A stretch of DNA of 64,000 nt from Thauera aromatica K172 (GTDB lineage: Bacteria > Pseudomonadota > Gammaproteobacteria > Burkholderiales > Rhodocyclaceae): positions 2,604,001 to 2,668,000 of the forward strand of contig NZ_CP028339.1 of assembly GCF_003030465.1 (NCBI RefSeq), written 5' to 3'. The notes under the pieces are model-generated. The model was not told the DNA's origin and ran no database searches. It was given only the letters and a program-made list of their open reading frames with translations. Made by a program: the position numbers and the translations under genes. Below, piece after piece: positions 1 through 64,000 of the stretch. How positions within the stretch are numbered: position 1 is the first letter of the stretch; every line of letters starts with the position of its first letter.

Positions 1-1266
1 GAGGAAGCGCGCATGCTCGGCTACCGCAACTTCGCCGAGGTGTCGCTGGTGCCGAAGATGGCCGACAGCCCCGCGCAGGTGCTCGCCTTCCTGCACGAGC
101 TCGCCGCCAGGGCCAAGCCTTTCGCCGAGCGCGATCTGGAGGAATTGAAAGCCTTCGCCAGGGCCGAGCTGGGCCTCGACACGCTCGAACCCTGGGACCT
201 TGCCTATGCTTCCGAGAAACTGCGCGAGAAGCGCTACGCCTATTCCGACCAGGAAGTGAAGCAGTACTTCCCCGAGCCCAGGGTGCTCGACGGCCTGTTC
301 GGCGTGATCCGCGCGCTGTACGGCGTGGACATTTTCCCCGACGCGGCGCCGAAGTGGGACCCGGACGTGCGCTTCTTCCGCATCGAGAAGGACGCAACGC
401 TGGTGGGGCACTTCTATCTCGACCTCCACGCCCGCAGCACCAAGCGCGGCGGCGCCTGGATGGACTCGGCGCGCAGCCGCCACCGCGACCTCTGGGGCAG
501 CGACACGCCGCTCGCCTACCTGGTGTGCAACTTCCCCGGCCCGGTCAATGGCAAGCCCGCCACCTTCACCCACGACGACGTGCTGACCCTGTTCCACGAA
601 TGCGGCCACGGCCTGCACCACCTGCTCACCCAGGTGGACGAGCTCGCGGTGTCCGGCATCCACGGCGTCGAGTGGGACGCGGTCGAGCTGCCCAGCCAGT
701 TCATGGAAAACTTCTGCTGGGAATGGGACGTGCTGCAGGGTATGACTGCCCACGTCGACAGCGGCGAACCGCTACCGCGCGCGCTCTACGACAAGATGAT
801 CGCGGCGAAGAACTTCCAGAGCGGCATGCAGACCGTGCGCCAGCTGGAGTTTTCGATGTTCGACCTGCGCCTGCACGCCGAAGTGGACGCAAGCGCGGGG
901 CCGGTGCCGATCGAGCGCGTGATGACCCTCCTCGACGAGGTCCGCCGCGAAGTGGCGGTGCTGATTCCGCCGCCCTGGCACCGCTTCCCGCACAGCTTCT
1001 CGCACATCTTCGCCGGCGGCTACGCCGCGGGCTACTACAGCTACAAGTGGGCCGAAGTGTTGTCGGCGGACGCCTTCGAGGCGTTCGAGGAAGCCGGCGC
1101 GGGCAAGGGCAGCCTGCTCGACGCGGAGACCGGCGCGCGCTTCTGGCGCGAGATCCTGGCTGTGGGCGGCAGCCGCCCGGCGCTCGAATCGTTCAAGGCC
1201 TTCCGCGGCCGCGAACCGCGCGTCGACGCCCTGCTGCGCCACAACGGCATGGTGACACCGGCCTGA
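1..1266 (+). CDS. prlC: Oligopeptidase A (M3 family zinc peptidase), 3' part
   Basis: This is the C-terminal part of a cytoplasmic zinc metallopeptidase that degrades short peptides, including cleaved signal peptides. The reading frame is already open at base 1 (EEARMLGY...), so the start lies outside the window and the first internal ATG at 13 is not the true start. The zinc motif HECGH (HExxH, followed by GLHHLL) is encoded near 595-610. A downstream Glu helix follows, and the FAGGYAAGYYSYKWAE segment near the C-terminus is typical of M3A peptidases. The visible 421 residues are about 60% of the usual 680-residue protein. It converges with the minus-strand gene that ends at 1288. Confidence 0.93.
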   Translation, partial: EEARMLGYRNFAEVSLVPKMADSPAQVLAFLHELAARAKPFAERDLEELKAFARAELGLDTLEPWDLAYASEKLREKRYAYSDQEVKQYFPEPRVLDGLFGVIRALYGVDIFPDAAPKWDPDVRFFRIEKDATLVGHFYLDLHARSTKRGGAWMDSARSRHRDLWGSDTPLAYLVCNFPGPVNGKPATFTHDDVLTLFHECGHGLHHLLTQVDELAVSGIHGVEWDAVELPSQFMENFCWEWDVLQGMTAHVDSGEPLPRALYDKMIAAKNFQSGMQTVRQLEFSMFDLRLHAEVDASAGPVPIERVMTLLDEVRREVAVLIPPPWHRFPHSFSHIFAGGYAAGYYSYKWAEVLSADAFEAFEEAGAGKGSLLDAETGARFWREILAVGGSRPALESFKAFRGREPRVDALLRHNGMVTPA

Positions 1267-1287
1267 CCCGCTGCGCGCCGGGCGCGT

Positions 1288-3474
1288 TCAGGCGCCGTGC
1301 CCGGCCAGGTGGTCGCGCTCGAAGGCGGCCGCGGGCACGGCCCGGCCGAACAGCCAGCCCTGCGCGACCGCACACCCTTGCGCCTGGAGGAAGTCGCGCT
1401 GGGCCGCGCTTTCCACCCCTTCGGCGAGCAGCGCCAGGCCGAGGCTGCGGGCCATCGCGATGATCGCCTGCACGATCGCGGCATCGTCGCCGTTGTCGGG
1501 CACGCCCTGGACAAAGGAACGGTCGATCTTGAGCTTGTCGATCGGGAAGCGCTTCAGGTAGGACAGCGAGGAATAGCCGGTACCGAAGTCGTCGATCGCC
1601 AGCGAGACCCCCATCTCGCGCAGCCGGCGCAGGGCGCGGATGGTTTCCTCGGCGTGCTGCATCGCCGCGCTCTCGGTGATTTCCAGCTCCAGCCAGCCCG
1701 GATCGGCGCCGGTTTCGGCCAGGATCGCGGCCACCCGGTCCACCAGATCGGGCTGGCGGAACTGGCGCGGCGACAGGTTCACCGCCACCGTCAGGCGTGG
1801 CAGGCCCTGGCGCTGCCAGGTGGCGAGCTGATGGCAGGCGGCGCGCAGCACCTGCTCGCCGAGGCTGACGATGAGGCCGGTTTCCTCCGCCACCGGAATG
1901 AAGACCGCCGGCGGCACCAGCCCCTTCTCCGGATGGCGCCAGCGCACCAGCGCCTCGGCCCCGGTCAGGCGGCCGTCAACGAGCGCGACCTGGGCCTGAT
2001 AGAAGACTTCGAGCTCACCGTTGTCGAGCGCCCGGCGCAAGTCGTTTTCCAGCGTCAGGCGCTGCAGCGCCTGGGCATTCATGTCGCCGGCGAAAAAGCA
2101 GAAGCCGCCCCGTCCCGCCTCCTTGGCACGGTACATCGCAGTATCGGCATGCTTGAGCAGGGTCTGCGGGTCCGCCCCATCGCGCGGATGGAGGGCGATG
2201 CCGACGCTTGCCGCCAGCGGCAACTCGCGCTCGCCCACGGTCACCGGCACGGACAGACGGGAGGCGATCTTGCCCGCGATCGCCGCGGCCGCATCGACCG
2301 AGGGCAGATCCTCGAGCAGCACCACGAACTCGTCGCCGCCCAGCCGCGCCACCGTATCGCCGGCGCGCAGGCAGTGCTGCAGCCGCGCAGCCACCGCGCG
2401 CAGCAGTTCGTCGCCGACATCGTGGCCGTAACTGTCGTTGATCAGTTTGAAGCGGTCGAGGTCGAGGAACAGCACCGCATTCAGGCCTTCCCCGCGCCGC
2501 GTGATCGCATGGGCAAGGCGGTCGTGGAGCAGGTTGCGGTTGGGCAGCCCGGTGAGCGGGTCGTGGTTGGCGAGGTGGCTCAGCCGCGCCTCGGCGTCCT
2601 TGCGGTCGGTGACGTCGTTGAGCACGCCGACGAAGTGGGTGACCGCCCCGGCCTCGCTGCGCACCGGCGCCAGGAAGAGCTCGATCCAGCGCCGCTCGCC
2701 GTCGGCGCGGCGCAGGCGCAGCACGGTGTTGCCTTCGGTGCCGTGGGCGATCGCGCGGCGGATCTCGGCATAGCCGTCGGCGACCTCGTCGCGGCAGATG
2801 CAGGGCTTGCCGACGATCGTGCCCGCCGTGCTGCCGAGCACCCGCTCGAACGCCGGGTTCACGTAGATCAGCGGATAGCACGGCTGGCCGGCGTCGGCGA
2901 TGAACACGCCGTTGACGCTCGATTCGATCGCCCGGTCGCGCAGCGCGATGCGCCGCTTGTCGGCGTGGATGTAGGTGTCCAGGGTCAGGCCGAGATCGAA
3001 CAGGGCGACCTTGAGCAGGGCGTCGAACGCCGGAACGAACTGTTCGCGGCGCCCGCCGCTGTGCGTCCACAAGGTGTCGACCATGCCCGACAGGTATTCG
3101 CGGAAGGCCCCCACGTACCACTTCGGCTCGAGACCGATGCGCGCATGGGTGACGCCCACTTCGAGCCGGCGCGCGACGTAGTCGGTGCCATATTCGCCTG
3201 CGGTCAGCTCGCGGAAATAGCGCTCGTGCGCCGCCTTCAGCCGCGCCACGGTGGCATCGTCGCGCAGCAGTGCCGCCAGCGCCGGCCGGCTGCGCAGCGC
3301 GGCGTAGAACGCATCGGAAAAGCCATGGCGGCCCTGCGCTCCGATCGCCGCGTGCACCGCGCGCAAGGATGCGGCGTCATCCTCGCCCAGGCGCAGGAAG
3401 GCCTTGCGCTCGGCGATTTCGTCGGCGTCGACCCGCATCTCGCGGGCGATCGCGCTGCCGCTGGCGGCGTTCAT
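1288..3474 (-). CDS. Globin-coupled sensor with PAS, GGDEF and EAL domains
   Basis: This is a cyclic-di-GMP turnover enzyme of about 728 residues. The N-terminal ~165 residues look like a globin-coupled sensor: an all-helical segment with a candidate proximal haem histidine in [19 protein letters not shown] domain follows (about 190-310), then GGDEF with an intact RLGGDEF signature and EAL with EALVRW and DDFGTGYSS, so both synthase and phosphodiesterase motifs are present. I chose ATG 3474, whose ATGA overlaps the stop of the upstream chemoreceptor gene; the open frame continues upstream but only inside that gene. The likely input is oxygen or another haem ligand (family knowledge). Net enzymatic direction cannot be read from sequence. 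Confidence 0.9.
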
Positions 3475-4562
3475 TGCCCGTTTGCCTTGCCCAGGATGCG
3501 GCTCATGCCGTCCATCACCGTGAGATTGGCCCGTTCCATCGCCTGCAGTTGATCGAGCGCGGCATCGAGGCGGCCTTCGTAGTAGAAGGCCACCGCCTGG
3601 CGGGCATGAGTGTGCACGGCGCGATGCGGTTTTTCCAGCGCGGCATAGCCGGGCAGTCCGGCAAAATGCTCCCGCCCCTCGCCGTCGTAATACCACTGCC
3701 CGAGGCGGCAGTGCTTTTCGTCGGGCAGATCGTCCGGCCGCAGATTCGAGACCCCGAGGAACACTTTGTAGACTTCGAGCTTGAGCATCAGCTCCTCAAT
3801 GTTCGCCAGTTCGACATTGGACAGCAGCGCCGACGACGACACCGCCTGCTCCATGCGCTGCGACAACTCGAACAGGCGCGACATGCTGCCCACGGCAAGT
3901 TCGCTCTCCGCCGAATAGCGGCTGGCATCCTCGGCCCCGACCTCCATCACCGTCCTGGCGCTGTGGGTTTCTTCCTGGATGCTGCCGACCAGGGCGGAAA
4001 TCTCGGTGGTCGCCCGCGCCGTACGCTCGGCCAGCTTGCGCACTTCGTCGGCGACCACCGCGAAGCCCCGCCCGGCCTCGCCGGCCCGCGCGGCCTCGAC
4101 CGCGGCATTGATCGCGAGCAGGTTGGTCTGATCGGCGATCTCCTTGATCAGGCGCACGATGCCGCCGATCTCGCCGGTACGCTGCATCAGCACCTCGACG
4201 TTGCGCGAAGCCTCGCTCATGCGGTCGAACAGGCTGCGCAGGTTGCCCGCCATCTGCTCGAAGGCGATACGGTTGCTTTCCGACTGGGCAGCGGCCTCCT
4301 GCGCCGAGGATTTTTCCTCGTTCAGCGTGCCCGCCAGGCCGAGAAAGGATTCGCGCACTCCGCCCAGCGAAGCGCCGAAGCTGGACAGGCTGGAAAACAC
4401 CCCGCCCAGCGCGCCGCGCTCCTCGCGCAGCGCCGCGACTTCATCGCGCAGCGCCGCGCCTTCGGCTTCGAGTTGCGCCACGCGCGACTGCAGCCAGGCA
4501 TGGTCGCGCCGGGCAGCCGCCCCGGGTCGAAACAGAAACTGTGTGAGTTTTGCCGCAAACAT
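3471..4562 (-). CDS. Soluble methyl-accepting chemotaxis-type receptor with CZB domain
   Basis: This is a receptor of about 363 residues with no transmembrane segment. An N-terminal coiled coil (about 30-85) leads into a signalling hairpin carrying [21 protein letters not shown] and [16 protein letters not shown]. The C-terminal domain has the zinc-binding CZB pattern: HCRLGQW, then HRAVH about 27 residues later. CZB domains elsewhere sense zinc or oxidants such as hypochlorite and often regulate diguanylate cyclases. Here the next gene is a GGDEF-EAL protein joined by an ATGA overlap, which supports that role. The start at 4562 follows a strong GAGGAGGGG ribosome site; the frame upstream of it has no better site. 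Confidence 0.88.
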
Positions 4563-4724
4563 GAAACCCCTCCTCGGTCGTCGGTCTTGTTTTGCACTTC
4601 GGTTTTGCACTTCGATTTAGTTGAGCATTTTACTTGGGAATTAAGATCACAGCTTGATATAGCTTAATTCCGCCCCCTTCGTTCCGCCCCCTTCGGGCTC
4701 CCCGGCAACGCCCCCGCGCCAGGC

Positions 4725-4789
4725 GCACTCCCCGCACTCCCCGCACTCCCCGCACTCCCCGCACTCCCCGCACCTCCCCGCACCTCCCC
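4725..4789. repeat. 9-bp GC-rich tandem repeat
   Basis: Five exact head-to-tail copies of GCACTCCCC (4725-4769) are followed by two 10-bp variants GCACCTCCCC (4770-4789). They lie in the 306-base divergent gap between the chemoreceptor gene (starts 4562, minus) and xthA (starts 4869, plus). No gene is visible in this gap, and I see no confident promoter hexamers in it. Confidence 0.85.
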
Positions 4790-4868
4790 CCGCCGCAGGA
4801 CGCAGTGGCACAATGACCGACTGCGAGCCGGCCCCGCTCATCGAATCCATCGGACATTCGGACGATCC

Positions 4869-5633
4869 ATGAAAATCGCCACCTGGAACATCAACTCCCT
4901 GAAAGTGCGCCTCCCCCAGGTGCTCGACTGGCTGGCCGCCCACGAGCCCGACGCGCTGTGCCTGCAGGAACTGAAGCTCGAGGACAAGGCGTTTCCGCTC
5001 GCCGAGCTGGAGGCCGCCGGCTACCACGCTGCCTTCGTCGGCCAGAAGACCTACAACGGCGTCGCCATCCTCAGCCCGCGGCCGATCGATGCGGCCAGCG
5101 TGGTGCGCAACATTCCCGGCTTCGAGGACGAGCAGAAGCGCCTGATCGCCGCCACCATCGACGGCGTGCGGGTCGTGTGCGGCTACTTTCCCAACGGCCA
5201 GGCGGTCGGCTCGGACAAGTTCGACTACAAGCTGCGCTGGCTCGGCGCCCTGACCGCCTGGCTACGCGGGGAGTTGCAGACGCATGAGCGCCTGGTGCTC
5301 GCCGGCGACTTCAACATCGCCCCCGAGGAGCGCGACGCCCATCCCGACTGGAAGGACGAGATCCACGTTTCCGCGCCCGAGCGTGCTGCCTTCCGCGCCC
5401 TGCTCGATCTCGGCCTGATCGACGCTTTCCGCCTATTCGAGCAGCCCGAACGCAGCTTCTCGTGGTGGGACTACCGGATGCTCGCTTTCCGCCGCAACTT
5501 CGGCCTGCGCATCGACCACCTGCTGGTCTCGCCGGCGCTGCGTCCGGCCTGCTGCAGCTGCACCGTGGACAAGGCCCCGCGCCGGCTCGAACGCCCTTCG
5601 GATCATGCGCCGGTGGTCCTGGAACTGGCCTGA
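4869..5633 (+). CDS. xthA: Exodeoxyribonuclease III
   Basis: This is a DNA repair nuclease of 254 residues in the AP endonuclease/exonuclease III family, which incises at abasic sites and removes blocked 3' ends. Family motifs are visible in order: [14 protein letters not shown] at the N-terminus, [10 protein letters not shown] with the catalytic metal-binding Glu, [16 protein letters not shown], and the terminal [10 protein letters not shown] with the catalytic His. The length fits the family. It is the first plus-strand gene after a repeat-bearing divergent gap. The ATG at 4869 starts directly at the conserved N-terminus. Confidence 0.95.
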
Positions 5634-5678
5634 GGACATCCCGATGACACGCTTTTTTCCCTCCGGAACGTACCGGCG

Positions 5679-6383
5679 ATGAGCGCCGCGCACCCGAGCG
5701 CACCAGCAGGTATGCCCCTCGCCCGGCTCGACGAGGGCTACCCGGTGCTCGCCGCCCTCTCGCCCTCCGGGCGCCGGCGCCTGCTCGAAGCCGCGCGCTG
5801 GATGCGCGTTCCCGGCGGCACCTGCCTGTTCGACGAGCACCAGGCCTGCGAAGGTTTCCCGTTCGTCGTCGACGGCTCGATCCGCGTCGTCAAATCCGCC
5901 CCCAACGGCCGCGAGCTGCCGCTGTACCGGGTCGGCAGCGGCGAGACCTGCATCCTCTCGACCTCCTGCCTCCTCGGCCGCGAAGACTACCGGGCCCGCG
6001 GCGTCACCGAGAGTGACACCGTGCTGATGCTGCTGCCGCAGGCGGTGTTCGAGGAGCTGCTCGACGAACGCCCGTTCCGCGAATTCGTCTTCCACCTCTT
6101 CGCCGAGCGCATCGCCGGGCTGATGCAGCTGATCGAGGAAGTCGCCTTCCGCCGCCTCGACCAGCGTCTGGCGGCACAGCTGCTGGGCAAGGGGCGGACC
6201 CTGCACCGGACCCACCAGCAGCTCGCCGACGAGCTCGGCAGCGTGCGCGAGATCGTCAGCCGGCTGCTGAAAGGCTTCGCCGACCAGGGGCTGGTGCGGC
6301 TCGGGCGCGAGCAGGTGGAAATCCTCGACCCCGCCGGACTGCGCCGGACGGCGAGCGGAGAGCCGGCCAGAAGCACCGACTGA
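5679..6383 (+). CDS. Crp/Fnr family transcriptional regulator
   Basis: This is a regulator of 234 residues: an N-terminal cyclic-nucleotide-binding-type beta-roll (about 25-145), a dimerisation helix (about 150-175, FAERIAGLMQLIEEVAFRRL) and a C-terminal winged HTH whose recognition region is LADELGSVREIVSRLLKGF. It lacks the N-terminal Cys cluster of true FNR. Cysteines occur in the beta-roll instead (GETCILSTSCLLG), a pattern I associate with Crp/Fnr proteins that accompany small DUF2892 membrane proteins and sulfur or redox genes. A candidate target site lies just downstream at 6409-6424. An alternative ATG at 5712 has a better ribosome site (GCAGG). Confidence 0.87.
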   Translation: MSAAHPSAPAGMPLARLDEGYPVLAALSPSGRRRLLEAARWMRVPGGTCLFDEHQACEGFPFVVDGSIRVVKSAPNGRELPLYRVGSGETCILSTSCLLGREDYRARGVTESDTVLMLLPQAVFEELLDERPFREFVFHLFAERIAGLMQLIEEVAFRRLDQRLAAQLLGKGRTLHRTHQQLADELGSVREIVSRLLKGFADQGLVRLGREQVEILDPAGLRRTASGEPARSTD

Positions 6384-6408
6384 GCCTCCCCGGCGGCGCG
6401 CCCGGCTC

Positions 6409-6451
6409 TGTAACTCTGGTCACAGACCCGGGCGCGATCGCGTGCTTCAAT
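6409..6451 (+). promoter_or_regulatory. Candidate Crp/Fnr operator with a class II promoter
   Basis: TGTAAC-TCTG-GTCACA at 6409-6424 is an imperfect dyad of the Crp/Fnr operator type. A -10-like hexamer TTCAAT lies at 6446-6451. If transcription starts near 6458, the operator centre (6416.5) falls at -41.5, the standard class II activator position. There is no recognisable -35 box, as expected for an activator-dependent promoter. The target would be the small membrane-protein gene at 6499. Confidence 0.6.
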
Positions 6452-6498
6452 GGAAACGTGTTCCAGCCGTTTTCCACCTCGTTACCCAGGAGAAGCAC

Positions 6499-6690
6499 AT
6501 GAAAACCAACGTCGGCGGCATCGACAAGATCGTTCGCATCGTGATCGGCATCGCGCTCATCGCCTGGGCGCTGTTCGGCGGCCCGGTGTGGGCCTGGATC
6601 GGCGTGATTCCGCTCGCCACCGGGCTGATGGGCTGGTGCCCGGCGTATGGCCTGTTCGGGATGAGCACCTGCCCGCTGCAGAAGAAGTAG
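6499..6690 (+). CDS. Small DUF2892 (YgaP-like) membrane protein
   Basis: This is a 63-residue protein beginning MKTNVGGIDKIVRIVIG, with two predicted membrane helices (about 10-27 and 30-47) and the family's GWCPAYGLFGMSTCP ending, which holds two cysteines. The family is often found alone or fused to rhodanese domains in sulfur-related loci; its biochemical role is not settled. ATG 6499 is preceded by CAGGAGAAG; the longer open frame from 6442 lacks a ribosome site. It probably belongs to the regulon of the upstream Crp/Fnr protein. Confidence 0.88.
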   Translation: MKTNVGGIDKIVRIVIGIALIAWALFGGPVWAWIGVIPLATGLMGWCPAYGLFGMSTCPLQKK

Positions 6691-6736
6691 CCACTCTCCC
6701 GTTGTCCGTTGCGCGTATCGGCGCCCGTTGCCGGTC

Positions 6737-7996
6737 TCAGGGCCAGGCGCGGGCGCCGAACATCATGCGGCGGGCAATGAAGCCGCGCAGCGGCGGCAGC
6801 AGGTCGAGGGCGAACAGCGCCGCGCCGCGCGCATGGCGCAGGGGCGCGAAGTCGTTGCTGAACACGCGCACCAGGCTATCAGTGAAGCGCATCGTGCCGA
6901 AGCGGTCCACATCCCGGGCGTGCGCATAGGCGGCGAGCAGCGCCGCGCACCCCGGATCGAACGCAGCCTCTTTCGACCCAGCCCCTTTCGACCCAGCCCC
7001 TTTCACCCCAGCCTCTTTCGTCCCCGCAACCGCCCGCGCCGTCGCTTCCGCGCCGCGCCGCAGCAGCAGATCGGCCAGCGCCCAGACGTCGCGCAAGGCC
7101 AGGTTGAAGCCCTGCCCGGCAACCGGATGCAGGGTCTGGGCGGCATTGCCGAGCCACACCGTGCGCACGCCGGTCACCGCGCGCCGGTAGCGCAGCTGCA
7201 GTGGGTAGCGCCGGCGCGGGCCGACGCCGGTGAGGCGGACGCGGTGGCCGAGGCGGACCTGCAGGTGCGCGAGGTAAGCCGCCGCGTCGAGGCCGAGCAG
7301 TTCATCGGCGCTCTCGCGGCGGACCACATGCACCAGCGCATAGCCCTCCCCCCGCGGCAGCAGGGCGAGCGGGCCTTCGCCGGTGAAGCGCTCGAAAGCG
7401 GTATGGCGATGACCGCCGGCGACGTCGAGCGCGGCGATCAGCGCATCCTGGCGGTAGTCGAGTTCGACCACTTCCGGGTCGTCCGCGCGCAGCCCGCCTT
7501 CGGCGCAGGCAGCGAGCCGGGCACGCAGCGTGGCCCCCGCCCGCCCCGCGCCGCCGAGGCGGGCGGTGACCGCATCGGCGGCCGGAACGAGGCCGGTGAC
7601 TTCGGCTTCGTCCATCACCGTGATCCCGGCGGCATCGACCGTGGCGCGCAGGGCGGCGGCGAGCGCGCCCGCGGAGACGACGTAGCCCAGCGCCGGCAAG
7701 CCGTGCTCGGCGGCGTCGATCAGGGTGCGGCCGAGTCCGCCCTGCTGCGAGACGTGGATGTGCTCGATCGCGGTCTTCGGGATCGCCTCCCACACCCCCA
7801 GCCGCTCGAGCATCAGCCGGCTGCCGTGGGCGAGAGCGAGATCGCGCGGGTCCGCCGCGACGGCCGCGCGCGTGCGCGCATCGACGAGGACGACGTCGAG
7901 ACCGGTGTCCTTCAGCGCCAGCGCCAGCGCCAGCCCGACCGGGCCGGCGCCGACGATCAGGAGGTCGTGCACCCGCTCGTCTGCGCCCTCAGCCAT
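6737..7996 (-). CDS. ubiH: FAD-dependent ubiquinone biosynthesis hydroxylase, UbiH-like
   Basis: This is a flavin monooxygenase of 419 residues in the UbiH/UbiF/VisC family that hydroxylates the ubiquinone ring. It shows the N-terminal dinucleotide fold (LLIVGAGPVGLALALAL), the DPRDLALAHGS motif, and the FAD-binding LGNAAQTLHPVAGQGFNLALRD motif; the NAAQ form fits UbiH better than its paralogues. A low-complexity insert near residue 330 (KEAGVKGAGSKGAGSKEA) is encoded by a 15-bp tandem repeat and is not a family feature. The start overlaps the end of pepP by 8 bases, so the two are probably cotranscribed, as in many proteobacteria. Assignment among UbiH paralogues is moderately sure. Confidence 0.87.
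   Translation of the reverse strand: MAEGADERVHDLLIVGAGPVGLALALALKDTGLDVVLVDARTRAAVAADPRDLALAHGSRLMLERLGVWEAIPKTAIEHIHVSQQGGLGRTLIDAAEHGLPALGYVVSAGALAAALRATVDAAGITVMDEAEVTGLVPAADAVTARLGGAGRAGATLRARLAACAEGGLRADDPEVVELDYRQDALIAALDVAGGHRHTAFERFTGEGPLALLPRGEGYALVHVVRRESADELLGLDAAAYLAHLQVRLGHRVRLTGVGPRRRYPLQLRYRRAVTGVRTVWLGNAAQTLHPVAGQGFNLALRDVWALADLLLRRGAEATARAVAGTKEAGVKGAGSKGAGSKEAAFDPGCAALLAAYAHARDVDRFGTMRFTDSLVRVFSNDFAPLRHARGAALFALDLLPPLRGFIARRMMFGARAWP
6967..7026. repeat. 15-bp tandem repeat inside ubiH
   Basis: Four consecutive 15-base units of the form CC(T/C)CTTTCGACCCAG (6967-6981, 6982-6996, 6997-7011, 7012-7026; the last two diverged) encode the Lys/Gly/Ala-rich insert in the UbiH-like protein. 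The unit is a multiple of three, so expansion or contraction keeps frame. Confidence 0.85.
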
Positions 7997-9329
7997 GGCG
8001 CGCCTCCCGCATCAGGGCCTCGATGTCGGCCACCGTCTTGGGCGCATCGGCGGTGATCAGCTCGCAGCCGCCGGCGCTGACCACGGCGTCGTCCTCGATG
8101 CGGATGCCGATGTTCCAGAACACTTCGGGGACGTCGCCCGCGGGACGGACGTAGCACCCCGGCTCGATCGTCAGCACCATGCCTTCGGCGAGCGCCCGCC
8201 ACTGCCCGCCGACCTTGTATTCGCCGGCGTCGTGCACGTCCATGCCCAGCCAGTGGCCGGTGCGATGCATGTAGAAACGGCGGTAGTCGCCGTTTTCGAG
8301 CACGCCGTCAAGGCTGCCCCGCAGCAGGCCGAGATCGAGCAGGCCCTGGGCGAGCACGGCGACCGCGGCGTCGTGCGGCTCGTTCCAGTGCACACCGGGG
8401 CGGGTCGCCCCTTGCGCCGCGGACTGGGCGGCGAGCACCAGTTCATAGAGGGCACGCTGCGGCCCGCTGAAGCGGCCGTTGACCGGGAAGGTGCGGGTGA
8501 TGTCCGCAGCGTAGCCGTCGAGTTCGCAGCCGGCATCGATCAGCAGCAGCTCGCCGTCTTCCATCCGGCACTCGTTGCCGACGTAGTGCAGCACGCAGGC
8601 GTTGGCGCCGCTGGCGACGATCGACGGATAGGCCGGGTAGGGGCTGCCGGCGCGGCGAAAGGCGTGCAACAGCTCGGCCTCGATCTCGTATTCGAAGCGC
8701 CCCGGGGCGGTGGCGCGCATCGCCCGGCAATGGGCCGCGGCGGAAATCTGCGCGGCGCGGCGCATCGTCGACAGCTCGCTGGCGTCCTTGACAAGGCGCA
8801 TCTCGTCGAGTTCGGCACGCAGGTCGCGCACCGAGTGCGGCGGAGTGAGGCCGCTGCGGGCCTTGTCGCGCACCGCGTTGAGCGCGCCGAGCACGCGCGC
8901 GTCCCAGTCGTTGTCGTAGCCCAGCCCGGTCCACAGCAGGGGCTGGTCGGCGAGGTAGTCAGGCAGGCGCTTTTCCAGATCGCCGATGGTCCACGCCTCG
9001 TCGAAGCCGAAAGCCGCGCGCGCCGCTTCCGGGCCGTGGCGGTAGCCGTCCCAGATCTCGCGTTCTTCGTTCTTTTCGCGGCAGAACAGGATCTGCTTCG
9101 GCGCCGCGCCGGCGACCAGCACGACGACCGCTTCGGGCTCGCGAAAGCCGGTGAGGTAGTAGAAGTAGCTGTCGTGGCGGTAAGGGTAGTGGGTGTCGCG
9201 GTTGCGCACCCGTTCCGGCGCGGTGGCGAGAATGGCGACACCGCCGCCGGCGGCCTGCATGCGTTCGAACAGACGGGCGCGGCGGGCGCGGAAGGGGGCA
9301 GGATCGAAAGTGGCGTTCGGTGTGTTCAT
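7989..9329 (-). CDS. pepP: Xaa-Pro aminopeptidase (aminopeptidase P)
   Basis: This is a metallopeptidase of 446 residues that removes N-terminal residues preceding proline. The N-terminal creatinase-like domain (about 1-175) is followed by the pita-bread catalytic domain. Metal ligands can be seen in LIDAGCELDGYAADITRTFPV (two Asp), HRTGHWLGMDVHD (His), LTIEPGCYV (Glu) and IRIEDD (Glu). The length matches bacterial PepP. ATG 9329 is the natural start. It overlaps the downstream ubiH by 8 bases. Confidence 0.95.
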   Translation of the reverse strand: MNTPNATFDPAPFRARRARLFERMQAAGGGVAILATAPERVRNRDTHYPYRHDSYFYYLTGFREPEAVVVLVAGAAPKQILFCREKNEEREIWDGYRHGPEAARAAFGFDEAWTIGDLEKRLPDYLADQPLLWTGLGYDNDWDARVLGALNAVRDKARSGLTPPHSVRDLRAELDEMRLVKDASELSTMRRAAQISAAAHCRAMRATAPGRFEYEIEAELLHAFRRAGSPYPAYPSIVASGANACVLHYVGNECRMEDGELLLIDAGCELDGYAADITRTFPVNGRFSGPQRALYELVLAAQSAAQGATRPGVHWNEPHDAAVAVLAQGLLDLGLLRGSLDGVLENGDYRRFYMHRTGHWLGMDVHDAGEYKVGGQWRALAEGMVLTIEPGCYVRPAGDVPEVFWNIGIRIEDDAVVSAGGCELITADAPKTVADIEALMREARHG

Positions 9330-9398
9330 GCGCGGAATTATGGCACTGGCGGCGCGGCGGGAGCGTTTCGGCTTCCTGGCACGGCATCGATCCGGAGT

Positions 9399-11137
<1,739 letters not shown>

Positions 11138-11161
11138 ACGGGTTCTCCGCGGGTGTTCGTG

Positions 11162-11167
11162 TACAAT
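11162..11167 (+). promoter_or_regulatory. Candidate -10 element for lptD
   Basis: TACAAT at 11162-11167, in the short gap between divergent amgK and lptD, is the best -10-like hexamer, about 75 bases upstream of the lptD ATG. No good -35 hexamer lies 16-18 bases upstream, so the call is tentative. Confidence 0.35.
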
Positions 11168-11240
11168 CCGCGAGTTTATCAACACGGTGGTTCGGGTGGG
11201 CAGCCGCACATTGCGAACGACGGGAAAGGTCTGGGCTTCG

Positions 11241-13688
11241 ATGGCTCCGAATACACACATACGTCTGATTCCACTGTTGCTGCTGTGCATCTCCAGCACC
11301 GGCTTCGCCGCCGGCCTGCCGCCGCTCGAAGTGTCGCCCGAGTTGCTGCGCGGCCGCCTGCCGGCCCCCGCCCAGCCGCGGGCGAAAACCCCTCCGCCGA
11401 CGAAGCCTGCGCCTGTGCAGGCTCCTGCACCCGCGCCGCAGGCCGCGGGCAACGGCAGCCCGCCGGCCGCCGCACCGCAGCGCCAGGCGCCGCCCGCTCC
11501 CCTGCCCCCCGGCACGACCGCCGTCAGCGCACTGCGCATCCACGGTTCGCGCAGCATCGAGCTGGTCGCCGACGGGGAGGCCGAGTTGCAGCGCGACGAC
11601 CTGGTGCTGACCGCCGACAAGATGACCTACCGCGAGCCCACCGACGAGGCCATCGCCGAAGGCAATGTCCTTCTCCGCCAGGGCGAGGACACGATCGCCG
11701 GCCCGCGCGCCACCCTGGTCGTCGGCGCGCACACGGGTCAGTTCGAGTCGCCGCGCTACACCTTGTCGCGCGAACGCGATCCGCGGGTTGCGGGCGACGC
11801 CCTGCGCTCGGTGTCGGGCAGCGGCGAAGCCGACCTGCTCAGGCTCGAAGGCGAGAACCAGTTCCGCCTGGAAAACGCGACCTGGACGACCTGCCAGGCC
11901 ACCGACCCCGACTGGTACATCAAGGCCCGCGAACTCGAGCTCGACTACGACCGCGAAGTGGGCACCGCCCGCGGCAGCTCGATCGTGTTCAAGGACGTGC
12001 CGATCTTCTGGATGCCGTGGGCCGAGTTCCCGCTCACCGCCCAGCGCCAGTCGGGCCTGCTGCCGCCGACCTTCGGCACGTCGAACAAGACCGGCCTCGA
12101 CTTCACCCAGCCCTATTACTGGAACATCGCCCCCAACTACGACGCCACCCTCGCCCCGCGCTTGATGAGCCGGCGCGGGCTGCAGCTGGGCGGTGAATTC
12201 CGCTACCTCGGCGAGGACTACCGCGGCACCAGCCGCGTCGAATGGATGGCGAAGGACAAGACCACCGGGGAGGAGCGCCGCCTGGGCTCGGTCCAGCACC
12301 AGCACCGGATCGCCCCCAACCTCTACGGCTCACTCGACCTCAACGCGGTTTCCGACGACAGCTATTTCGAGGACCTGTCCTCGCGCATCGGCGTGGCCTC
12401 GCGCGTCAACCTGCTGCGCGAAGGGCGCCTGATCTACACCGGCGGCTGGTGGAACGCCTCGGCGCTGGCGCAGAGCTACCAGACGCTCAACCCCGACCCC
12501 GACACGCGCAACATCTCCCCCTACCGCCGCCTGCCGCAGCTGCAGCTGTCGGCGCTGCGGCCGGACCTGCCGGGCGGGCTGTCGGCGGCGCTCAAGACCG
12601 AGTACGTCCGCTTCGAACACCCCGATGCGGACACGGACAAGGACGAAGCCGCCCGCGCCGTCGCCTATCCCCAGCTCTCGCTGCCGCTCGAAGGCGCGGC
12701 CTGGTTCCTGACGCCCAAGGCCGGCGTCCACCACACCCGCTACGACGTCGAGCGCTCGCCGCTCAACGCCGCGGCACGCGACTCGATTTCGCGCACGGTG
12801 CCGATCCTCTCGGTCGACTCGGGCCTCTTCTTCGAACGCGAAACCCGCATCTTCGACGGCGACTACCTGCAGACGCTCGAACCGCGGCTGTACTACCTGC
12901 GCATTCCCTCGCGCCGACAGGACGACATTCCGCTGTTCGACACCAGCCGCCTGGACGTCGGCTTCACCCAGCTGTTTGCCGAAAACCGCTACTCGGGCAG
13001 CGACCGCATCGGCGACGCCAACGATCTGACCGCCACCCTGACTACCCGCTTCATCGAGGCCGGAACCGGCATCGAGCGCCTGCGCGCGCTGATCGGCCAG
13101 CGCTACTACTTCTCGGACCAGGAAGTCTACCTTTTCGACCGCGACGAGCTGCGCACGGCCGGCAACGGCGCCGAGCTGCTCGGTGGGCTCGGCGGGCGGC
13201 TGACGAGGACGCTGTCGCTCGACTCCTACGTCCAGTACAACACCGACACCCGCGAAACCGAGCGCTTCAACGCCAGCCTGCGCTACCAGCCCGGCTTCGC
13301 CAAGGCGCTCAACCTCAGCTACCGCTACGCGCCGAACCTGCGCATCGCCGAAAACATCGTCGGCCTCGAGGATGTCGATGTCTCCGGACAATGGCCGATC
13401 GGGCGCGGCTGGTACGGCGTCGGCCGCCTCACCCATTCCCTCGAGGAAAACCGCCTCACCGAAGCCATCGGCGGGCTCGAATACGACGGCGGCTGCTGGG
13501 CGTTCCGGGTGGCGATCCACCGCTTCGCGATCGACGAGAACGACGTCACCAAGGCCGTTTTCATCCAACTCGAACTCAACGACCTCGCCAGCATCGGCTC
13601 CAACCCGATCGGCCTGATCACGCGCAGCGTGCCGGGCTATGGCAAGATCAACGACTCCTCGTCCGACCGCGTCTTCGGCTCGGAATAA
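11241..13688 (+). CDS. lptD: LPS-assembly protein LptD
   Basis: This is the outer-membrane beta-barrel of about 815 residues that inserts lipopolysaccharide into the outer leaflet with LptE. A signal peptide (about 1-23, MAPNTHIRLIPLLLLCISSTGFA) is followed by a Pro/Ala-rich linker (about 33-90), then an OstA/LptA-like periplasmic jellyroll (from about 95, ISVSALRIHGSRSIELVADGEA region), then the barrel. Cys pairs are visible in TWTTCQATDPDWY and YDGGCWAFR; the family forms inter-domain disulfides. ATG 11241 precedes the signal peptide; the frame from 11097 overlaps amgK. It heads the conserved lptD-surA-pdxA-rsmA operon; its partner LptE is encoded at 50892. Confidence 0.94.
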   Translation: MAPNTHIRLIPLLLLCISSTGFAAGLPPLEVSPELLRGRLPAPAQPRAKTPPPTKPAPVQAPAPAPQAAGNGSPPAAAPQRQAPPAPLPPGTTAVSALRIHGSRSIELVADGEAELQRDDLVLTADKMTYREPTDEAIAEGNVLLRQGEDTIAGPRATLVVGAHTGQFESPRYTLSRERDPRVAGDALRSVSGSGEADLLRLEGENQFRLENATWTTCQATDPDWYIKARELELDYDREVGTARGSSIVFKDVPIFWMPWAEFPLTAQRQSGLLPPTFGTSNKTGLDFTQPYYWNIAPNYDATLAPRLMSRRGLQLGGEFRYLGEDYRGTSRVEWMAKDKTTGEERRLGSVQHQHRIAPNLYGSLDLNAVSDDSYFEDLSSRIGVASRVNLLREGRLIYTGGWWNASALAQSYQTLNPDPDTRNISPYRRLPQLQLSALRPDLPGGLSAALKTEYVRFEHPDADTDKDEAARAVAYPQLSLPLEGAAWFLTPKAGVHHTRYDVERSPLNAAARDSISRTVPILSVDSGLFFERETRIFDGDYLQTLEPRLYYLRIPSRRQDDIPLFDTSRLDVGFTQLFAENRYSGSDRIGDANDLTATLTTRFIEAGTGIERLRALIGQRYYFSDQEVYLFDRDELRTAGNGAELLGGLGGRLTRTLSLDSYVQYNTDTRETERFNASLRYQPGFAKALNLSYRYAPNLRIAENIVGLEDVDVSGQWPIGRGWYGVGRLTHSLEENRLTEAIGGLEYDGGCWAFRVAIHRFAIDENDVTKAVFIQLELNDLASIGSNPIGLITRSVPGYGKINDSSSDRVFGSE

Positions 13689-13713
13689 GCTCCGGTACGC
13701 GACTCCACAGCCA

Positions 13714-15042
13714 ATGAACATGACCCGTCCTTTCTCCCGCACCCCTCTCGCCGTCACCTTTGCCCTCGCCCTCGGCGCCGCGGCGCTCGGCCTGCCCGCC
13801 CACGCCGCCCCGCGCGCGGTGGAAGTCGACCGCATCGTCGCGGTGGTCGACAACGAGGTCATCACCTCCTTGCAACTGCGCGACCGCATCGCCCAGACCG
13901 AACGCCAGCTGCGCCGCCAGGGCGTGGAGCTGCCGCCGATGGAAGTGCTCGAACGCCAGCTCCTCGAACGCCTGATCGTCGAGCGCGCCCAGATCCAGCG
14001 CGCGCGGGAAAGCGCCCTGCGGATCGACGACGCCACGCTCGAACGCGCCATCGAACGCATCGCCTCGGGCAACAAGCTCTCCCTCGACCAGTTGCGCGCA
14101 ACCCTGGCGCAGGACGGTGTGGCCTGGGACCGCTTCCGCGAAGAGATCCGCACCGAGATCCTGCTCACCCGCCTGCGCGAGCGCGAAGTCGACAGCCGCA
14201 TCGTGGTCACCGACGCCGAAATCGACAACTTCATCGCCACCAACCCGGACGCGTTCAGCGGCGAGGAATTCGCCGTCGCCCACATTCTGCTGCGCACGCC
14301 CGAAGGCGCCACCCCGCAGCAGGTCGAGGCGGTGCGGCGGCGTGCCGAGCAGACCATGGCGCGGCTGCGCTCGGGCGAGGATTTCGCCCGCGTCGCCGCC
14401 GAAGTTTCCGACGCTCCGGACGGCCTGTCCGGCGGCGCCCTGGGCTGGCGCCGGCTCGACCGCCTGCCCGGGCTGTTCGCCGAGGCCGTGCGCGGCATGC
14501 AACCCGGCAGCACCTCGCCGATCCTGCGCAGCGCCGCCGGGCTGCACATCGTGCGCCTGATCGACCGCCGCGGCGGTGGCGTGGACACGATGCAGCAGCT
14601 CGAACAGACCCGCGCCCGCCACATCCTGATCCGCAGCTCCGAAGTGCTCTCCGACAGCGATGCCGAAGCCCGCCTCCTCGGCCTGCGCGAACGCGCGCTC
14701 AACGGCACCGACTTCGGCGAGCTGGCGAAGGCCAATTCGGCGGATCTGTCCGCGGCCAAGGGCGGCGACCTGGGCTGGGTCAATCCCGGCGACACCGTCC
14801 CCGAATTCGAGCGCGCGATGAATTCGCTGCAGCCGGGCGAGATCAGCCCGCCGGTGAAGTCGCCGTTCGGCTGGCACCTGATCCAGGTCGTCGAACGGCG
14901 GCTGCAGGACGTCACCGACGAGCGCAAGCGCAACGCCGCACGGATGGCGCTGCGCGAGCGCAAGGCCGACGAAGCCTATGAGGACTGGGTGCGCCAGCTG
15001 CGCGACAGCACCTACGTCGACTACCGTCTCGAGCAGGAATGA
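13714..15042 (+). CDS. surA: Periplasmic peptidyl-prolyl isomerase and chaperone SurA
   Basis: This is a periplasmic chaperone of about 442 residues for outer-membrane proteins. It shows a signal peptide ending near AHA (about residue 31), the SurA N-terminal chaperone module (VDRIVAVVDNEVITSLQL onward), then two parvulin domains, the first starting near FAVAHILLRTPEG and the second near RARHILIRSSEV, each with the GGxLGW-type motif (GGALGWRRLD, GGDLGWVNPGD). The start may be ATG 13714 or 13720. It sits 25 bases after lptD, whose product is a classic SurA client, and overlaps pdxA by ATGA. Confidence 0.95.
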   Translation: MNMTRPFSRTPLAVTFALALGAAALGLPAHAAPRAVEVDRIVAVVDNEVITSLQLRDRIAQTERQLRRQGVELPPMEVLERQLLERLIVERAQIQRARESALRIDDATLERAIERIASGNKLSLDQLRATLAQDGVAWDRFREEIRTEILLTRLREREVDSRIVVTDAEIDNFIATNPDAFSGEEFAVAHILLRTPEGATPQQVEAVRRRAEQTMARLRSGEDFARVAAEVSDAPDGLSGGALGWRRLDRLPGLFAEAVRGMQPGSTSPILRSAAGLHIVRLIDRRGGGVDTMQQLEQTRARHILIRSSEVLSDSDAEARLLGLRERALNGTDFGELAKANSADLSAAKGGDLGWVNPGDTVPEFERAMNSLQPGEISPPVKSPFGWHLIQVVERRLQDVTDERKRNAARMALRERKADEAYEDWVRQLRDSTYVDYRLEQE

Positions 15043-16052
15043 GCGCACGCGCCGCCGCCGGCCGGCCACAGATCGCCGTCACCAGCGGTGAGCCGGCCGG
15101 CATCGGCCCCGAGCTGTGCGTCCGCCTCGCCGAGCGGAGCTGGCCGGCGCGCGTGGTCGTGCTCGGCGACCTCGGCCTGATCCGCGACCGCGCCGCGGCG
15201 ATCGGCAGCGCGGCGCGCGTCCGCCTGTGGCAGGCGGATGCGGAGCCCGAACCGGGCACGCTCGAAGTCCTGCACCGGCCGCTCGCCGCGCCCTCCCGCC
15301 CCGGCCGCCTCGATCCGGCCAACGGCGCCTACGTGCTCGGCCTGCTCGACCGCGCGATCGCCGGCTGCCTCGCCGGCGAATTCGCCGCGATGGTCACCGC
15401 GCCGGTGCATAAAGGGGTGATCTGCGAAGGCCTGGGGGCGGCCGCGACGATGCCCTTTTCCGGCCACACCGAATACCTCGCCGCCAAGACCGGCACGCCG
15501 CGCGTCGTGATGATGCTGGTCGGCGGCGGGCTGCGTGTGGCCCTGGTCACCACCCACCTGCCGCTCGCCGCGGTGGCGGCGGCGATCACCCCGGCGGCAG
15601 TGGAGGACACCCTGCGCATCCTGCACGCCGACCTCGTCCGCCACTTCGGCCTGGCGGCACCGCGTATCCTCGTCGCCGGACTCAACCCCCATGCGGGCGA
15701 AGGCGGCCACATGGGGCGCGAGGAAATCGACGTCCTCCTCCCGGTGCTGGACAAGCTGCGCGCCGAGGGCATGGAACTCGCCGGCCCGCTGCCGGCCGAC
15801 ACCTTGTTCGTGCCCCACACCCTGGCGCAGGGCGATGCGGTGCTGGCGATGTACCACGACCAGGGCCTGCCGGTGCTCAAGCACGCCAGCTTCGGCGGCG
15901 GCGTCAACGTCACCCTCGGCCTGCCGATCGTGCGCACCTCGGTCGACCACGGCACCGCGCTGGACCTGGCCGGCAGCGGCCGCGCCGACCCCGGGAGCCT
16001 GTTCGCCGCCGTGGACCTGGCGATCGCGATGGCCGCCGCGCGCGCCTCCTGA
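15039..16052 (+). CDS. pdxA: 4-hydroxythreonine-4-phosphate dehydrogenase
   Basis: This is a pyridoxal-phosphate biosynthesis enzyme of 337 residues that oxidises 4-phosphohydroxy-L-threonine with NAD(P) and a divalent metal. Motifs seen are [13 protein letters not shown] at the N-terminus, [16 protein letters not shown] with a metal His, [13 protein letters not shown] and [11 protein letters not shown]. The ATG overlaps the surA stop (ATGA), indicating translational coupling in the lptD-surA-pdxA-rsmA operon. The length is normal. Confidence 0.95.
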
Positions 16053-16071
16053 GCGCCGCACAAGGAAACCG

Positions 16072-16875
16072 ATGCACGATTTCGACACCGACGGCCACCG
16101 CGCGCGCAAGCGCTTCGGCCAGAACTTCCTCTCCGACCCCAACATCATCCGCCGCATCATCGACGCCATCCGCCCGCAGGCCGGTGAGTCGATGGTCGAG
16201 ATCGGTCCCGGCCTGGGGGCGATGACGGCGCCGCTGATCGAGCGCCTCGGCCACCTCCACGTGGTCGAGATCGACCGCGATCTGATCGCGCGCCTGCGCG
16301 AGCGCTATTCTCCGGCGCAGCTCACGATCCACGAAGGCGATGCGCTGAAGTTCGACTTCGCCAGTCTGGGCGGCGAGGAGGAAAAACCGCTGCGCATCGT
16401 CGGCAACCTGCCGTACAACATCTCGACGCCGATCCTGTTCCACCTCGCCGGGTTCGCCGAACGCGTCAAGGACATGACCTTCATGCTGCAAAAGGAGGTG
16501 GTGATGCGCATGGTGGCCGCGCCCCGCACCGAGGAGTACGGGCGGCTGTCGGTGATGCTGCAGTACCGCTTCCGCATGGGGCGGCTGTTCGATGTGCCGC
16601 CCGGCGCCTTCCGCCCGGCACCGAAAGTGATGTCGAGCATCGTGCGCATGGCGCCGCTGCCGCCCGAAGAGCTCGGCGCACAGGACGAGGCCCTGCTCGG
16701 GCGCATCGTCACCGCCGCCTTCGGCCAGCGCCGCAAGACGCTGAAGAACACCCTGCGCGAATTCGTCACCGAAGCCGATTTCGAGGCCCTCGGCATCGAC
16801 TCCGGGCTGCGCGGCGAAAAGCTGTCGCTGGCGCAATTCGTCGCCATCGCCAACCACTGCAGCGCCCGGCGCTGA
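16072..16875 (+). CDS. rsmA: 16S rRNA dimethyladenosine transferase (KsgA)
   Basis: This is the SAM-dependent methyltransferase of 267 residues that dimethylates two adjacent adenines near the 3' end of 16S rRNA. It shows [16 protein letters not shown] at the N-terminus, the SAM-binding [14 protein letters not shown], and the catalytic NLPYNIS motif. ATG 16072 gives the standard N-terminus, so I rejected the upstream extension inside pdxA. It is the last gene of the operon and converges with dnaE across 25 bases. Confidence 0.95.
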
Positions 16876-16886
16876 GCCGGAGCCGT

Positions 16887-16900
16887 CCGCCCCCGGGCGG
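16887..16900. terminator. Short hairpin between convergent rsmA and dnaE
   Basis: CCGCCC-CC-GGGCGG forms a 6-bp GC stem between the two convergent stop codons. There is no U-tract on either strand, so it is at best a weak or factor-dependent terminator shared by both genes. Confidence 0.3.
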
Positions 16901-19900
16901 CTAAGCGTAAATCACTTCGACCGCCTCCGGCGCGAGGTCTTCGCGCAGCGCGTCGAGCAGCGCGTCGTCGAGCCGTACCCGCCAGCGCTCGCCGAACAGC
17001 AGCTCGGCTTCGGCGGCGGCATTGCGGTAACGGAGACGGACCGGGCAGCCCTCGGCGCGGAACGGCTCGAGCAGGCCTTGCAGGCGGCCGACTGCGGCGG
17101 CGGCACTGCCGGCCCCGCCATCGAGACACAAGCGCAGCGCGCGGGCGAAGCGGCCGCGTGCCTCGCCCAGGGTCAGCAGGCGCTCGGCAACGATGCGCAG
17201 CCCGCCGGAGAACTCGTCGTTGCTGACCTTGCCCTCGACCACCAGCACTTCGTCGGTGACGATCTTGCCGCGGTTGGCATCGAGCACTTCGGAATACACT
17301 GCGACTTCGCGCGGCTCGCTGCCGTCGTCGAGCTGCACGAACGCCATCTTGCCGCGAGCCCCCATCTTGGTGCGCACCTCCATGACCACCCCGGCGAGCA
17401 TCGTGAGGTCGCGCGAAGGCTCGAGCTGGGCCAGGGTACGGCGCACGAAGCGGCGCACCTCAGCCTTGAAGGCGTTGAACGGGTGGCCGGAGAGAAAGAA
17501 GCCGATCGCGAGCTTTTCTTCCTTCAGCCGCTCGCGCTCGGTCCACGGCCGGACCTTCGCGAACTCGGGCGCGGCACCGGCCGCCTCCGGAATCAGGTCG
17601 AACAGCCCGCCCTGCAGCGCGTTGGCCGCGGCCTGCTCGGCCGCTTCCATCGCCAGCGCCACGGTCGCCATCAGCTGGGCACGGTCCAGCCCCTGGTGGC
17701 CGGCGAGCGTGTCCATCGCCCCGGCGCGGATCAGCGCCTCGATCACGCGGCGGTTGACCAGGCGCCGGTCCGTCCGCTCGCAGAAGTCGAACAGGTCGCG
17801 GAACTCGCCGCCCTTTTCGCCGCCCTTTTCGCCCCCTTTCTGCCGTGCGGCGAGGATCGCCCGTACCGCCGGCTCGCCCACCCCCTTCACCGCGCCCAGG
17901 CCGTAGCGGATGGTCTTGCGGTCCACCGGGACGAAGCGGTAGTCGGAGGCATTGACGTCCGGCGGCAGCACCGCGATCTTGTTGGCGACGGTATCCTCGT
18001 AGAAGATCTTGACCGTGTCGGTGTTGTCCAGGTCGGACGACATCGTCGCCGCCATGAAGGCCGCACAGTGGTGGGCCTTGAGCCAGGCGGTGTGGTAGGT
18101 GACCACCGCGTAGGCCGCGGTGTGCGACTTGTTGAAGCCGTACTCCGCGAACTTGGTCATGAGGTCGAAGAGCTGTTCGGCGAGCGCCGGGTCGTAGCCC
18201 TTCTGCTTCGCCCCCTCGGCGATGGTGGCGCGGTGCTTGGCCATCTCCTCGGGCTTCTTCTTGCCCATCGCGCGGCGCAGCATGTCGGCGCCGCCCAGAG
18301 TGTAGCCGCCGATGATCTGGCTGATCTGCATCACCTGTTCCTGATACACGATCACGCCGTAGGTCGGCTCCAGGCAGGCTTTGAGGTCGGGGTGGAAGTA
18401 GTCGATCTCCTGCTGGCCCTTCTTGCGCAGGATGAAGTCGTCCACCATGCCCGAGCCGAGCGGCCCCGGGCGGTAGAGCGCGAGCACCGCGATGATGTCC
18501 TCGAAGCGGTCGGGAGCGAGCTTCTTCAAGAGCTTCTTCATGCCGTCCGATTCGACCTGGAAGATCGCCGTGGTGTTGGCGTCCTTCAGGATCTGGTAGG
18601 CGGCGGGGTCCTCGAAGCCCAGGCTCATCAGCTCGGGCCGGCTGCCCTCCAGGCGGGCCACGTACTCCAGCGCGAGTTCGATGATGGTGAGGTTGCGCAG
18701 GCCGAGGAAGTCGAACTTGACCAGGCCGACGGCTTCGACATCGTCCTTGTCGAACTGCGACACCGGCGTGGCATCCTCGCCGTCGGCGATGTAGAGCGGG
18801 CAGAAGTCGGTGAGCTTGCCAGGCGCGATCAGCACGCCGCCGGCGTGCATGCCGACGTTGCGGGAGAGCCCTTCCAGCGGCTGGGCGAGGCTCCACAGGT
18901 CGCGCACCGATTCGCCGTCGTTGCCGTCGGCCATCATGTCGCCGATCTGCGGCTCCAGCTCGTAGGCCTTGGCGAGCGAGACGGGCTTGGCGCCCTCGAT
19001 CGGAATCAGCTTCGAGAGGCGGTCGCACAGGCCGTAGGGCAGGTCGAGCACGCGGCCGACGTCGCGCACCACCGCCTTCGAGGCCATGGTACCGAAAGTG
19101 GCGATCTGGCTCACCGCATCCTTGCCGTAGCGCTCGCGCACGTATTCGATGACGCGGTAGCGGTTGTCCTGGCAGAAGTCGATGTCGAAGTCGGGCATCG
19201 ACACCCGCTCCGGGTTGAGGAAGCGCTCGAACAGCAGCGCGTATTCGAGCGGGTCGAGGTCGGTGATGTCGAGCGAATAGGCGACGAGCGAGCCCGCGCC
19301 CGAGCCGCGGCCCGGCCCCACCGGCACGCCGTTGTTTTTGCCCCAGCGGATGAAGTCGGCCACGATCAGGAAGTAGCCGGGGAAACCCATCTGGATGATG
19401 GTGTCGGTCTCGAACTTCAAGCGCTGCTCGTAGCGCGGACGCTGCTTCTCGCGTTCCTCGGGGTGCGGGTAGAGCTGGGCGAGGCGCCGCTCGAGGCCGG
19501 CCTTGGCTTCCGCGATCAGGAAGTCGTCCAGGGTCATGCCTTCGGGCGTCGGGAACAGCGGCAGGAAGTTCTTGCCCAGTTGCACCGTCAGCGAGCAGCG
19601 GCGCGCGATCTCGACCGCGTTGTCGAGCGCCTCGGGGAGGTCGGCGAAGAGTTCGCACATCTCGGCCTGGCTCTTGAGGTACTGCTCCTCGGTGAACTCA
19701 CGCGGCCGGCGCTTGTCGGCGAGCACGTAGCCCTGGGCGATGCAGACGCGCGCTTCGTGGGCCTTGAAGTCCTCGCGCTTGAGGAACTGCACCGGGTGGG
19801 TCGCGACCACCGGCAGGCCGAGCCGGGCAGCGATGTCCACCGCGTGGCGGATGTAGCTCTCGGTGCCGGGATGGCCGGCGCGCTGGATCTCGATGTAGAA

Positions 19901-20449
19901 GGCGTCGGGAAAGCGCCGCGCCCAATCGGCGGCGAGCTGGGCGGCGAGCTCGCCGTTGCCGGCGGCCAGTGCCGCGCCGATATCGCCGTCCAGCGCCCCG
20001 GACAGGCACAGCAGCCCGCTCGCGGCGCCGTCGTCGAACCATTCGCGGCGCATCTCGGCGCGGCCGCGATACTTGTTGTCGAGATAGGCACGTGTCAGCA
20101 GTGCGCAGAGCTGGCCGTAACCGGCCCGGTCGCGGCAGATCAGCAGCACACGAAAAGGCTTGTCGCGCTCGGCCTCGTTCTGGATCCAGGCGTCGACGCC
20201 GATGATCGGCTTGATCCCCTTGGCGCGCGCCCCCTTGTAGAACTTGACCATGCCGAACAGGTTGGCGAGGTCGGAGATCCCGAGCGCCGGCATGCCCTCA
20301 GCCGCAGCGCTGGCGATGGCCGGATCGAGCTGGACGATGCCGTCGGTGATCGAGTACTCGGAATGCAGGCGGAGGTGTACGAAGCGTGGAGCGCTCGGCA
20401 CCAGGCTCGGCTCGGCCTGGAGGGCGGCGGGGGCGGGGGCAGAATTCAT
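16901..20449 (-). CDS. dnaE: DNA polymerase III alpha subunit
   Basis: This is the replicative polymerase catalytic subunit, 1182 residues. It shows the N-terminal PHP domain (FVHLRLHSEYSITDG), the C-family palm with catalytic aspartates in PDFDIDFCQDNR, the KKPEEM...NKSHTAAYAVVTY region of the fingers, and a C-terminal OB-fold (LAGVVMEVRTKMGARGKMAFVQLDD). A short KGGE repeat near residue 875 comes from a 12-bp tandem repeat. The length agrees with betaproteobacterial DnaE1. The long plus-strand open frame opposite it (17078-21577) is an antisense shadow of codon bias. Confidence 0.96.
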   Translation of the reverse strand: MNSAPAPAALQAEPSLVPSAPRFVHLRLHSEYSITDGIVQLDPAIASAAAEGMPALGISDLANLFGMVKFYKGARAKGIKPIIGVDAWIQNEAERDKPFRVLLICRDRAGYGQLCALLTRAYLDNKYRGRAEMRREWFDDGAASGLLCLSGALDGDIGAALAAGNGELAAQLAADWARRFPDAFYIEIQRAGHPGTESYIRHAVDIAARLGLPVVATHPVQFLKREDFKAHEARVCIAQGYVLADKRRPREFTEEQYLKSQAEMCELFADLPEALDNAVEIARRCSLTVQLGKNFLPLFPTPEGMTLDDFLIAEAKAGLERRLAQLYPHPEEREKQRPRYEQRLKFETDTIIQMGFPGYFLIVADFIRWGKNNGVPVGPGRGSGAGSLVAYSLDITDLDPLEYALLFERFLNPERVSMPDFDIDFCQDNRYRVIEYVRERYGKDAVSQIATFGTMASKAVVRDVGRVLDLPYGLCDRLSKLIPIEGAKPVSLAKAYELEPQIGDMMADGNDGESVRDLWSLAQPLEGLSRNVGMHAGGVLIAPGKLTDFCPLYIADGEDATPVSQFDKDDVEAVGLVKFDFLGLRNLTIIELALEYVARLEGSRPELMSLGFEDPAAYQILKDANTTAIFQVESDGMKKLLKKLAPDRFEDIIAVLALYRPGPLGSGMVDDFILRKKGQQEIDYFHPDLKACLEPTYGVIVYQEQVMQISQIIGGYTLGGADMLRRAMGKKKPEEMAKHRATIAEGAKQKGYDPALAEQLFDLMTKFAEYGFNKSHTAAYAVVTYHTAWLKAHHCAAFMAATMSSDLDNTDTVKIFYEDTVANKIAVLPPDVNASDYRFVPVDRKTIRYGLGAVKGVGEPAVRAILAARQKGGEKGGEKGGEFRDLFDFCERTDRRLVNRRVIEALIRAGAMDTLAGHQGLDRAQLMATVALAMEAAEQAAANALQGGLFDLIPEAAGAAPEFAKVRPWTERERLKEEKLAIGFFLSGHPFNAFKAEVRRFVRRTLAQLEPSRDLTMLAGVVMEVRTKMGARGKMAFVQLDDGSEPREVAVYSEVLDANRGKIVTDEVLVVEGKVSNDEFSGGLRIVAERLLTLGEARGRFARALRLCLDGGAGSAAAAVGRLQGLLEPFRAEGCPVRLRYRNAAAEAELLFGERWRVRLDDALLDALREDLAPEAVEVIYA
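17807..17840. repeat. 12-bp tandem repeat inside dnaE
   Basis: Two exact units of GCCGCCCTTTTC (17807-17818 and 17819-17830) plus a partial third encode KGGEKGGEKGGE on the minus strand. The unit keeps reading frame. Confidence 0.8.
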
Positions 20450-20503
20450 GGACCGGATTTTACCCGAGCCCGCGCCGCCTCCCGCGCCCGATCGGTACCC
20501 CGC

Positions 20504-21478
20504 TCAGGGCAGCAGCACAGTCGAGCCGGTGGTGCGGCGCGCTTCGAGGTCGCGATGGGCCTGCGCCGCGTCCTTCAGCGCATAGCGCTGGTTGATCGCG
20601 ACCTTCACCTTGCCCGACTCCACCACCTCGAACAGCTCGCCGGCCCTCATGAGCAGTTCGGCACGGCTGGCGATGTAGTCGAACAGGCCCGGGCGGGTCA
20701 CATACACCGACCCCGCCTTCGCCAGCAGCGCGCAGTCGAAGGGCGCGACCGCACCGGTGGCGTTGCCGAAGCTCACCATCATGCCGCGGCGGCGCAGGCA
20801 GGACAGCGAATCGATGAAAGTATCCCGTCCCACCGAGTCGTACACCACCGCCACCCCTTCCCCGCCGGTGATTTCACGCACCCGTGCGGGAAAGCGCTCG
20901 CGCGTGTAGACGATGACGTGGTCGCAGCCGAGCGCACGCGCCTGCACGGCCTTGTCGTCGTTGCCCACGGTGCCGATCACGGTGGCGCCGAGCAGCTTCG
21001 CCCACTGCACCATGATCGAGCCGACGCCGCCGGCTGCGGCATGGATCAGCACGGTGTCACCGGCCTGCACCGGGTAGGTGCTGCGCAACAGGTATTGGGC
21101 GGTGATCCCCTGCAGCATCATTGCCGCGCCCTGCTCGAAAGAAATTCCGCCAGGCAGGCGGACCAGGTGCGCGGCGGCAATGTTGCGCGCCTCGGCATAC
21201 GCACCGAGCGGCCCGCTGGTGTAGGCGACGCGGTCCCCGGGGGCGAATTCAGCACCCCCCTCGCCGACCGCCTCGACCACGCCGGCCGCCTCCAGGCCCA
21301 GCCCGGACGGCAGCGCCAGCGGATAGAGCCCGCTGCGGTGATAGGTGTCGATGTAGTTCAGCCCCACCGCGTGGTGGCGTACCCGGACTTCGCCCGCGGC
21401 GGGCGCGGGCAGTGCCACCGCCTCCCACTGCAGGACTTCGGGACCGCCGGTGCGATGAAAGCGGATTGCATGGTTCAT
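20504..21478 (-). CDS. qor: Zinc-free NADPH:quinone oxidoreductase (MDR family)
   Basis: This is a 324-residue medium-chain dehydrogenase/reductase of the quinone oxidoreductase type, which reduces quinones with NADPH. It has a GroES-like N-terminal half (GEVRVRHHAVGLNYIDTYHRSGLYP), and the NADP-binding Rossmann segment VLIHAAAGGVGSIMVQWAK. The catalytic zinc ligands of alcohol dehydrogenases are absent, as in Qor. It is probably monocistronic, with 54 bases to dnaE upstream on the map. The true substrate cannot be read from sequence. Confidence 0.88.
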   Translation of the reverse strand: MNHAIRFHRTGGPEVLQWEAVALPAPAAGEVRVRHHAVGLNYIDTYHRSGLYPLALPSGLGLEAAGVVEAVGEGGAEFAPGDRVAYTSGPLGAYAEARNIAAAHLVRLPGGISFEQGAAMMLQGITAQYLLRSTYPVQAGDTVLIHAAAGGVGSIMVQWAKLLGATVIGTVGNDDKAVQARALGCDHVIVYTRERFPARVREITGGEGVAVVYDSVGRDTFIDSLSCLRRRGMMVSFGNATGAVAPFDCALLAKAGSVYVTRPGLFDYIASRAELLMRAGELFEVVESGKVKVAINQRYALKDAAQAHRDLEARRTTGSTVLLP

Positions 21479-21522
21479 GGATGGCTCCTTCGGGAAAGAT
21501 GGCCGGCGCCGGGCTTCCGGCC

Positions 21523-22698
21523 TCAGCGCACGAGCGAGACGCCGACCCGGACCTGCGGGTCATGGCGCTCATCGTAGCCGAGCAAGGTCTCGCCGTAGCC
21601 GCTCAGATACTGCAGGTGGGCAAAAGCGCCGACCCCGGAAAAGATGCTGCGCCGCAGCGGATAAGACAGGTCGAACTGGCGCCGCATGTAGCCCGCGGTG
21701 CCGCGGCGCAGGATCGCGCCCAGCATCAGGCCGTCGTCGCGGCCGAAACGCAGGCCGAGCTCGCCGTAGCCACGGTAGCGGGCGATGTCCGGATTGTCGT
21801 CGCGATCGAGATAGGTCCACACCTTGGGCTCAACCGCGAAGTAGCGACGACCGTCGGCCAGGTAGTAGCGCCCCTCCGCCTTCAGGAACAGCATGTCGAT
21901 GCTGCGCGAGGACGCCTCGTCCTTGCCGTTGGATTCATGCTCGTAGCCGCCGGACAGGGCCACCGAAGCGCCGTCCTCCGGGTCGCTCAGCATCCAGCGA
22001 TAGAACAGCGAAGGGCGGAAGCTGGTGTCGTGGAAAGGGCGGGAATCGGACTCCAGGTCCCACAGCGAAGTCTGGGTGAAACCGAAGTAGAGCCCGGTCT
22101 TCACCGGGAAGCGCTGATCGAGGACACCGTGGCCGTCGGTGAGGCGGTAGCGGAAGCTGAACTGAAAACGCGCCGACGCCGGGTCTTCACCACCGACGAG
22201 GAAATACATCGGCTCGTGAAAGCCGAACGCCGAAGGCGCCACCGGCTCGCTCGCGACGGTCTCGCGCGCGAGCGGCGCCATCGGCGCAACCGTGCCCGTA
22301 TGCTCGGTGTCGACCGCTGTGCGCGTGGCCGCGGCGGCATCGAGCAGCAGGCGGGCGGACGCCATGCCCTGCAAGGACAAGGTGGCGAAGCCGGTCACTT
22401 CCGCCGGCCAGCGCCCGGTGTAGCGGCGCTGCCGGCTGCGTGCATCGGCCGGCGCGGTGGCGGCGAGCTCGAGCGCGATGCGCGGACCGCCCCCGGGCAG
22501 TTCGATCAGGGCGGGCAGGCTTTCCGGCAACTCAGTGGCGCCCGGAGGGCCGACGACGATGACGTGGAACAGATCGCCCGGCACCACGCGCGGTTCGGTG
22601 GACGCGAGCAGCCAGTCGGAGGCCTGCACCGGCAGGACCTGCAGGGCGGCGGCGAGCAGCAGCGCCTGTGCGCCGCGGGCATGAAGTCTGCGTGGCAT
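21523..22698 (-). CDS. pldA: Outer-membrane phospholipase A-like protein
   Basis: This is a protein of about 391 residues with a signal peptide (ARGAQALLLAAALQVLPVQASD) and an N-terminal domain of about 150 residues, followed by an OMPLA-type barrel. The catalytic motif GYEHESNGKDE carries the His and Ser of the family, with YRGYGELGLR and GYGETLLGYDERH downstream and an aromatic-poor but beta-rich end (VGVSLVR). OMPLA hydrolyses phospholipids that reach the outer leaflet, keeping outer-membrane asymmetry. I start it at ATG 22698 after GGAAGG; the open frame to 22860 has no signal peptide. Confidence 0.88.
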   Translation of the reverse strand: MPRRLHARGAQALLLAAALQVLPVQASDWLLASTEPRVVPGDLFHVIVVGPPGATELPESLPALIELPGGGPRIALELAATAPADARSRQRRYTGRWPAEVTGFATLSLQGMASARLLLDAAAATRTAVDTEHTGTVAPMAPLARETVASEPVAPSAFGFHEPMYFLVGGEDPASARFQFSFRYRLTDGHGVLDQRFPVKTGLYFGFTQTSLWDLESDSRPFHDTSFRPSLFYRWMLSDPEDGASVALSGGYEHESNGKDEASSRSIDMLFLKAEGRYYLADGRRYFAVEPKVWTYLDRDDNPDIARYRGYGELGLRFGRDDGLMLGAILRRGTAGYMRRQFDLSYPLRRSIFSGVGAFAHLQYLSGYGETLLGYDERHDPQVRVGVSLVR

Positions 22699-22822
22699 CG
22701 CGATCCTTCCGGACTGCACCCAGGAAAAAGGGCAGCCATGATAGCGACTGCCCTGGCGGCGAACGGTGAGGATTCGTATCGCGGGCGGAGCGCGCCGCCC
22801 GCAGCGCCTCACCGGCAACGTT

Positions 22823-25120
22823 TCAGCGTACGCTCGCGCTGCGCGACGCGTGGGCGTCAACCACCGCCAGCGCGGTGATGTTGATCAACCGGCGCACGGT
22901 CGCTGACGGCGTCAGGATATGCACCGGCTGCGCGGCACCGAGCAGGATCGGCCCCACCGTGACGCCGTCGCCGTTGGCCATCTTCATCAGGTTGAAGGAG
23001 ATGTTGGCGGCGTCGAGGTTGGGCATCACCAGTAGGTTGGCTTCGCCGACGAGGGTCGAGTCCGGGTGGAGCTTGTCGCGGATCTCCTGCGACAGCGCAG
23101 CGTCGCCATGCATCTCGCCGTCGCAGTTCAGCTCGGGCGCAGTCGCGCGCAGGATCGCGCAGGCTTCGCGCATCTTGCGCGCCGAGGCCGAATTGGAGCT
23201 GCCGAAGTTGGAATGCGACAGCAGGGCCACGCTCGGTTCGATGCCGAAGCGGCGCAGCTCTTCGGCCGCCATGCGGGCGATGTCGGCGACTTCTTCGGCG
23301 CTCGGGTTCTCGTTCACGTAGGTGTCGGTGACCGCCAGCATGCGCTTGGTGAGCAGCAGCAGGTTCATCGCCGCGAACCGCTTCGCCCCCGGCGCCAGGC
23401 CGATGACGTCCTCGACCTGCTTGAGGTGGTAGTCGTAAGTGCCGTAGGTGCCGCACACCAGCGCGTCGGCGTCGCCGCTGCGCAGCAGCATCGCGCCGAT
23501 CAGCGTGGTGTCGCGGCGCATCTTGGCCTTGGCGATGTCGGGCGTCACGCCGTTGCGGCTCATCAGCCGGTAGTACTCGTTCCACAGATCGCGGTAGCGG
23601 GGGTCGAACTCGGGATTGACGACTTCGAAATCACGCCCGGCGGCGAGGTTGAGGCCGATCTTCTTGATCCGCATCTCGATCACGTCCGGACGCCCGATCA
23701 GGATCGGGCGGGCCAGGCCTTCGTCGAGGACCACGCGCACCGCGTGGAGCACGCGCGGGTCTTCGCCTTCCGCGTAGATCACCCGCTTGTGCTCGGCGGC
23801 AACGCGCTTGGCCGCCGAGAACACCGGCTTCATCAGCATCCCCGACTGGTACACGAAAGCGTTCAGGCTCGAGACATAGGCATCGAAATCCTCGATCGGC
23901 TTGGTCGCCACGCCGGACTCCATCGCCGCTTTCGCCACCGCCGGCGCGATCTTGACGATCAGGCGCGGATCGAACGGTTTCGGAATGATGTACTCGGGGC
24001 CGAAGCCCAGCTCCTGGCCGCCGTAGGCGCTGGCGACGATGTCGCTCGCCTCGGCTTCGGCCAGTTCGGCGATCGCCTTCACGCAGGCGAGCTTCATCTC
24101 CTCGTTGATCGTGGTCGCGCCGACATCGAGCGCGCCGCGGAAGATGAAGGGGAAGCACAGCACGTTGTTGACCTGGTTCGGGAAGTCCGAACGGCCGGTG
24201 GCGACGATGCAGTCGGAGCGCACGGCCTTGGCGTCGGCCGGCAGGATCTCGGGGTTGGGGTTGGCGAGGGCGAAGATCAGCGGCTTGTCGGCCATCTTCG
24301 CCACCATCTCGGGCTTGAGCACACCCGCGGTGGACAGGCCGAGGAAGACATCGGCGCCCGCGATGACGTCGCCCAGGGTGCGTGCCGCGGTCCGCTGCGC
24401 GTAGCGCGCCTTGGTCGGCTCCATGTTGGCCTCGCGGCCTTCATAGATCACGCCCTTCGAGTCGCACACGGTGATGTTCTCGCGCTTGAGGCCGACGCTC
24501 ACCATCAGGTCGAGGCAGGCGATCGCCGCCGCACCGGCGCCCGAGCACACCAGCTTGACCTGGCCGATGTCCTTGCCGACCACTTTCAGGCCGTTGATCA
24601 GGCCGGCGGAGGAAATGATCGCGGTGCCGTGCTGGTCGTCGTGGAAGACCGGAATCTTCATCCGCTCGCGCAGCTTCTTCTCGATGTAGAAGCACTCGGG
24701 CGCCTTGATGTCCTCGAGGTTGATGCCGCCCAGCGTGGGCTCGAGCGAAGCGATGATCTCGATCAGCTTGTCCGGGTCGTTCTCGGCGAGCTCGATGTCG
24801 AAGACGTCGATGTTGGCGAACTTCTTGAACAGGCAGCCCTTGCCTTCCATCACCGGCTTGGCCGCGAGCGGGCCGATGTTGCCCAGGCCAAGCACCGCGG
24901 TGCCGTTGGTGACGACGGCGACGAGATTACCGCGGCTGGTGAGTTCGAAGGCTTCGGCCGGTTCGGCGACGATCGCATCGCAAGCCGCGGCGACACCGGG
25001 CGAATACGCGAGCGCGAGGTCGCGCTGGTTGATGAGGCTCTTGGTCGGGACGACCGAAATCTTGCCGCGCGTCGGCGCGCGGTGGTAATCCAGCGCCGCA
25101 GCGATGAAATCCTGGTCCAT
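22823..25120 (-). CDS. maeB: NADP-dependent malic enzyme with C-terminal phosphotransacetylase-like domain
   Basis: This is a multimodular malic enzyme of about 765 residues converting malate to pyruvate and CO2. The N-terminal malic domain (about 1-165) carries YSPGVAAAC and [17 protein letters not shown]; the NAD(P) domain carries [13 protein letters not shown]; and the C-terminal third resembles phosphotransacetylase ([30 protein letters not shown]), which in MaeB proteins is regulatory. The ATG 25120 gives the usual N-terminus [14 protein letters not shown] after GAGAGG. It stands alone, downstream of the accessory block. Confidence 0.95.
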
Positions 25121-25352
25121 GTATTTTCCCTCTCGGAAAGTGAGGTGCGTTATTCGTTGTTCGAAGTCGTTGTTCGAAGGGATGCCCCCGGTTTGCGCAG
25201 CAATCAGGAGGCTGCACACCGTCTCGTGTACGGGGCGCTCGGTGTCTTGATGTCGGGTTCGCGTTCAGGCGCCGGGCCCCTTGGACGCCTGCTCGCTTCC
25301 AGGCAGGCCGCGACCCGGTCGGCGACAGCGGCCGACGATGAACGCGGCCGAA

Positions 25353-25382
25353 AGTTTAGCGCAGCCGGCCCGCCTTTGACAC
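25353..25382 (-). promoter_or_regulatory. Possible maeB promoter in a gene-free gap
   Basis: On the minus strand GTGTCA, an 18-base spacer and TAAACT make a weak sigma70-like promoter about 230 bases upstream of maeB. It lies in the 355-base gap 25121-25475, which separates maeB from the accessory block and in which I see no gene or clear terminator. Confidence 0.3.
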
Positions 25383-25475
25383 AGCCAGCGCGGTCGCCCC
25401 CTCGGGGCAGGAGCATGAAAGCCGTTCCCTGCCGGCTGGCAGCATGCGGAAACGCACAGCGGCGAAAATCATGAA

Positions 25476-26750
25476 CTACGCGCCGGCCTTGTCCGCAACC
25501 CGGACCTGCGCTGCATCCAGGCCACGTTCAGCGGCGGCGCGATGCCACGCTTCGGCGGCGGCCGGATCGGCGGCCTCAATGCAGAATGCGTAATGATGCT
25601 GAGCCTTGCGGTGCCCCTGTTTCGCGGCGGTCTTGAGCAGAGCAGCCGCGTCCTGAGCCTTGCCCTCAGCCAGCAGGCGCCTGGCCAGCCGGTAGCATGC
25701 TTCGGCGTTACCGGCCCGCGCCGCATCCGCCAACCATGCGCGGGACCGCTCTCCGTCCGCCAGGGCGGCCAGCGCCAACCGGCACGCGGCACGGGCGTAG
25801 CCGGCCTCAGCTGCCCGCTCCAGCCAGTAGAACGCCTGGGCGCGTGCGCCAGCCTGCAACGCACGCTGGCCGAGTTCATGCTGCGCCCACGGAACGCCCA
25901 CCTCGGCCGCCTGGCGCAGGAAGCCGGTATTGCGGCCGACGTTGCGCCAGTCGATCGCCCCCTCGTCGCACCGAGCCCCAGCCGCACTTGCCAGCAGCAG
26001 GTCGAGGTCGTAGCCGATCAGGCGGTTTTCCGGACGCTTGCCAATCCAGTTGGCCACGAGCGGTCGCCACTCGGCCGGCAGGGTCGGCGGCAGTTCAGCC
26101 CGCTCCAGGCAGTGCGCCACCACCCGGTAGTCCGGATCGTGGATGGCATCGAAGCGATAAGGCTGGGCTGCAGTGGCCGCGTGGACGATCAACCAGCCGA
26201 GAGCGTAGAAATCGGTCGCAGGCCCATGGCGACCGTAATAACACTCGGGAGCGACAACATCCTGCTTGGCGCGGATGGTTTCGGCACGGCCGTCGCCGAA
26301 GGGTTCGGACACGCCCCAGTCGATCAGCACAAAGCGCTCGCCGTCCATCAGAAGGTTGGACGCCTTGATGTCCTTATGCAGCAGCTCCCGGTCATGAGCG
26401 ACGGCAAGCGTCGCCAATATCTGGCGAACCATGGCCGGCAAGACCGCAGCCGGCAGCGGTCCAGCGTCGCGCAGGCGCCTGTCTAGCCGCACACCCGGCG
26501 CCAGCTCGGTGACGATGCACAGGCGGCCACCGTCATCCCGGCCATGATCGAGCAGCCGAGGCGTGCCGCCACCCCCATCAACCAGCATCAACGCGGCGAT
26601 TTCACGCTCGAAGGTGTTCACATGAGTCGGATCGATGAACACTTTGAGCGCAGCCCCGTCCGGCGCGGCAGGGCCATGACAGAGAAACGCTTCCGCATAG
26701 CCCCCGCCACCGAGCCGGCGGTCCGGCGTCCAGGTGCCCAGCCGGCGCAT
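25476..26750 (-). CDS. Ser/Thr protein kinase with C-terminal Sel1-like repeats
   Basis: This is a 424-residue protein with an N-terminal protein-kinase domain (about 5-265). It has a glycine loop LGGGGYAEAF, the ATP-binding Lys in ALKVF (about 36), a catalytic LLHKDIKASNLLM (RD replaced by KD) and a metal motif IDWG in place of DFG. Residues about 270-410 are Sel1/TPR-like helical repeats (WAQHELGQRAL, ARAACRLALAAL, AEACYRLARRLL). It has no membrane segment. The ATG 26750 shares one base with the stop of the upstream gene (TGATG) and has a strong GGAGGAGGGGAG site. It ends the accessory block. Substrates are unknown; a role in regulating the secretion or modification genes upstream is an inference. 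Confidence 0.85.
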   Translation of the reverse strand: MRRLGTWTPDRRLGGGGYAEAFLCHGPAAPDGAALKVFIDPTHVNTFEREIAALMLVDGGGGTPRLLDHGRDDGGRLCIVTELAPGVRLDRRLRDAGPLPAAVLPAMVRQILATLAVAHDRELLHKDIKASNLLMDGERFVLIDWGVSEPFGDGRAETIRAKQDVVAPECYYGRHGPATDFYALGWLIVHAATAAQPYRFDAIHDPDYRVVAHCLERAELPPTLPAEWRPLVANWIGKRPENRLIGYDLDLLLASAAGARCDEGAIDWRNVGRNTGFLRQAAEVGVPWAQHELGQRALQAGARAQAFYWLERAAEAGYARAACRLALAALADGERSRAWLADAARAGNAEACYRLARRLLAEGKAQDAAALLKTAAKQGHRKAQHHYAFCIEAADPAAAEAWHRAAAERGLDAAQVRVADKAGA

Positions 26751-28639
26751 CAACTCCCCTCCTCCCTGCTTGCCTCGGCGCGTGCCCAATGCGGCAACAG
26801 CTTGGCGTAGAAAGACGCAACATGCTGAAGGGTATCAATGCGGAACCACTGGCGCGTATATTTAAAGCGGATGCCGCCCAGGGCAAGGCCCGGGTTGCGG
26901 GCGAAGTAGATGGATGCCTCCGTATTCACCAGATGCATCACCGCCCAGGCCGCGAGGCGGAGCGCCTGCCAGATCTGTTGCGCCTTCTCCGTCTCCCCGA
27001 TCTTGAGAGCCAATTCATAGGCGCCGAGCAGACCCTCGCAACGCGCACCATCGGCATAGGGATAATCGCCGAACTCGTAATGAAAGGCGCCAGCGTAATC
27101 GGGCCAGGGAGCCTCATCCACCTTGTACAGATGATCGATCATGCGGGCGGCGTCAGCGAATACGAAATCGGCATAGCGTGAGTCGCGCATTTCCGGAAAA
27201 TCCCATGATTCCATGATGCCCATCATCAGCCAGGAATCGGAGGGCACTGCCGTGTACTGCGCGACATGGACCGTCGGCCGTACGTCGATGAGGAACGCAA
27301 GCGCCCGATGCAGGCGTTCGACAAGATCCGCCCGGGTGGCCGAATCGGCCAGATGGAGATACTTGGCAAGCCCGCAGATGGCTTCCCCAGGATAGTAAAA
27401 TGAAAAACGGGGACCGTTCTCCGCTTCGGAGACAGGTTGATCCAGATAGATGTTGTAGTAGATGAACTCGCCGCTCGGTGTGACCTGATTGGCCAGGTGC
27501 CAGGCCAGCCGATCGGTCCAGGGCCGGTAACGCTCGTCGCCGGTCAGCAGCTGGTATTCGGCAAGCAGATAAAGGGCGATGCCGGATCCGCCCAGCTTGG
27601 ATTTCTTCTCGTGATAGACGAAAGCCCCCTCTCGACCACCGTAGTTCCGGACTTGCATCCGTGCAATCAGGAAGTCGATGGCCCGGCGGATATTTACCAA
27701 TGTGCTGCCACGCCTGGCGTATTTCTCGAAATAAACACAGGTCAGGCCGCCACCACCATGGCGCAGGATGTTGTAGAACGGGTTACGCTCCGGATCGCGC
27801 TTCGGGTGCTCGTGGTCGCGGCGCGAGTCAGCCGCCGCATCATAGTAGTAAAGGAAACGGCCGTCCTCCTCTTGGGTGCGGCGGATGTGATCGATCGCCA
27901 GTTCCACCGACCGCGCCACCTTCGCCTCCGTCAGTGGGCCGACCAGGGGATGGCCCCGGAACAGCCGGCACCAGCCGCCGGGCGCAGACACGTAGCTATC
28001 GGTACAGAAACGTTCGAATTTCGCCGTGCGCAGAGCCTGCTCTCCATGGACATTTTCCAGCCACGCCCGCACCTGTCCCATGGTCATGGTCGAGCGCACA
28101 TAGCCATCGCCTGGCGTGAAGATCTGCAGGCGGCCTGCAGCGTCACGGAACATGAATCCATCGATGCCGATCTCGAAATGTCGGTCGCCACGCTGCGTGG
28201 TGCCGACAGCGAAAAAATCCATCGGCCGCGGCGGTTCGACAACGAAATCCATCTGCACACGGAAGGGCTGCACCGCCAGCGCCCCAGCCCGTGAATGCGC
28301 CACCAGCCGGGCCAGCACCGTCGAGAAGGCAAGCTGCGCTCCCTCCCGGCTCGCCCGACTGGCAAGAATGCGCTTACAGCCAGGGGCATAGAGAATCAGG
28401 ATTAGACGGGCAAAGCGCTGCGGAAAGCTCGTAGCGACGAAGAGCCGGTCGATGGCCGCCGTATCGACGCTGCCCGCACGAATGGACGCTTCGATAGCGA
28501 CCATGAATGCACGATCGGCCTCCCCCGGTTCATACACCGGCAAGCGCGATTCCGGTGCTGCGTAATGGCGCGCGTCGCGGTGCCGGATATCCAGTCCCCG
28601 ATCTGACACGTCCAGCCTCCCGCTTGCCGTCGCCAGCAT
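26750..28639 (-). CDS. Alpha/alpha-toroid-like protein of unknown function
   Basis: This protein of about 629 residues matches no family I can name with confidence. Residues about 1-210 form a mixed domain (RLILILYAPGCKRIL, RVQMDFVVEP). Residues about 225-610 show repeated helical hairpins ending in short Gly/aromatic loops: EEDGRFLYYY, SGIALYLLAEYQLLTGDERY, FSFYYPGEAICGLAKYL, ADGARCEGLLGAYELA. This resembles six-hairpin toroids found in glycosidases, epimerases and cyclases. A catalytic site cannot be assigned. There is no signal peptide. ATG 28639 follows GAGGG; it lies 12 bases from the MurF-like ligase gene and overlaps the kinase gene, so the three are very likely cotranslated. Confidence 0.75.
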   Translation of the reverse strand: MLATASGRLDVSDRGLDIRHRDARHYAAPESRLPVYEPGEADRAFMVAIEASIRAGSVDTAAIDRLFVATSFPQRFARLILILYAPGCKRILASRASREGAQLAFSTVLARLVAHSRAGALAVQPFRVQMDFVVEPPRPMDFFAVGTTQRGDRHFEIGIDGFMFRDAAGRLQIFTPGDGYVRSTMTMGQVRAWLENVHGEQALRTAKFERFCTDSYVSAPGGWCRLFRGHPLVGPLTEAKVARSVELAIDHIRRTQEEDGRFLYYYDAAADSRRDHEHPKRDPERNPFYNILRHGGGGLTCVYFEKYARRGSTLVNIRRAIDFLIARMQVRNYGGREGAFVYHEKKSKLGGSGIALYLLAEYQLLTGDERYRPWTDRLAWHLANQVTPSGEFIYYNIYLDQPVSEAENGPRFSFYYPGEAICGLAKYLHLADSATRADLVERLHRALAFLIDVRPTVHVAQYTAVPSDSWLMMGIMESWDFPEMRDSRYADFVFADAARMIDHLYKVDEAPWPDYAGAFHYEFGDYPYADGARCEGLLGAYELALKIGETEKAQQIWQALRLAAWAVMHLVNTEASIYFARNPGLALGGIRFKYTRQWFRIDTLQHVASFYAKLLPHWARAEASREEGS

Positions 28640-28651
28640 CAAAACCCTCTT

Positions 28652-30094
28652 TCAGTAGAGTTGTTCCGCAGGACCATCGCCCGCACGCCGCAAGGCTTCC
28701 GCAAGCACGTCGAGGCGGGCCGGCGGATCGGCGCGCAGAAATATCATGTCGTTCTCACGCATGTCCGCCAGCAGTTCGTCACGGATATCCGCCGGGATGG
28801 CCGCGTGCCGATGCCAGCCGATCGAGGCGGGCAGCGCTGCGCGATGCTGCATGAAATCCTTGATGGTATAAAGCCGGTCGATACCGGCAGCAGCCATCAG
28901 CGTCTGCATCTTCGGATAATCGACCACCATACCGGGATTGTCTTCGATGTCGAACAATTCGCTCATGACAACGATCTTGCGTCCGCCCGGACCGGGCCGC
29001 AACCGGGACATCAACTCGAACATCGCCTCGAACCCTCTCAATTCGGCACGCGTGCTCTGGTCATAGATAAAGAAACTGCTGCATCCCAGAGGCACCCGAT
29101 AGAGATTGCCGCTGCTGCCGAAGTGGCGATAGCCGGCATATTCGGCAACGCAGGCCGCCAGGTCTGCACCCAGCAGCCGCGCCTGGAGCAGGACACCCAC
29201 CGAAGTCAGTGGCGCATAGCACTCCAGCAACGGCAGATCGTAGGCGATGCGCTCGCCGAGGATCTCCGCCTCCACGCGCCAGCCCATCCCCTCGAAGCGG
29301 GCCGAAAGCAGGCGCCCGGCGGAACCGGGTGCCGAACCAAAAACCAGCACCTCACACGCGGAACACTCGGCGACGGCTGTCCGCAAGCCTGGAAACTCGA
29401 CATCATCCCCGTTCAGCAGACAGCGGCCTCCCGGCCGCAATCCGGCCGTCACCTCCGCCTTGTTGTGCAGCAGCCTGTCCATCGAACGATGGGATTTGAG
29501 ATGTTCGGGTGCAATGCCGGTAATGACACAGAAATCGGGCCTCACGAAGAAGGCCCGGTCGCGCCCAATCCGACGCCCCGGCACCGCCACCTCGACGATG
29601 AACACCCGTGCGTCCCTGGTCAGAGAAGCGATGGCGCGCAGCACCGGCAGTTCCTTGTTGGCACTGCCAAGGTAGGCATGAACAGGGATCTGATTTCGAA
29701 TGAGATGATGGAGCTGGTTCTTGAACCCCGTCTTGCCGTGGGATCCGGTAACCAGCACGCGACTGCCGTCGAACTTGAGGCTTGCACCAGTTGCCAAATC
29801 CTGAAGCGCCTTCTCCGTATCGGCCACCTCGAGCAAGGGGTGGCGTGCATCCGGAATTGCGCCTTTCGGCACCAACGCCGCAGCAGCTCCCTGGCAAAAG
29901 GCACGCTCGATCGACTCCGCAGCCACGCCAGCCGCCGCGCCTTCACGCGGCAGATAAACAAAGAGATCACCAGCAGTGACATAAGGCAGGTAGAAATGGA
30001 TTCCGGAAAGACGTAATCCATCTGCCGGCAGGTGACGCCAGCGCCCACCTGTCAGGTGCGCCATCTCGCGCAGACTCAGTAGCAACCGGGGCAT
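28652..30094 (-). CDS. Mur ligase family protein (MurF-like)
   Basis: This is an ATP-dependent carboxylate-amine ligase-like protein of about 480 residues. With the start at 30094, an N-terminal domain (LREMAHLTGGRW, 8-19) precedes the P-loop VTGSHGKTG (about 115-123; Mur ligases usually have GTNGKT). Then come FIVEVA, CVITGIAPEHL with a catalytic-type Glu-His, NKAEV with the Lys often carbamylated in Mur ligases, and LLNGDD. The C-terminal domain contains RKIVVMSELFDIED, comparable to MurF's GDMLELG. It lies outside any cell-wall cluster, next to the acidic repeat protein. The start is uncertain: ATG 30112, GTG 30097 and ATG 30094 are possible. Its substrate is unknown. Confidence 0.82.
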   Translation of the reverse strand: MPRLLLSLREMAHLTGGRWRHLPADGLRLSGIHFYLPYVTAGDLFVYLPREGAAAGVAAESIERAFCQGAAAALVPKGAIPDARHPLLEVADTEKALQDLATGASLKFDGSRVLVTGSHGKTGFKNQLHHLIRNQIPVHAYLGSANKELPVLRAIASLTRDARVFIVEVAVPGRRIGRDRAFFVRPDFCVITGIAPEHLKSHRSMDRLLHNKAEVTAGLRPGGRCLLNGDDVEFPGLRTAVAECSACEVLVFGSAPGSAGRLLSARFEGMGWRVEAEILGERIAYDLPLLECYAPLTSVGVLLQARLLGADLAACVAEYAGYRHFGSSGNLYRVPLGCSSFFIYDQSTRAELRGFEAMFELMSRLRPGPGGRKIVVMSELFDIEDNPGMVVDYPKMQTLMAAAGIDRLYTIKDFMQHRAALPASIGWHRHAAIPADIRDELLADMRENDMIFLRADPPARLDVLAEALRRAGDGPAEQLY

Positions 30095-30263
30095 CACAGC
30101 GGGGCACTCCATCCTTGAACTCGGCAAGGGGATTCAACTCCAGCAGCAGATCCGCCGTCCGTGAAACCGTTCAACTTCCACTTCAGGGAAAGCAGTGGCG
30201 GAACCCCTTTTACAGGCGGCCCCGCCCCTCCATCTGGAAAAATCGACTCAACCCATCGCCGGA

Positions 30264-31852
30264 TCACCACTCGATTTTGTCGATGCTATCGAAGTCGCTC
30301 GCCCCCCCATCACCCGGCGCCTGCCCTCCGCCCTGATCATCATCGTGCGCTGATGGACCGCCATTGCCTCCGTCGACAATCTGCTGGCCTTCGACCTCAT
30401 TGGTCCAGCCACCCGACGCATCACTACCGCCGTCACCGAACTCGACCTCCACCACATCGGTCCAGCTGGCGCTGCTTGACGCCATCGGGCCGCCACCGCC
30501 CGAATCGCCGAAAACAAACAGGTCGTTCCCGGAATCGGACAACGCATCGTCGGCATCGAGCTGTTCATCAGCAACATTAGCGCCGCCCGAACTGCCCGCC
30601 CCCCTGCCGGAGCTGCCAGCACCCGAGTTCTCGCTGTTTTCGGCGTTGTTGTTGTCGCCGGAGTTGCCCGGCGCGTTCTGATCGCCGTTGCCGTGGCCGT
30701 TGTTGTCCTTTGAATGATCGGGATCATCGTCCGCATCAGAGTCGGCATCTGCATCGGAGTCGGCGTCCGCATCGGAGTCGGCGTCCGCATCGGAGTCGGC
30801 ATCTGCATCGGAGTCGGCATCTGCATCGGAGTCGGCATCTGCATCAGAGTCGGCGTCCGCATCAGAGTCGGCGTCCGCATCAGAGTCGGCGTCCGCATCA
30901 GAGTCGGCGTCCGCATCAGAGTCGGCGTCCGCATCGGAATCGGCGTCCGCATCAGAGTCCGAATCATCATCACCAGGTTCTATCACCGAAGTCGGGGACG
31001 TAGCGCTGGTCGGGCTGGTCGCCGTCGTCGCGCTGGTCACCGTCGTCGCGCTCGTGGCCGTTGTGGCGCTCGTGGCCGTTGTGGCGCTGGTGGCCGTGGT
31101 GGCGCTCGTCGCCGTCGTGGCACTCGTGGCCGTCGTCGCGCTCGTTGCCGTCGTGGCGCTCGTGGCCGTCGTGGCGCTGGTCGCCGTTGTCGCACTGGTG
31201 GCCGTCGTCGCACTGGTGGCCGTCGTCGCGCTCGTCGCCGTTGTGGCACTCGTTGCGTCGTCGCGCTCGTGGCCGTCGTGGCGCTCGTCGCCGTCGTTAC
31301 AGTCGTCGGCGTAGCATCATCTTCAAAATCTGCCACGGTACCAGTACCGGAATAAGTGCTGGCGTCCGGATCTGAAACCCCCATCGTCGTCACAGCTTCC
31401 TGCTCGGAAGCAGCGGACGTGCCCTCGCGGGATTCTTGAGCCTGCTCGAACTCGAGGGCGGCCTCCAGGAGGGGCTGATCTACAAGAGGCACAGGATCCT
31501 GATTGCCGGAGCTCCCTGTCTCCTGCAAGGGAACCTCGAGATTTTCCATGCGGCGGGAATCCAGGATGGCACTGCCATCATCACGGACCAGGCCTTCGTC
31601 CAGAAGTATCTCTTCCTGGCTGGCGTCGATGCTGCGCACGTCCGTCTGGACATTCTCGTTGCCGGAACCGTCAACGCGCTCAGGCGGCGTCGAACTGTCC
31701 TCGGTGCCCTGCGCAACACGCCCGCTTTCGTCACGGCTGAGAACGGTCAGCTCATCAAAGAGCTGCGCCTCACTCGTCAGCGTTTCCGACGGCTCACTGG
31801 TGGTTGCCGATGCCGTAGGATCCTGCGCCGTTTCAGCCATGATGTTCCCCAT
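30264..31852 (-). CDS. Acidic repeat protein, candidate type I secretion substrate, interrupted by a frameshift
   Basis: Two adjacent open frames (31852 to 31037, and the frame ending at 30264) are one gene split by a missing base in the 17-bp repeat unit 31255-31271. Restored, it encodes about 529 residues: an acidic N-terminal region of about 175 residues, 16 Ser-Ala-Thr-Thr-Ala-Thr units, 12 Asp-Ser-Asp-Ala-Asp-Ala units, a Gly/Asn/Ser linker, and an acidic C-terminus containing [15 protein letters not shown] and ending [10 protein letters not shown]. There is no signal peptide. The GNDLFVFG motif resembles RTX-type C-termini of type I exported proteins (family knowledge), and the exporter genes lie just upstream. 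As sequenced, translation from 31852 would run into an Arg-rich tail and stop at 31037. A start at ATG 31840 has a better ribosome site (GGGGA). Confidence 0.75.
30733..30948. repeat. Twelve 18-bp tandem repeats encoding Asp-Ser-Asp-Ala-Asp-Ala
   Basis: Twelve uninterrupted 18-base units of the type GCATC(A/G)GA(G/A)TCGGC(G/A)TC(C/T) are read on the minus strand as DSDADA, with a degenerate thirteenth at 30949-30960. Variation among units is at synonymous positions, so the peptide is under constraint. No spacers are present, so this is not a CRISPR array. Confidence 0.95.
31021..31307. repeat. Sixteen 18-bp tandem repeats encoding a Ser/Ala/Thr hexapeptide
   Basis: Sixteen head-to-tail units of the type GCCGTCGTCGCGCTCGTG are read on the minus strand as repeated SATTAT. 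Fifteen units are 18 bases; the unit at 31255-31271 is 17 because one C is missing after 31256 (GTTGCGTCG instead of GTTGCCGTCG), which causes the frameshift in the host gene. Confidence 0.95.
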
Positions 31853-32018
31853 CCCGATTTTTTAGCCCTCGCATCCTAGGTGCATGAGCTGCAATAAAAC
31901 AGACATCCAGAGGTTATAGGTCCGGGAAAGCGTACCGACGACGAAATGCAGGCCGACGCGGCCCCCTGTAAGCCATCAGGGCATGGGAGGCCGCAGACGA
32001 GGAGCGGTATGGCGAATC

Positions 32019-34454
32019 TCACGCGGGGAGCAAGCGCTCCTGGAGGAATCCGGCGATCGCCAGCGCCCTCTTGCGGCGAAGCTTGAGGTCGGGTCGTTCG
32101 ATGACGACGCGGACCTCCTTGGCGAACAGCAGGATGCCGATCAGGAGAATCCAGTCCGCCAGATCCTCGCGCTCATCCGGCGTCAGCGGACTGACCGCCT
32201 CGTAACCGGCAATGAACTCATCAAAGCGGGAAAAATCGGCAAACTGAATGTATTTCTCGGCCAGCGAGAACTGGAAGGCGCCATCGATCACATCGGCCAT
32301 GCGCGGGCCATGAAAGGCGTTGTTGAAATCGAAGAAGCGAGCCTCGCCGCCGGAGCCAAGGATGAAATTCTTCGGCGTCACGTCGCCATGGTTGTGCACG
32401 AGTGGGCTCCGGGCGAACCAGCGGGCGCGGTTCTCTCCCGGGAAACAGCGCCTGGCAAGCGGCAGCAATGCCGCCATTGCGGCAGCAATGTCCGGTTCCA
32501 GATCGGTTCTGACACACTGCTGTTCGAAGACCGGCAACCAGATCATGCATGCATCATCGAACGAAAAGGCGGTTCCGGACTCGAGCGGCGCTTTGATCTG
32601 CGTGCGGTGGATTTCAGCGAGGGCAGCGGCAGCCGCGGCCACCGGATAGGGCGGGCGTTGCTCCACGCGCCCGGGAATGCGCTCGAAAAGCAGGGCAGGA
32701 TGCCCGTCGATGACCACCTGACTCGGCGTCCGGGCCGGAATGATGCCTGCAGTAGGAATCCCTCTGACCCTCAGTTCATTCACCAGATGCTCTTCATACG
32801 CCGTATGCTCGGCCACCCGATCACGGGCATAGTTGCCTGACACCTTGAACAGCTTGAGGATGTAATCGGCATCGGCATGGACGCGGAACACGGCGTTCTC
32901 GGTCGATGCCGGCACGCGCTCGACGGACGGCCGCTCGAAACCGTAGTGCTCGGCAAGCGCTGCGGCGATGTCCGCTTCCTCATCGCCGCGATAGACCGGC
33001 CCCTCGCTGGCGCGGTCATACACGCAACGCGCGCCGAACTTGCGCAGGAAGGCGTCGATTTCCCCGTCGTGGCCACGCGAAGGCAGGCGAACGTAGGCAT
33101 CGACGAGGTGGGGAATGAAATCCACATCGGGAAAACGCTGTGCCCAGTCGCCCTCGGGCTCGGCCAGCGGAATGCGGGCGACATGGTAGACGGCGCAATG
33201 GTTGGAGGATTTTTCCAGATGAAGGCGCCAGTGGGCAGGTAAATCACCTTCCCGCGCCGGATTGATATCGACCAGGATATCGATATCCGAGCCAAGCTTG
33301 GCCAGACGACCGTGGATGAAGGGCACGTGATAACGCCCCATGTCGCCACGCAACGCCGAGCCCATCAGATGAATCCGGTCGACGGCGGCGTAGGCTGCGA
33401 CCTCGCGTCGCAGGGTGGCATCGACCTTCTGCCGCAGGGCATCCTGGACCGCCTTCGGGAAGGTGTTTTTACCCGGCTTGACGAAACCGAGCCCGATTCC
33501 ATTGATCAGGTTGGCCCAGGCACGGTAAAGCGGCTCCGCCACCGTTGGCCCCGATTCGGCACCTGCCCGGTAGGGGAAGATCACCTGCCGGTTCGGCGGT
33601 GAATACAGCCAGGCCTCCGGGTCGGTATCCACATTCGTCACCTTGCCGGCCTTCACGGCGAAGTAGAAATCGAGTACCTGGCACTTAAGCTCGTTGAGTT
33701 CTTCCACATCGATACCGGTGCCGAGCGCCGAGAGGTGGTCGGCCAGCCGGAGCACGCTGTTGCGGCCGCGCAACTGGCGATAGTCGAGGGCGCTGCGCCG
33801 GCTGTCAGGCCTGGCAACCACCAGTAGATGTTCCCCGCGGTAGCGCTTCTCACTGCCTTCTCCGTCCTCGGCGGAAAAGCCGATGTAGTTGAAGATGTCG
33901 CGCACTTTCGGCATGTGATAGCGGGCGACACAGATCGACAGTACTTCTCCCGGGACATTGCCGGCGGCCAGCACGAAATCTACCTCATTGGCCTCCAGCA
34001 GGCTCCGGATCTCCTCATGGGTCGAAGCGTACGGGCCGTCGATGTCGAGCGTGGCGAACAAGCGGGCGATCCGGCGAAAGTCCTCCGGGTCGATCAGCAG
34101 CTTGTAGTTGCGGTAATGGAAGTGATAGCCATCGCCGCACTCCTCCAGAGAGAAGCGTTGCGGGTGGTATTTGACCTCGTGGCGCAGGCGCGACTCGGTC
34201 CAGATCCGGACATCCTCCTGGTTGGCATTGGGCAGGCGGCCGTCCTGGTACTGCTTTTCCTCGATGATGGCGAGCAACTCAGCCGACTGCCTGCCGAAGG
34301 CGCCCACGATGTCTTCGAACTCGCCCCGGCTGAGTTCGATGCGAAGGTCACGGTAATGGATGTGGATGTTCTCTTCCATATCCAGGAAGAAGTTGCGATG
34401 CCTCGGCTTGCCGAGGGCATCCGCACGATAAAGGATTTTCTTGATCACACCCAT
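32019..34454 (-). CDS. Nucleotidyltransferase and APH-type phosphotransferase fusion
   Basis: This is an 811-residue multidomain protein. Residues 1-135 hold two similar segments (ENIHIHYRDLRIELS at about 28-42 and YHFHYRNYKLLID at about 110-122), suggesting an internal duplication. Residues about 355-400 carry a polymerase-beta-type nucleotidyltransferase motif, GSALRG then GSDIDILVD. Residues about 505-780 form an aminoglycoside-phosphotransferase/choline-kinase fold with HNHGDVTPKNFIL (catalytic Asp about 691) and metal motif FFDFNNAF. There is no membrane segment. ATG 34454 is well placed, 15 bases after the HlyD-type gene, and the acidic repeat gene follows after 166 bases. The natural substrate is unknown; the combination suggests attachment of a phosphorylated or nucleotidylated group to a metabolite or protein. 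Confidence 0.82.
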   Translation of the reverse strand: MGVIKKILYRADALGKPRHRNFFLDMEENIHIHYRDLRIELSRGEFEDIVGAFGRQSAELLAIIEEKQYQDGRLPNANQEDVRIWTESRLRHEVKYHPQRFSLEECGDGYHFHYRNYKLLIDPEDFRRIARLFATLDIDGPYASTHEEIRSLLEANEVDFVLAAGNVPGEVLSICVARYHMPKVRDIFNYIGFSAEDGEGSEKRYRGEHLLVVARPDSRRSALDYRQLRGRNSVLRLADHLSALGTGIDVEELNELKCQVLDFYFAVKAGKVTNVDTDPEAWLYSPPNRQVIFPYRAGAESGPTVAEPLYRAWANLINGIGLGFVKPGKNTFPKAVQDALRQKVDATLRREVAAYAAVDRIHLMGSALRGDMGRYHVPFIHGRLAKLGSDIDILVDINPAREGDLPAHWRLHLEKSSNHCAVYHVARIPLAEPEGDWAQRFPDVDFIPHLVDAYVRLPSRGHDGEIDAFLRKFGARCVYDRASEGPVYRGDEEADIAAALAEHYGFERPSVERVPASTENAVFRVHADADYILKLFKVSGNYARDRVAEHTAYEEHLVNELRVRGIPTAGIIPARTPSQVVIDGHPALLFERIPGRVEQRPPYPVAAAAAALAEIHRTQIKAPLESGTAFSFDDACMIWLPVFEQQCVRTDLEPDIAAAMAALLPLARRCFPGENRARWFARSPLVHNHGDVTPKNFILGSGGEARFFDFNNAFHGPRMADVIDGAFQFSLAEKYIQFADFSRFDEFIAGYEAVSPLTPDEREDLADWILLIGILLFAKEVRVVIERPDLKLRRKRALAIAGFLQERLLPA

Positions 34455-34469
34455 GGGGCAACGGCCTCC

Positions 34470-35855
34470 TCAGCGCTCCTGGAAGGAACGCGACACGACA
34501 TCGATGATTGGTTTGGTGAGATAGGTGAGCAGCGTCTTCTCACCTGTCACGATGTCCGCCTCCAGGCTCATGCCCGCCTGCAGTAGGTAGCGCCCCGGCG
34601 TATCGCCGACACTGGGGCGATCGAGAGTGACCCAGGCCCGATAGTAATGGGTTCTGCCGTCCTCGCTGGCGACGCTCGATGCCGAGATCCGCTTCAATTC
34701 ACCGGTCGCGTAGCCGAAGCGGGTGTAGTCATAGCTGGTGATCCGCAGGTTCACACGCTGACCGGTACGAACATGGCCGACATCCTTCGGTGCGATGCGG
34801 ATCTCGGCCTCGAGCGGGGCCTGGTCGGGCACCAGCTGCATCAGGAGCGCGCCCGGCTGAATGACCTGGCCGACAGTCTGCACTTTCAGATCCTGGATAT
34901 AGCCGCTATGCGGCGCCCGGATGACGAGCCGGTCGACGCGGGCCTGCAGGCGCTGCAGGGTTTCCTCGACCTCGGCCATTTCGGCACGGACGCTGCCCAG
35001 TTCGTTCAGCGCATCGCGGCGGAGCTGATTTTCGGTATCGGCACGGCGCGTCCGGACTTCGGCCAGCTCCTGCTGATTGACGTCGATTTCCTCCCGCAAG
35101 CGCGCAACTTCGCCGTCCGCGGTGACCTTGGCGCGGCGCGTCTCAAGCAGGACGGTACGATTGACGAGCCGGCGGGCCGCCAACTCCTCGCGCATCCGCA
35201 ACAGATCTGCACTCAGCGCCTGCTGCTCCCGGGCCGCGCTCAGTGCTTTTTCCTGCTGCACCAGGCGTTGCATGCGCTGATTGATCTGGTGATCGAGAAT
35301 GGACAGCGTGGACTTCCGGGTTTCTATCTGCTGCCGGTACAGCTCCTGCTGACCTGTCAGCAGATCGGCATGATTGCCGGCAAGCGGTGCCAGATCGGGC
35401 GGGCGGTCTTCGGCGAAGGCACTGATCCGCTCGGCGCGCAACGTGAGCGCCACCAGGCGAGCTTCCATCTGCCGCAGATCGGCCGTTGCCTGACTGCCGT
35501 CGATGCGCAGCAACACCTGACCCTCCTCGACCAGCATGCGCTCCTCGACCGGTATTTCGGCAATAACACCACCATCCAGGTGCTGCACCACCTTGATCTT
35601 TCCGACCGGAACGATCTCGCCCGGCGCACGCGCCACCTCCTTGACGTTCGTCAGTCCGGCCCAGAAGAAGAAAGCGACGACAGTGATGGCGATGATGCCG
35701 AGCATCGGGCGCACGTAAGCCGGCAACAGCTCTTCCTCGATCTGCACCGTTTCCGACAACAGGCTGCGCTCACGGCTGCCGAGCAGATTGCGCCCCTCGC
35801 TCCCCGCAGCGCGGCCGGTTTCGTTATCCTTTTTCTGCCAGCCCTTCAGAATCAT
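34470..35855 (-). CDS. HlyD-family type I secretion membrane-fusion protein
   Basis: This is the periplasmic adaptor of about 461 residues linking the inner-membrane ABC exporter to the TolC-type channel. A cytoplasmic N-tail is followed by one membrane helix (about 49-69, MLGIIAITVVAFFFWAGL), a lipoyl-like half (GKIKVVQHLDGGVIAEI), a long coiled-coil hairpin (about 130-300), then the second lipoyl half and the HlyD C-terminal strand region (RIAPKDVGHVRTGQRVNLRITSYDYTRFGYATGELKRIS). ATG 35855 overlaps the stop of the ABC gene (ATGA). The length fits the HlyD/LapC group. Confidence 0.92.
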   Translation of the reverse strand: MILKGWQKKDNETGRAAGSEGRNLLGSRERSLLSETVQIEEELLPAYVRPMLGIIAITVVAFFFWAGLTNVKEVARAPGEIVPVGKIKVVQHLDGGVIAEIPVEERMLVEEGQVLLRIDGSQATADLRQMEARLVALTLRAERISAFAEDRPPDLAPLAGNHADLLTGQQELYRQQIETRKSTLSILDHQINQRMQRLVQQEKALSAAREQQALSADLLRMREELAARRLVNRTVLLETRRAKVTADGEVARLREEIDVNQQELAEVRTRRADTENQLRRDALNELGSVRAEMAEVEETLQRLQARVDRLVIRAPHSGYIQDLKVQTVGQVIQPGALLMQLVPDQAPLEAEIRIAPKDVGHVRTGQRVNLRITSYDYTRFGYATGELKRISASSVASEDGRTHYYRAWVTLDRPSVGDTPGRYLLQAGMSLEADIVTGEKTLLTYLTKPIIDVVSRSFQER

Positions 35856-38800
35856 TTGCGTATCCCCAGCGCGAGCCTGTCCTTGATGCGATCGAACGGC
35901 CCGATGGCGCCAAGCGCACCGTTCTCCATATAAATGACCGTGTCTGCCAGGCGCATGTGGCTCGGGCGGTGAGAGACCATGAGCAGCGTGCAGCGCCCGC
36001 GGAGCCATTCGATGCAGTGCAGCAAGGCCTCCTCGCCGGCGGTATCGAGGCCATTGCCCGGCTCATCGAGCATGACCACCGAAGCCGGCTTCAGCACCGT
36101 TCGCGCCAGCGCCAGGCGCTGCCGGAAACCGTTCGGCAGCTGTTCGGAGCGGCTGTTGGAGATGCGCGTCTCGATCCCCTCCGGCAAGGCTTCGACATCC
36201 TCGGTGAGGCCGGCCATTCCCAGCGCCCAGCGGATTTCCGCGTCGGTCGCCGCCGGGTGCGCCAGGCGCAGGTTCTGCGCCACCGTCCCGTAGAACAGGT
36301 CGCAGTTTTGCGGCATGTAGCTCAGGCGGGAGCGCAGGTCGTTGACCGGCAACTGGCGGATATCGAGATTGTCGAGGCGGATGGAGCCCGCCTGCGGAGT
36401 GAAGCTCCGCGCAACGAGCTTGAGCAGAGTCGACTTTCCGGAACCGTTCGAGCCGGTGATCACCACTACCGCTTTCGGTGCGATGGTGAAACTGACGCCC
36501 AGCAGCGCCGGATCGGCATCGCTGGCATAGCGGAAGGAAACGCGCGAAAAGGCAAGCGCCCCCTCGAACGGCGGCCGGATGGTCTGCCGCACGCCGCCGT
36601 CGCGCTCCCCCGGCAGACGCATCAGGCGCTCGATCTGAGTCGCGCTGCGACGGATCTGCGCCAGCGACGTCGCAGCAAGGAAGAAATTCTGGATCGGCCC
36701 GGTGATACGCCAGACGAGCATCATGGTGGCGATCATGACGCCGCCGGTGATGCTGCCGTTGATGGTGCCGACCGCCGAAACCGACAGCGCTGCCAGGCCG
36801 GTGATCATGTTCAGCATCTGCGCGCCCCCGCTGATGCGGGCCTGCACCTGGTGGCTGCGAAAGCTGGCCATCGCAGCCTTCGCACTAAGCTCGCGGTAGC
36901 GTTCGATCCAGACGTCACGAGCCCCTGCTCCGCGGATGACGCGCATCTGGGCAATCGTTTCATTGAGGAATTCCCAGCGAGCCGTGGTTGCCTGCGTTGC
37001 CCGCGTGGAACTGCGCTCGCTCAGATGCTGCGTTCCCAGCGCCAGTAGCAGATAGGCCAGCGCAGCACCGATGATCACCCCCAGCACCCAGGGGTTGAGC
37101 AGGGCCAGCACGGCGATGATGATCAGATTGGCCGGAAAATCGAAGGCGATGGTGGTCAGCGGGCCAACGAAGAAATCGCGCAGACTCTCGAAATTGCGCA
37201 GGCGGCTAACCTGACGGTTTACCGAAGCGCTCTCCGTTGACGAAGACGGCAAGGCAACGATGCGCTGGAACAGTGACGTGCCCAGAATGTACTCGGTACG
37301 CCCGCCGACATGGGCGATAACCCGGCTTTTCAGGCGGCGCAGCAGGAAATCGAGCGTCAGCGCGATGGCCACGCCCCCGAGCAGATAGGCCAGCATGACC
37401 ACGTCGCCAGTGGGCAGGACGTGGTCGTACATCGATTTGACGAAGAGCGGCGCAGCCAGCGCCAGCAGCGTGCTGAAGACCGTCAGGATGAACGCGAGCG
37501 CGATGTGCCGGCGAAAGCGGTACGCCAGTCCCAGGAACCAGGAGCCATCCCGGCGTACACGGTCGGGATGTTCGGCCGGGCGGAACACATAGGCTTCTCC
37601 CCGCTCACTGCCGGCCTCGATCACTTCCTCACACCCGCCGCCACCGTCGAAGCAACGCAGGCGACCGTCGTCCAGTCGTTCGAGAACGACCTTGGCCGAC
37701 CCGTCGGGGGGAATGAACAGGCAGGGATAGAGCCGGTGATCGAGCGTGGCGAGGCTGGAGGAGAAATGCCGCGGCAGGAGGTCAAGGTTGGCCATCGCGC
37801 TGCACAACCCCGAGAGATCGAGGGACGACAGCATATGCGGCATTGCTTCAGCCAACTCGCGGCCGCTTCCCTGCCAGCCGATGGCCCGGAGCAAGGGAAG
37901 CAGGCAAACGGAAAGGTCGGACTCGTTCCGGTAATGCTGGCGCACGATCACTTCCAGCTGGTCAACGTGCACCGGCCGTTCGATGGTGGCGGAATGCGCC
38001 CCCGGAACGGCCGGTTCGCCGCTGCTACCCGTGCCGGCCTCGGCCAGCCGGCCAGCGCTCAGGGTCAGCACGCGGTCTGCCAGCGAGATCAGCGATGGAC
38101 GGTGCGTGACCAGGATCAGCGTGCAGTCCCCCTTGCGCCTGGCGAGGTAATCACGCAGCAACTGGTCGGCGGCCATGTCGAGCGAAATGTTGGCCTCGTC
38201 GAAAAGGATCACGCTCGGCTGGTGGACGAGGACGCGGACGATCGAAATGAGCTGCCGCACACCGGCAGGCAGCGTCTCGGCATTGGCTTCGCCGAGTCGC
38301 GTCTCGTAGCCCAGCTTCATGCCGGAAACGACGCGGTCGAGCCCCATTTCCCGGGCGATGCCGAGGGCCACTTCGTTCAGGCCGGGATCGAACATCGTCA
38401 TGTTCTCGAGAATGCTGCCGGTGACCAGGGTGCCGGTCTGCGACAGCAGCGCGACCTGGCGCTGAACGCTGTCGGCGTTGAACTCATCGAGCCGGCGCCC
38501 ATCGATGCGCACCTCGCCCGCCTCCGGGATCTCCAGTCCGTTGATCAGGGCCAGCAGGCTGCTCTTGCCCGAACCGCTCTCGCCGCGGATGGCCAAGCAC
38601 TCGCCGGCGCGCACGTGCAACGACAGATCGCCGAACAGGGTCTTGCCCCCCTCGCGCCCGAGATGCACACCGTCAAGCTCGATCGTTTCCCGGACCGGCG
38701 GCAGATCCGGCCGGTCGTGGTCGTCGGTGCAGGGCATTTCGGCCACCTCCCGCAGGCGCGCCTGCGCAGCCGAAAAGGCCTGGTAGCGAAGCCACACGGT

Positions 38801-39727
38801 GAGGCTGCGGCGCAGGGGCTGCAGCGAGCGCACCGAGAGCAGCATGCAGGCGGCCAGCCCGCCCGGCGTCATCTCACCGGCAAGCACCGCCAGGGCGGCG
38901 GCAAAGACGACGCAGACAATCATGATCTGCGAGAACAGCATCCCGATCGCAACCGCCATCGAACTGCCGAAGGTCAGTGTCTCGCTCATTTCGGCGTTGC
39001 TCGCCTGCAGGCGCTCGTAGCGGCGCAGCATCTGCGCCTCCATCATCAACGTCTTCACCGAATGAATGCCGGACAGCACTTCGATCAGGAAATTGATCCG
39101 CCGATCGTCCATGACGTGCCGGCGCTCGACCTGGTGCCTGAGCCAGTTGCCGAAGCGGACGATCACAAGCATGAAGGCGAGCAGCAGGACGATGGGAACG
39201 ATCACCACCCAACCGCCGATAACGTGGATGACAGCAAGGAAAAGGAAGACGAAGGGCAGGTCGAACAGCACCAGCAACGCCTGACCGGAATAGAAGTCGG
39301 CCACCCTGCTTGCCGAAGCGACGCGCTCCGCATGCACACCGGGCTCCTCGCGCTGCAGGCAGCGCAGCGGTACGCGCATCAGCCGGCTGAGAGCATTGAC
39401 GCTGGCCACATGCTCGAAACGGGCCCCCAGCCAGCCGGTCACCAGGCTATTGACGGCGCGCAGCAGTTCTTCCAGGACGAGGCAGGCGAGGATTCCGATC
39501 ACAAGCAGGACCAGCGTCTCAATGGACTGGTTGGCCACCACCCGGTCCATGATCTGCAGGATGGCCATCGGCAACGCCAGGCCGAGGACATTGTGCAGGA
39601 AGGCAGCCAGCGCCAGCCCGGGCAGGACATTGCGCAGGTCGGGAGAGCGGAATACGTCGCGCAGGGGAGCGAAGACTTTCTGGGTACTGTCTTCGTCGGA
39701 AAATGTAGTCTTGAGGAAACGCGACAT
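35852..39727 (-). CDS. Tandem-fused type I secretion ABC transporter
   Basis: This is a 1291-residue protein with two complete exporter halves in one chain. Half one: membrane domain about 35-320, NBD with Walker A GESGSGKSS (about 382-390), a degenerate signature LPAGVRQ and Walker B VILFDEA. Residues about 585-715 form a segment resembling a C39-like accessory domain without a catalytic Cys-His pair. Half two: membrane domain about 735-1025, NBD with GSNGSGKST (about 1092-1100), signature LPNGFRQ and VVMLDEP. Type I exporters are normally half-transporters, so the fusion is unusual. I use ATG 39727; a GTG at 39733 overlapping the luxR-type stop is also possible. It is followed by hlyD with an ATGA overlap. 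Confidence 0.9.
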   Translation of the reverse strand: MSRFLKTTFSDEDSTQKVFAPLRDVFRSPDLRNVLPGLALAAFLHNVLGLALPMAILQIMDRVVANQSIETLVLLVIGILACLVLEELLRAVNSLVTGWLGARFEHVASVNALSRLMRVPLRCLQREEPGVHAERVASASRVADFYSGQALLVLFDLPFVFLFLAVIHVIGGWVVIVPIVLLLAFMLVIVRFGNWLRHQVERRHVMDDRRINFLIEVLSGIHSVKTLMMEAQMLRRYERLQASNAEMSETLTFGSSMAVAIGMLFSQIMIVCVVFAAALAVLAGEMTPGGLAACMLLSVRSLQPLRRSLTVWLRYQAFSAAQARLREVAEMPCTDDHDRPDLPPVRETIELDGVHLGREGGKTLFGDLSLHVRAGECLAIRGESGSGKSSLLALINGLEIPEAGEVRIDGRRLDEFNADSVQRQVALLSQTGTLVTGSILENMTMFDPGLNEVALGIAREMGLDRVVSGMKLGYETRLGEANAETLPAGVRQLISIVRVLVHQPSVILFDEANISLDMAADQLLRDYLARRKGDCTLILVTHRPSLISLADRVLTLSAGRLAEAGTGSSGEPAVPGAHSATIERPVHVDQLEVIVRQHYRNESDLSVCLLPLLRAIGWQGSGRELAEAMPHMLSSLDLSGLCSAMANLDLLPRHFSSSLATLDHRLYPCLFIPPDGSAKVVLERLDDGRLRCFDGGGGCEEVIEAGSERGEAYVFRPAEHPDRVRRDGSWFLGLAYRFRRHIALAFILTVFSTLLALAAPLFVKSMYDHVLPTGDVVMLAYLLGGVAIALTLDFLLRRLKSRVIAHVGGRTEYILGTSLFQRIVALPSSSTESASVNRQVSRLRNFESLRDFFVGPLTTIAFDFPANLIIIAVLALLNPWVLGVIIGAALAYLLLALGTQHLSERSSTRATQATTARWEFLNETIAQMRVIRGAGARDVWIERYRELSAKAAMASFRSHQVQARISGGAQMLNMITGLAALSVSAVGTINGSITGGVMIATMMLVWRITGPIQNFFLAATSLAQIRRSATQIERLMRLPGERDGGVRQTIRPPFEGALAFSRVSFRYASDADPALLGVSFTIAPKAVVVITGSNGSGKSTLLKLVARSFTPQAGSIRLDNLDIRQLPVNDLRSRLSYMPQNCDLFYGTVAQNLRLAHPAATDAEIRWALGMAGLTEDVEALPEGIETRISNSRSEQLPNGFRQRLALARTVLKPASVVMLDEPGNGLDTAGEEALLHCIEWLRGRCTLLMVSHRPSHMRLADTVIYMENGALGAIGPFDRIKDRLALGIRK

Positions 39728-39729
39728 GC

Positions 39730-41406
39730 TCACTCTACTTGTGCTTCGATGACGGCCTGGCGCAACAGCGGATGCGCGAAGCTCAGACGGCCGGCTTCGT
39801 CGCGCCGGATGACCCCGCTCGCCACAGCCAGGCCGGCGGCGGCTTCCGCGCGCTGCACGGTGTCGCCCATCGCAGCAGCCAGGGCCGCCGGCTCCACCGG
39901 CGCATCGGAAAGGGCCACGCTGCGCAGCAGGAGACGGTCAAGGCCGAGGTTGTCGAGGCGCGAGCCGATCACGAAACGCAGCGACAGGGGCAAGGCCGAA
40001 GTGGTTTTCCGGGCGGCAAGCTGACGGGCAAACAGCGGCACGCCGGTAGCGATGCGGGCAATGGTGGCGACCTGCCCCGATGGCATGCCCCGTGCCGCAA
40101 GCTCGCGCTCCACCAGGGCTTCGATGGCTTCCTGCGACATACGCCCGAGACGCAGCCTCTCGGCTTGCGACGACAGGGCTTCCGGAAAACGCCGGCCGGC
40201 AAGCAGCATCACCACCCCGCAAGCCGCGTCCGCTGCGGCCGCCAGCCGGGCAATGACGTCACCCGGCAGCAGATGGCAGTCGTCGATGATGAGTAGCCGC
40301 ACTGCATCATCGGCCCGCCGCGTCAACGCCGCGAGAATGGTGTCGACTTCCACTGGCGCGCCAGAAGACAGTTCGTAGACACGGGCGCCGCCACTGTCGG
40401 GCTGGCTGGTGAAGTGGCGCACCGACCACCGCAATACCGCACCCCGGCTGGCCAGATGGCGGCAGAGGTGAGACTTGCCCATCCCCGTTTCGCCTTCCAC
40501 CAGGATGAGCCGCCCCTTGTCCGGGCTGGCCGCCAACCTGGTCTCCAGAAAGGTCAGTTCCTCGTCACGGCCGAGCGGCGGCTCCCAGGACGTTTCGGTG
40601 CAGCAGGGCAGGCGGTCCAGTCCGGAAAAGGGCATTTCCGGTGTGGCGAACACCGTTCCACAGGCGCTCAGTGCCTGCAGCAGTTCCCTCACGGAAGTAC
40701 CCAGCCGGAGCATTCCCGGCGTGGCTGCGATCGCCGACTCACGGGCCTCGGCGATCGCAGGCGTGGCGATGGCCTCGCCCGACCAGCCGCCGAGCCGGTT
40801 CATGCTGGCAATCGCTAGGCCGGCGGTGAGGCCGCCACGCAAGGCATCCCGCAACGAAGAATCGTGTGCCGCCAGCGTATCCGCCAGCAGATGGCCGGCG
40901 CGCAGGACGAGAAAAAGATCGTGCTCGCCGGGCGACTGGATGCCGAAGATCAGATCGCCGGCATGGCCTCGCCGAGCCAGGAACAGCGCATCGTGATCGA
41001 ATGCGTAGCTGGCCAGGGTCTGATGCAGCAGCCGGCCGGCAGAGGCCGTCGCCGTTTCCGGCAGCACGACGCTGAGGACAATGCAGGGACGGCGTTCGAG
41101 AAGGCCCTCGCCTGCGACTAGGCTGGAAACCTTGTGCGTCTCCGGCGCACGGGCAGCGATTTCGCGTGAAACTGCCATTGTCCGGTTGTGGACGCCCAAT
41201 TTCTTGAACAATGCAACGACATGCTGCTTTACGGTCCCCAAGCCGATACCGAGTTCATTGGCAATTTCCTTATTGACCTTGCCCGCCCGCAGCAATTCGA
41301 GAATCTGCTGCTGGCGGGCAGACAGCTTCGGCAATCCCGTGGACGGAACGCTGCCGGCGAACAGGCACGGTTCATCCTGTGGCGAGACTCGATCCACAAA
41401 GCGCAT
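39730..41406 (-). CDS. LuxR-type regulator with N-terminal HTH and C-terminal P-loop ATPase
   Basis: This is a 558-residue regulator with an inverted domain order. A LuxR/GerE HTH lies at about 27-80 (LSARQQQILELLRAGKVNKEIANELG, then TVKQHVVALFKKLGV, read in two parts). A middle domain at about 105-250 resembles a degenerate nucleotide-cyclase fold, which is a guess. An AAA/STAND-like ATPase begins near 278, with Walker A VEGETGMGKS (about 303-312) and Walker B LLIIDDCHLL. Typical MalT-type proteins carry the HTH at the C-terminus. The ATG shares a base with the stop of the TolC-type gene (TGATG), and the gene sits inside the secretion operon, so it probably controls it. Confidence 0.85.
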   Translation of the reverse strand: MRFVDRVSPQDEPCLFAGSVPSTGLPKLSARQQQILELLRAGKVNKEIANELGIGLGTVKQHVVALFKKLGVHNRTMAVSREIAARAPETHKVSSLVAGEGLLERRPCIVLSVVLPETATASAGRLLHQTLASYAFDHDALFLARRGHAGDLIFGIQSPGEHDLFLVLRAGHLLADTLAAHDSSLRDALRGGLTAGLAIASMNRLGGWSGEAIATPAIAEARESAIAATPGMLRLGTSVRELLQALSACGTVFATPEMPFSGLDRLPCCTETSWEPPLGRDEELTFLETRLAASPDKGRLILVEGETGMGKSHLCRHLASRGAVLRWSVRHFTSQPDSGGARVYELSSGAPVEVDTILAALTRRADDAVRLLIIDDCHLLPGDVIARLAAAADAACGVVMLLAGRRFPEALSSQAERLRLGRMSQEAIEALVERELAARGMPSGQVATIARIATGVPLFARQLAARKTTSALPLSLRFVIGSRLDNLGLDRLLLRSVALSDAPVEPAALAAAMGDTVQRAEAAAGLAVASGVIRRDEAGRLSFAHPLLRQAVIEAQVE

Positions 41407-43463
41407 CAGTATTCTCCCGAAGTGCTTGCCCGGCCGTCGATCTGCGTTGCGGCCATTCCTGTTGCCAGGGTGGCCGGCATGCCGGATGGTTCTCCGGTGG
41501 TCTTCGTCACCAGTTCGACCAGATTCGTCCCGCTGTCTGCCGCCGGCTGCAGGAGTGAGCGGCTGCCGGCATTTTCCTGCGGCACCCGTGAGGCATCGGC
41601 CAGCTCTGCCGAAGACAGGGTCCGGCAACGCTGCAGCTGCGACATCAGGCGGCTGCAAAAGCCGTTCGCCTCCTCCAGCGTATCGAAATGCGAGACAAAA
41701 ACGCGATACCACGAAGCGCGCATCTGTCGTTCGCTGGCAATCTGCCCCTGCAGACGCGACAGCAGCCTGCGCCCGGCCATCTGCTCCGGGAAACGGGCGT
41801 TCAGATCCCGCCAGAGGTGTGCGATACCGGCACGGTCCTGGACGCCGGCGATCTCGACGACCCAGTGTTCATAATCCGGAGCCGGTGCGTAGGATTGCCC
41901 GGGCGACGCCGATGGCACACCGGCCAGTGGCACCGGGCCGGCGGACAAGGGCAAGGGCACACCATCAACCGGAGGCGGGTCGTCGGGCACACCTCCGCCG
42001 AGCGCACCGAATAATGCGACCAGGCCCTTATGGCGCTCCATGTTGATCCGGTGCAGCTCGTCGAGATTGCGGTGATAAGTCCGCTGCGTATCGAGCAGGG
42101 TCAGGTAGTCGATGGCGCCGGCCTGGTAAGACTCGCTGCTCAGCTCCCATGCCCGGTGCGCAGCATCGGTGGCCCGTCGTTGCGCTTCGAGGCGCCGCCC
42201 GTTCAGATCGATAGCCGCGATGGCGTCATCGACCTCACGGATCGCGGTGTAGAGGACCCGGATGTAGGTCTCGACCATTTCCTCGTGCAGGGCGCGCGCA
42301 AGAACCACTTCATTGGAACGCTTGCCATGGTCGAAAAGCGTTGCGGTGAGGTTGGCGATCAGGTTCCAGAACAAGTTGTGCGAGTCAAACAGCCGCGAGA
42401 AGACGAGACTGCCATAACCAAGCTGCGCGCTCAGATCGAGCGCGGGCAGCAACCGTGCGCGGGCCACGTCGATATCGGCGTCGGAGGCACGCAGGCGGGA
42501 TTCGACCGCACGCACGTCGGGGCGCTGCAGCACCAGATGAGCGGGGATGCCGGGCAGAGCCTCGGGGAAATTCAGCGAATCAAGCCCGCGCTCGGTCAAC
42601 CCGAGCACGGAAGGCGTCGCGCCGACCAGCGTCGCCAGGCTGTTGGCGACATTTTCGCGCTGCAGCTCCAGCCCCGGGATCGTCGCCTGAACCGAGAATA
42701 CGGCGGCCCGCTGCTGCTCGAGGTCGGTGATCGTGGCGTCGCCGATTTCGGTGCGCACTCGAACCGATTCGAGCATGTCGCTGAGCACGCTTTCGGTCTC
42801 CCGGGCAACCCGGATGCGATCGTTGAGGGAGAGATATTCAACGTAGAGGCTCGCCGTGCTTGCAATCAGCACCCGCCGGACATCGTCGCGCTGATAGGCT
42901 GCGCGCCCCAGTTGCAACTCGGCCGATTCCGTCAGTGCCTCGCGCTCACCCCAGAGATCAACACGCCAGTCGGCACGCAGGCCCAGCTGATAGACGCGGC
43001 GCGATTCCGGCGTTCCTCCTTCTTGCACCGAAGCAACGCCGCCTCGGGGCGACTCCTGGAGCGCCCGGTAAGGCAGGGTCAGCACCGGCAGCTCATCGGC
43101 GGCCGCTTGGTCGGCGCGCGCCTTGGCCTGCGCGATGCGCAAGGACGCAATGCGCAGGTCAGCGTTGTTGGCAATCGCACGGTCGACGAGGGCATCCAGC
43201 TCCGTGCTGGACAGCCCGCGCCACCATTCGGCAAGCTGCGCCTGCACCAGCCCACCGGCAGCCGGGCGTTCCCCTTCGGACAGCTCCTGCTGCGCCTGAG
43301 GCAGCACCGGATCCGCCGGCTGCTTGAAGCGAGCCGGAACCGGTACCGGTGGAACCTCGTAGGTGGGCCGCTTGATGGCGCAGCCGGAAAGAAAAAAAAT
43401 GACCAGCAGTGCTCCCAGGCGCCCGCTCCTCCAGCGGCCGCTGGCTCGGAAGGATTCAGGCAC
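41406..43463 (-). CDS. TolC/NodT-type outer-membrane lipoprotein with C-terminal SPOR-like domain
   Basis: This is a protein of about 685 residues. A lipobox (VIFFLSGC, Cys about 28) and an outer-membrane efflux channel follow (about 60-480), containing the typical helical repeats (LDALVDRAIANNADLRIA, VLQRPDVRAVESRLRASDADI). After a Pro-rich linker (about 490-520) comes an extra domain (about 530-620) with two repeats of the SPOR style, HWVVEIAGVQDRAGI and WYRVFVSHFDTLEEANGFC. SPOR domains bind denuded peptidoglycan at division sites. The start is GTG 43463, ten bases after GGAG; TTG 43472, overlapping the ParA stop (TTGA), is an alternative. Confidence 0.85.
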   Translation of the reverse strand: MPESFRASGRWRSGRLGALLVIFFLSGCAIKRPTYEVPPVPVPARFKQPADPVLPQAQQELSEGERPAAGGLVQAQLAEWWRGLSSTELDALVDRAIANNADLRIASLRIAQAKARADQAAADELPVLTLPYRALQESPRGGVASVQEGGTPESRRVYQLGLRADWRVDLWGEREALTESAELQLGRAAYQRDDVRRVLIASTASLYVEYLSLNDRIRVARETESVLSDMLESVRVRTEIGDATITDLEQQRAAVFSVQATIPGLELQRENVANSLATLVGATPSVLGLTERGLDSLNFPEALPGIPAHLVLQRPDVRAVESRLRASDADIDVARARLLPALDLSAQLGYGSLVFSRLFDSHNLFWNLIANLTATLFDHGKRSNEVVLARALHEEMVETYIRVLYTAIREVDDAIAAIDLNGRRLEAQRRATDAAHRAWELSSESYQAGAIDYLTLLDTQRTYHRNLDELHRINMERHKGLVALFGALGGGVPDDPPPVDGVPLPLSAGPVPLAGVPSASPGQSYAPAPDYEHWVVEIAGVQDRAGIAHLWRDLNARFPEQMAGRRLLSRLQGQIASERQMRASWYRVFVSHFDTLEEANGFCSRLMSQLQRCRTLSSAELADASRVPQENAGSRSLLQPAADSGTNLVELVTKTTGEPSGMPATLATGMAATQIDGRASTSGEY

Positions 43464-43468
43464 CTCGT

Positions 43469-44248
43469 TCAAGCTCCGTGGCGCCGCGTCAATGTGTCAT
43501 GCAGGGCGACGTATTCTTGTGACAACTTGTGCTTCGGATCGAGGTGGATCATCGGCGTCGATTGCGCATGCGATTCTTTGATCTTCACCGAAGCCGAAAG
43601 ATAAGGCTGGAGCACGGTGAGGCCTTCATCGATCAGTTCCTGCACCACCTTTTGCGGCAAGCTGGCACGCGGCTGAAATTGGTTGACGACGATGCCCTCT
43701 ACTTCCAGGCCACGGTTGTGGTCGGACTTGATCTCCCGCACGCTCTCCAGGAGCGAATACAGCGCCTTGCGCGAGAACTCGTCGCAATCGAAGGGAATAA
43801 GGCAGGCATCGGCTGCGATCAGCGCCGAACGGGTGAAGAAGTTGAGCGCCGGCGGAGTGTCGATGAACACGCAGTCGAAATCATCGCTCAGTTCGTCGAG
43901 CGCATCGCGCAGCTTGTAGATCTTGTAGCGCGATTCGAGCTTGCCCTGCAGTTCTTCGAGTTGCGGGTGGGATGGCATCACGTGCAGTCCCGCGAACGGA
44001 GTGACGGCGACGAAATCCGTGATGGCGCGCGGGTTGAGCTTGAAGTTCAGGGTCTGATCGAAAAAATCCGCCAGCGTGGCCTCGAGCGCACCTCCTCCGG
44101 CCCCGAGCAGGTACTGGGTGGAATTGCCCTGGGGATCGAGATCGACCACCAGCGTGCGCAGCCCCTGTCGTGCGCTGATTGCCGCCAGGTTGCAGGCGAT
44201 GGTGGACTTGCCGACTCCGCCCTTCTGATTGAACACCACACGTCGCAT
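43469..44248 (-). CDS. ParA-family ATPase
   Basis: This is a 259-residue deviant-Walker ATPase: MRRVVFNQKGGVGKSTIACNL at the N-terminus, DLDPQGNST and FIDTPP for the A' and B motifs, and IVVNQFQPRASL near residue 185. Such ATPases position plasmids, chromosomes or protein complexes such as chemotaxis arrays and secretion machines. No ParB partner or parS-like sites are visible nearby, which favours a role in placing the secretion apparatus. ATG 44248 follows GGAGGATAGAAG. It leads the block of overlapping secretion genes. Confidence 0.9.
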   Translation of the reverse strand: MRRVVFNQKGGVGKSTIACNLAAISARQGLRTLVVDLDPQGNSTQYLLGAGGGALEATLADFFDQTLNFKLNPRAITDFVAVTPFAGLHVMPSHPQLEELQGKLESRYKIYKLRDALDELSDDFDCVFIDTPPALNFFTRSALIAADACLIPFDCDEFSRKALYSLLESVREIKSDHNRGLEVEGIVVNQFQPRASLPQKVVQELIDEGLTVLQPYLSASVKIKESHAQSTPMIHLDPKHKLSQEYVALHDTLTRRHGA

Positions 44249-44371
44249 TCTTCTATCCTCCGGTTGGGTCGCGGGATTATGCAGCAGGATCCACGCGTCC
44301 GGCCGGAGTGCAAACGGCATGAATCAAGGCTGTATTCGGGATAATGCCGCCAGTGCGGCTACCCTCCGGTC

Positions 44372-45067
44372 TCACGCCGGACCGGGAGGCTTGCGTCCGG
44401 GATTGTATTTCTCTCCGAAGCTGCAATTGAAATTGCAGCCATGGCAAACCGAAGGAGCCACCAGATCGAGCGCCAGGTGCAGTGCATGATTGCAGGCGCG
44501 AAGCTGCACGCCCCGGTCGCGCAACAGCTTCATGCTTGCAGCGGCCTGAGCCTGATCACCGCGGGCACGCGAAAGATCGAGTACAGCGCCTGCCTTGACG
44601 CAGCGCAACAGGTGCAGGATCGCCGGCAGGCTGCCGAGGTCGCCGGAAAAATTCACCCGCCCGTCACGGTACTGGATCGAGTAGGCCTTGCTGAGGGTGA
44701 CGATGTGAGCGAGCAGGGCATCGCCGAGCTCACGGGTGAACCTGAGCGCCAGCGTGTTCTTGCCCCGGCGAATGAGCGCAGCCGAACGCGACAGGGTTTC
44801 ACCGCCCAGATCGAGCGTCACCACGCCCGGCTCATTCGCTGCCGTTTCGCTGTCTCCGTGAGTGAGGGCAACGGAGGATTCAAGCAGGCAGCCGGAGGCC
44901 GAGATATTGAGCATCACACCATGGTAATGGGAGGGGCCGATATCGAAACTGGCCGTGGGTGGCTGCGTCGAATGCCAGCGCCCCACCCGTCTGCGGTCGC
45001 CGGCACGACGATCGGACGTGCCGCGATCGAAAGTCCGTCGGTCGGTAAAACGTCGTTCGGGCGTCAT
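44372..45067 (-). CDS. PilZ-domain protein with a Cys-rich C-terminus
   Basis: This protein is about 231 residues. The N-terminal region is Arg-rich (RRFTDRR, DRRAGDRRRVGR) and is followed by NISASGCLLES, together matching the RxxxR plus (D/N)xSxxG pattern of c-di-GMP-binding PilZ domains. The domain runs to about residue 125. The C-terminal half is helical and ends with SVCHGCNFNCSFGEKYNP, a cysteine cluster of possible metal-binding type. ATG 45067 lies nine bases after GGAG; upstream in-frame starts (TTG 45136, ATG 45082) lack one. The gene lies 123 bases before parA, and may couple c-di-GMP to the block; the link is inferred from position. Confidence 0.8.
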   Translation of the reverse strand: MTPERRFTDRRTFDRGTSDRRAGDRRRVGRWHSTQPPTASFDIGPSHYHGVMLNISASGCLLESSVALTHGDSETAANEPGVVTLDLGGETLSRSAALIRRGKNTLALRFTRELGDALLAHIVTLSKAYSIQYRDGRVNFSGDLGSLPAILHLLRCVKAGAVLDLSRARGDQAQAAASMKLLRDRGVQLRACNHALHLALDLVAPSVCHGCNFNCSFGEKYNPGRKPPGPA

Positions 45068-45269
45068 GGGCCGGAACTCCATGCATATGCCGGCGCACCG
45101 GACGGGCGAGCGGCAGGAGAAGGAAATGGTCGACAAGGATAAGGCAATACGGCCTACAAGTTCGTCATGAACAGCGCCCCTTTTTGCACCTTATTGCGCA
45201 CTACGTCACACTGACCGCATCCAGCCAGCGAAGCGGCCTCCCGGGCCCACGGACCGTGCGGGCCTCCGC

Positions 45270-47495
45270 TTACGCCGCCTCGAGCTTGGCCACCGACAGC
45301 AGCAGCCACTTCACCCCGGCCGGGCCGAAGTTGATCTGCACTTTCGCATCCGTCCCGCTGCCTTCGGCGGCGACAATGACCCCCTGGCCGAACTTGGCAT
45401 GGCTCACCGCCTGGCCGATGCGCAGCCCATTGGGCAGCGGAGCGAAGGCCGGGCGCGGCGCGCGCTGCACCGGCGCTGACGGCTTGAAGTAGCCGCCGCC
45501 CGCGCCGGCCCTCATCGAGCCAAACTCGCCGCCGGCGGCGCTGCGCGGGTTCGGCGGCGTGAGCCACTTGGTCAGCCCGGCCGGCACTTCCTCGAGGAAG
45601 CGCGAACGCAGGTTGTAGCGCGTCTGCCCGTGCAGCATGCGGCTCTGGGCGAAGGACAGGTAGAGGCGCTCGCGCGCCCGCGTCACCGCCACGTACATCA
45701 GGCGGCGCTCCTCCTCCAGACCGTCGCTCTCGAGCAGGCTGTTCTCATGCGGAAACAACCCTTCTTCCAGGCCGGACAGGAAGACGGCGTTGAATTCCAG
45801 CCCCTTGGCCGAATGCACCGTCATCAGCTGCACCGCGTCGGCGCCCGGGTCGGCCTGGTGCTCGCCGGCCTCGAGCGAGGCGTGGGCGAGGAAGTCGGCG
45901 AGCAGCGCATGCGCCGCGGCCGCCTCCTCGGGCGCGCGCTGGGCCTGGGCTTCGGCGAGGAAGTTGGCGGCGGCGTTGATCAGCTCGTCGAGGTTCTCGA
46001 GGCGCTCGCGGCCTTCCTTCTCGGCCTTGTAGTGGGCACGCAGGCCGCTGGCGTCGAGCACGTGATCGACCAGTTCGGGCAGCGGCAGGCCGGCGGTGTC
46101 GCGGCGCAGGTCCTCGACCAGGCGGACGAAGACGGCGAGCGCGCTGCCGGGCTTGCCGGAGAGGTGGGGCACGGTCGCGTACAGGCTGGTGTTGTACGTG
46201 CGCGCGGCGTCCTGCAGCACTTCGAGCGAGCGCGCGCCGATGCCGCGGGTGGGGAAGTTCACCACGCGGGCAAAGACGGTGTCGTCGTCCGCGTTGGCGA
46301 TCAGGCGCAGGTAGGCGAGCGCGTGCTTGATCTCCTGGCGCTCGAAGAAGCGCAGCCCGCCATAGACGCGGTAGGGCAGGCCGGCGGAGAAGAGCTGGTG
46401 CTCGAGCACGCGCGACTGCGCGTTGGAGCGGTAGAGCAGCGCGATCTCGCTCCTCAGCGCGCCCTCGCGCACCAGCTGCTGGATCTCCTCGACGATCCAG
46501 CGCGCCTCGTCGCCGTCGGAAAAGGCCTCGAACACGCGGATCGGCTCGCCCGCGCCCTGGTCGGTCCACAGGTTCTTGCCGAGACGGTTGGTGTTGTGGC
46601 GGATGATCGCGTTGGCAGCGTCGAGGATGTTGCTGCGCGAGCGGTAGTTCTGCTCCAGGCGGATCACGTTGGCAACGCGGAACTCGCGCTCGAAGTCGCG
46701 CATATTGCCGACTTCGGCACCGCGGAAGCGGTAGATGCTCTGGTCGTCGTCGCCGACGCAGAACATCGCCGCCCCGCCCTCGCGCCCCTCGTCGGCGAAG
46801 AGCTTGAGCCAGCGGTACTGCAGGCGGTTGGTGTCCTGGAATTCGTCGACCAGGATGTGGCGGAAGCGGCGCTGGTAGTGGCGGCGCAGCGGCTCGTTGC
46901 GCTCGAGCAGCTCGTGGCTACGGAGCAGCAACTCCGCAAAATCCACAACAGACTCGCGCTGGCACTGCGCCTCATACTCCTGGTAGAGCTGGACGCGCTG
47001 GCGCGTGTAGTCGTCCCAGGCTTCGACCGCATGGGGGCGGATGCCGGCTTCCTTCTGGCCGTTGATGAAGTGCTGCAGCTCGCGCGGCGGGAATTTCTCG
47101 TCGTCGACGTTGAGCGCCTTCAGCAGGCGCTTGATCGCGGCGAGCTGGTCGGCCGCATCGAGGATCTGGAACAACTGCGGCAGCCCGGCATCGCGGTGGT
47201 GGGCGCGCAGCAGGCGGTTGGCGAGGCCGTGGAAGGTGCCGATCCACATCCCGCGGGGGCTCACCGGCAGCATTGCCGCCAGGCGCGCGAGCATCTCCTT
47301 GGCCGCCTTGTTGGTGAAGGTCACCGCCAGGATGGCGGCCGGATCGGCCTGGCCGGACTGGATCAGCCAGGCGATGCGGGTGGTCAGCACGCGGGTCTTG
47401 CCCGAGCCGGCGCCGGCAAGGATCAGCGCATGCTGGGGCGGCAGGCTCACGGCCTGGAGTTGTTCGGCGTTGAGATTGGCGAGCAGGTCGGACAT
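45270..47495 (-). CDS. uvrD: UvrD/Rep-family DNA helicase
   Basis: This is a superfamily 1A 3'-5' DNA helicase of about 741 residues involved in nucleotide excision and mismatch repair or fork restart. It shows MSDLLANLNAEQLQAV (Q motif), Walker A AGAGSGKTRVLTTRI, Walker B VDEFQDTNRLQY, GDDDQSIYRFRGA (motif III), QNYRS (motif IV) and VAVTRARERLYLS (motif VI). The C-terminus KFGQGVIVAAEGSGTDAKVQINF is the tudor-like tail of UvrD/PcrA. ATG 47495 gives the normal N-terminus. Between this gene and the PilZ gene lie about 200 bases without a visible gene. Confidence 0.94.
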   Translation of the reverse strand: MSDLLANLNAEQLQAVSLPPQHALILAGAGSGKTRVLTTRIAWLIQSGQADPAAILAVTFTNKAAKEMLARLAAMLPVSPRGMWIGTFHGLANRLLRAHHRDAGLPQLFQILDAADQLAAIKRLLKALNVDDEKFPPRELQHFINGQKEAGIRPHAVEAWDDYTRQRVQLYQEYEAQCQRESVVDFAELLLRSHELLERNEPLRRHYQRRFRHILVDEFQDTNRLQYRWLKLFADEGREGGAAMFCVGDDDQSIYRFRGAEVGNMRDFEREFRVANVIRLEQNYRSRSNILDAANAIIRHNTNRLGKNLWTDQGAGEPIRVFEAFSDGDEARWIVEEIQQLVREGALRSEIALLYRSNAQSRVLEHQLFSAGLPYRVYGGLRFFERQEIKHALAYLRLIANADDDTVFARVVNFPTRGIGARSLEVLQDAARTYNTSLYATVPHLSGKPGSALAVFVRLVEDLRRDTAGLPLPELVDHVLDASGLRAHYKAEKEGRERLENLDELINAAANFLAEAQAQRAPEEAAAAHALLADFLAHASLEAGEHQADPGADAVQLMTVHSAKGLEFNAVFLSGLEEGLFPHENSLLESDGLEEERRLMYVAVTRARERLYLSFAQSRMLHGQTRYNLRSRFLEEVPAGLTKWLTPPNPRSAAGGEFGSMRAGAGGGYFKPSAPVQRAPRPAFAPLPNGLRIGQAVSHAKFGQGVIVAAEGSGTDAKVQINFGPAGVKWLLLSVAKLEAA

Positions 47496-47634
47496 CGGGA
47501 TTCCTCGTTGGCCGTGCATTGTAATCCGGCGATCACGGACCGATGGCCGTCCGGAGGCGGACCGCACCGGAACGGGGTGGACGGCGGGTGCCTGTGCAGA
47601 GCGCTCATTTGCAAAAAATCAACAGTTGATGAAG

Positions 47635-47662
47635 TTTTTGTGCATTGCACCAATTTTTGTGC
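47635..47662. promoter_or_regulatory. Duplicated TTTTTGTGC motifs in an AT-rich leader
   Basis: TTTTTGTGC occurs at 47635-47643 and 47654-47662, 19 bases apart start to start, nearly two helical turns. The first overlaps the dyad GTGCA-T-TGCAC at 47640-47650. The 328-base gap 47496-47823 is markedly AT-rich around 47600-47760 and holds no other gene I can see. A TTGACC at 47689-47694 could be a -35 element, but no good -10 follows at normal spacing. Confidence 0.4.
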
Positions 47663-47823
47663 TTTGATTCGAACCAACACCGAAAAACTTGACCAATATC
47701 CAGTTGAATCAGCATGCTGCAGCTCAAAATACCGACTTCGCAGTGCAACAACCAATTTCAAACCCCGGCCCACAAGGCCGGCTCGACCCACGGCGCGACA
47801 CCCTGCGCCCAGGAGAACAGACC

Positions 47824-50881
<3,058 letters not shown>

Positions 50882-50891
50882 GGAACGCCTC

Positions 50892-51482
50892 ATGCCCGTC
50901 CGCCCGCCCCCCGCCCGTCCAGGGCAGCGCCCCTCCGCCGATGCCGCCGGCCCCGCTCCCGAGCACGGCGACATGCCGGACGCGGCCCGCCGCCGCCTTC
51001 TGCTGGCCGGCAGCGGACTGGCCGCGCTGGCACTGTCCGGCTGTGGCTTCCATCTGCGCGGGCCGCAGCGGCTCGGCTTCGCCTCCGTGCACATCGACAC
51101 TCCGGCGCAGACCGAGCTCGGCAGCCGGCTGCGACGCATGATCGCCACCACCGGCACGACCACCGTCACCGAGAATGAGCAGGACGCCGAAGCCCGCCTG
51201 CGGATCCTCGCCAACGACCGCGGGCGCGAGATCCTCAGCCTCACCGGCGCCGGCAAGGTGCGCGAGTACCAGCTCACCCAGACGCTGCGCTTCCAGCTGC
51301 TGGACAAGGCCGGGCAGCCCTTGATCCCGCCCACCGCCCTGACGGCGAGGCGCGAATACACGTTCGACGACAGCCAGGTGCTGGGCAAGGAGCAGGAAGA
51401 AGAACTGCTCTACCGCGACATGCAGAACGACCTGATGCAGCAGTTGATGCGCCGGCTCGCCAGCGCGAGCGCCCCCGGCTGA
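50892..51482 (+). CDS. lptE: LPS-assembly lipoprotein LptE
   Basis: This is an outer-membrane lipoprotein of up to 196 residues that plugs and assembles LptD. The signal is RRRLLLAGSGLAALALSGC with a lipobox Cys followed by GFHLRG, the hallmark of LptE. ATG 50892 gives a long Pro-rich N-terminal extension; ATG 50973 (MPDAARRRLLL) gives a more usual lipoprotein signal and may be the real start. It lies 10 bases after leuS. Confidence 0.92.
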   Translation: MPVRPPPARPGQRPSADAAGPAPEHGDMPDAARRRLLLAGSGLAALALSGCGFHLRGPQRLGFASVHIDTPAQTELGSRLRRMIATTGTTTVTENEQDAEARLRILANDRGREILSLTGAGKVREYQLTQTLRFQLLDKAGQPLIPPTALTARREYTFDDSQVLGKEQEEELLYRDMQNDLMQQLMRRLASASAPG

Positions 51483-51504
51483 ACCCCGCCGCCCGGATCT
51501 TCAC

Positions 51505-52515
51505 GTGAATCTGCGTCCCGACCAGCTCGCTGCCCAGCTCGAACGGCCGCTCGCTGCACTGTGGATGGTGCATGGCAACGAGCCGCTGCTCGTGCTCGAA
51601 GCGGCCGACGCGATCCGCGCCGCGGCGCGCCGCCAGGGCTATGCGGAGCGCGAAACCCTGGTCGTCGGCCAGGGATTCAAGTGGGATGCGCTGGCGCTGG
51701 CCGCCGGCAACCTGTCGCTGTTCGGCAGCGCCAAGCTGATCGACCTGCGCATTCCCACCGGCAAGCCCGGGCGCGACGGCGGCGACGCCCTGCAGCGCTA
51801 CGTCGCCGCCCCGCCGGCGCAGACCCTGACTCTGCTGACCCTGCCCGAAATCGACTGGCAGACGCGCAAGACGGGCTGGTTCAAGGCCGTAGCCGAAGCT
51901 GCGACCTGCATCGAGCTCGATGCTCCCGAGCGCGAACGCCTGCCCCAGTGGATCGGCTCCCGCCTCGCCACGCAGAAGCAGTCCGCCGCGCCCGAGGCGC
52001 TGACCTTCATCGCCGAGCACGTCGAAGGCAACCTGCTCGCCGCCCACCAGGAGATCCTCAAGCTCGGCCTCCTCCACCCGGAAGGCGTGCTCAGCCTGGA
52101 ACAGGTGCAGGACGCGGTGCTCAACGTCGCCCGCTACGACATCGACAAGCTGCGCCAGGCCGTGGTCGAAGGCGATCCGGTGCGCTGCGCCCGCCTGCTC
52201 GACGGCCTGCGCGGCGAAGGCGCGGCGCCGCCGCTGGTGCTGTGGGCGCTGGCCAGCGAAACGCGCACCCTCGCCGCACTGCGCGCCGGGCAGGACGCCG
52301 GCCAGCCGCTCGCGGCGCTGTTCAAGGCCGAGCGGGTTTTCGAGCCGCGCCGCCAGCAGGCCGTCGGCCGCGCCCTGGCGCGCCTCACCCAGGGTGGCCT
52401 GCGCGCCGCGCTGATGCACGCCGCACGCATCGACCGCATCATCAAGGGTCTCGCTCCCGGCGACATCTGGGACGAATTCCTCCAGCTCAGCCTGCGGCTG
52501 GCCCAACGCCGCTGA
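51505..52515 (+). CDS. holA: DNA polymerase III delta subunit
   Basis: This is the clamp-loader subunit of 336 residues that opens the sliding clamp. It begins at GTG 51505 (MNLRPDQLAAQLERPLAALWMVHGNEPLLV, a family N-terminus), with LFGSAKLIDLRIP, LLTLPEIDWQTRKTGWFKAV and the C-terminal helical collar (AARIDRIIKGL). It lies in the leuS-lptE-holA-proA arrangement, 22 bases after lptE. Confidence 0.94.
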   Translation: MNLRPDQLAAQLERPLAALWMVHGNEPLLVLEAADAIRAAARRQGYAERETLVVGQGFKWDALALAAGNLSLFGSAKLIDLRIPTGKPGRDGGDALQRYVAAPPAQTLTLLTLPEIDWQTRKTGWFKAVAEAATCIELDAPERERLPQWIGSRLATQKQSAAPEALTFIAEHVEGNLLAAHQEILKLGLLHPEGVLSLEQVQDAVLNVARYDIDKLRQAVVEGDPVRCARLLDGLRGEGAAPPLVLWALASETRTLAALRAGQDAGQPLAALFKAERVFEPRRQQAVGRALARLTQGGLRAALMHAARIDRIIKGLAPGDIWDEFLQLSLRLAQRR

Positions 52516-52600
52516 CCGCGCACCGGCGCCAGCACGAAACCGGCGTTCGATGTTCTAATTGACGCTTGCCCTGCGCACCTTGAAGCCGAAAGACACCGAG

Positions 52601-53878
52601 ATGGACATCCACGACTACATGCACACCCTGGGCCGCCAGGCCCGCGCCGCCTCGCGCCGCCTCGCCGCGGCGAGCACCGGGGACAAGAACGCCGCCCTCC
52701 TCGCCATGGCGGGCGAAATCCGCAGCCGCCGCAGCGAGCTCCTCACGGCCAACGCCCGTGACCTCGACGAGGCCCGCGCCGGCGGCCTGGAGGCGGCGCT
52801 CATCGACCGCCTGATCCTGAACGAAAAAGGCATCGAGGCGATGGCCGCGGGGCTCGAACAGATCGCCGCCCTGCCCGACCCGGTGGGCGAGATCACCGAC
52901 GTCAAGCGCCGCCCCTCCGGCATCCAGGTCGGCAAGATGCGGGTGCCGCTGGGGGTGATCGGCATCATCTACGAGGCCCGCCCCAACGTCACCGCCGACG
53001 CCGCAGCGCTGTGCCTGAAGTCCGGCAACGCTGCGATCCTGCGCGGCGGCAAGGAGGCGATCCACGCCAACCGCGCGATCGCCGCCTGCGTGCGCGCCGG
53101 ACTGGTCGCCGCCGGCCTGCCCGAGCACGCGGTGCAGGTGGTCGAGACCACCGACCGCGCCGCGGTCGGCGAGCTGATCACGATGCCCGAGTTCGTCGAC
53201 GTCATCGTGCCGCGCGGCGGCAAGGGCCTGATCGAGCGCATCGCGAAGGACGCCCGGGTGCCGGTGATCAAGCACCTCGACGGCAACTGCCACGTCTATA
53301 TCGACGATGAGGCCGATCCCGTCAAGGTCGTGCCGATCGTCGACAACGCCAAGACCCAGCGCTACGGCACCTGCAACACCGCCGAATCGCTGCTCGTCGC
53401 ACGCGACATCGCCGACCTCTACCTTCCTGCGATCGGCCACATGCTCGCCGCCAAGGGGGTGGAGATGCGCTGCTGCGCCGAATCCCTCGCGCTGTTGCGC
53501 GAAGCCGGAGTGGAGGCCGCCAGGCTGGCGGTCGCAACCGAGGCCGACTGGCGCGAGGAATACCTGGCGCCGATCATCGCCGTGAAGGTCGTCGCCGGCA
53601 TCGACGAGGCAATCGCCCACGTCAATGCCTACAGTTCCGGCCACACCGAGGCGATCGTCACCGAGAACTACAGCCACGCGATGCGCTTCCTGCGCGAAGT
53701 CGATTCGTCCTCGGTGATGGTCAATGCCTCGACCCGCTTCGCCGACGGCTTCGAATACGGCCTCGGCGCCGAGATCGGCATTTCCACCGACAAGATCCAC
53801 GCCCGCGGTCCGGTCGGGCTGGAAGGCCTGACCAGCCAGAAGTGGATCGTGTTCGGCAACGGCGAAATCCGCCGCTGA
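52601..53878 (+). CDS. proA: Gamma-glutamyl phosphate reductase
   Basis: This is a proline biosynthesis enzyme of 425 residues, reducing glutamyl-5-phosphate to the semialdehyde with NADPH. It has an aldehyde-dehydrogenase fold: [38 protein letters not shown], and the catalytic Cys in [11 protein letters not shown] chose ATG 52601 ([15 protein letters not shown]); the ribosome site is weak, and the TTG at 52559 is less likely. It lies 85 bases after holA. Confidence 0.95.
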
Positions 53879-53899
53879 GTACCCCCCACGGTCGCTCCG

Positions 53900-54391
53900 A
53901 TGACGAACGCCCACCCACCTGGCGATGACGGTTTCGATGCCGTGATCGCCTTGCCGTTCGGCCCTTTCGGCATTCGTGCCGGGCAAGGCACGGTAAAAGA
54001 GCTGGTGTTCCTGCCGCCCGGCACGGCGCTGCTGGCGCCGCGCAACGATACCGCGGGCGCGGCCGCGCACGGGCTGCGAGCCTGGATCGAAGCCCCGGAG
54101 CTTCCCTTCCCGGTTCCCCTCGCCCGCTGCGGCACTCCGTTCCAGCAGCGGGTGTGGGCGCAAATCAGCACGATCGCGCCCGGCCGCACCGCCACCTACG
54201 GCGAACTCGCCACCCGGCTCGGCAGCGCTGCACGGGCAGTCGGCCAGGCGTGCGGGGCAAACCCCTTTCCGCTGATCGTTCCCTGCCACCGCGTCACCGC
54301 GGCAAGCGGCCCCGGCGGCTTCGCCAACGCCCGCGACGGCTGGTTGCTGCAGGTCAAGCGCTGGCTGCTGGCACACGAAAGCGCACGGTGA
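53900..54391 (+). CDS. ogt: Methylated-DNA-protein cysteine methyltransferase
   Basis: This is a 163-residue suicide repair protein that removes alkyl groups from O6-methylguanine onto its own cysteine. The active site IVPCHRV, the DNA-binding helix (TATYGELATRLGSAARAVGQACGANP, read in parts) and the terminal GWLLQVKRWLL are present. The stop overlaps the xerD start by GTGA. Confidence 0.94.
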   Translation: MTNAHPPGDDGFDAVIALPFGPFGIRAGQGTVKELVFLPPGTALLAPRNDTAGAAAHGLRAWIEAPELPFPVPLARCGTPFQQRVWAQISTIAPGRTATYGELATRLGSAARAVGQACGANPFPLIVPCHRVTAASGPGGFANARDGWLLQVKRWLLAHESAR

Positions 54392-55407
54392 GCACGGCCG
54401 CCCCTGCGCCGATCCAGCGCCCCGGCCGCAGACGCGCATCGGGGAAGGAGGCGGCAACGGAACGCCGCCCGGCGACCGGCGGCACACGCCCGCCCGCACG
54501 CGAATCGGCGCTGCAGCCACGGCACCGCAGCGAACTCGACCGCTTCGCCGACACGCTGTGGCTCGAGCACGGTCTGGCGCCGAACACCCTGGCCGGCTAT
54601 CGCTCCGACCTGGCCCGCTTCGCCGCCTGGCTGGAGCTGCGCGGCCAGCTCCTGCCCACAGCCGATGCCGGCGCGCTGGCCGCCTATCTGGCCGAATTCA
54701 GCCGCAGTGCAAAACCGGCCAGCCAGCGCCGCCTGCTCGCGGCCTGGCGGCGCTATTACCGCATGCTGCTGGGGAACCGCGAGATCAGCGAAGATCCGAC
54801 CCTGCTGCTCGATTCGCCGGTGGCATCCGCGCGCTTCCCGAAAACCCTCAGCGAGGCCCAGGTCGAAGCCCTGCTGGGCGCGCCCGATACCGATACTCCG
54901 CAAGGCCTGCGCGACCGCTGCATGGTGGAGTTACTCTACGCCACGGGCCTGCGCGTTTCCGAACTGGTCGGACTGAAGGTGTTCGCCGTCGGGCTCAACG
55001 AAGGCGTGCTGCGGATAATGGGCAAAGGCAGCAAGGAGCGCCTGGTCCCGCTCGGAGAAATCGCCGCCGACTGGCTGTTGCGCTACACCGCCCAAGCCCG
55101 TCCTGCCATGCTGGCGGGGCGCAGTTGCGACGAAGTGTTCGTCACCCGCCTGGGAAGCGCCATGACAAGGCAGATGTTCTGGCGCATCATCAAACGCTAC
55201 GCCATGAGCGCAGGCATCGCGCGCGAATGCATTTCCCCTCATACGCTGCGCCATGCCTTCGCCACTCATTTATTGAACCATGGCGCCGATTTGCGCGTAG
55301 TGCAATTACTGCTGGGGCACGCGGACATTTCGACCACGCAGGTCTATACCCATGTCGCACGCGAGCGCCTCAAGCAACTGCATGCCGCACATCATCCGCG
55401 CGGCTGA
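54388..55407 (+). CDS. xerD: Site-specific tyrosine recombinase XerD
   Basis: This is a chromosome-dimer-resolving recombinase of 339 residues if started at GTG 54388, which overlaps the ogt stop (GTGA). The first about 45 residues are a basic, Pro-rich extension. The SAM-like N-terminal domain starts near ELDRFADTLWLEHGLAPNTLAGY; the catalytic domain shows ATGLRVSELVGL (Arg), HTLRHAFATHLL (His-x-x-Arg), LLGHADISTTQVYTHV (His and nucleophilic Tyr). This is a housekeeping recombinase, not evidence of an integrated element. Confidence 0.93.
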   Translation: MSTAAPAPIQRPGRRRASGKEAATERRPATGGTRPPARESALQPRHRSELDRFADTLWLEHGLAPNTLAGYRSDLARFAAWLELRGQLLPTADAGALAAYLAEFSRSAKPASQRRLLAAWRRYYRMLLGNREISEDPTLLLDSPVASARFPKTLSEAQVEALLGAPDTDTPQGLRDRCMVELLYATGLRVSELVGLKVFAVGLNEGVLRIMGKGSKERLVPLGEIAADWLLRYTAQARPAMLAGRSCDEVFVTRLGSAMTRQMFWRIIKRYAMSAGIARECISPHTLRHAFATHLLNHGADLRVVQLLLGHADISTTQVYTHVARERLKQLHAAHHPRG

Positions 55408-55479
55408 TTACCCATACCGGCTCCGGGGAATTTGCCCGGATACGGGCGTCAGTGGAATTTCATCATCCTGGCAGGAACC

Positions 55480-55968
55480 ATGAGCAAACGCGAAACCCAC
55501 CCTCCCGAAACACCGGCCACACGCTTTTTGCGCCAGCGGGGGATCGCCTTTTCCAGCCATTTGTACGATTACGAAGAACACGGCGGAACCGCCGTCTCGT
55601 CGCGCGAACTCAATGTCAGCGAGCATGCCGTAATCAAGACGCTTGTCATGGAGGACGAAAAGGCACAGCCGCTGATCGTGCTGATGCACGGCGACTGCAA
55701 GGTATCGACGAAAGAGCTCGCACGCCAGATTCCATGCAAGCACGTCGAGCCTTGCAAGCCGGAAACCGCCAATCGCCACACCGGCTATCTGGTCGGCGGC
55801 ACGTCGCCCTTCGGCACCCGCAAGCAGATGCCTCTATATATGGAGCGCACCATTCTCGACCTGCCGTTGATCTACATCAACGGCGGGCGCCGCGGTTTTC
55901 TGGTCGGGATTCACCCCCACGACCTCCTGCGCGCCCTGCAGCCGAAACTGGTCCACGCAGCCAATTGA
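55480..55968 (+). CDS. ybaK: YbaK/EbsC-family aminoacyl-tRNA deacylase
   Basis: This is a 162-residue trans-editing hydrolase that clears mischarged tRNA, usually Cys-tRNA-Pro in YbaK. It shows TPATRFLRQRGIAFSSHLYDYEEHGG, VIKTLVMEDEKAQPL with the conserved Lys, and GYLVGGTSPFGTRKQMPLYME, the GGxSPFG motif of the family. ATG 55480 follows GGCAGGAACC. The substrate specificity is taken from the family. Confidence 0.92.
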   Translation: MSKRETHPPETPATRFLRQRGIAFSSHLYDYEEHGGTAVSSRELNVSEHAVIKTLVMEDEKAQPLIVLMHGDCKVSTKELARQIPCKHVEPCKPETANRHTGYLVGGTSPFGTRKQMPLYMERTILDLPLIYINGGRRGFLVGIHPHDLLRALQPKLVHAAN

Positions 55969-56148
55969 ACGGAAAACGACTCGCCGATTACCGTTTCCCT
56001 GAATCCGGAATCGAAGAAAAACATCTTTTTCTGTGATCTGGCATTTCCATTTCCATTGAAGCGATGGCAGAATCCCGGTAAATCGAATACTGGAATGCAT
56101 CCTGATTCCGGCATAAGCGGTTTGATCAATTCCATCAACGGAGAAATC

Positions 56149-56508
56149 ATGGATCTGTCCAGCTATACCTTGCCCGAACTGCGTCGCCTGCAGGCCCGAA
56201 TCGAAAATGAAATTCGCCGCCGCAGCGACACCACCCGCCGCACCCTGCTCAAGCGCATGCAGAAAATGGCGGCGGACGAAGGGCTGACGCTGGACGACCT
56301 GCTCGAAACCGCGGCACCGGTCGCCGAAGCCAAACCCACCGCCAAACGCACCCGTCGCGCCCCCGGAAAGAAGGCGAAACCGGCAAGCGTGGTCAAATAT
56401 CGCAACCCGGCCAATCCGGATCAGGGCTGGAGCGGCCGCGGGCGCAAACCGCAATGGGCGCTGGATTGGGTCGCCCAAGGCAAATCCCTGGAAGAACTCG
56501 CCGCCTGA
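56149..56508 (+). CDS. H-NS family histone-like protein
   Basis: This is a 119-residue nucleoid protein that silences AT-rich DNA. It has an N-terminal coiled coil (LSSYTLPELRRLQARIENEI), a basic Ala/Lys linker (about 65-85), and the C-terminal binding motif KYRNPANPDQGWSGRGRKPQWA with the RGRKP AT-hook-like loop. ATG 56149 follows ACGGAG. It may act on the AT-rich stretches in this window such as 47.6 kb and 63.5 kb, but this is inference. Confidence 0.93.
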   Translation: MDLSSYTLPELRRLQARIENEIRRRSDTTRRTLLKRMQKMAADEGLTLDDLLETAAPVAEAKPTAKRTRRAPGKKAKPASVVKYRNPANPDQGWSGRGRKPQWALDWVAQGKSLEELAA

Positions 56509-56587
56509 CCTGCAACATCGGGCGGCGGTCCCCCCGGTAACAAATGCACTCGGCAACGCTTGCGGACCTGCTCCGGAGCGTTGCTTC

Positions 56588-56962
56588 TCATGCCGTCGGC
56601 GGCACGACCACGCCCGCGCGGCCGCGCTGGATATACACTCCGACCCGGCGCACGTCTTTCATCACGCCGATCTTGGCCACCTTGAGCTTGACCCAGGGCG
56701 CGCCGAACTCGTCGAACAGCATTCGGACGACATATTCACCGAGACTTTCGATGAGATTGAAATGGCGCTCGCCGAGCTCGCGCCGGATGCGCGCCGCAAC
56801 TTCGGCATAATCGATGGTGTCGCCGATATCGTCATGCTCCGCAGCCGAATCGGGCACGCCGAAGGTCAGATTGAGCTCGACCGTTTGCGGCCCGGTCTTT
56901 TCACGCTCGTAAATGCCGACCCAGGCCTTGACGCGCAATTCCTCGATGAAGATGAAATCCAT
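56588..56962 (-). CDS. folB: Dihydroneopterin aldolase
   Basis: This is a folate biosynthesis enzyme of 124 residues splitting 7,8-dihydroneopterin to hydroxymethyl-dihydropterin and glycolaldehyde. It begins MDFIFIEELRVKAWVGIYEREKTGPQ with the IYEREK active-site segment, and shows DTIDYAEVAARI and a FNLIESLGEYV segment with the catalytic-region Glu. Divergent from plsY across about 160 bases. Confidence 0.92.
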   Translation of the reverse strand: MDFIFIEELRVKAWVGIYEREKTGPQTVELNLTFGVPDSAAEHDDIGDTIDYAEVAARIRRELGERHFNLIESLGEYVVRMLFDEFGAPWVKLKVAKIGVMKDVRRVGVYIQRGRAGVVVPPTA

Positions 56963-57125
56963 GCTGCTTCCCGTTTAGAATCGCTGCGATTCTAACGTGC
57001 CTGCCCGGCTCCGCCATAATGCTTCGCGCAGCGGGCCGTTCCGGCCACGCACGCACCGCGCACACGCATCGCGCGCACTTCTCAATTTTTCGACCCGCCC
57101 TGAACGGCCGAGCCGTGGAGCCACG

Positions 57126-57719
57126 ATGTCGCTGCTACTTCTTCTCCTTGCCGCCTACCTGCTCGGCTCGATCCCCTTCGCCATCGTCACCAGCAAGCTG
57201 TTCGGCCTGCAGGACCCGCGCCGCTACGGCTCCGGCAACCCGGGCGCGACCAATGTGCTGCGCAGCGGCAACAAGGCTGCGGCGGCACTGACCTTGCTCG
57301 GCGACAGTCTGAAAGGCTGGCTGGCGGTATGGGTGGCCGGAGAACTCGGGTTCGGCATCGGCGAGGCCGCCCTTGCCGGCCTCGCCGCATTTCTCGGCCA
57401 TGTCTTCACCGTGTTCCTGCGCTTCAACGGCGGCAAGGGGGTCGCTACCGCACTGGGCGTGCTGGCCGGAGTGGATGGCCGGATTGCGATCTTCTGCGCG
57501 GTGATCTGGCTGATGATCGCCTACACCTCGCGCTACTCTTCGGTGGCGGCACTCTCGGCGGCGGTGGCGGCCCCCCTCGCCGGCCTGCTTTTTCTCGGCC
57601 CGCAACCCGCGGTGGCGGCACTGGCGGTGATGGCAGCCGTGCTGATCTGGCGGCACAAGACGAACCTCGCCCGCCTGCGCGCGGGCACCGAAGGCAAGAT
57701 CGGCGGCGGCAAAAGCTAG
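57126..57719 (+). CDS. plsY: Glycerol-3-phosphate acyltransferase PlsY
   Basis: This is an integral inner-membrane enzyme of 197 residues using acyl-phosphate to acylate glycerol-3-phosphate, the first step of phospholipid synthesis. Five membrane segments are apparent; the three family motifs are GSIPFA with YGSGNPGATNVLRSG, FNGGKGVAT and LIWRHKTNL. ATG 57126 starts at the first hydrophobic helix. Convergent with tsaD. Confidence 0.95.
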   Translation: MSLLLLLLAAYLLGSIPFAIVTSKLFGLQDPRRYGSGNPGATNVLRSGNKAAAALTLLGDSLKGWLAVWVAGELGFGIGEAALAGLAAFLGHVFTVFLRFNGGKGVATALGVLAGVDGRIAIFCAVIWLMIAYTSRYSSVAALSAAVAAPLAGLLFLGPQPAVAALAVMAAVLIWRHKTNLARLRAGTEGKIGGGKS

Positions 57720-57766
57720 GATTCTCCCGCCCGCCCGCGGGCGACAGGCGCGCGCAGCACGCTCTT

Positions 57767-58801
57767 TCAGGCGGCGGGAGTGCGCGGCGGGCGCAGTTCG
57801 GTCATCGGCCAGCGGGGGCGGATGCTCACCGTCGCAATCTTCGCCCCGCGCTCGCCCGCGGCAAAGCGCAGGGCCCCGGCGAATGCGATCATCGCCCCGT
57901 TGTCGGTGCACAAGGCCGGCTCGGGGTAATGCACCCGCCCGCCGCGCCGCGCCAGCGCCGCATCCAGGGTTTCGCGCAGGCAGCGGTTGGCGCCCACGCC
58001 ACCGGCCACGACCAGCGTCTTCAGTCCCACCTTCTTCAGCGCGGCGAGGGCTTTCGCACACAGGACATCGACCACCGCCTGCTGGAATTCAGCCGCCAGG
58101 TCGGCAGCCTGCCCGGGGCGCCAGTCCGGCGCCGACACCACGTTGAGCACGGCCGTCTTCAGTCCGCTGAAGCTGAAATCGAGATCCCCCGAATGCAGCA
58201 TCGGCCGTGGCAGGCGGAACTGCCCTGGCCGCCCCTCTTCGGCCAGTTTCGCCAACTGCGGCCCGCCGGGGTAGCCGAGACCGAGCAGCTTGGCCGTCTT
58301 GTCGAACGCCTCGCCGGCAGCATCGTCGACCGACTCGCCCAGCAGCGCATAGTCCCCCACCCCGCGCACCCGCATCAGTTGAGTATGGCCGCCCGAGACC
58401 AGCAGGGCGACAAAGGGAAAGGCGGGTGGATCGGCGGCGAGCAGCGGAGACAGCAGGTGGCCTTCGAGGTGATGGACCGGGAGCGCCGGAATGCCGCGTG
58501 CCAGCGCGAACGACTCGGCCACGCTCGCACCAACCAGCAGCGCCCCCGCCAGCCCCGGCCCGGCGGTATAGGCGACGGCATCGATCCGGCCGGCGTCGAT
58601 CCCGGCGTCAGCCAGGGTCCGCTTGAGCAGCAGCGGCAGATGGCGGATGTGGTCCCGCGAGGCGAGCTCGGGCACCACGCCGCCATAGACCGCATGCAGG
58701 TCGATCTGCGAATGCAGATTGTGCGCGAGCAGACCCGCCCCGGTGTCGTAGATCGCCACGCCGGTTTCGTCGCAGGAGGTTTCGATGCCGAGAACTTTCA
58801 T
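57767..58801 (-). CDS. tsaD: tRNA N6-threonylcarbamoyladenosine synthesis protein TsaD
   Basis: This is the 344-residue ASKHA-fold protein that transfers the threonylcarbamoyl group to A37 of ANN-decoding tRNAs. It shows [19 protein letters not shown], the metal-binding [17 protein letters not shown] and [16 protein letters not shown] 58801 is the conserved N-terminus; the frame to 59005 overlaps rpsU and is not used. It is divergent from rpsU across about 135 bases. Confidence 0.96.
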
Positions 58802-58868
58802 GGGATGCATCCGCTTGATTCGATGCCGCATTCTAACCGCAGGCCGTTCCGCTGCGACGACCGCACCC

Positions 58869-58897
58869 TTGCCATCTCGTCCGGCCTCGTTTATATT
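58869..58897 (+). promoter_or_regulatory. Sigma70-type promoter of rpsU-dnaG
   Basis: TTGCCA at 58869-58874, a 17-base spacer and TATATT at 58892-58897 form a well-matched sigma70 promoter about 40 bases upstream of the rpsU ATG. Confidence 0.7.
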
Positions 58898-58937
58898 CGT
58901 CGTCTTTCTGCCCACCAGACACCCAAGGAAATCCGCA

Positions 58938-59150
58938 ATGCCCGGTATCCGCGTCAAGGAAAACGAGCCGTTCGAGGTTGCGATCCGCCGCTTCAAGCGC
59001 ACCATCGAGAAGACCGGTGTGCTGACCGAGCTGCGCTCGCGCGAGTTCTACGAGAAGCCCACTGCCGAACGCAAGCGCAAGCTCGCCGCCGCCGTCAAGC
59101 GCAACCACAAGCGCCTGCGCAGCCAGATGCTGCCGCCGAAGCTGTACTGA
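58938..59150 (+). CDS. rpsU: 30S ribosomal protein S21
   Basis: This is the 70-residue small-subunit protein needed for initiation on natural mRNAs. It shows the family sequence [38 protein letters not shown] and the basic end. ATG 58938 follows AAGGAAATCC. It leads the rpsU-dnaG-rpoD macromolecular synthesis cluster. Confidence 0.97.
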
Positions 59151-59160
59151 TTCGCCTCGC

Positions 59161-59220
59161 GCCCGCACTGCGGGCTGCCTTGCACGCCGGCCGAAGGTTT
59201 TCAGACCCTCGCCCGGCGTG
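59161..59220 (+). terminator. Paired hairpins between rpsU and dnaG (possible attenuator)
   Basis: GCCCGC-ACT-GCGGGC at 59161-59175 is a 6-bp stem, and CACGCCGG at 59183-59190 pairs perfectly with CCGGCGTG at 59213-59220. In E. coli a terminator here reduces dnaG expression relative to rpsU. Neither hairpin has a clean U-tract, so an attenuating role is only plausible. Confidence 0.35.
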
Positions 59221-59295
59221 ATGCTTTTGCGTGTTCGCCTTCGGCATGGCCTTCGCTCCCCGCCTCCTCCGTCCGCAGCTTCGGCCGCGCACTCG

Positions 59296-61167
59296 ATGAT
59301 CCCCCAGTCCTTCGTTCAGGAACTACTGTCGCGCATCGACATCGTCGATGTCATCGAACGCCATCTGCCGCTGAAAAAAAGCGGGGCGAACTATTTCGCC
59401 TGCTGCCCCTTCCACGGCGAGAAATCGCCCTCGTTCTCGGTCAGCCCTTCGAAGCAGTTCTATCACTGCTTCGGCTGCGGCGTACACGGCAGCGCGATCG
59501 GCTTCCTGATGGAATACAACGGCCTCGGCTTCGTCGATGCGGTCAAGGAACTCGCCGGCCAGGCCGGCCTGCAGGTCCCGGACGACGGCCGCAGCAGCAG
59601 CGCAGTCCATGACGACGGCAGCGAGCGCCTGTACGCGGCCATGGCTGACGCCGCGCGCTTTTACCGCGAGCAGCTCAAGCACGCCCCCGCTGCCGTCGCC
59701 TACCTGAAGCGCCGCGGCCTGTCGGGCGAGATCGCCGCACGCTTTGGCCTCGGCCACGCACCCGACGAGTGGCAGGCGCTGCAGCGCATCTTTCCCGACT
59801 ACCAGGCAAAGACGCTCGCCGAGGCCGGACTGGTCATCGACAACGACCAGGGCCGGCGCTACGACCGTTTCCGCAACCGCATCATCTTTCCGATCCACGA
59901 TCGCCGCGGGCGCATCATCGCCCTCGGCGGGCGTGTGATCGACAGCGGCGAGCCGAAATACCTGAATTCGCCTGAGACGCCGCTCTTCGAAAAAGGACGA
60001 GAGCTCTACGGCTTCTTCCTGGCACAAAAGGCGATCCGCGACAGCGGCTTCGCGGTGGTGGTCGAAGGCTACATGGATGTCGTCGCCCTCGCCCAGTACG
60101 ACATCGAGAATGCGGTCGCGACCTTGGGCACCGCCACCACGGCGCAGCACATCCACACCCTGCTGCGCCAGACCGACCGCGTCGTGTTCTGCTTCGACGG
60201 CGATGCCGCCGGGCGCCGCGCCGCCTGGCGGGCGCTGGAAAACGCGCTCGAATCCCTGCGCGACGATGCCACCCTGGCCTTCCTGTTCCTGCCCGCCGAG
60301 CACGACCCCGACTCCTTCGTGCGTGCCCACGGCGCCGACACCTTCCGCCAGGCCGCCGCGGCCGCCACCCCGCTGGCGGCCTTCCTGATCCAGGAACTGG
60401 CCGGACGCCACCCGCTGGACAGCGCCGAAGGGCGCGCCGCTTTCGTGCACGAAGCCGCCCCCCTCGTCCACCGCATCGCCGCCCCGCTGCTGCGCCTGCA
60501 GGTGGTGAAATCCGTCGCAGAAAAAAGCGGCCTCACCCAGGCGGAAGTGGAGGAGGCTCTCAAGGCCTTCGCCACGCGCACGGAACACCGGCGCAGGCGG
60601 GACGAAACGACGCCCGACGCCCCACAGTCCAGGCCCGCGCCCCCGTCCCCGGCTCCGCGCGCTTTCGGCGACACCCCGCGCCGCGCCGCGCCGAACCGGC
60701 CGCGTCCTTCCGGCCGGCGCAAGCCCCCCTCGACCATCGGCACCCTGCTGCGCCTGATCCTCCAGCACCCGACCTGGGCCGCCCGCCTGCCGGTAGGACT
60801 GATTCCCGATCAGGGAGCCGAAGGCGGCGCCCTGATCGCCATCATCGACCTCCTCAGCCTCGGCGAACCGGTTCCAGCCGGCGGCCTGGGCGCGCTCATC
60901 GAGCACTTCCGCGACACCCCGCACTACGACACGCTGTCGAAAGTCGCCGCGGAACTCGTCGAAACGGAATTCGACGAAGGGGTGATCGAGGTGATTTTCG
61001 AAGACACCCTGCGCAAGCTCGGTGCCGACAGCCTGGCTGCCGAAATCGGGGCCCTGCTGCAAAAAGACCGCGAGAGCGGCCTCGACAGTGCCGCGCGGCA
61101 CCGCCTGGCAGAGTTGCTGATCGAGAAGCGGAAGCTGTCGAGCGGCGGAAACACCCCCGATCTATAG
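59296..61167 (+). CDS. dnaG: DNA primase
   Basis: This is the replication primase, 623 residues. The N-terminal CHC2 zinc domain shows [12 protein letters not shown] and FYHCFGCG; the TOPRIM catalytic core has [11 protein letters not shown] and [16 protein letters not shown]; a Pro/Ala/Arg-rich linker (about 440-480) leads to the C-terminal DnaB-interacting domain. ATG 59296 matches the family N-terminus [16 protein letters not shown]; the upstream frame is not supported. Confidence 0.96.
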
Positions 61168-61173
61168 TACAAT
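61168..61173 (+). promoter_or_regulatory. Candidate -10 element for rpoD
   Basis: TACAAT at 61168-61173, directly after the dnaG stop and next to an overlapping TATAGT, is a likely -10 hexamer for an rpoD promoter. No clear -35 box is seen. Confidence 0.4.
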
Positions 61174-61216
61174 TTCGGGTTTCTCCATTTTCTTACACCC
61201 TCACCCGAGGAGTGCC

Positions 61217-63214
<1,998 letters not shown>

Positions 63215-63241
63215 AGACCCCGTTCCAGGAAATGCAGTTAC

Positions 63242-63320
<79 letters not shown>

Positions 63321-63329
63321 ATAGAATCA

Positions 63330-63360
63330 GGGGCTTAGGAGAAATCCTAAGCCCCTTTTT
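63330..63360 (+). terminator. Strong Rho-independent terminator after the tRNA
   Basis: GGGGCTTAGGA pairs perfectly with TCCTAAGCCCC across a GAAA tetraloop (11-bp stem) and is followed by TTTTT. It ends the tRNA and possibly the rpoD transcript. Confidence 0.93.
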
Positions 63361-63528
63361 CATGTCGATCGGTTGCCCTCACGCGGAACAATCCCGCCCT
63401 TCAGCGGCGTCCCCGCCCCCCCACCCGCAAGCGCCTCACTCCCGCCTCTACCGCCCGTTCCACTGCTTCCGCGTTACTCCCCTGGGCACCGCTCGACCGA
63501 GTCCATCTGTAGAAAATATCGTCATTTT

Positions 63529-63604
63529 TCGACACGAAAAGATATCATGTCGAACCCGTCGACACGTCTGATCGACATGTCGATTAATCATCGTGATATC
63601 GACA
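63529..63604 (+). promoter_or_regulatory. Cluster of six TCGACA/TGTCGA operator-like motifs
   Basis: TCGACA occurs at 63529, 63559, 63572 and 63599 and its complement TGTCGA at 63548 and 63578. Two inverted pairs have identical 13-base spacers (63529/63548 and 63559/63578), and 63571-63584 is a perfect 14-base palindrome ATCGACATGTCGAT. The last copy ends one base before the ATG of the Fic-family gene, so a protein bound there would block its transcription or translation. Confidence 0.65.
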
Positions 63605-63605
63605 C

Positions 63606-64000
63606 ATGACTTTCGATCCGCGCAAGCCATACAATGACCTCCCTACCCTTCCCCCTCCGGCGGAAGTCGAGTCGCGAGCCATCCTGAAGGCTTGCATCGA
63701 GGCGCGCGCAGCTGTCGCCGAACTCAAGCAGGCCGGTGAGCTGATCCCCAACCAGGCCGTGCTGATCAACAGCATTCCCTTGCTGGAAGCGCAGGCGAGC
63801 TCGGAAATCGAAAACATCGTCACCACAACGGATCGCCTCTTCCAGTTTGCCGACGACCGCGAATCCTTGGCCGACCCGGCGACGAAGGAGGCGCTCCGTT
63901 ACCGAACGGCGCTGCGCGAGGGATTCGAATCGCTGCGTCGCCATCCGCTCACGACCCGTACCGCGGTCGACATCTGCCGCACCATCAAGGGCGTCGATAT
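63606..64000 (+). CDS. Fic-family protein, 5' part
   Basis: The first 131 residues of a protein are open to the window edge. They read [20 protein letters not shown], then [38 protein letters not shown] and [15 protein letters not shown], which match the N-terminal domain of Fic/DOC-type AMP-transferases, including the inhibitory (S/T)xxxE(G/N)-like SSEIEN segment. The HPFxxGNGR catalytic loop would lie beyond 64000. Full-length relatives often carry a C-terminal winged helix and regulate themselves, consistent with the operator cluster immediately upstream. Confidence 0.85.

Follow-up and report, generated by a model that had tools for sequence, protein, structure and literature searches.

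Why would the genes of a protein exporter share a block with a ligase, a kinase and an acidic repeat protein? We address this question for a window of 64,000 nucleotides from Thauera aromatica K172, the whole stretch of DNA that was analysed. The first-pass annotation had listed eleven co-oriented functions on its minus strand, and all eleven are present between 25476 and 45136 (Table 1). Pfam and NCBIfam models back PilZ, ParA, TolC (OEP) with SPOR, LuxR HTH with AAA, the two ABC exporters, HlyD, APH, Mur_ligase_M and Pkinase. Adjacent reading frames overlap by 4 bases at parA/TolC and at LuxR/ABC, and by 40 at TOR/kinase. The true starts of the HlyD protein and the LuxR-ATPase probably lie downstream of their ORF starts.

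Table 1. Features of the block, with positions in the window and supporting matches
Feature	Position	Strand	Length	Match or remark
KIN, Ser/Thr protein kinase with C-terminal repeats	25476..26789	-	437 aa	Pkinase 2e-21
TOR, toroid-class protein	26750..28642	-	630 aa	Family alignment A2; proposed core enzyme on (XD)n repeats
MUR, Mur-ligase-like putative amide ligase	28652..30127	-	491 aa	Mur_ligase_M 4.3e-18
Acidic repeat protein, C-terminal half (ORF 2 of 2)	30264..31040	-		Alternating-aspartate array
Tandem array coding (SDADAD)n	30728..30959	-	18-base unit	TRF, 12.9 copies, 93% match
Acidic repeat protein, N-terminal half (ORF 1 of 2)	31037..31852	-		Family match to other loci
NTA, putative pol-beta-type nucleotidyltransferase with APH kinase-fold	32019..34454	-	811 aa	APH 2.6e-16
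HlyD membrane-fusion protein	34470..36008	-	512-aa ORF	TIGR01843 360 bits, cut-off 208.65
Two type I ABC exporters in one chain	35852..39733	-	1293 aa	ABC_tran x2, ABC_membrane x2
LuxR-HTH and AAA ATPase regulator	39730..41712	-	660-aa ORF	GerE 1.9e-15, AAA_22 1.1e-07
TolC/NodT-type outer-membrane channel with C-terminal SPOR	41406..43472	-	688 aa	OEP 7e-44, SPOR 3.1e-05
ParA-family ATPase	43469..44320	-	283 aa	AAA_31 6.9e-38
PilZ-domain protein, first block gene	44372..45136	-	254 aa	PilZ (Pfam) 6.1e-06

An insertion between uvrD and maeB

The distance between uvrD and maeB is 20.05 kb here and 1.05-3.25 kb in 14 of 28 same-genus genomes. Searches with blastn of this interval in five fetched relatives (L120-L124) found no block gene other than parA, and no DNA-level match to the PilZ gene; by these comparisons the block is a single horizontal insertion. 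The parA gene has 82-85% DNA identity to a gene in the interval of all five relatives, in the opposite orientation, and to judge from these matches it is an ancestral resident that has been inverted here. The suggestion that ParA places the machine was dropped as the simplest reading, since parA sits between uvrD and maeB in all five relatives without the other block genes, and ParA is probably a bystander outside the system. Of the two proposed regulators, PilZ is also seen as a domain at the C terminus of an (XD)n protein from Gastranaerophilales, and matches to the LuxR-ATPase in the compared loci are limited to the length of the HTH.

The exporter and its candidate substrate

An ABC exporter, a HlyD-type adaptor and a TolC-family channel are all encoded in the block, and together they are a predicted type I secretion system (T1SS). 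The C half of the ABC protein scores 771 bits against TIGR03375 (cut-off 693.1), and the TolC protein scores 313 bits against the NodT model TIGR01845, passing the cut-off of 210.05, and 79.9 bits against type_I_sec_TolC TIGR01844, under the cut-off of 225.15.

The acidic repeat protein described by the first-pass annotation as one gene is present but split over two ORFs, the frame shifting inside a tandem tract at 31009-31297; gaps of 166 and 136 bases separate it from its neighbours on either side. Its N-terminal half, for which no NCBIfam match was found, belongs to a family common to Oceanospirillum (L042) and Rhodospirillaceae (L045) and recognized by eye in Lamprobacter (L211). The C-terminal half holds 75 acidic and 3 basic residues, with 39 alternating aspartates in which the intervening position X is alanine 25 times and serine 14 times, and its C-terminal motif is also found in L042 and G309. 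The protein appears to be an adhesin-like surface protein with a probably disordered repeat, and its neighbourhood fits a candidate substrate of the exporter.

A toroid-class family that accompanies alternating aspartate

No Pfam or NCBIfam match was found for the window TOR, with no Pfam family at E<=0.1, nor was a PDB match found by single-sequence or profile searches. Of the 25 family members in the alignment, 10 have weak matches to C5-epim_C and 8 to LANC_like, and the earlier description as toroid-like is therefore valid at the level of fold class only. By alignment, TOR is the founding member of an undescribed family spanning several phyla. In plasmids, tblastn returned three partial matches to TOR and none to NTA.

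TOR co-occurs with alternating-aspartate (XD)n repeats across phyla. Proteins with such repeats were found at E<=1e-15 in 40 of 49 TOR genomes (39 of 48 once the query genome is set aside), many of which belong to one lineage, Gastranaerophilales; a further 2 have weak matches and 7 have none. Outside Melainabacteria or unnamed lineages, as judged by title, the count is 13 of 19. In whole-genome controls, drawn from the window's class, none of 365 TOR-negative genomes holds an (XD)n protein at this threshold; the only genomes of the class that do, G309 and G424, are both among its four TOR-positive ones, whereas G194 has TOR and no match. At the level of loci, 10 of 80 TOR loci contain an alternating-Asp run of >=10, as against none of 40 control regions, and acidic repeats share a locus with TOR in 13 cases. 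The association has exceptions on both sides: one stretch with TOR and MUR (L039) yielded no alternating-Asp run, and three TOR-negative genomes carry runs of (DC)28, (DG)32 and (DR/DS)27.

Within TOR-linked repeats X varies and aspartate is constant, as is seen from several repeats with alanine at nearly every X. Serine or threonine is ruled out as the shared target, since X is 95-100% alanine in the repeats of the L042, L045, L078 and L103 genomes.

TOR could be a non-catalytic chaperone or anchor for a disordered acidic repeat, with the ligase, kinase and NTase-APH protein acting elsewhere. The frequent absence of a ligase or kinase near TOR and the extreme, probably disordered nature of the repeat would suit such a role, which we nevertheless consider unlikely, as R294, H295, E420, D469, W471, R534, R601 and D603 are invariant or near-invariant over the 25 divergent members, an enzyme-like conservation of charged and aromatic residues. 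Recurrent fusions also argue against it, both to Mur ligases (TOR-MUR in L037, L041, L042 and L100; MUR-TOR in L048) and to Pkinase-Sel1 proteins (L049 and L110), as does the likely signal or membrane segment that, by eye, begins TOR in L090, L111 and L035.

That exporter and enzymes are unrelated groups of genes brought together by chance is highly improbable. T1SS genes adjoin TOR in nine loci from at least three phyla (L034, L037, L038, L049, L087, L100, L109, L110 and L119), and the 13 shared loci of TOR and acidic repeat point the same way. The block genes, absent from the uvrD-maeB interval of relatives save for parA and recurring jointly in distant genomes, are thus together beyond chance. 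Recurrence of the exporter without the enzymes, which the first-pass annotation took to count against a single system, was seen in part: the Lap system of the same genome (L127/L128) has a related exporter, as has G278, where a GNGDQ-motif protein adjoins the T1SS and TOR is absent.

Ligase, kinase and nucleotidyltransferase

MUR resembles MurF in keeping the P-loop and the positions of the catalytic Glu and the carbamylated Lys. It differs in having lost the YNANP motif, with YDQSTRAELRG (YD[QH]-type) in its place, and in scoring 113 bits against the curated MurF model, far under the cut-off of 288.6. Mur ligases of the window clade stand apart from 26 MurF in the tree (support 100), and the tree and motifs together rule out a duplicate of the housekeeping MurF. 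The APH part of the proposed nucleotidyltransferase-APH fusion is confirmed by Pfam; the nucleotidyltransferase half, without a Pfam match, we take from the motif GS..SDID..D. NTA is 56% identical to the product of L040 6023-8458, itself directly upstream of TOR.

Among the 80 TOR loci, 12 hold a Mur-type ligase, 5 an ATP-grasp protein and 7 a kinase; ATP-grasp domains were noted in L038, L040, L041, L044 and L109. The neighbourhood search that had been proposed as a check did recover the enzymes in distant genomes with the repeat, the exporter or both, but most TOR loci have no ligase or kinase match, and ligase chemistry is therefore not the common core. Further domains found with TOR that modify peptides or carboxylates are a radical SAM-SPASM protein in L104 and PGA_cap in L044, L049, L050 and L100; glycosyltransferases occur as well, GT41 adjoining TOR in G309 and GT2 in L049. 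An Arcobacter locus (L109) has aminoethylphosphonate genes and joins ATPgrasp_YheCD and Mur_ligase_M within one 1523-aa ORF.

These last loci bring to mind a different product, a separate surface polymer (poly-gamma-glutamate-like or phosphonate-bearing, for instance) or a small molecule that the enzymes would build and the acidic protein display or bind. Mur ligase and PGA_cap occur together in L044, L050 and L100, a pair that we take to resemble CapB/CapA of poly-gamma-glutamate synthesis, and the aminoethylphosphonate genes of L109 would fit as well. However, TOR accompanies (XD)n repeats also in loci that lack a nearby ligase, and no polymer flippase or capsule exporter was recognized by eye in the ORF tables of 24 of the 80 loci; a separate product is, in our estimate, distinctly unlikely. 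No PGA_cap was found by Pfam among the block proteins.

A proposed role for the block

We conclude from these sequence comparisons that TOR is probably the central member of a group of enzymes that work on the (XD)n repeats of exported proteins, through a chemistry that we infer. The earlier suggestion that the block modifies and exports the acidic protein probably holds, as TOR, MUR, the kinase and NTA recur near acidic repeats, T1SS genes or both, sometimes as fusions. We regard it as rather likely that the block is an inserted T1SS locus for an adhesin-like (SDADAD)n protein, accompanied by a dedicated repeat-modifying cassette. TOR may grip the extended repeat and either modify those aspartates that point to one side or present them to be modified, and the Mur-type ligase, its ATP-site residues kept, may join an amine to the Asp carboxylates as amides, so that a ribosomally made backbone would bear side chains like those of cyanophycin. 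The genes of the Arcobacter locus suggest 2-aminoethylphosphonate as one candidate for this amine. The intervening serines might be the target of the kinase and the NTase-APH protein, or these two might activate a substituent, and the modified protein would leave through ABC-HlyD-TolC.

A broader proposal, to which we give somewhat less than even credence, is that TOR is a new enzyme class that would recognize any (XD)n strand and modify its aspartates, which ligases, kinases, glycosyltransferases and radical-SAM or epimerase-like enzymes would then tailor. In this way bacteria of several phyla would convert a ribosomally made repeat into a surface polymer that resembles polyaspartate and bears decorations; it would leave the cell by type I or other routes and amount to a giant RiPP carried on an adhesin. 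The undescribed family is tied to a simple and recognizable putative substrate, alternating aspartate, in phyla that range from that of Thauera to that of the Gastranaerophilales of the gut; its function can thus be tested with one peptide.

Comparison with known systems

No description of this gene set was found in the open papers searched, and the consulted passages of papers on ATP-grasp systems do not mention it. The related TolC-ABC-HlyD exporter makes the LapA/LapG/LapD system an apparent relative of the block. LapG and LapD are present in TOR loci L040, L041 and L049; the repeat proteins of L034 and L037 carry a retention module over the cut-off, that of L087, at a contig end, falling under it; and [TP]AAG sites seen by eye in TOR-locus repeat proteins presumably follow the LapG-site consensus. 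A classical Lap system was rejected for the window, where neither a retention module (NCBIfam) nor [TPA]AAG was found in the acidic protein and where LapG and LapD belong to a separate system: the genome has one match each to PF16448 and PF06035, the models for the two proteins, about 340 kb away and beside their own T1SS.

Cyanophycin synthetase is composed of ATP-grasp and Mur-ligase-like parts, and TOR loci have domains of both types close to (XD)n repeats. CphA1 forms amides on Asp side chains, according to the available text of PMC9262961 and PMC9427784. CphA builds its own poly-Asp backbone, whereas the backbone in the window is genetically encoded; no ATP-grasp domain was found among the block proteins, and the middle domain is the sole Mur domain of the window MUR.

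RiPP loci, those of graspetides among them, surround a ribosomal substrate with carboxylate-activating ligases, radical SAM-SPASM proteins and HlyD/ABC exporters, as the available part of PMC8939145 describes; the terms toroid and Mur ligase are absent from its main text. The window differs in its large repeat protein as candidate substrate and in its Mur-type ligase, and graspetide membership was rejected for a block in which Pfam and NCBIfam found no ATP-grasp ligase. Membership of the lanthipeptide synthetases was likewise rejected, the window TOR having no LanC domain match.

The staphylococcal Ser-Asp adhesins offer a further likeness: they are surface proteins with long dipeptide repeats in which Asp alternates, and dedicated enzymes, SdgA/SdgB, glycosylate them (PMC3794999, available sections). 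The window repeat falls far under the cut-offs of the NCBIfam SdrC/SdrD/ClfA models, a low-complexity similarity only, and no glycosyltransferase was found among the block proteins with Pfam or NCBIfam. The TOR-linked repeats differ from Sdr/Sdg in that Asp is constant and Ala stands at nearly every X in several of them, and exporter and enzymes differ too. If our reading is true, it would give a reason for Mur and ATP-grasp ligases to adjoin adhesin exporters, and would place another logic for decorated surface polymers beside the glycosylated Ser-Asp adhesins and non-ribosomal cyanophycin.

Block layout and insertion site

All eleven functions that the first-pass annotation had listed as co-oriented on the minus strand were borne out by ORFs, most of them with Pfam/NCBIfam matches, and they lie between uvrD and a malic enzyme gene, here named maeB. 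Two exporter parts, HlyD and the type I ABC protein, pass curated cut-offs, and the outer-membrane part is a NodT/TolC channel that carries a SPOR domain. Two ORFs encode the acidic protein, the second half carrying 39 alternating Asp with Ala or Ser in between; because the frame changes inside a tandem tract, either the gene has been broken or the sequence has slipped.

Coordinates of features in the window and in compared loci (L numbers)
Feature	Locus	Position	Remark
Block	window	25476-45136	minus strand
uvrD	window	45270-47567	flank of block
maeB	window	22823-25219	flank of block
parA	window	43469-44320	
Tract with frame shift	window	31009-31297	18/54-base tandem
HExxH-metalloprotease-like gene	L037	7088-8161	
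HExxH-metalloprotease-like gene	L040	16736-17722	
2-Aminoethylphosphonate synthesis genes	L109	18230-21765	
GT2 and PGA_cap protein	L049	13996-16614	near TOR
Radical SAM-SPASM protein	L104	17501-18997	near TOR
ORF of >2100 aa	L044	82-6876	Lamprobacter
ORF of >2100 aa	L043	464-6784	Halochromatium
GT41 gene	L033 (G309)	14957-16423	
Lap-type system	L127, L128	G000:C1:2976000-3008000	own genome

The block is one insertion between uvrD and maeB. The 29 genus genomes compared comprise the window genome and 28 relatives. In 14 of these relatives the flanking genes share a contig at a distance of 1054-3247 bases, against 20053 bases in the window genome; in the remaining 14 they lie on different contigs or far apart, or uvrD has no match (G023). 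In five fetched relative intervals, blastn found parA in every one, in the orientation opposite to that of the window, and none of the other block genes; one longer interval, when read, held unrelated ORFs beside parA. The parA gene is ancestral in the uvrD-maeB interval (L120-L124), yet inverted in the window, and is 82% identical in DNA to that of the closest relative, G025, with 91% for uvrD and 96% for maeB. The G+C content is 62-66% in the block, 67-73% to its left and 61-70% to the right of uvrD, so that composition backs insertion on one side only. A Mur ligase search of 60 relatives gave weak matches alone (best 7.5e-18, 25% identity), which we take to be housekeeping MurF.

Relatives of the toroid-class protein and their neighbours

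A single-sequence search found the toroid-class protein (TOR) in 4 of 369 class genomes, own included, and a profile search of 324 class genomes gave three full-length TORs (G000, the window's own genome; G309; G194) and eight partial toroid-class matches. Scanning a species-genome collection returned 455 relatives, and neighbours were counted at the best 80 of these loci: HlyD at 6, a Mur-type ligase at 12, ATP-grasp at 5, a kinase at 7 and the putative nucleotidyltransferase-APH at 1, all lower bounds, as loci are of unequal length and many stop at contig ends, and a few matches (Mur in L097, kinase in L054) could be unrelated. Forty control regions of 20 kb held one kinase match and nothing else from this set. 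That most of the best 80 loci show no ligase counts against ligase chemistry as the common core. Fusions occur as TOR-Mur (L037, L041, L042, L100), as Mur-TOR in reverse domain order (L048) and as TOR-kinase-Sel1 (L049, L110). The nearest relative among the best 80 of 455 is a marine gammaproteobacterial MAG (L040), where nucleotidyltransferase-APH (56% identity), TOR (58%) and kinase (52%) keep their order in a single locus that also encodes LapG, LapD and an (SDAD)n protein. Genes of a family weakly similar to HExxH metalloproteases occur in 7 of the best 80 loci, and the window has no match to this family.

In a tree built from 26 MurF of relatives and 16 TOR-linked Mur ligases, that of the window among them, a branch with 100 support has all MurF to one side; this was a quick, unrooted tree with SH-aLRT support only, and long branches and uneven composition were flagged. 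The window ligase falls within an all-TOR-linked set of eight spanning Pseudomonadota, Planctomycetota, Campylobacterota and Thermodesulfobacteriota, in which the P-loop and Glu are kept in 8/8, Lys in 7/8 and His in 6/8; YNANP is lost in 8/8 and YD[QH] is present in 7/8.

Alternating-aspartate repeats accompany TOR

Of the best 80 of 455 TOR loci, 10 contain runs of 10 or more alternating Asp, vs 0 of 40 controls (Fisher p 0.03, a value limited, as for any TOR-repeat association here, by class-only controls and lineage bias); such runs are also present in three of five further TOR loci (L034, L037, L038), with none in L035/L036 or L039. One (SD/TD)n query, run on 49 TOR genomes representing 50 of the best 80 loci, matched 42 at E<=1e-8, of which 40 also reach E<=1e-15, the query's own genome counted; matches were weak in two (L090, L105) and absent in seven (L043, L046, L047, L057, L072, L111, L119). 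This query can miss repeats, since the window's own repeat-bearing genome went unmatched. Outside Melainabacteria and unnamed lineages (by record titles), and with the query's genome left out, 13 of 19 TOR genomes show alternating-aspartate, (XD)n, repeats at E<=1e-15. Among 369 class genomes the query matched five at 1e-8 and two at 1e-15; both of the latter are TOR-positive, and the three weaker matches come from loci whose longest run is 8. Three TOR-negative class genomes bear (DC), (DG) or (DR/DS) runs, which counts against the TOR-repeat association. Asp is constant, and the alternating residue varies by genome (Ala, Ser, Thr, Asn, Ile, Val and Gly among others).

The scaffolds also differ between genomes. 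A LapA retention module is over cut-off in L034 and L037, the latter with additional Ca2+-stabilised adhesin repeats, and under cut-off in L087; an Agrobacterium plasmid uses a BapA_N protein, Gastranaerophilales use FHA-like proteins, and lipoprotein-like and other proteins were read by eye. Several of the FHA-like proteins (L193, L210 and similar) end in a PilZ-like domain, with Pfam confirmation in one case; such a domain is odd for an exported protein.

Possible chemistry and further candidate tailoring genes

Since TOR is often the only one of these proteins to accompany the repeats, we regard it as the putative core factor and propose tailoring roles for the other enzymes. Members of the TOR family weakly match C5-epimerase, LanC and GH88 models, which suggests a barrel that may accommodate an extended acidic chain. 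Carboxylate activation is an established property of Mur-type and ATP-grasp enzymes, which fits Asp side chains as a possible target, and the kinases fit as candidate modifiers of Ser in (SDAD)n.

Other candidate tailoring genes were noted in picked TOR loci, without a frequency count. In L109 (Arcobacter sp. EP1), ABC, HlyD and TOR accompany one ORF with YheCD ATP-grasp, Fic and Mur domains. The TOR/ATP-grasp/Mur genes are immediately followed by 2-aminoethylphosphonate synthesis genes: PEP mutase and phosphonopyruvate decarboxylase, both over cut-offs, and, at the locus end, the beginning of a gene for 2-aminoethylphosphonate transaminase. These genes could supply a primary amine, which hints at an amine substituent. 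PGA_cap domains occur in L044, L049, L050 and L100; the L049 protein has an NCBIfam likeness, far below cut-off, to the lasso-peptide epimerase MslH. L107 has an LPG_synthase_C-like protein. Of the two very long ORFs, that of L044 combines GNAT, PGA_cap, Mur ligase, ATP-grasp, RimK and SET domains. In G309, TOR and a retention-module protein with (TD)n repeats have the O-GlcNAc transferase-like GT41 gene nearby.

Comparison with known systems

Full-text searches of open PMC papers (PMC4431377, PMC8939145 and PMC3794999 among them) turned up no recognisable account of this gene set; a prior description may exist elsewhere. The window's own genome has a separate Lap-type system in which TOR, the Mur-like ligase, the Ser/Thr kinase and the nucleotidyltransferase-APH have no match, and which comprises a 1072-aa retention-module adhesin with a type I secretion C-terminal domain, ABC, HlyD, a LuxR regulator, LapG, LapD and a TolC-like protein. 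In G278 (L134), where neither a TOR match (E<=1e-5) nor an (XD)n run was found, a type I secretion system with TolC-SPOR adjoins a 1093-aa acidic protein bearing two GNGDQ[ND]APG motifs, which counts against the proposed reading. Among 369 class genomes, the GNGDQ motif was found in three (the window's own genome, G309 and G278), with type I secretion genes adjacent in each.
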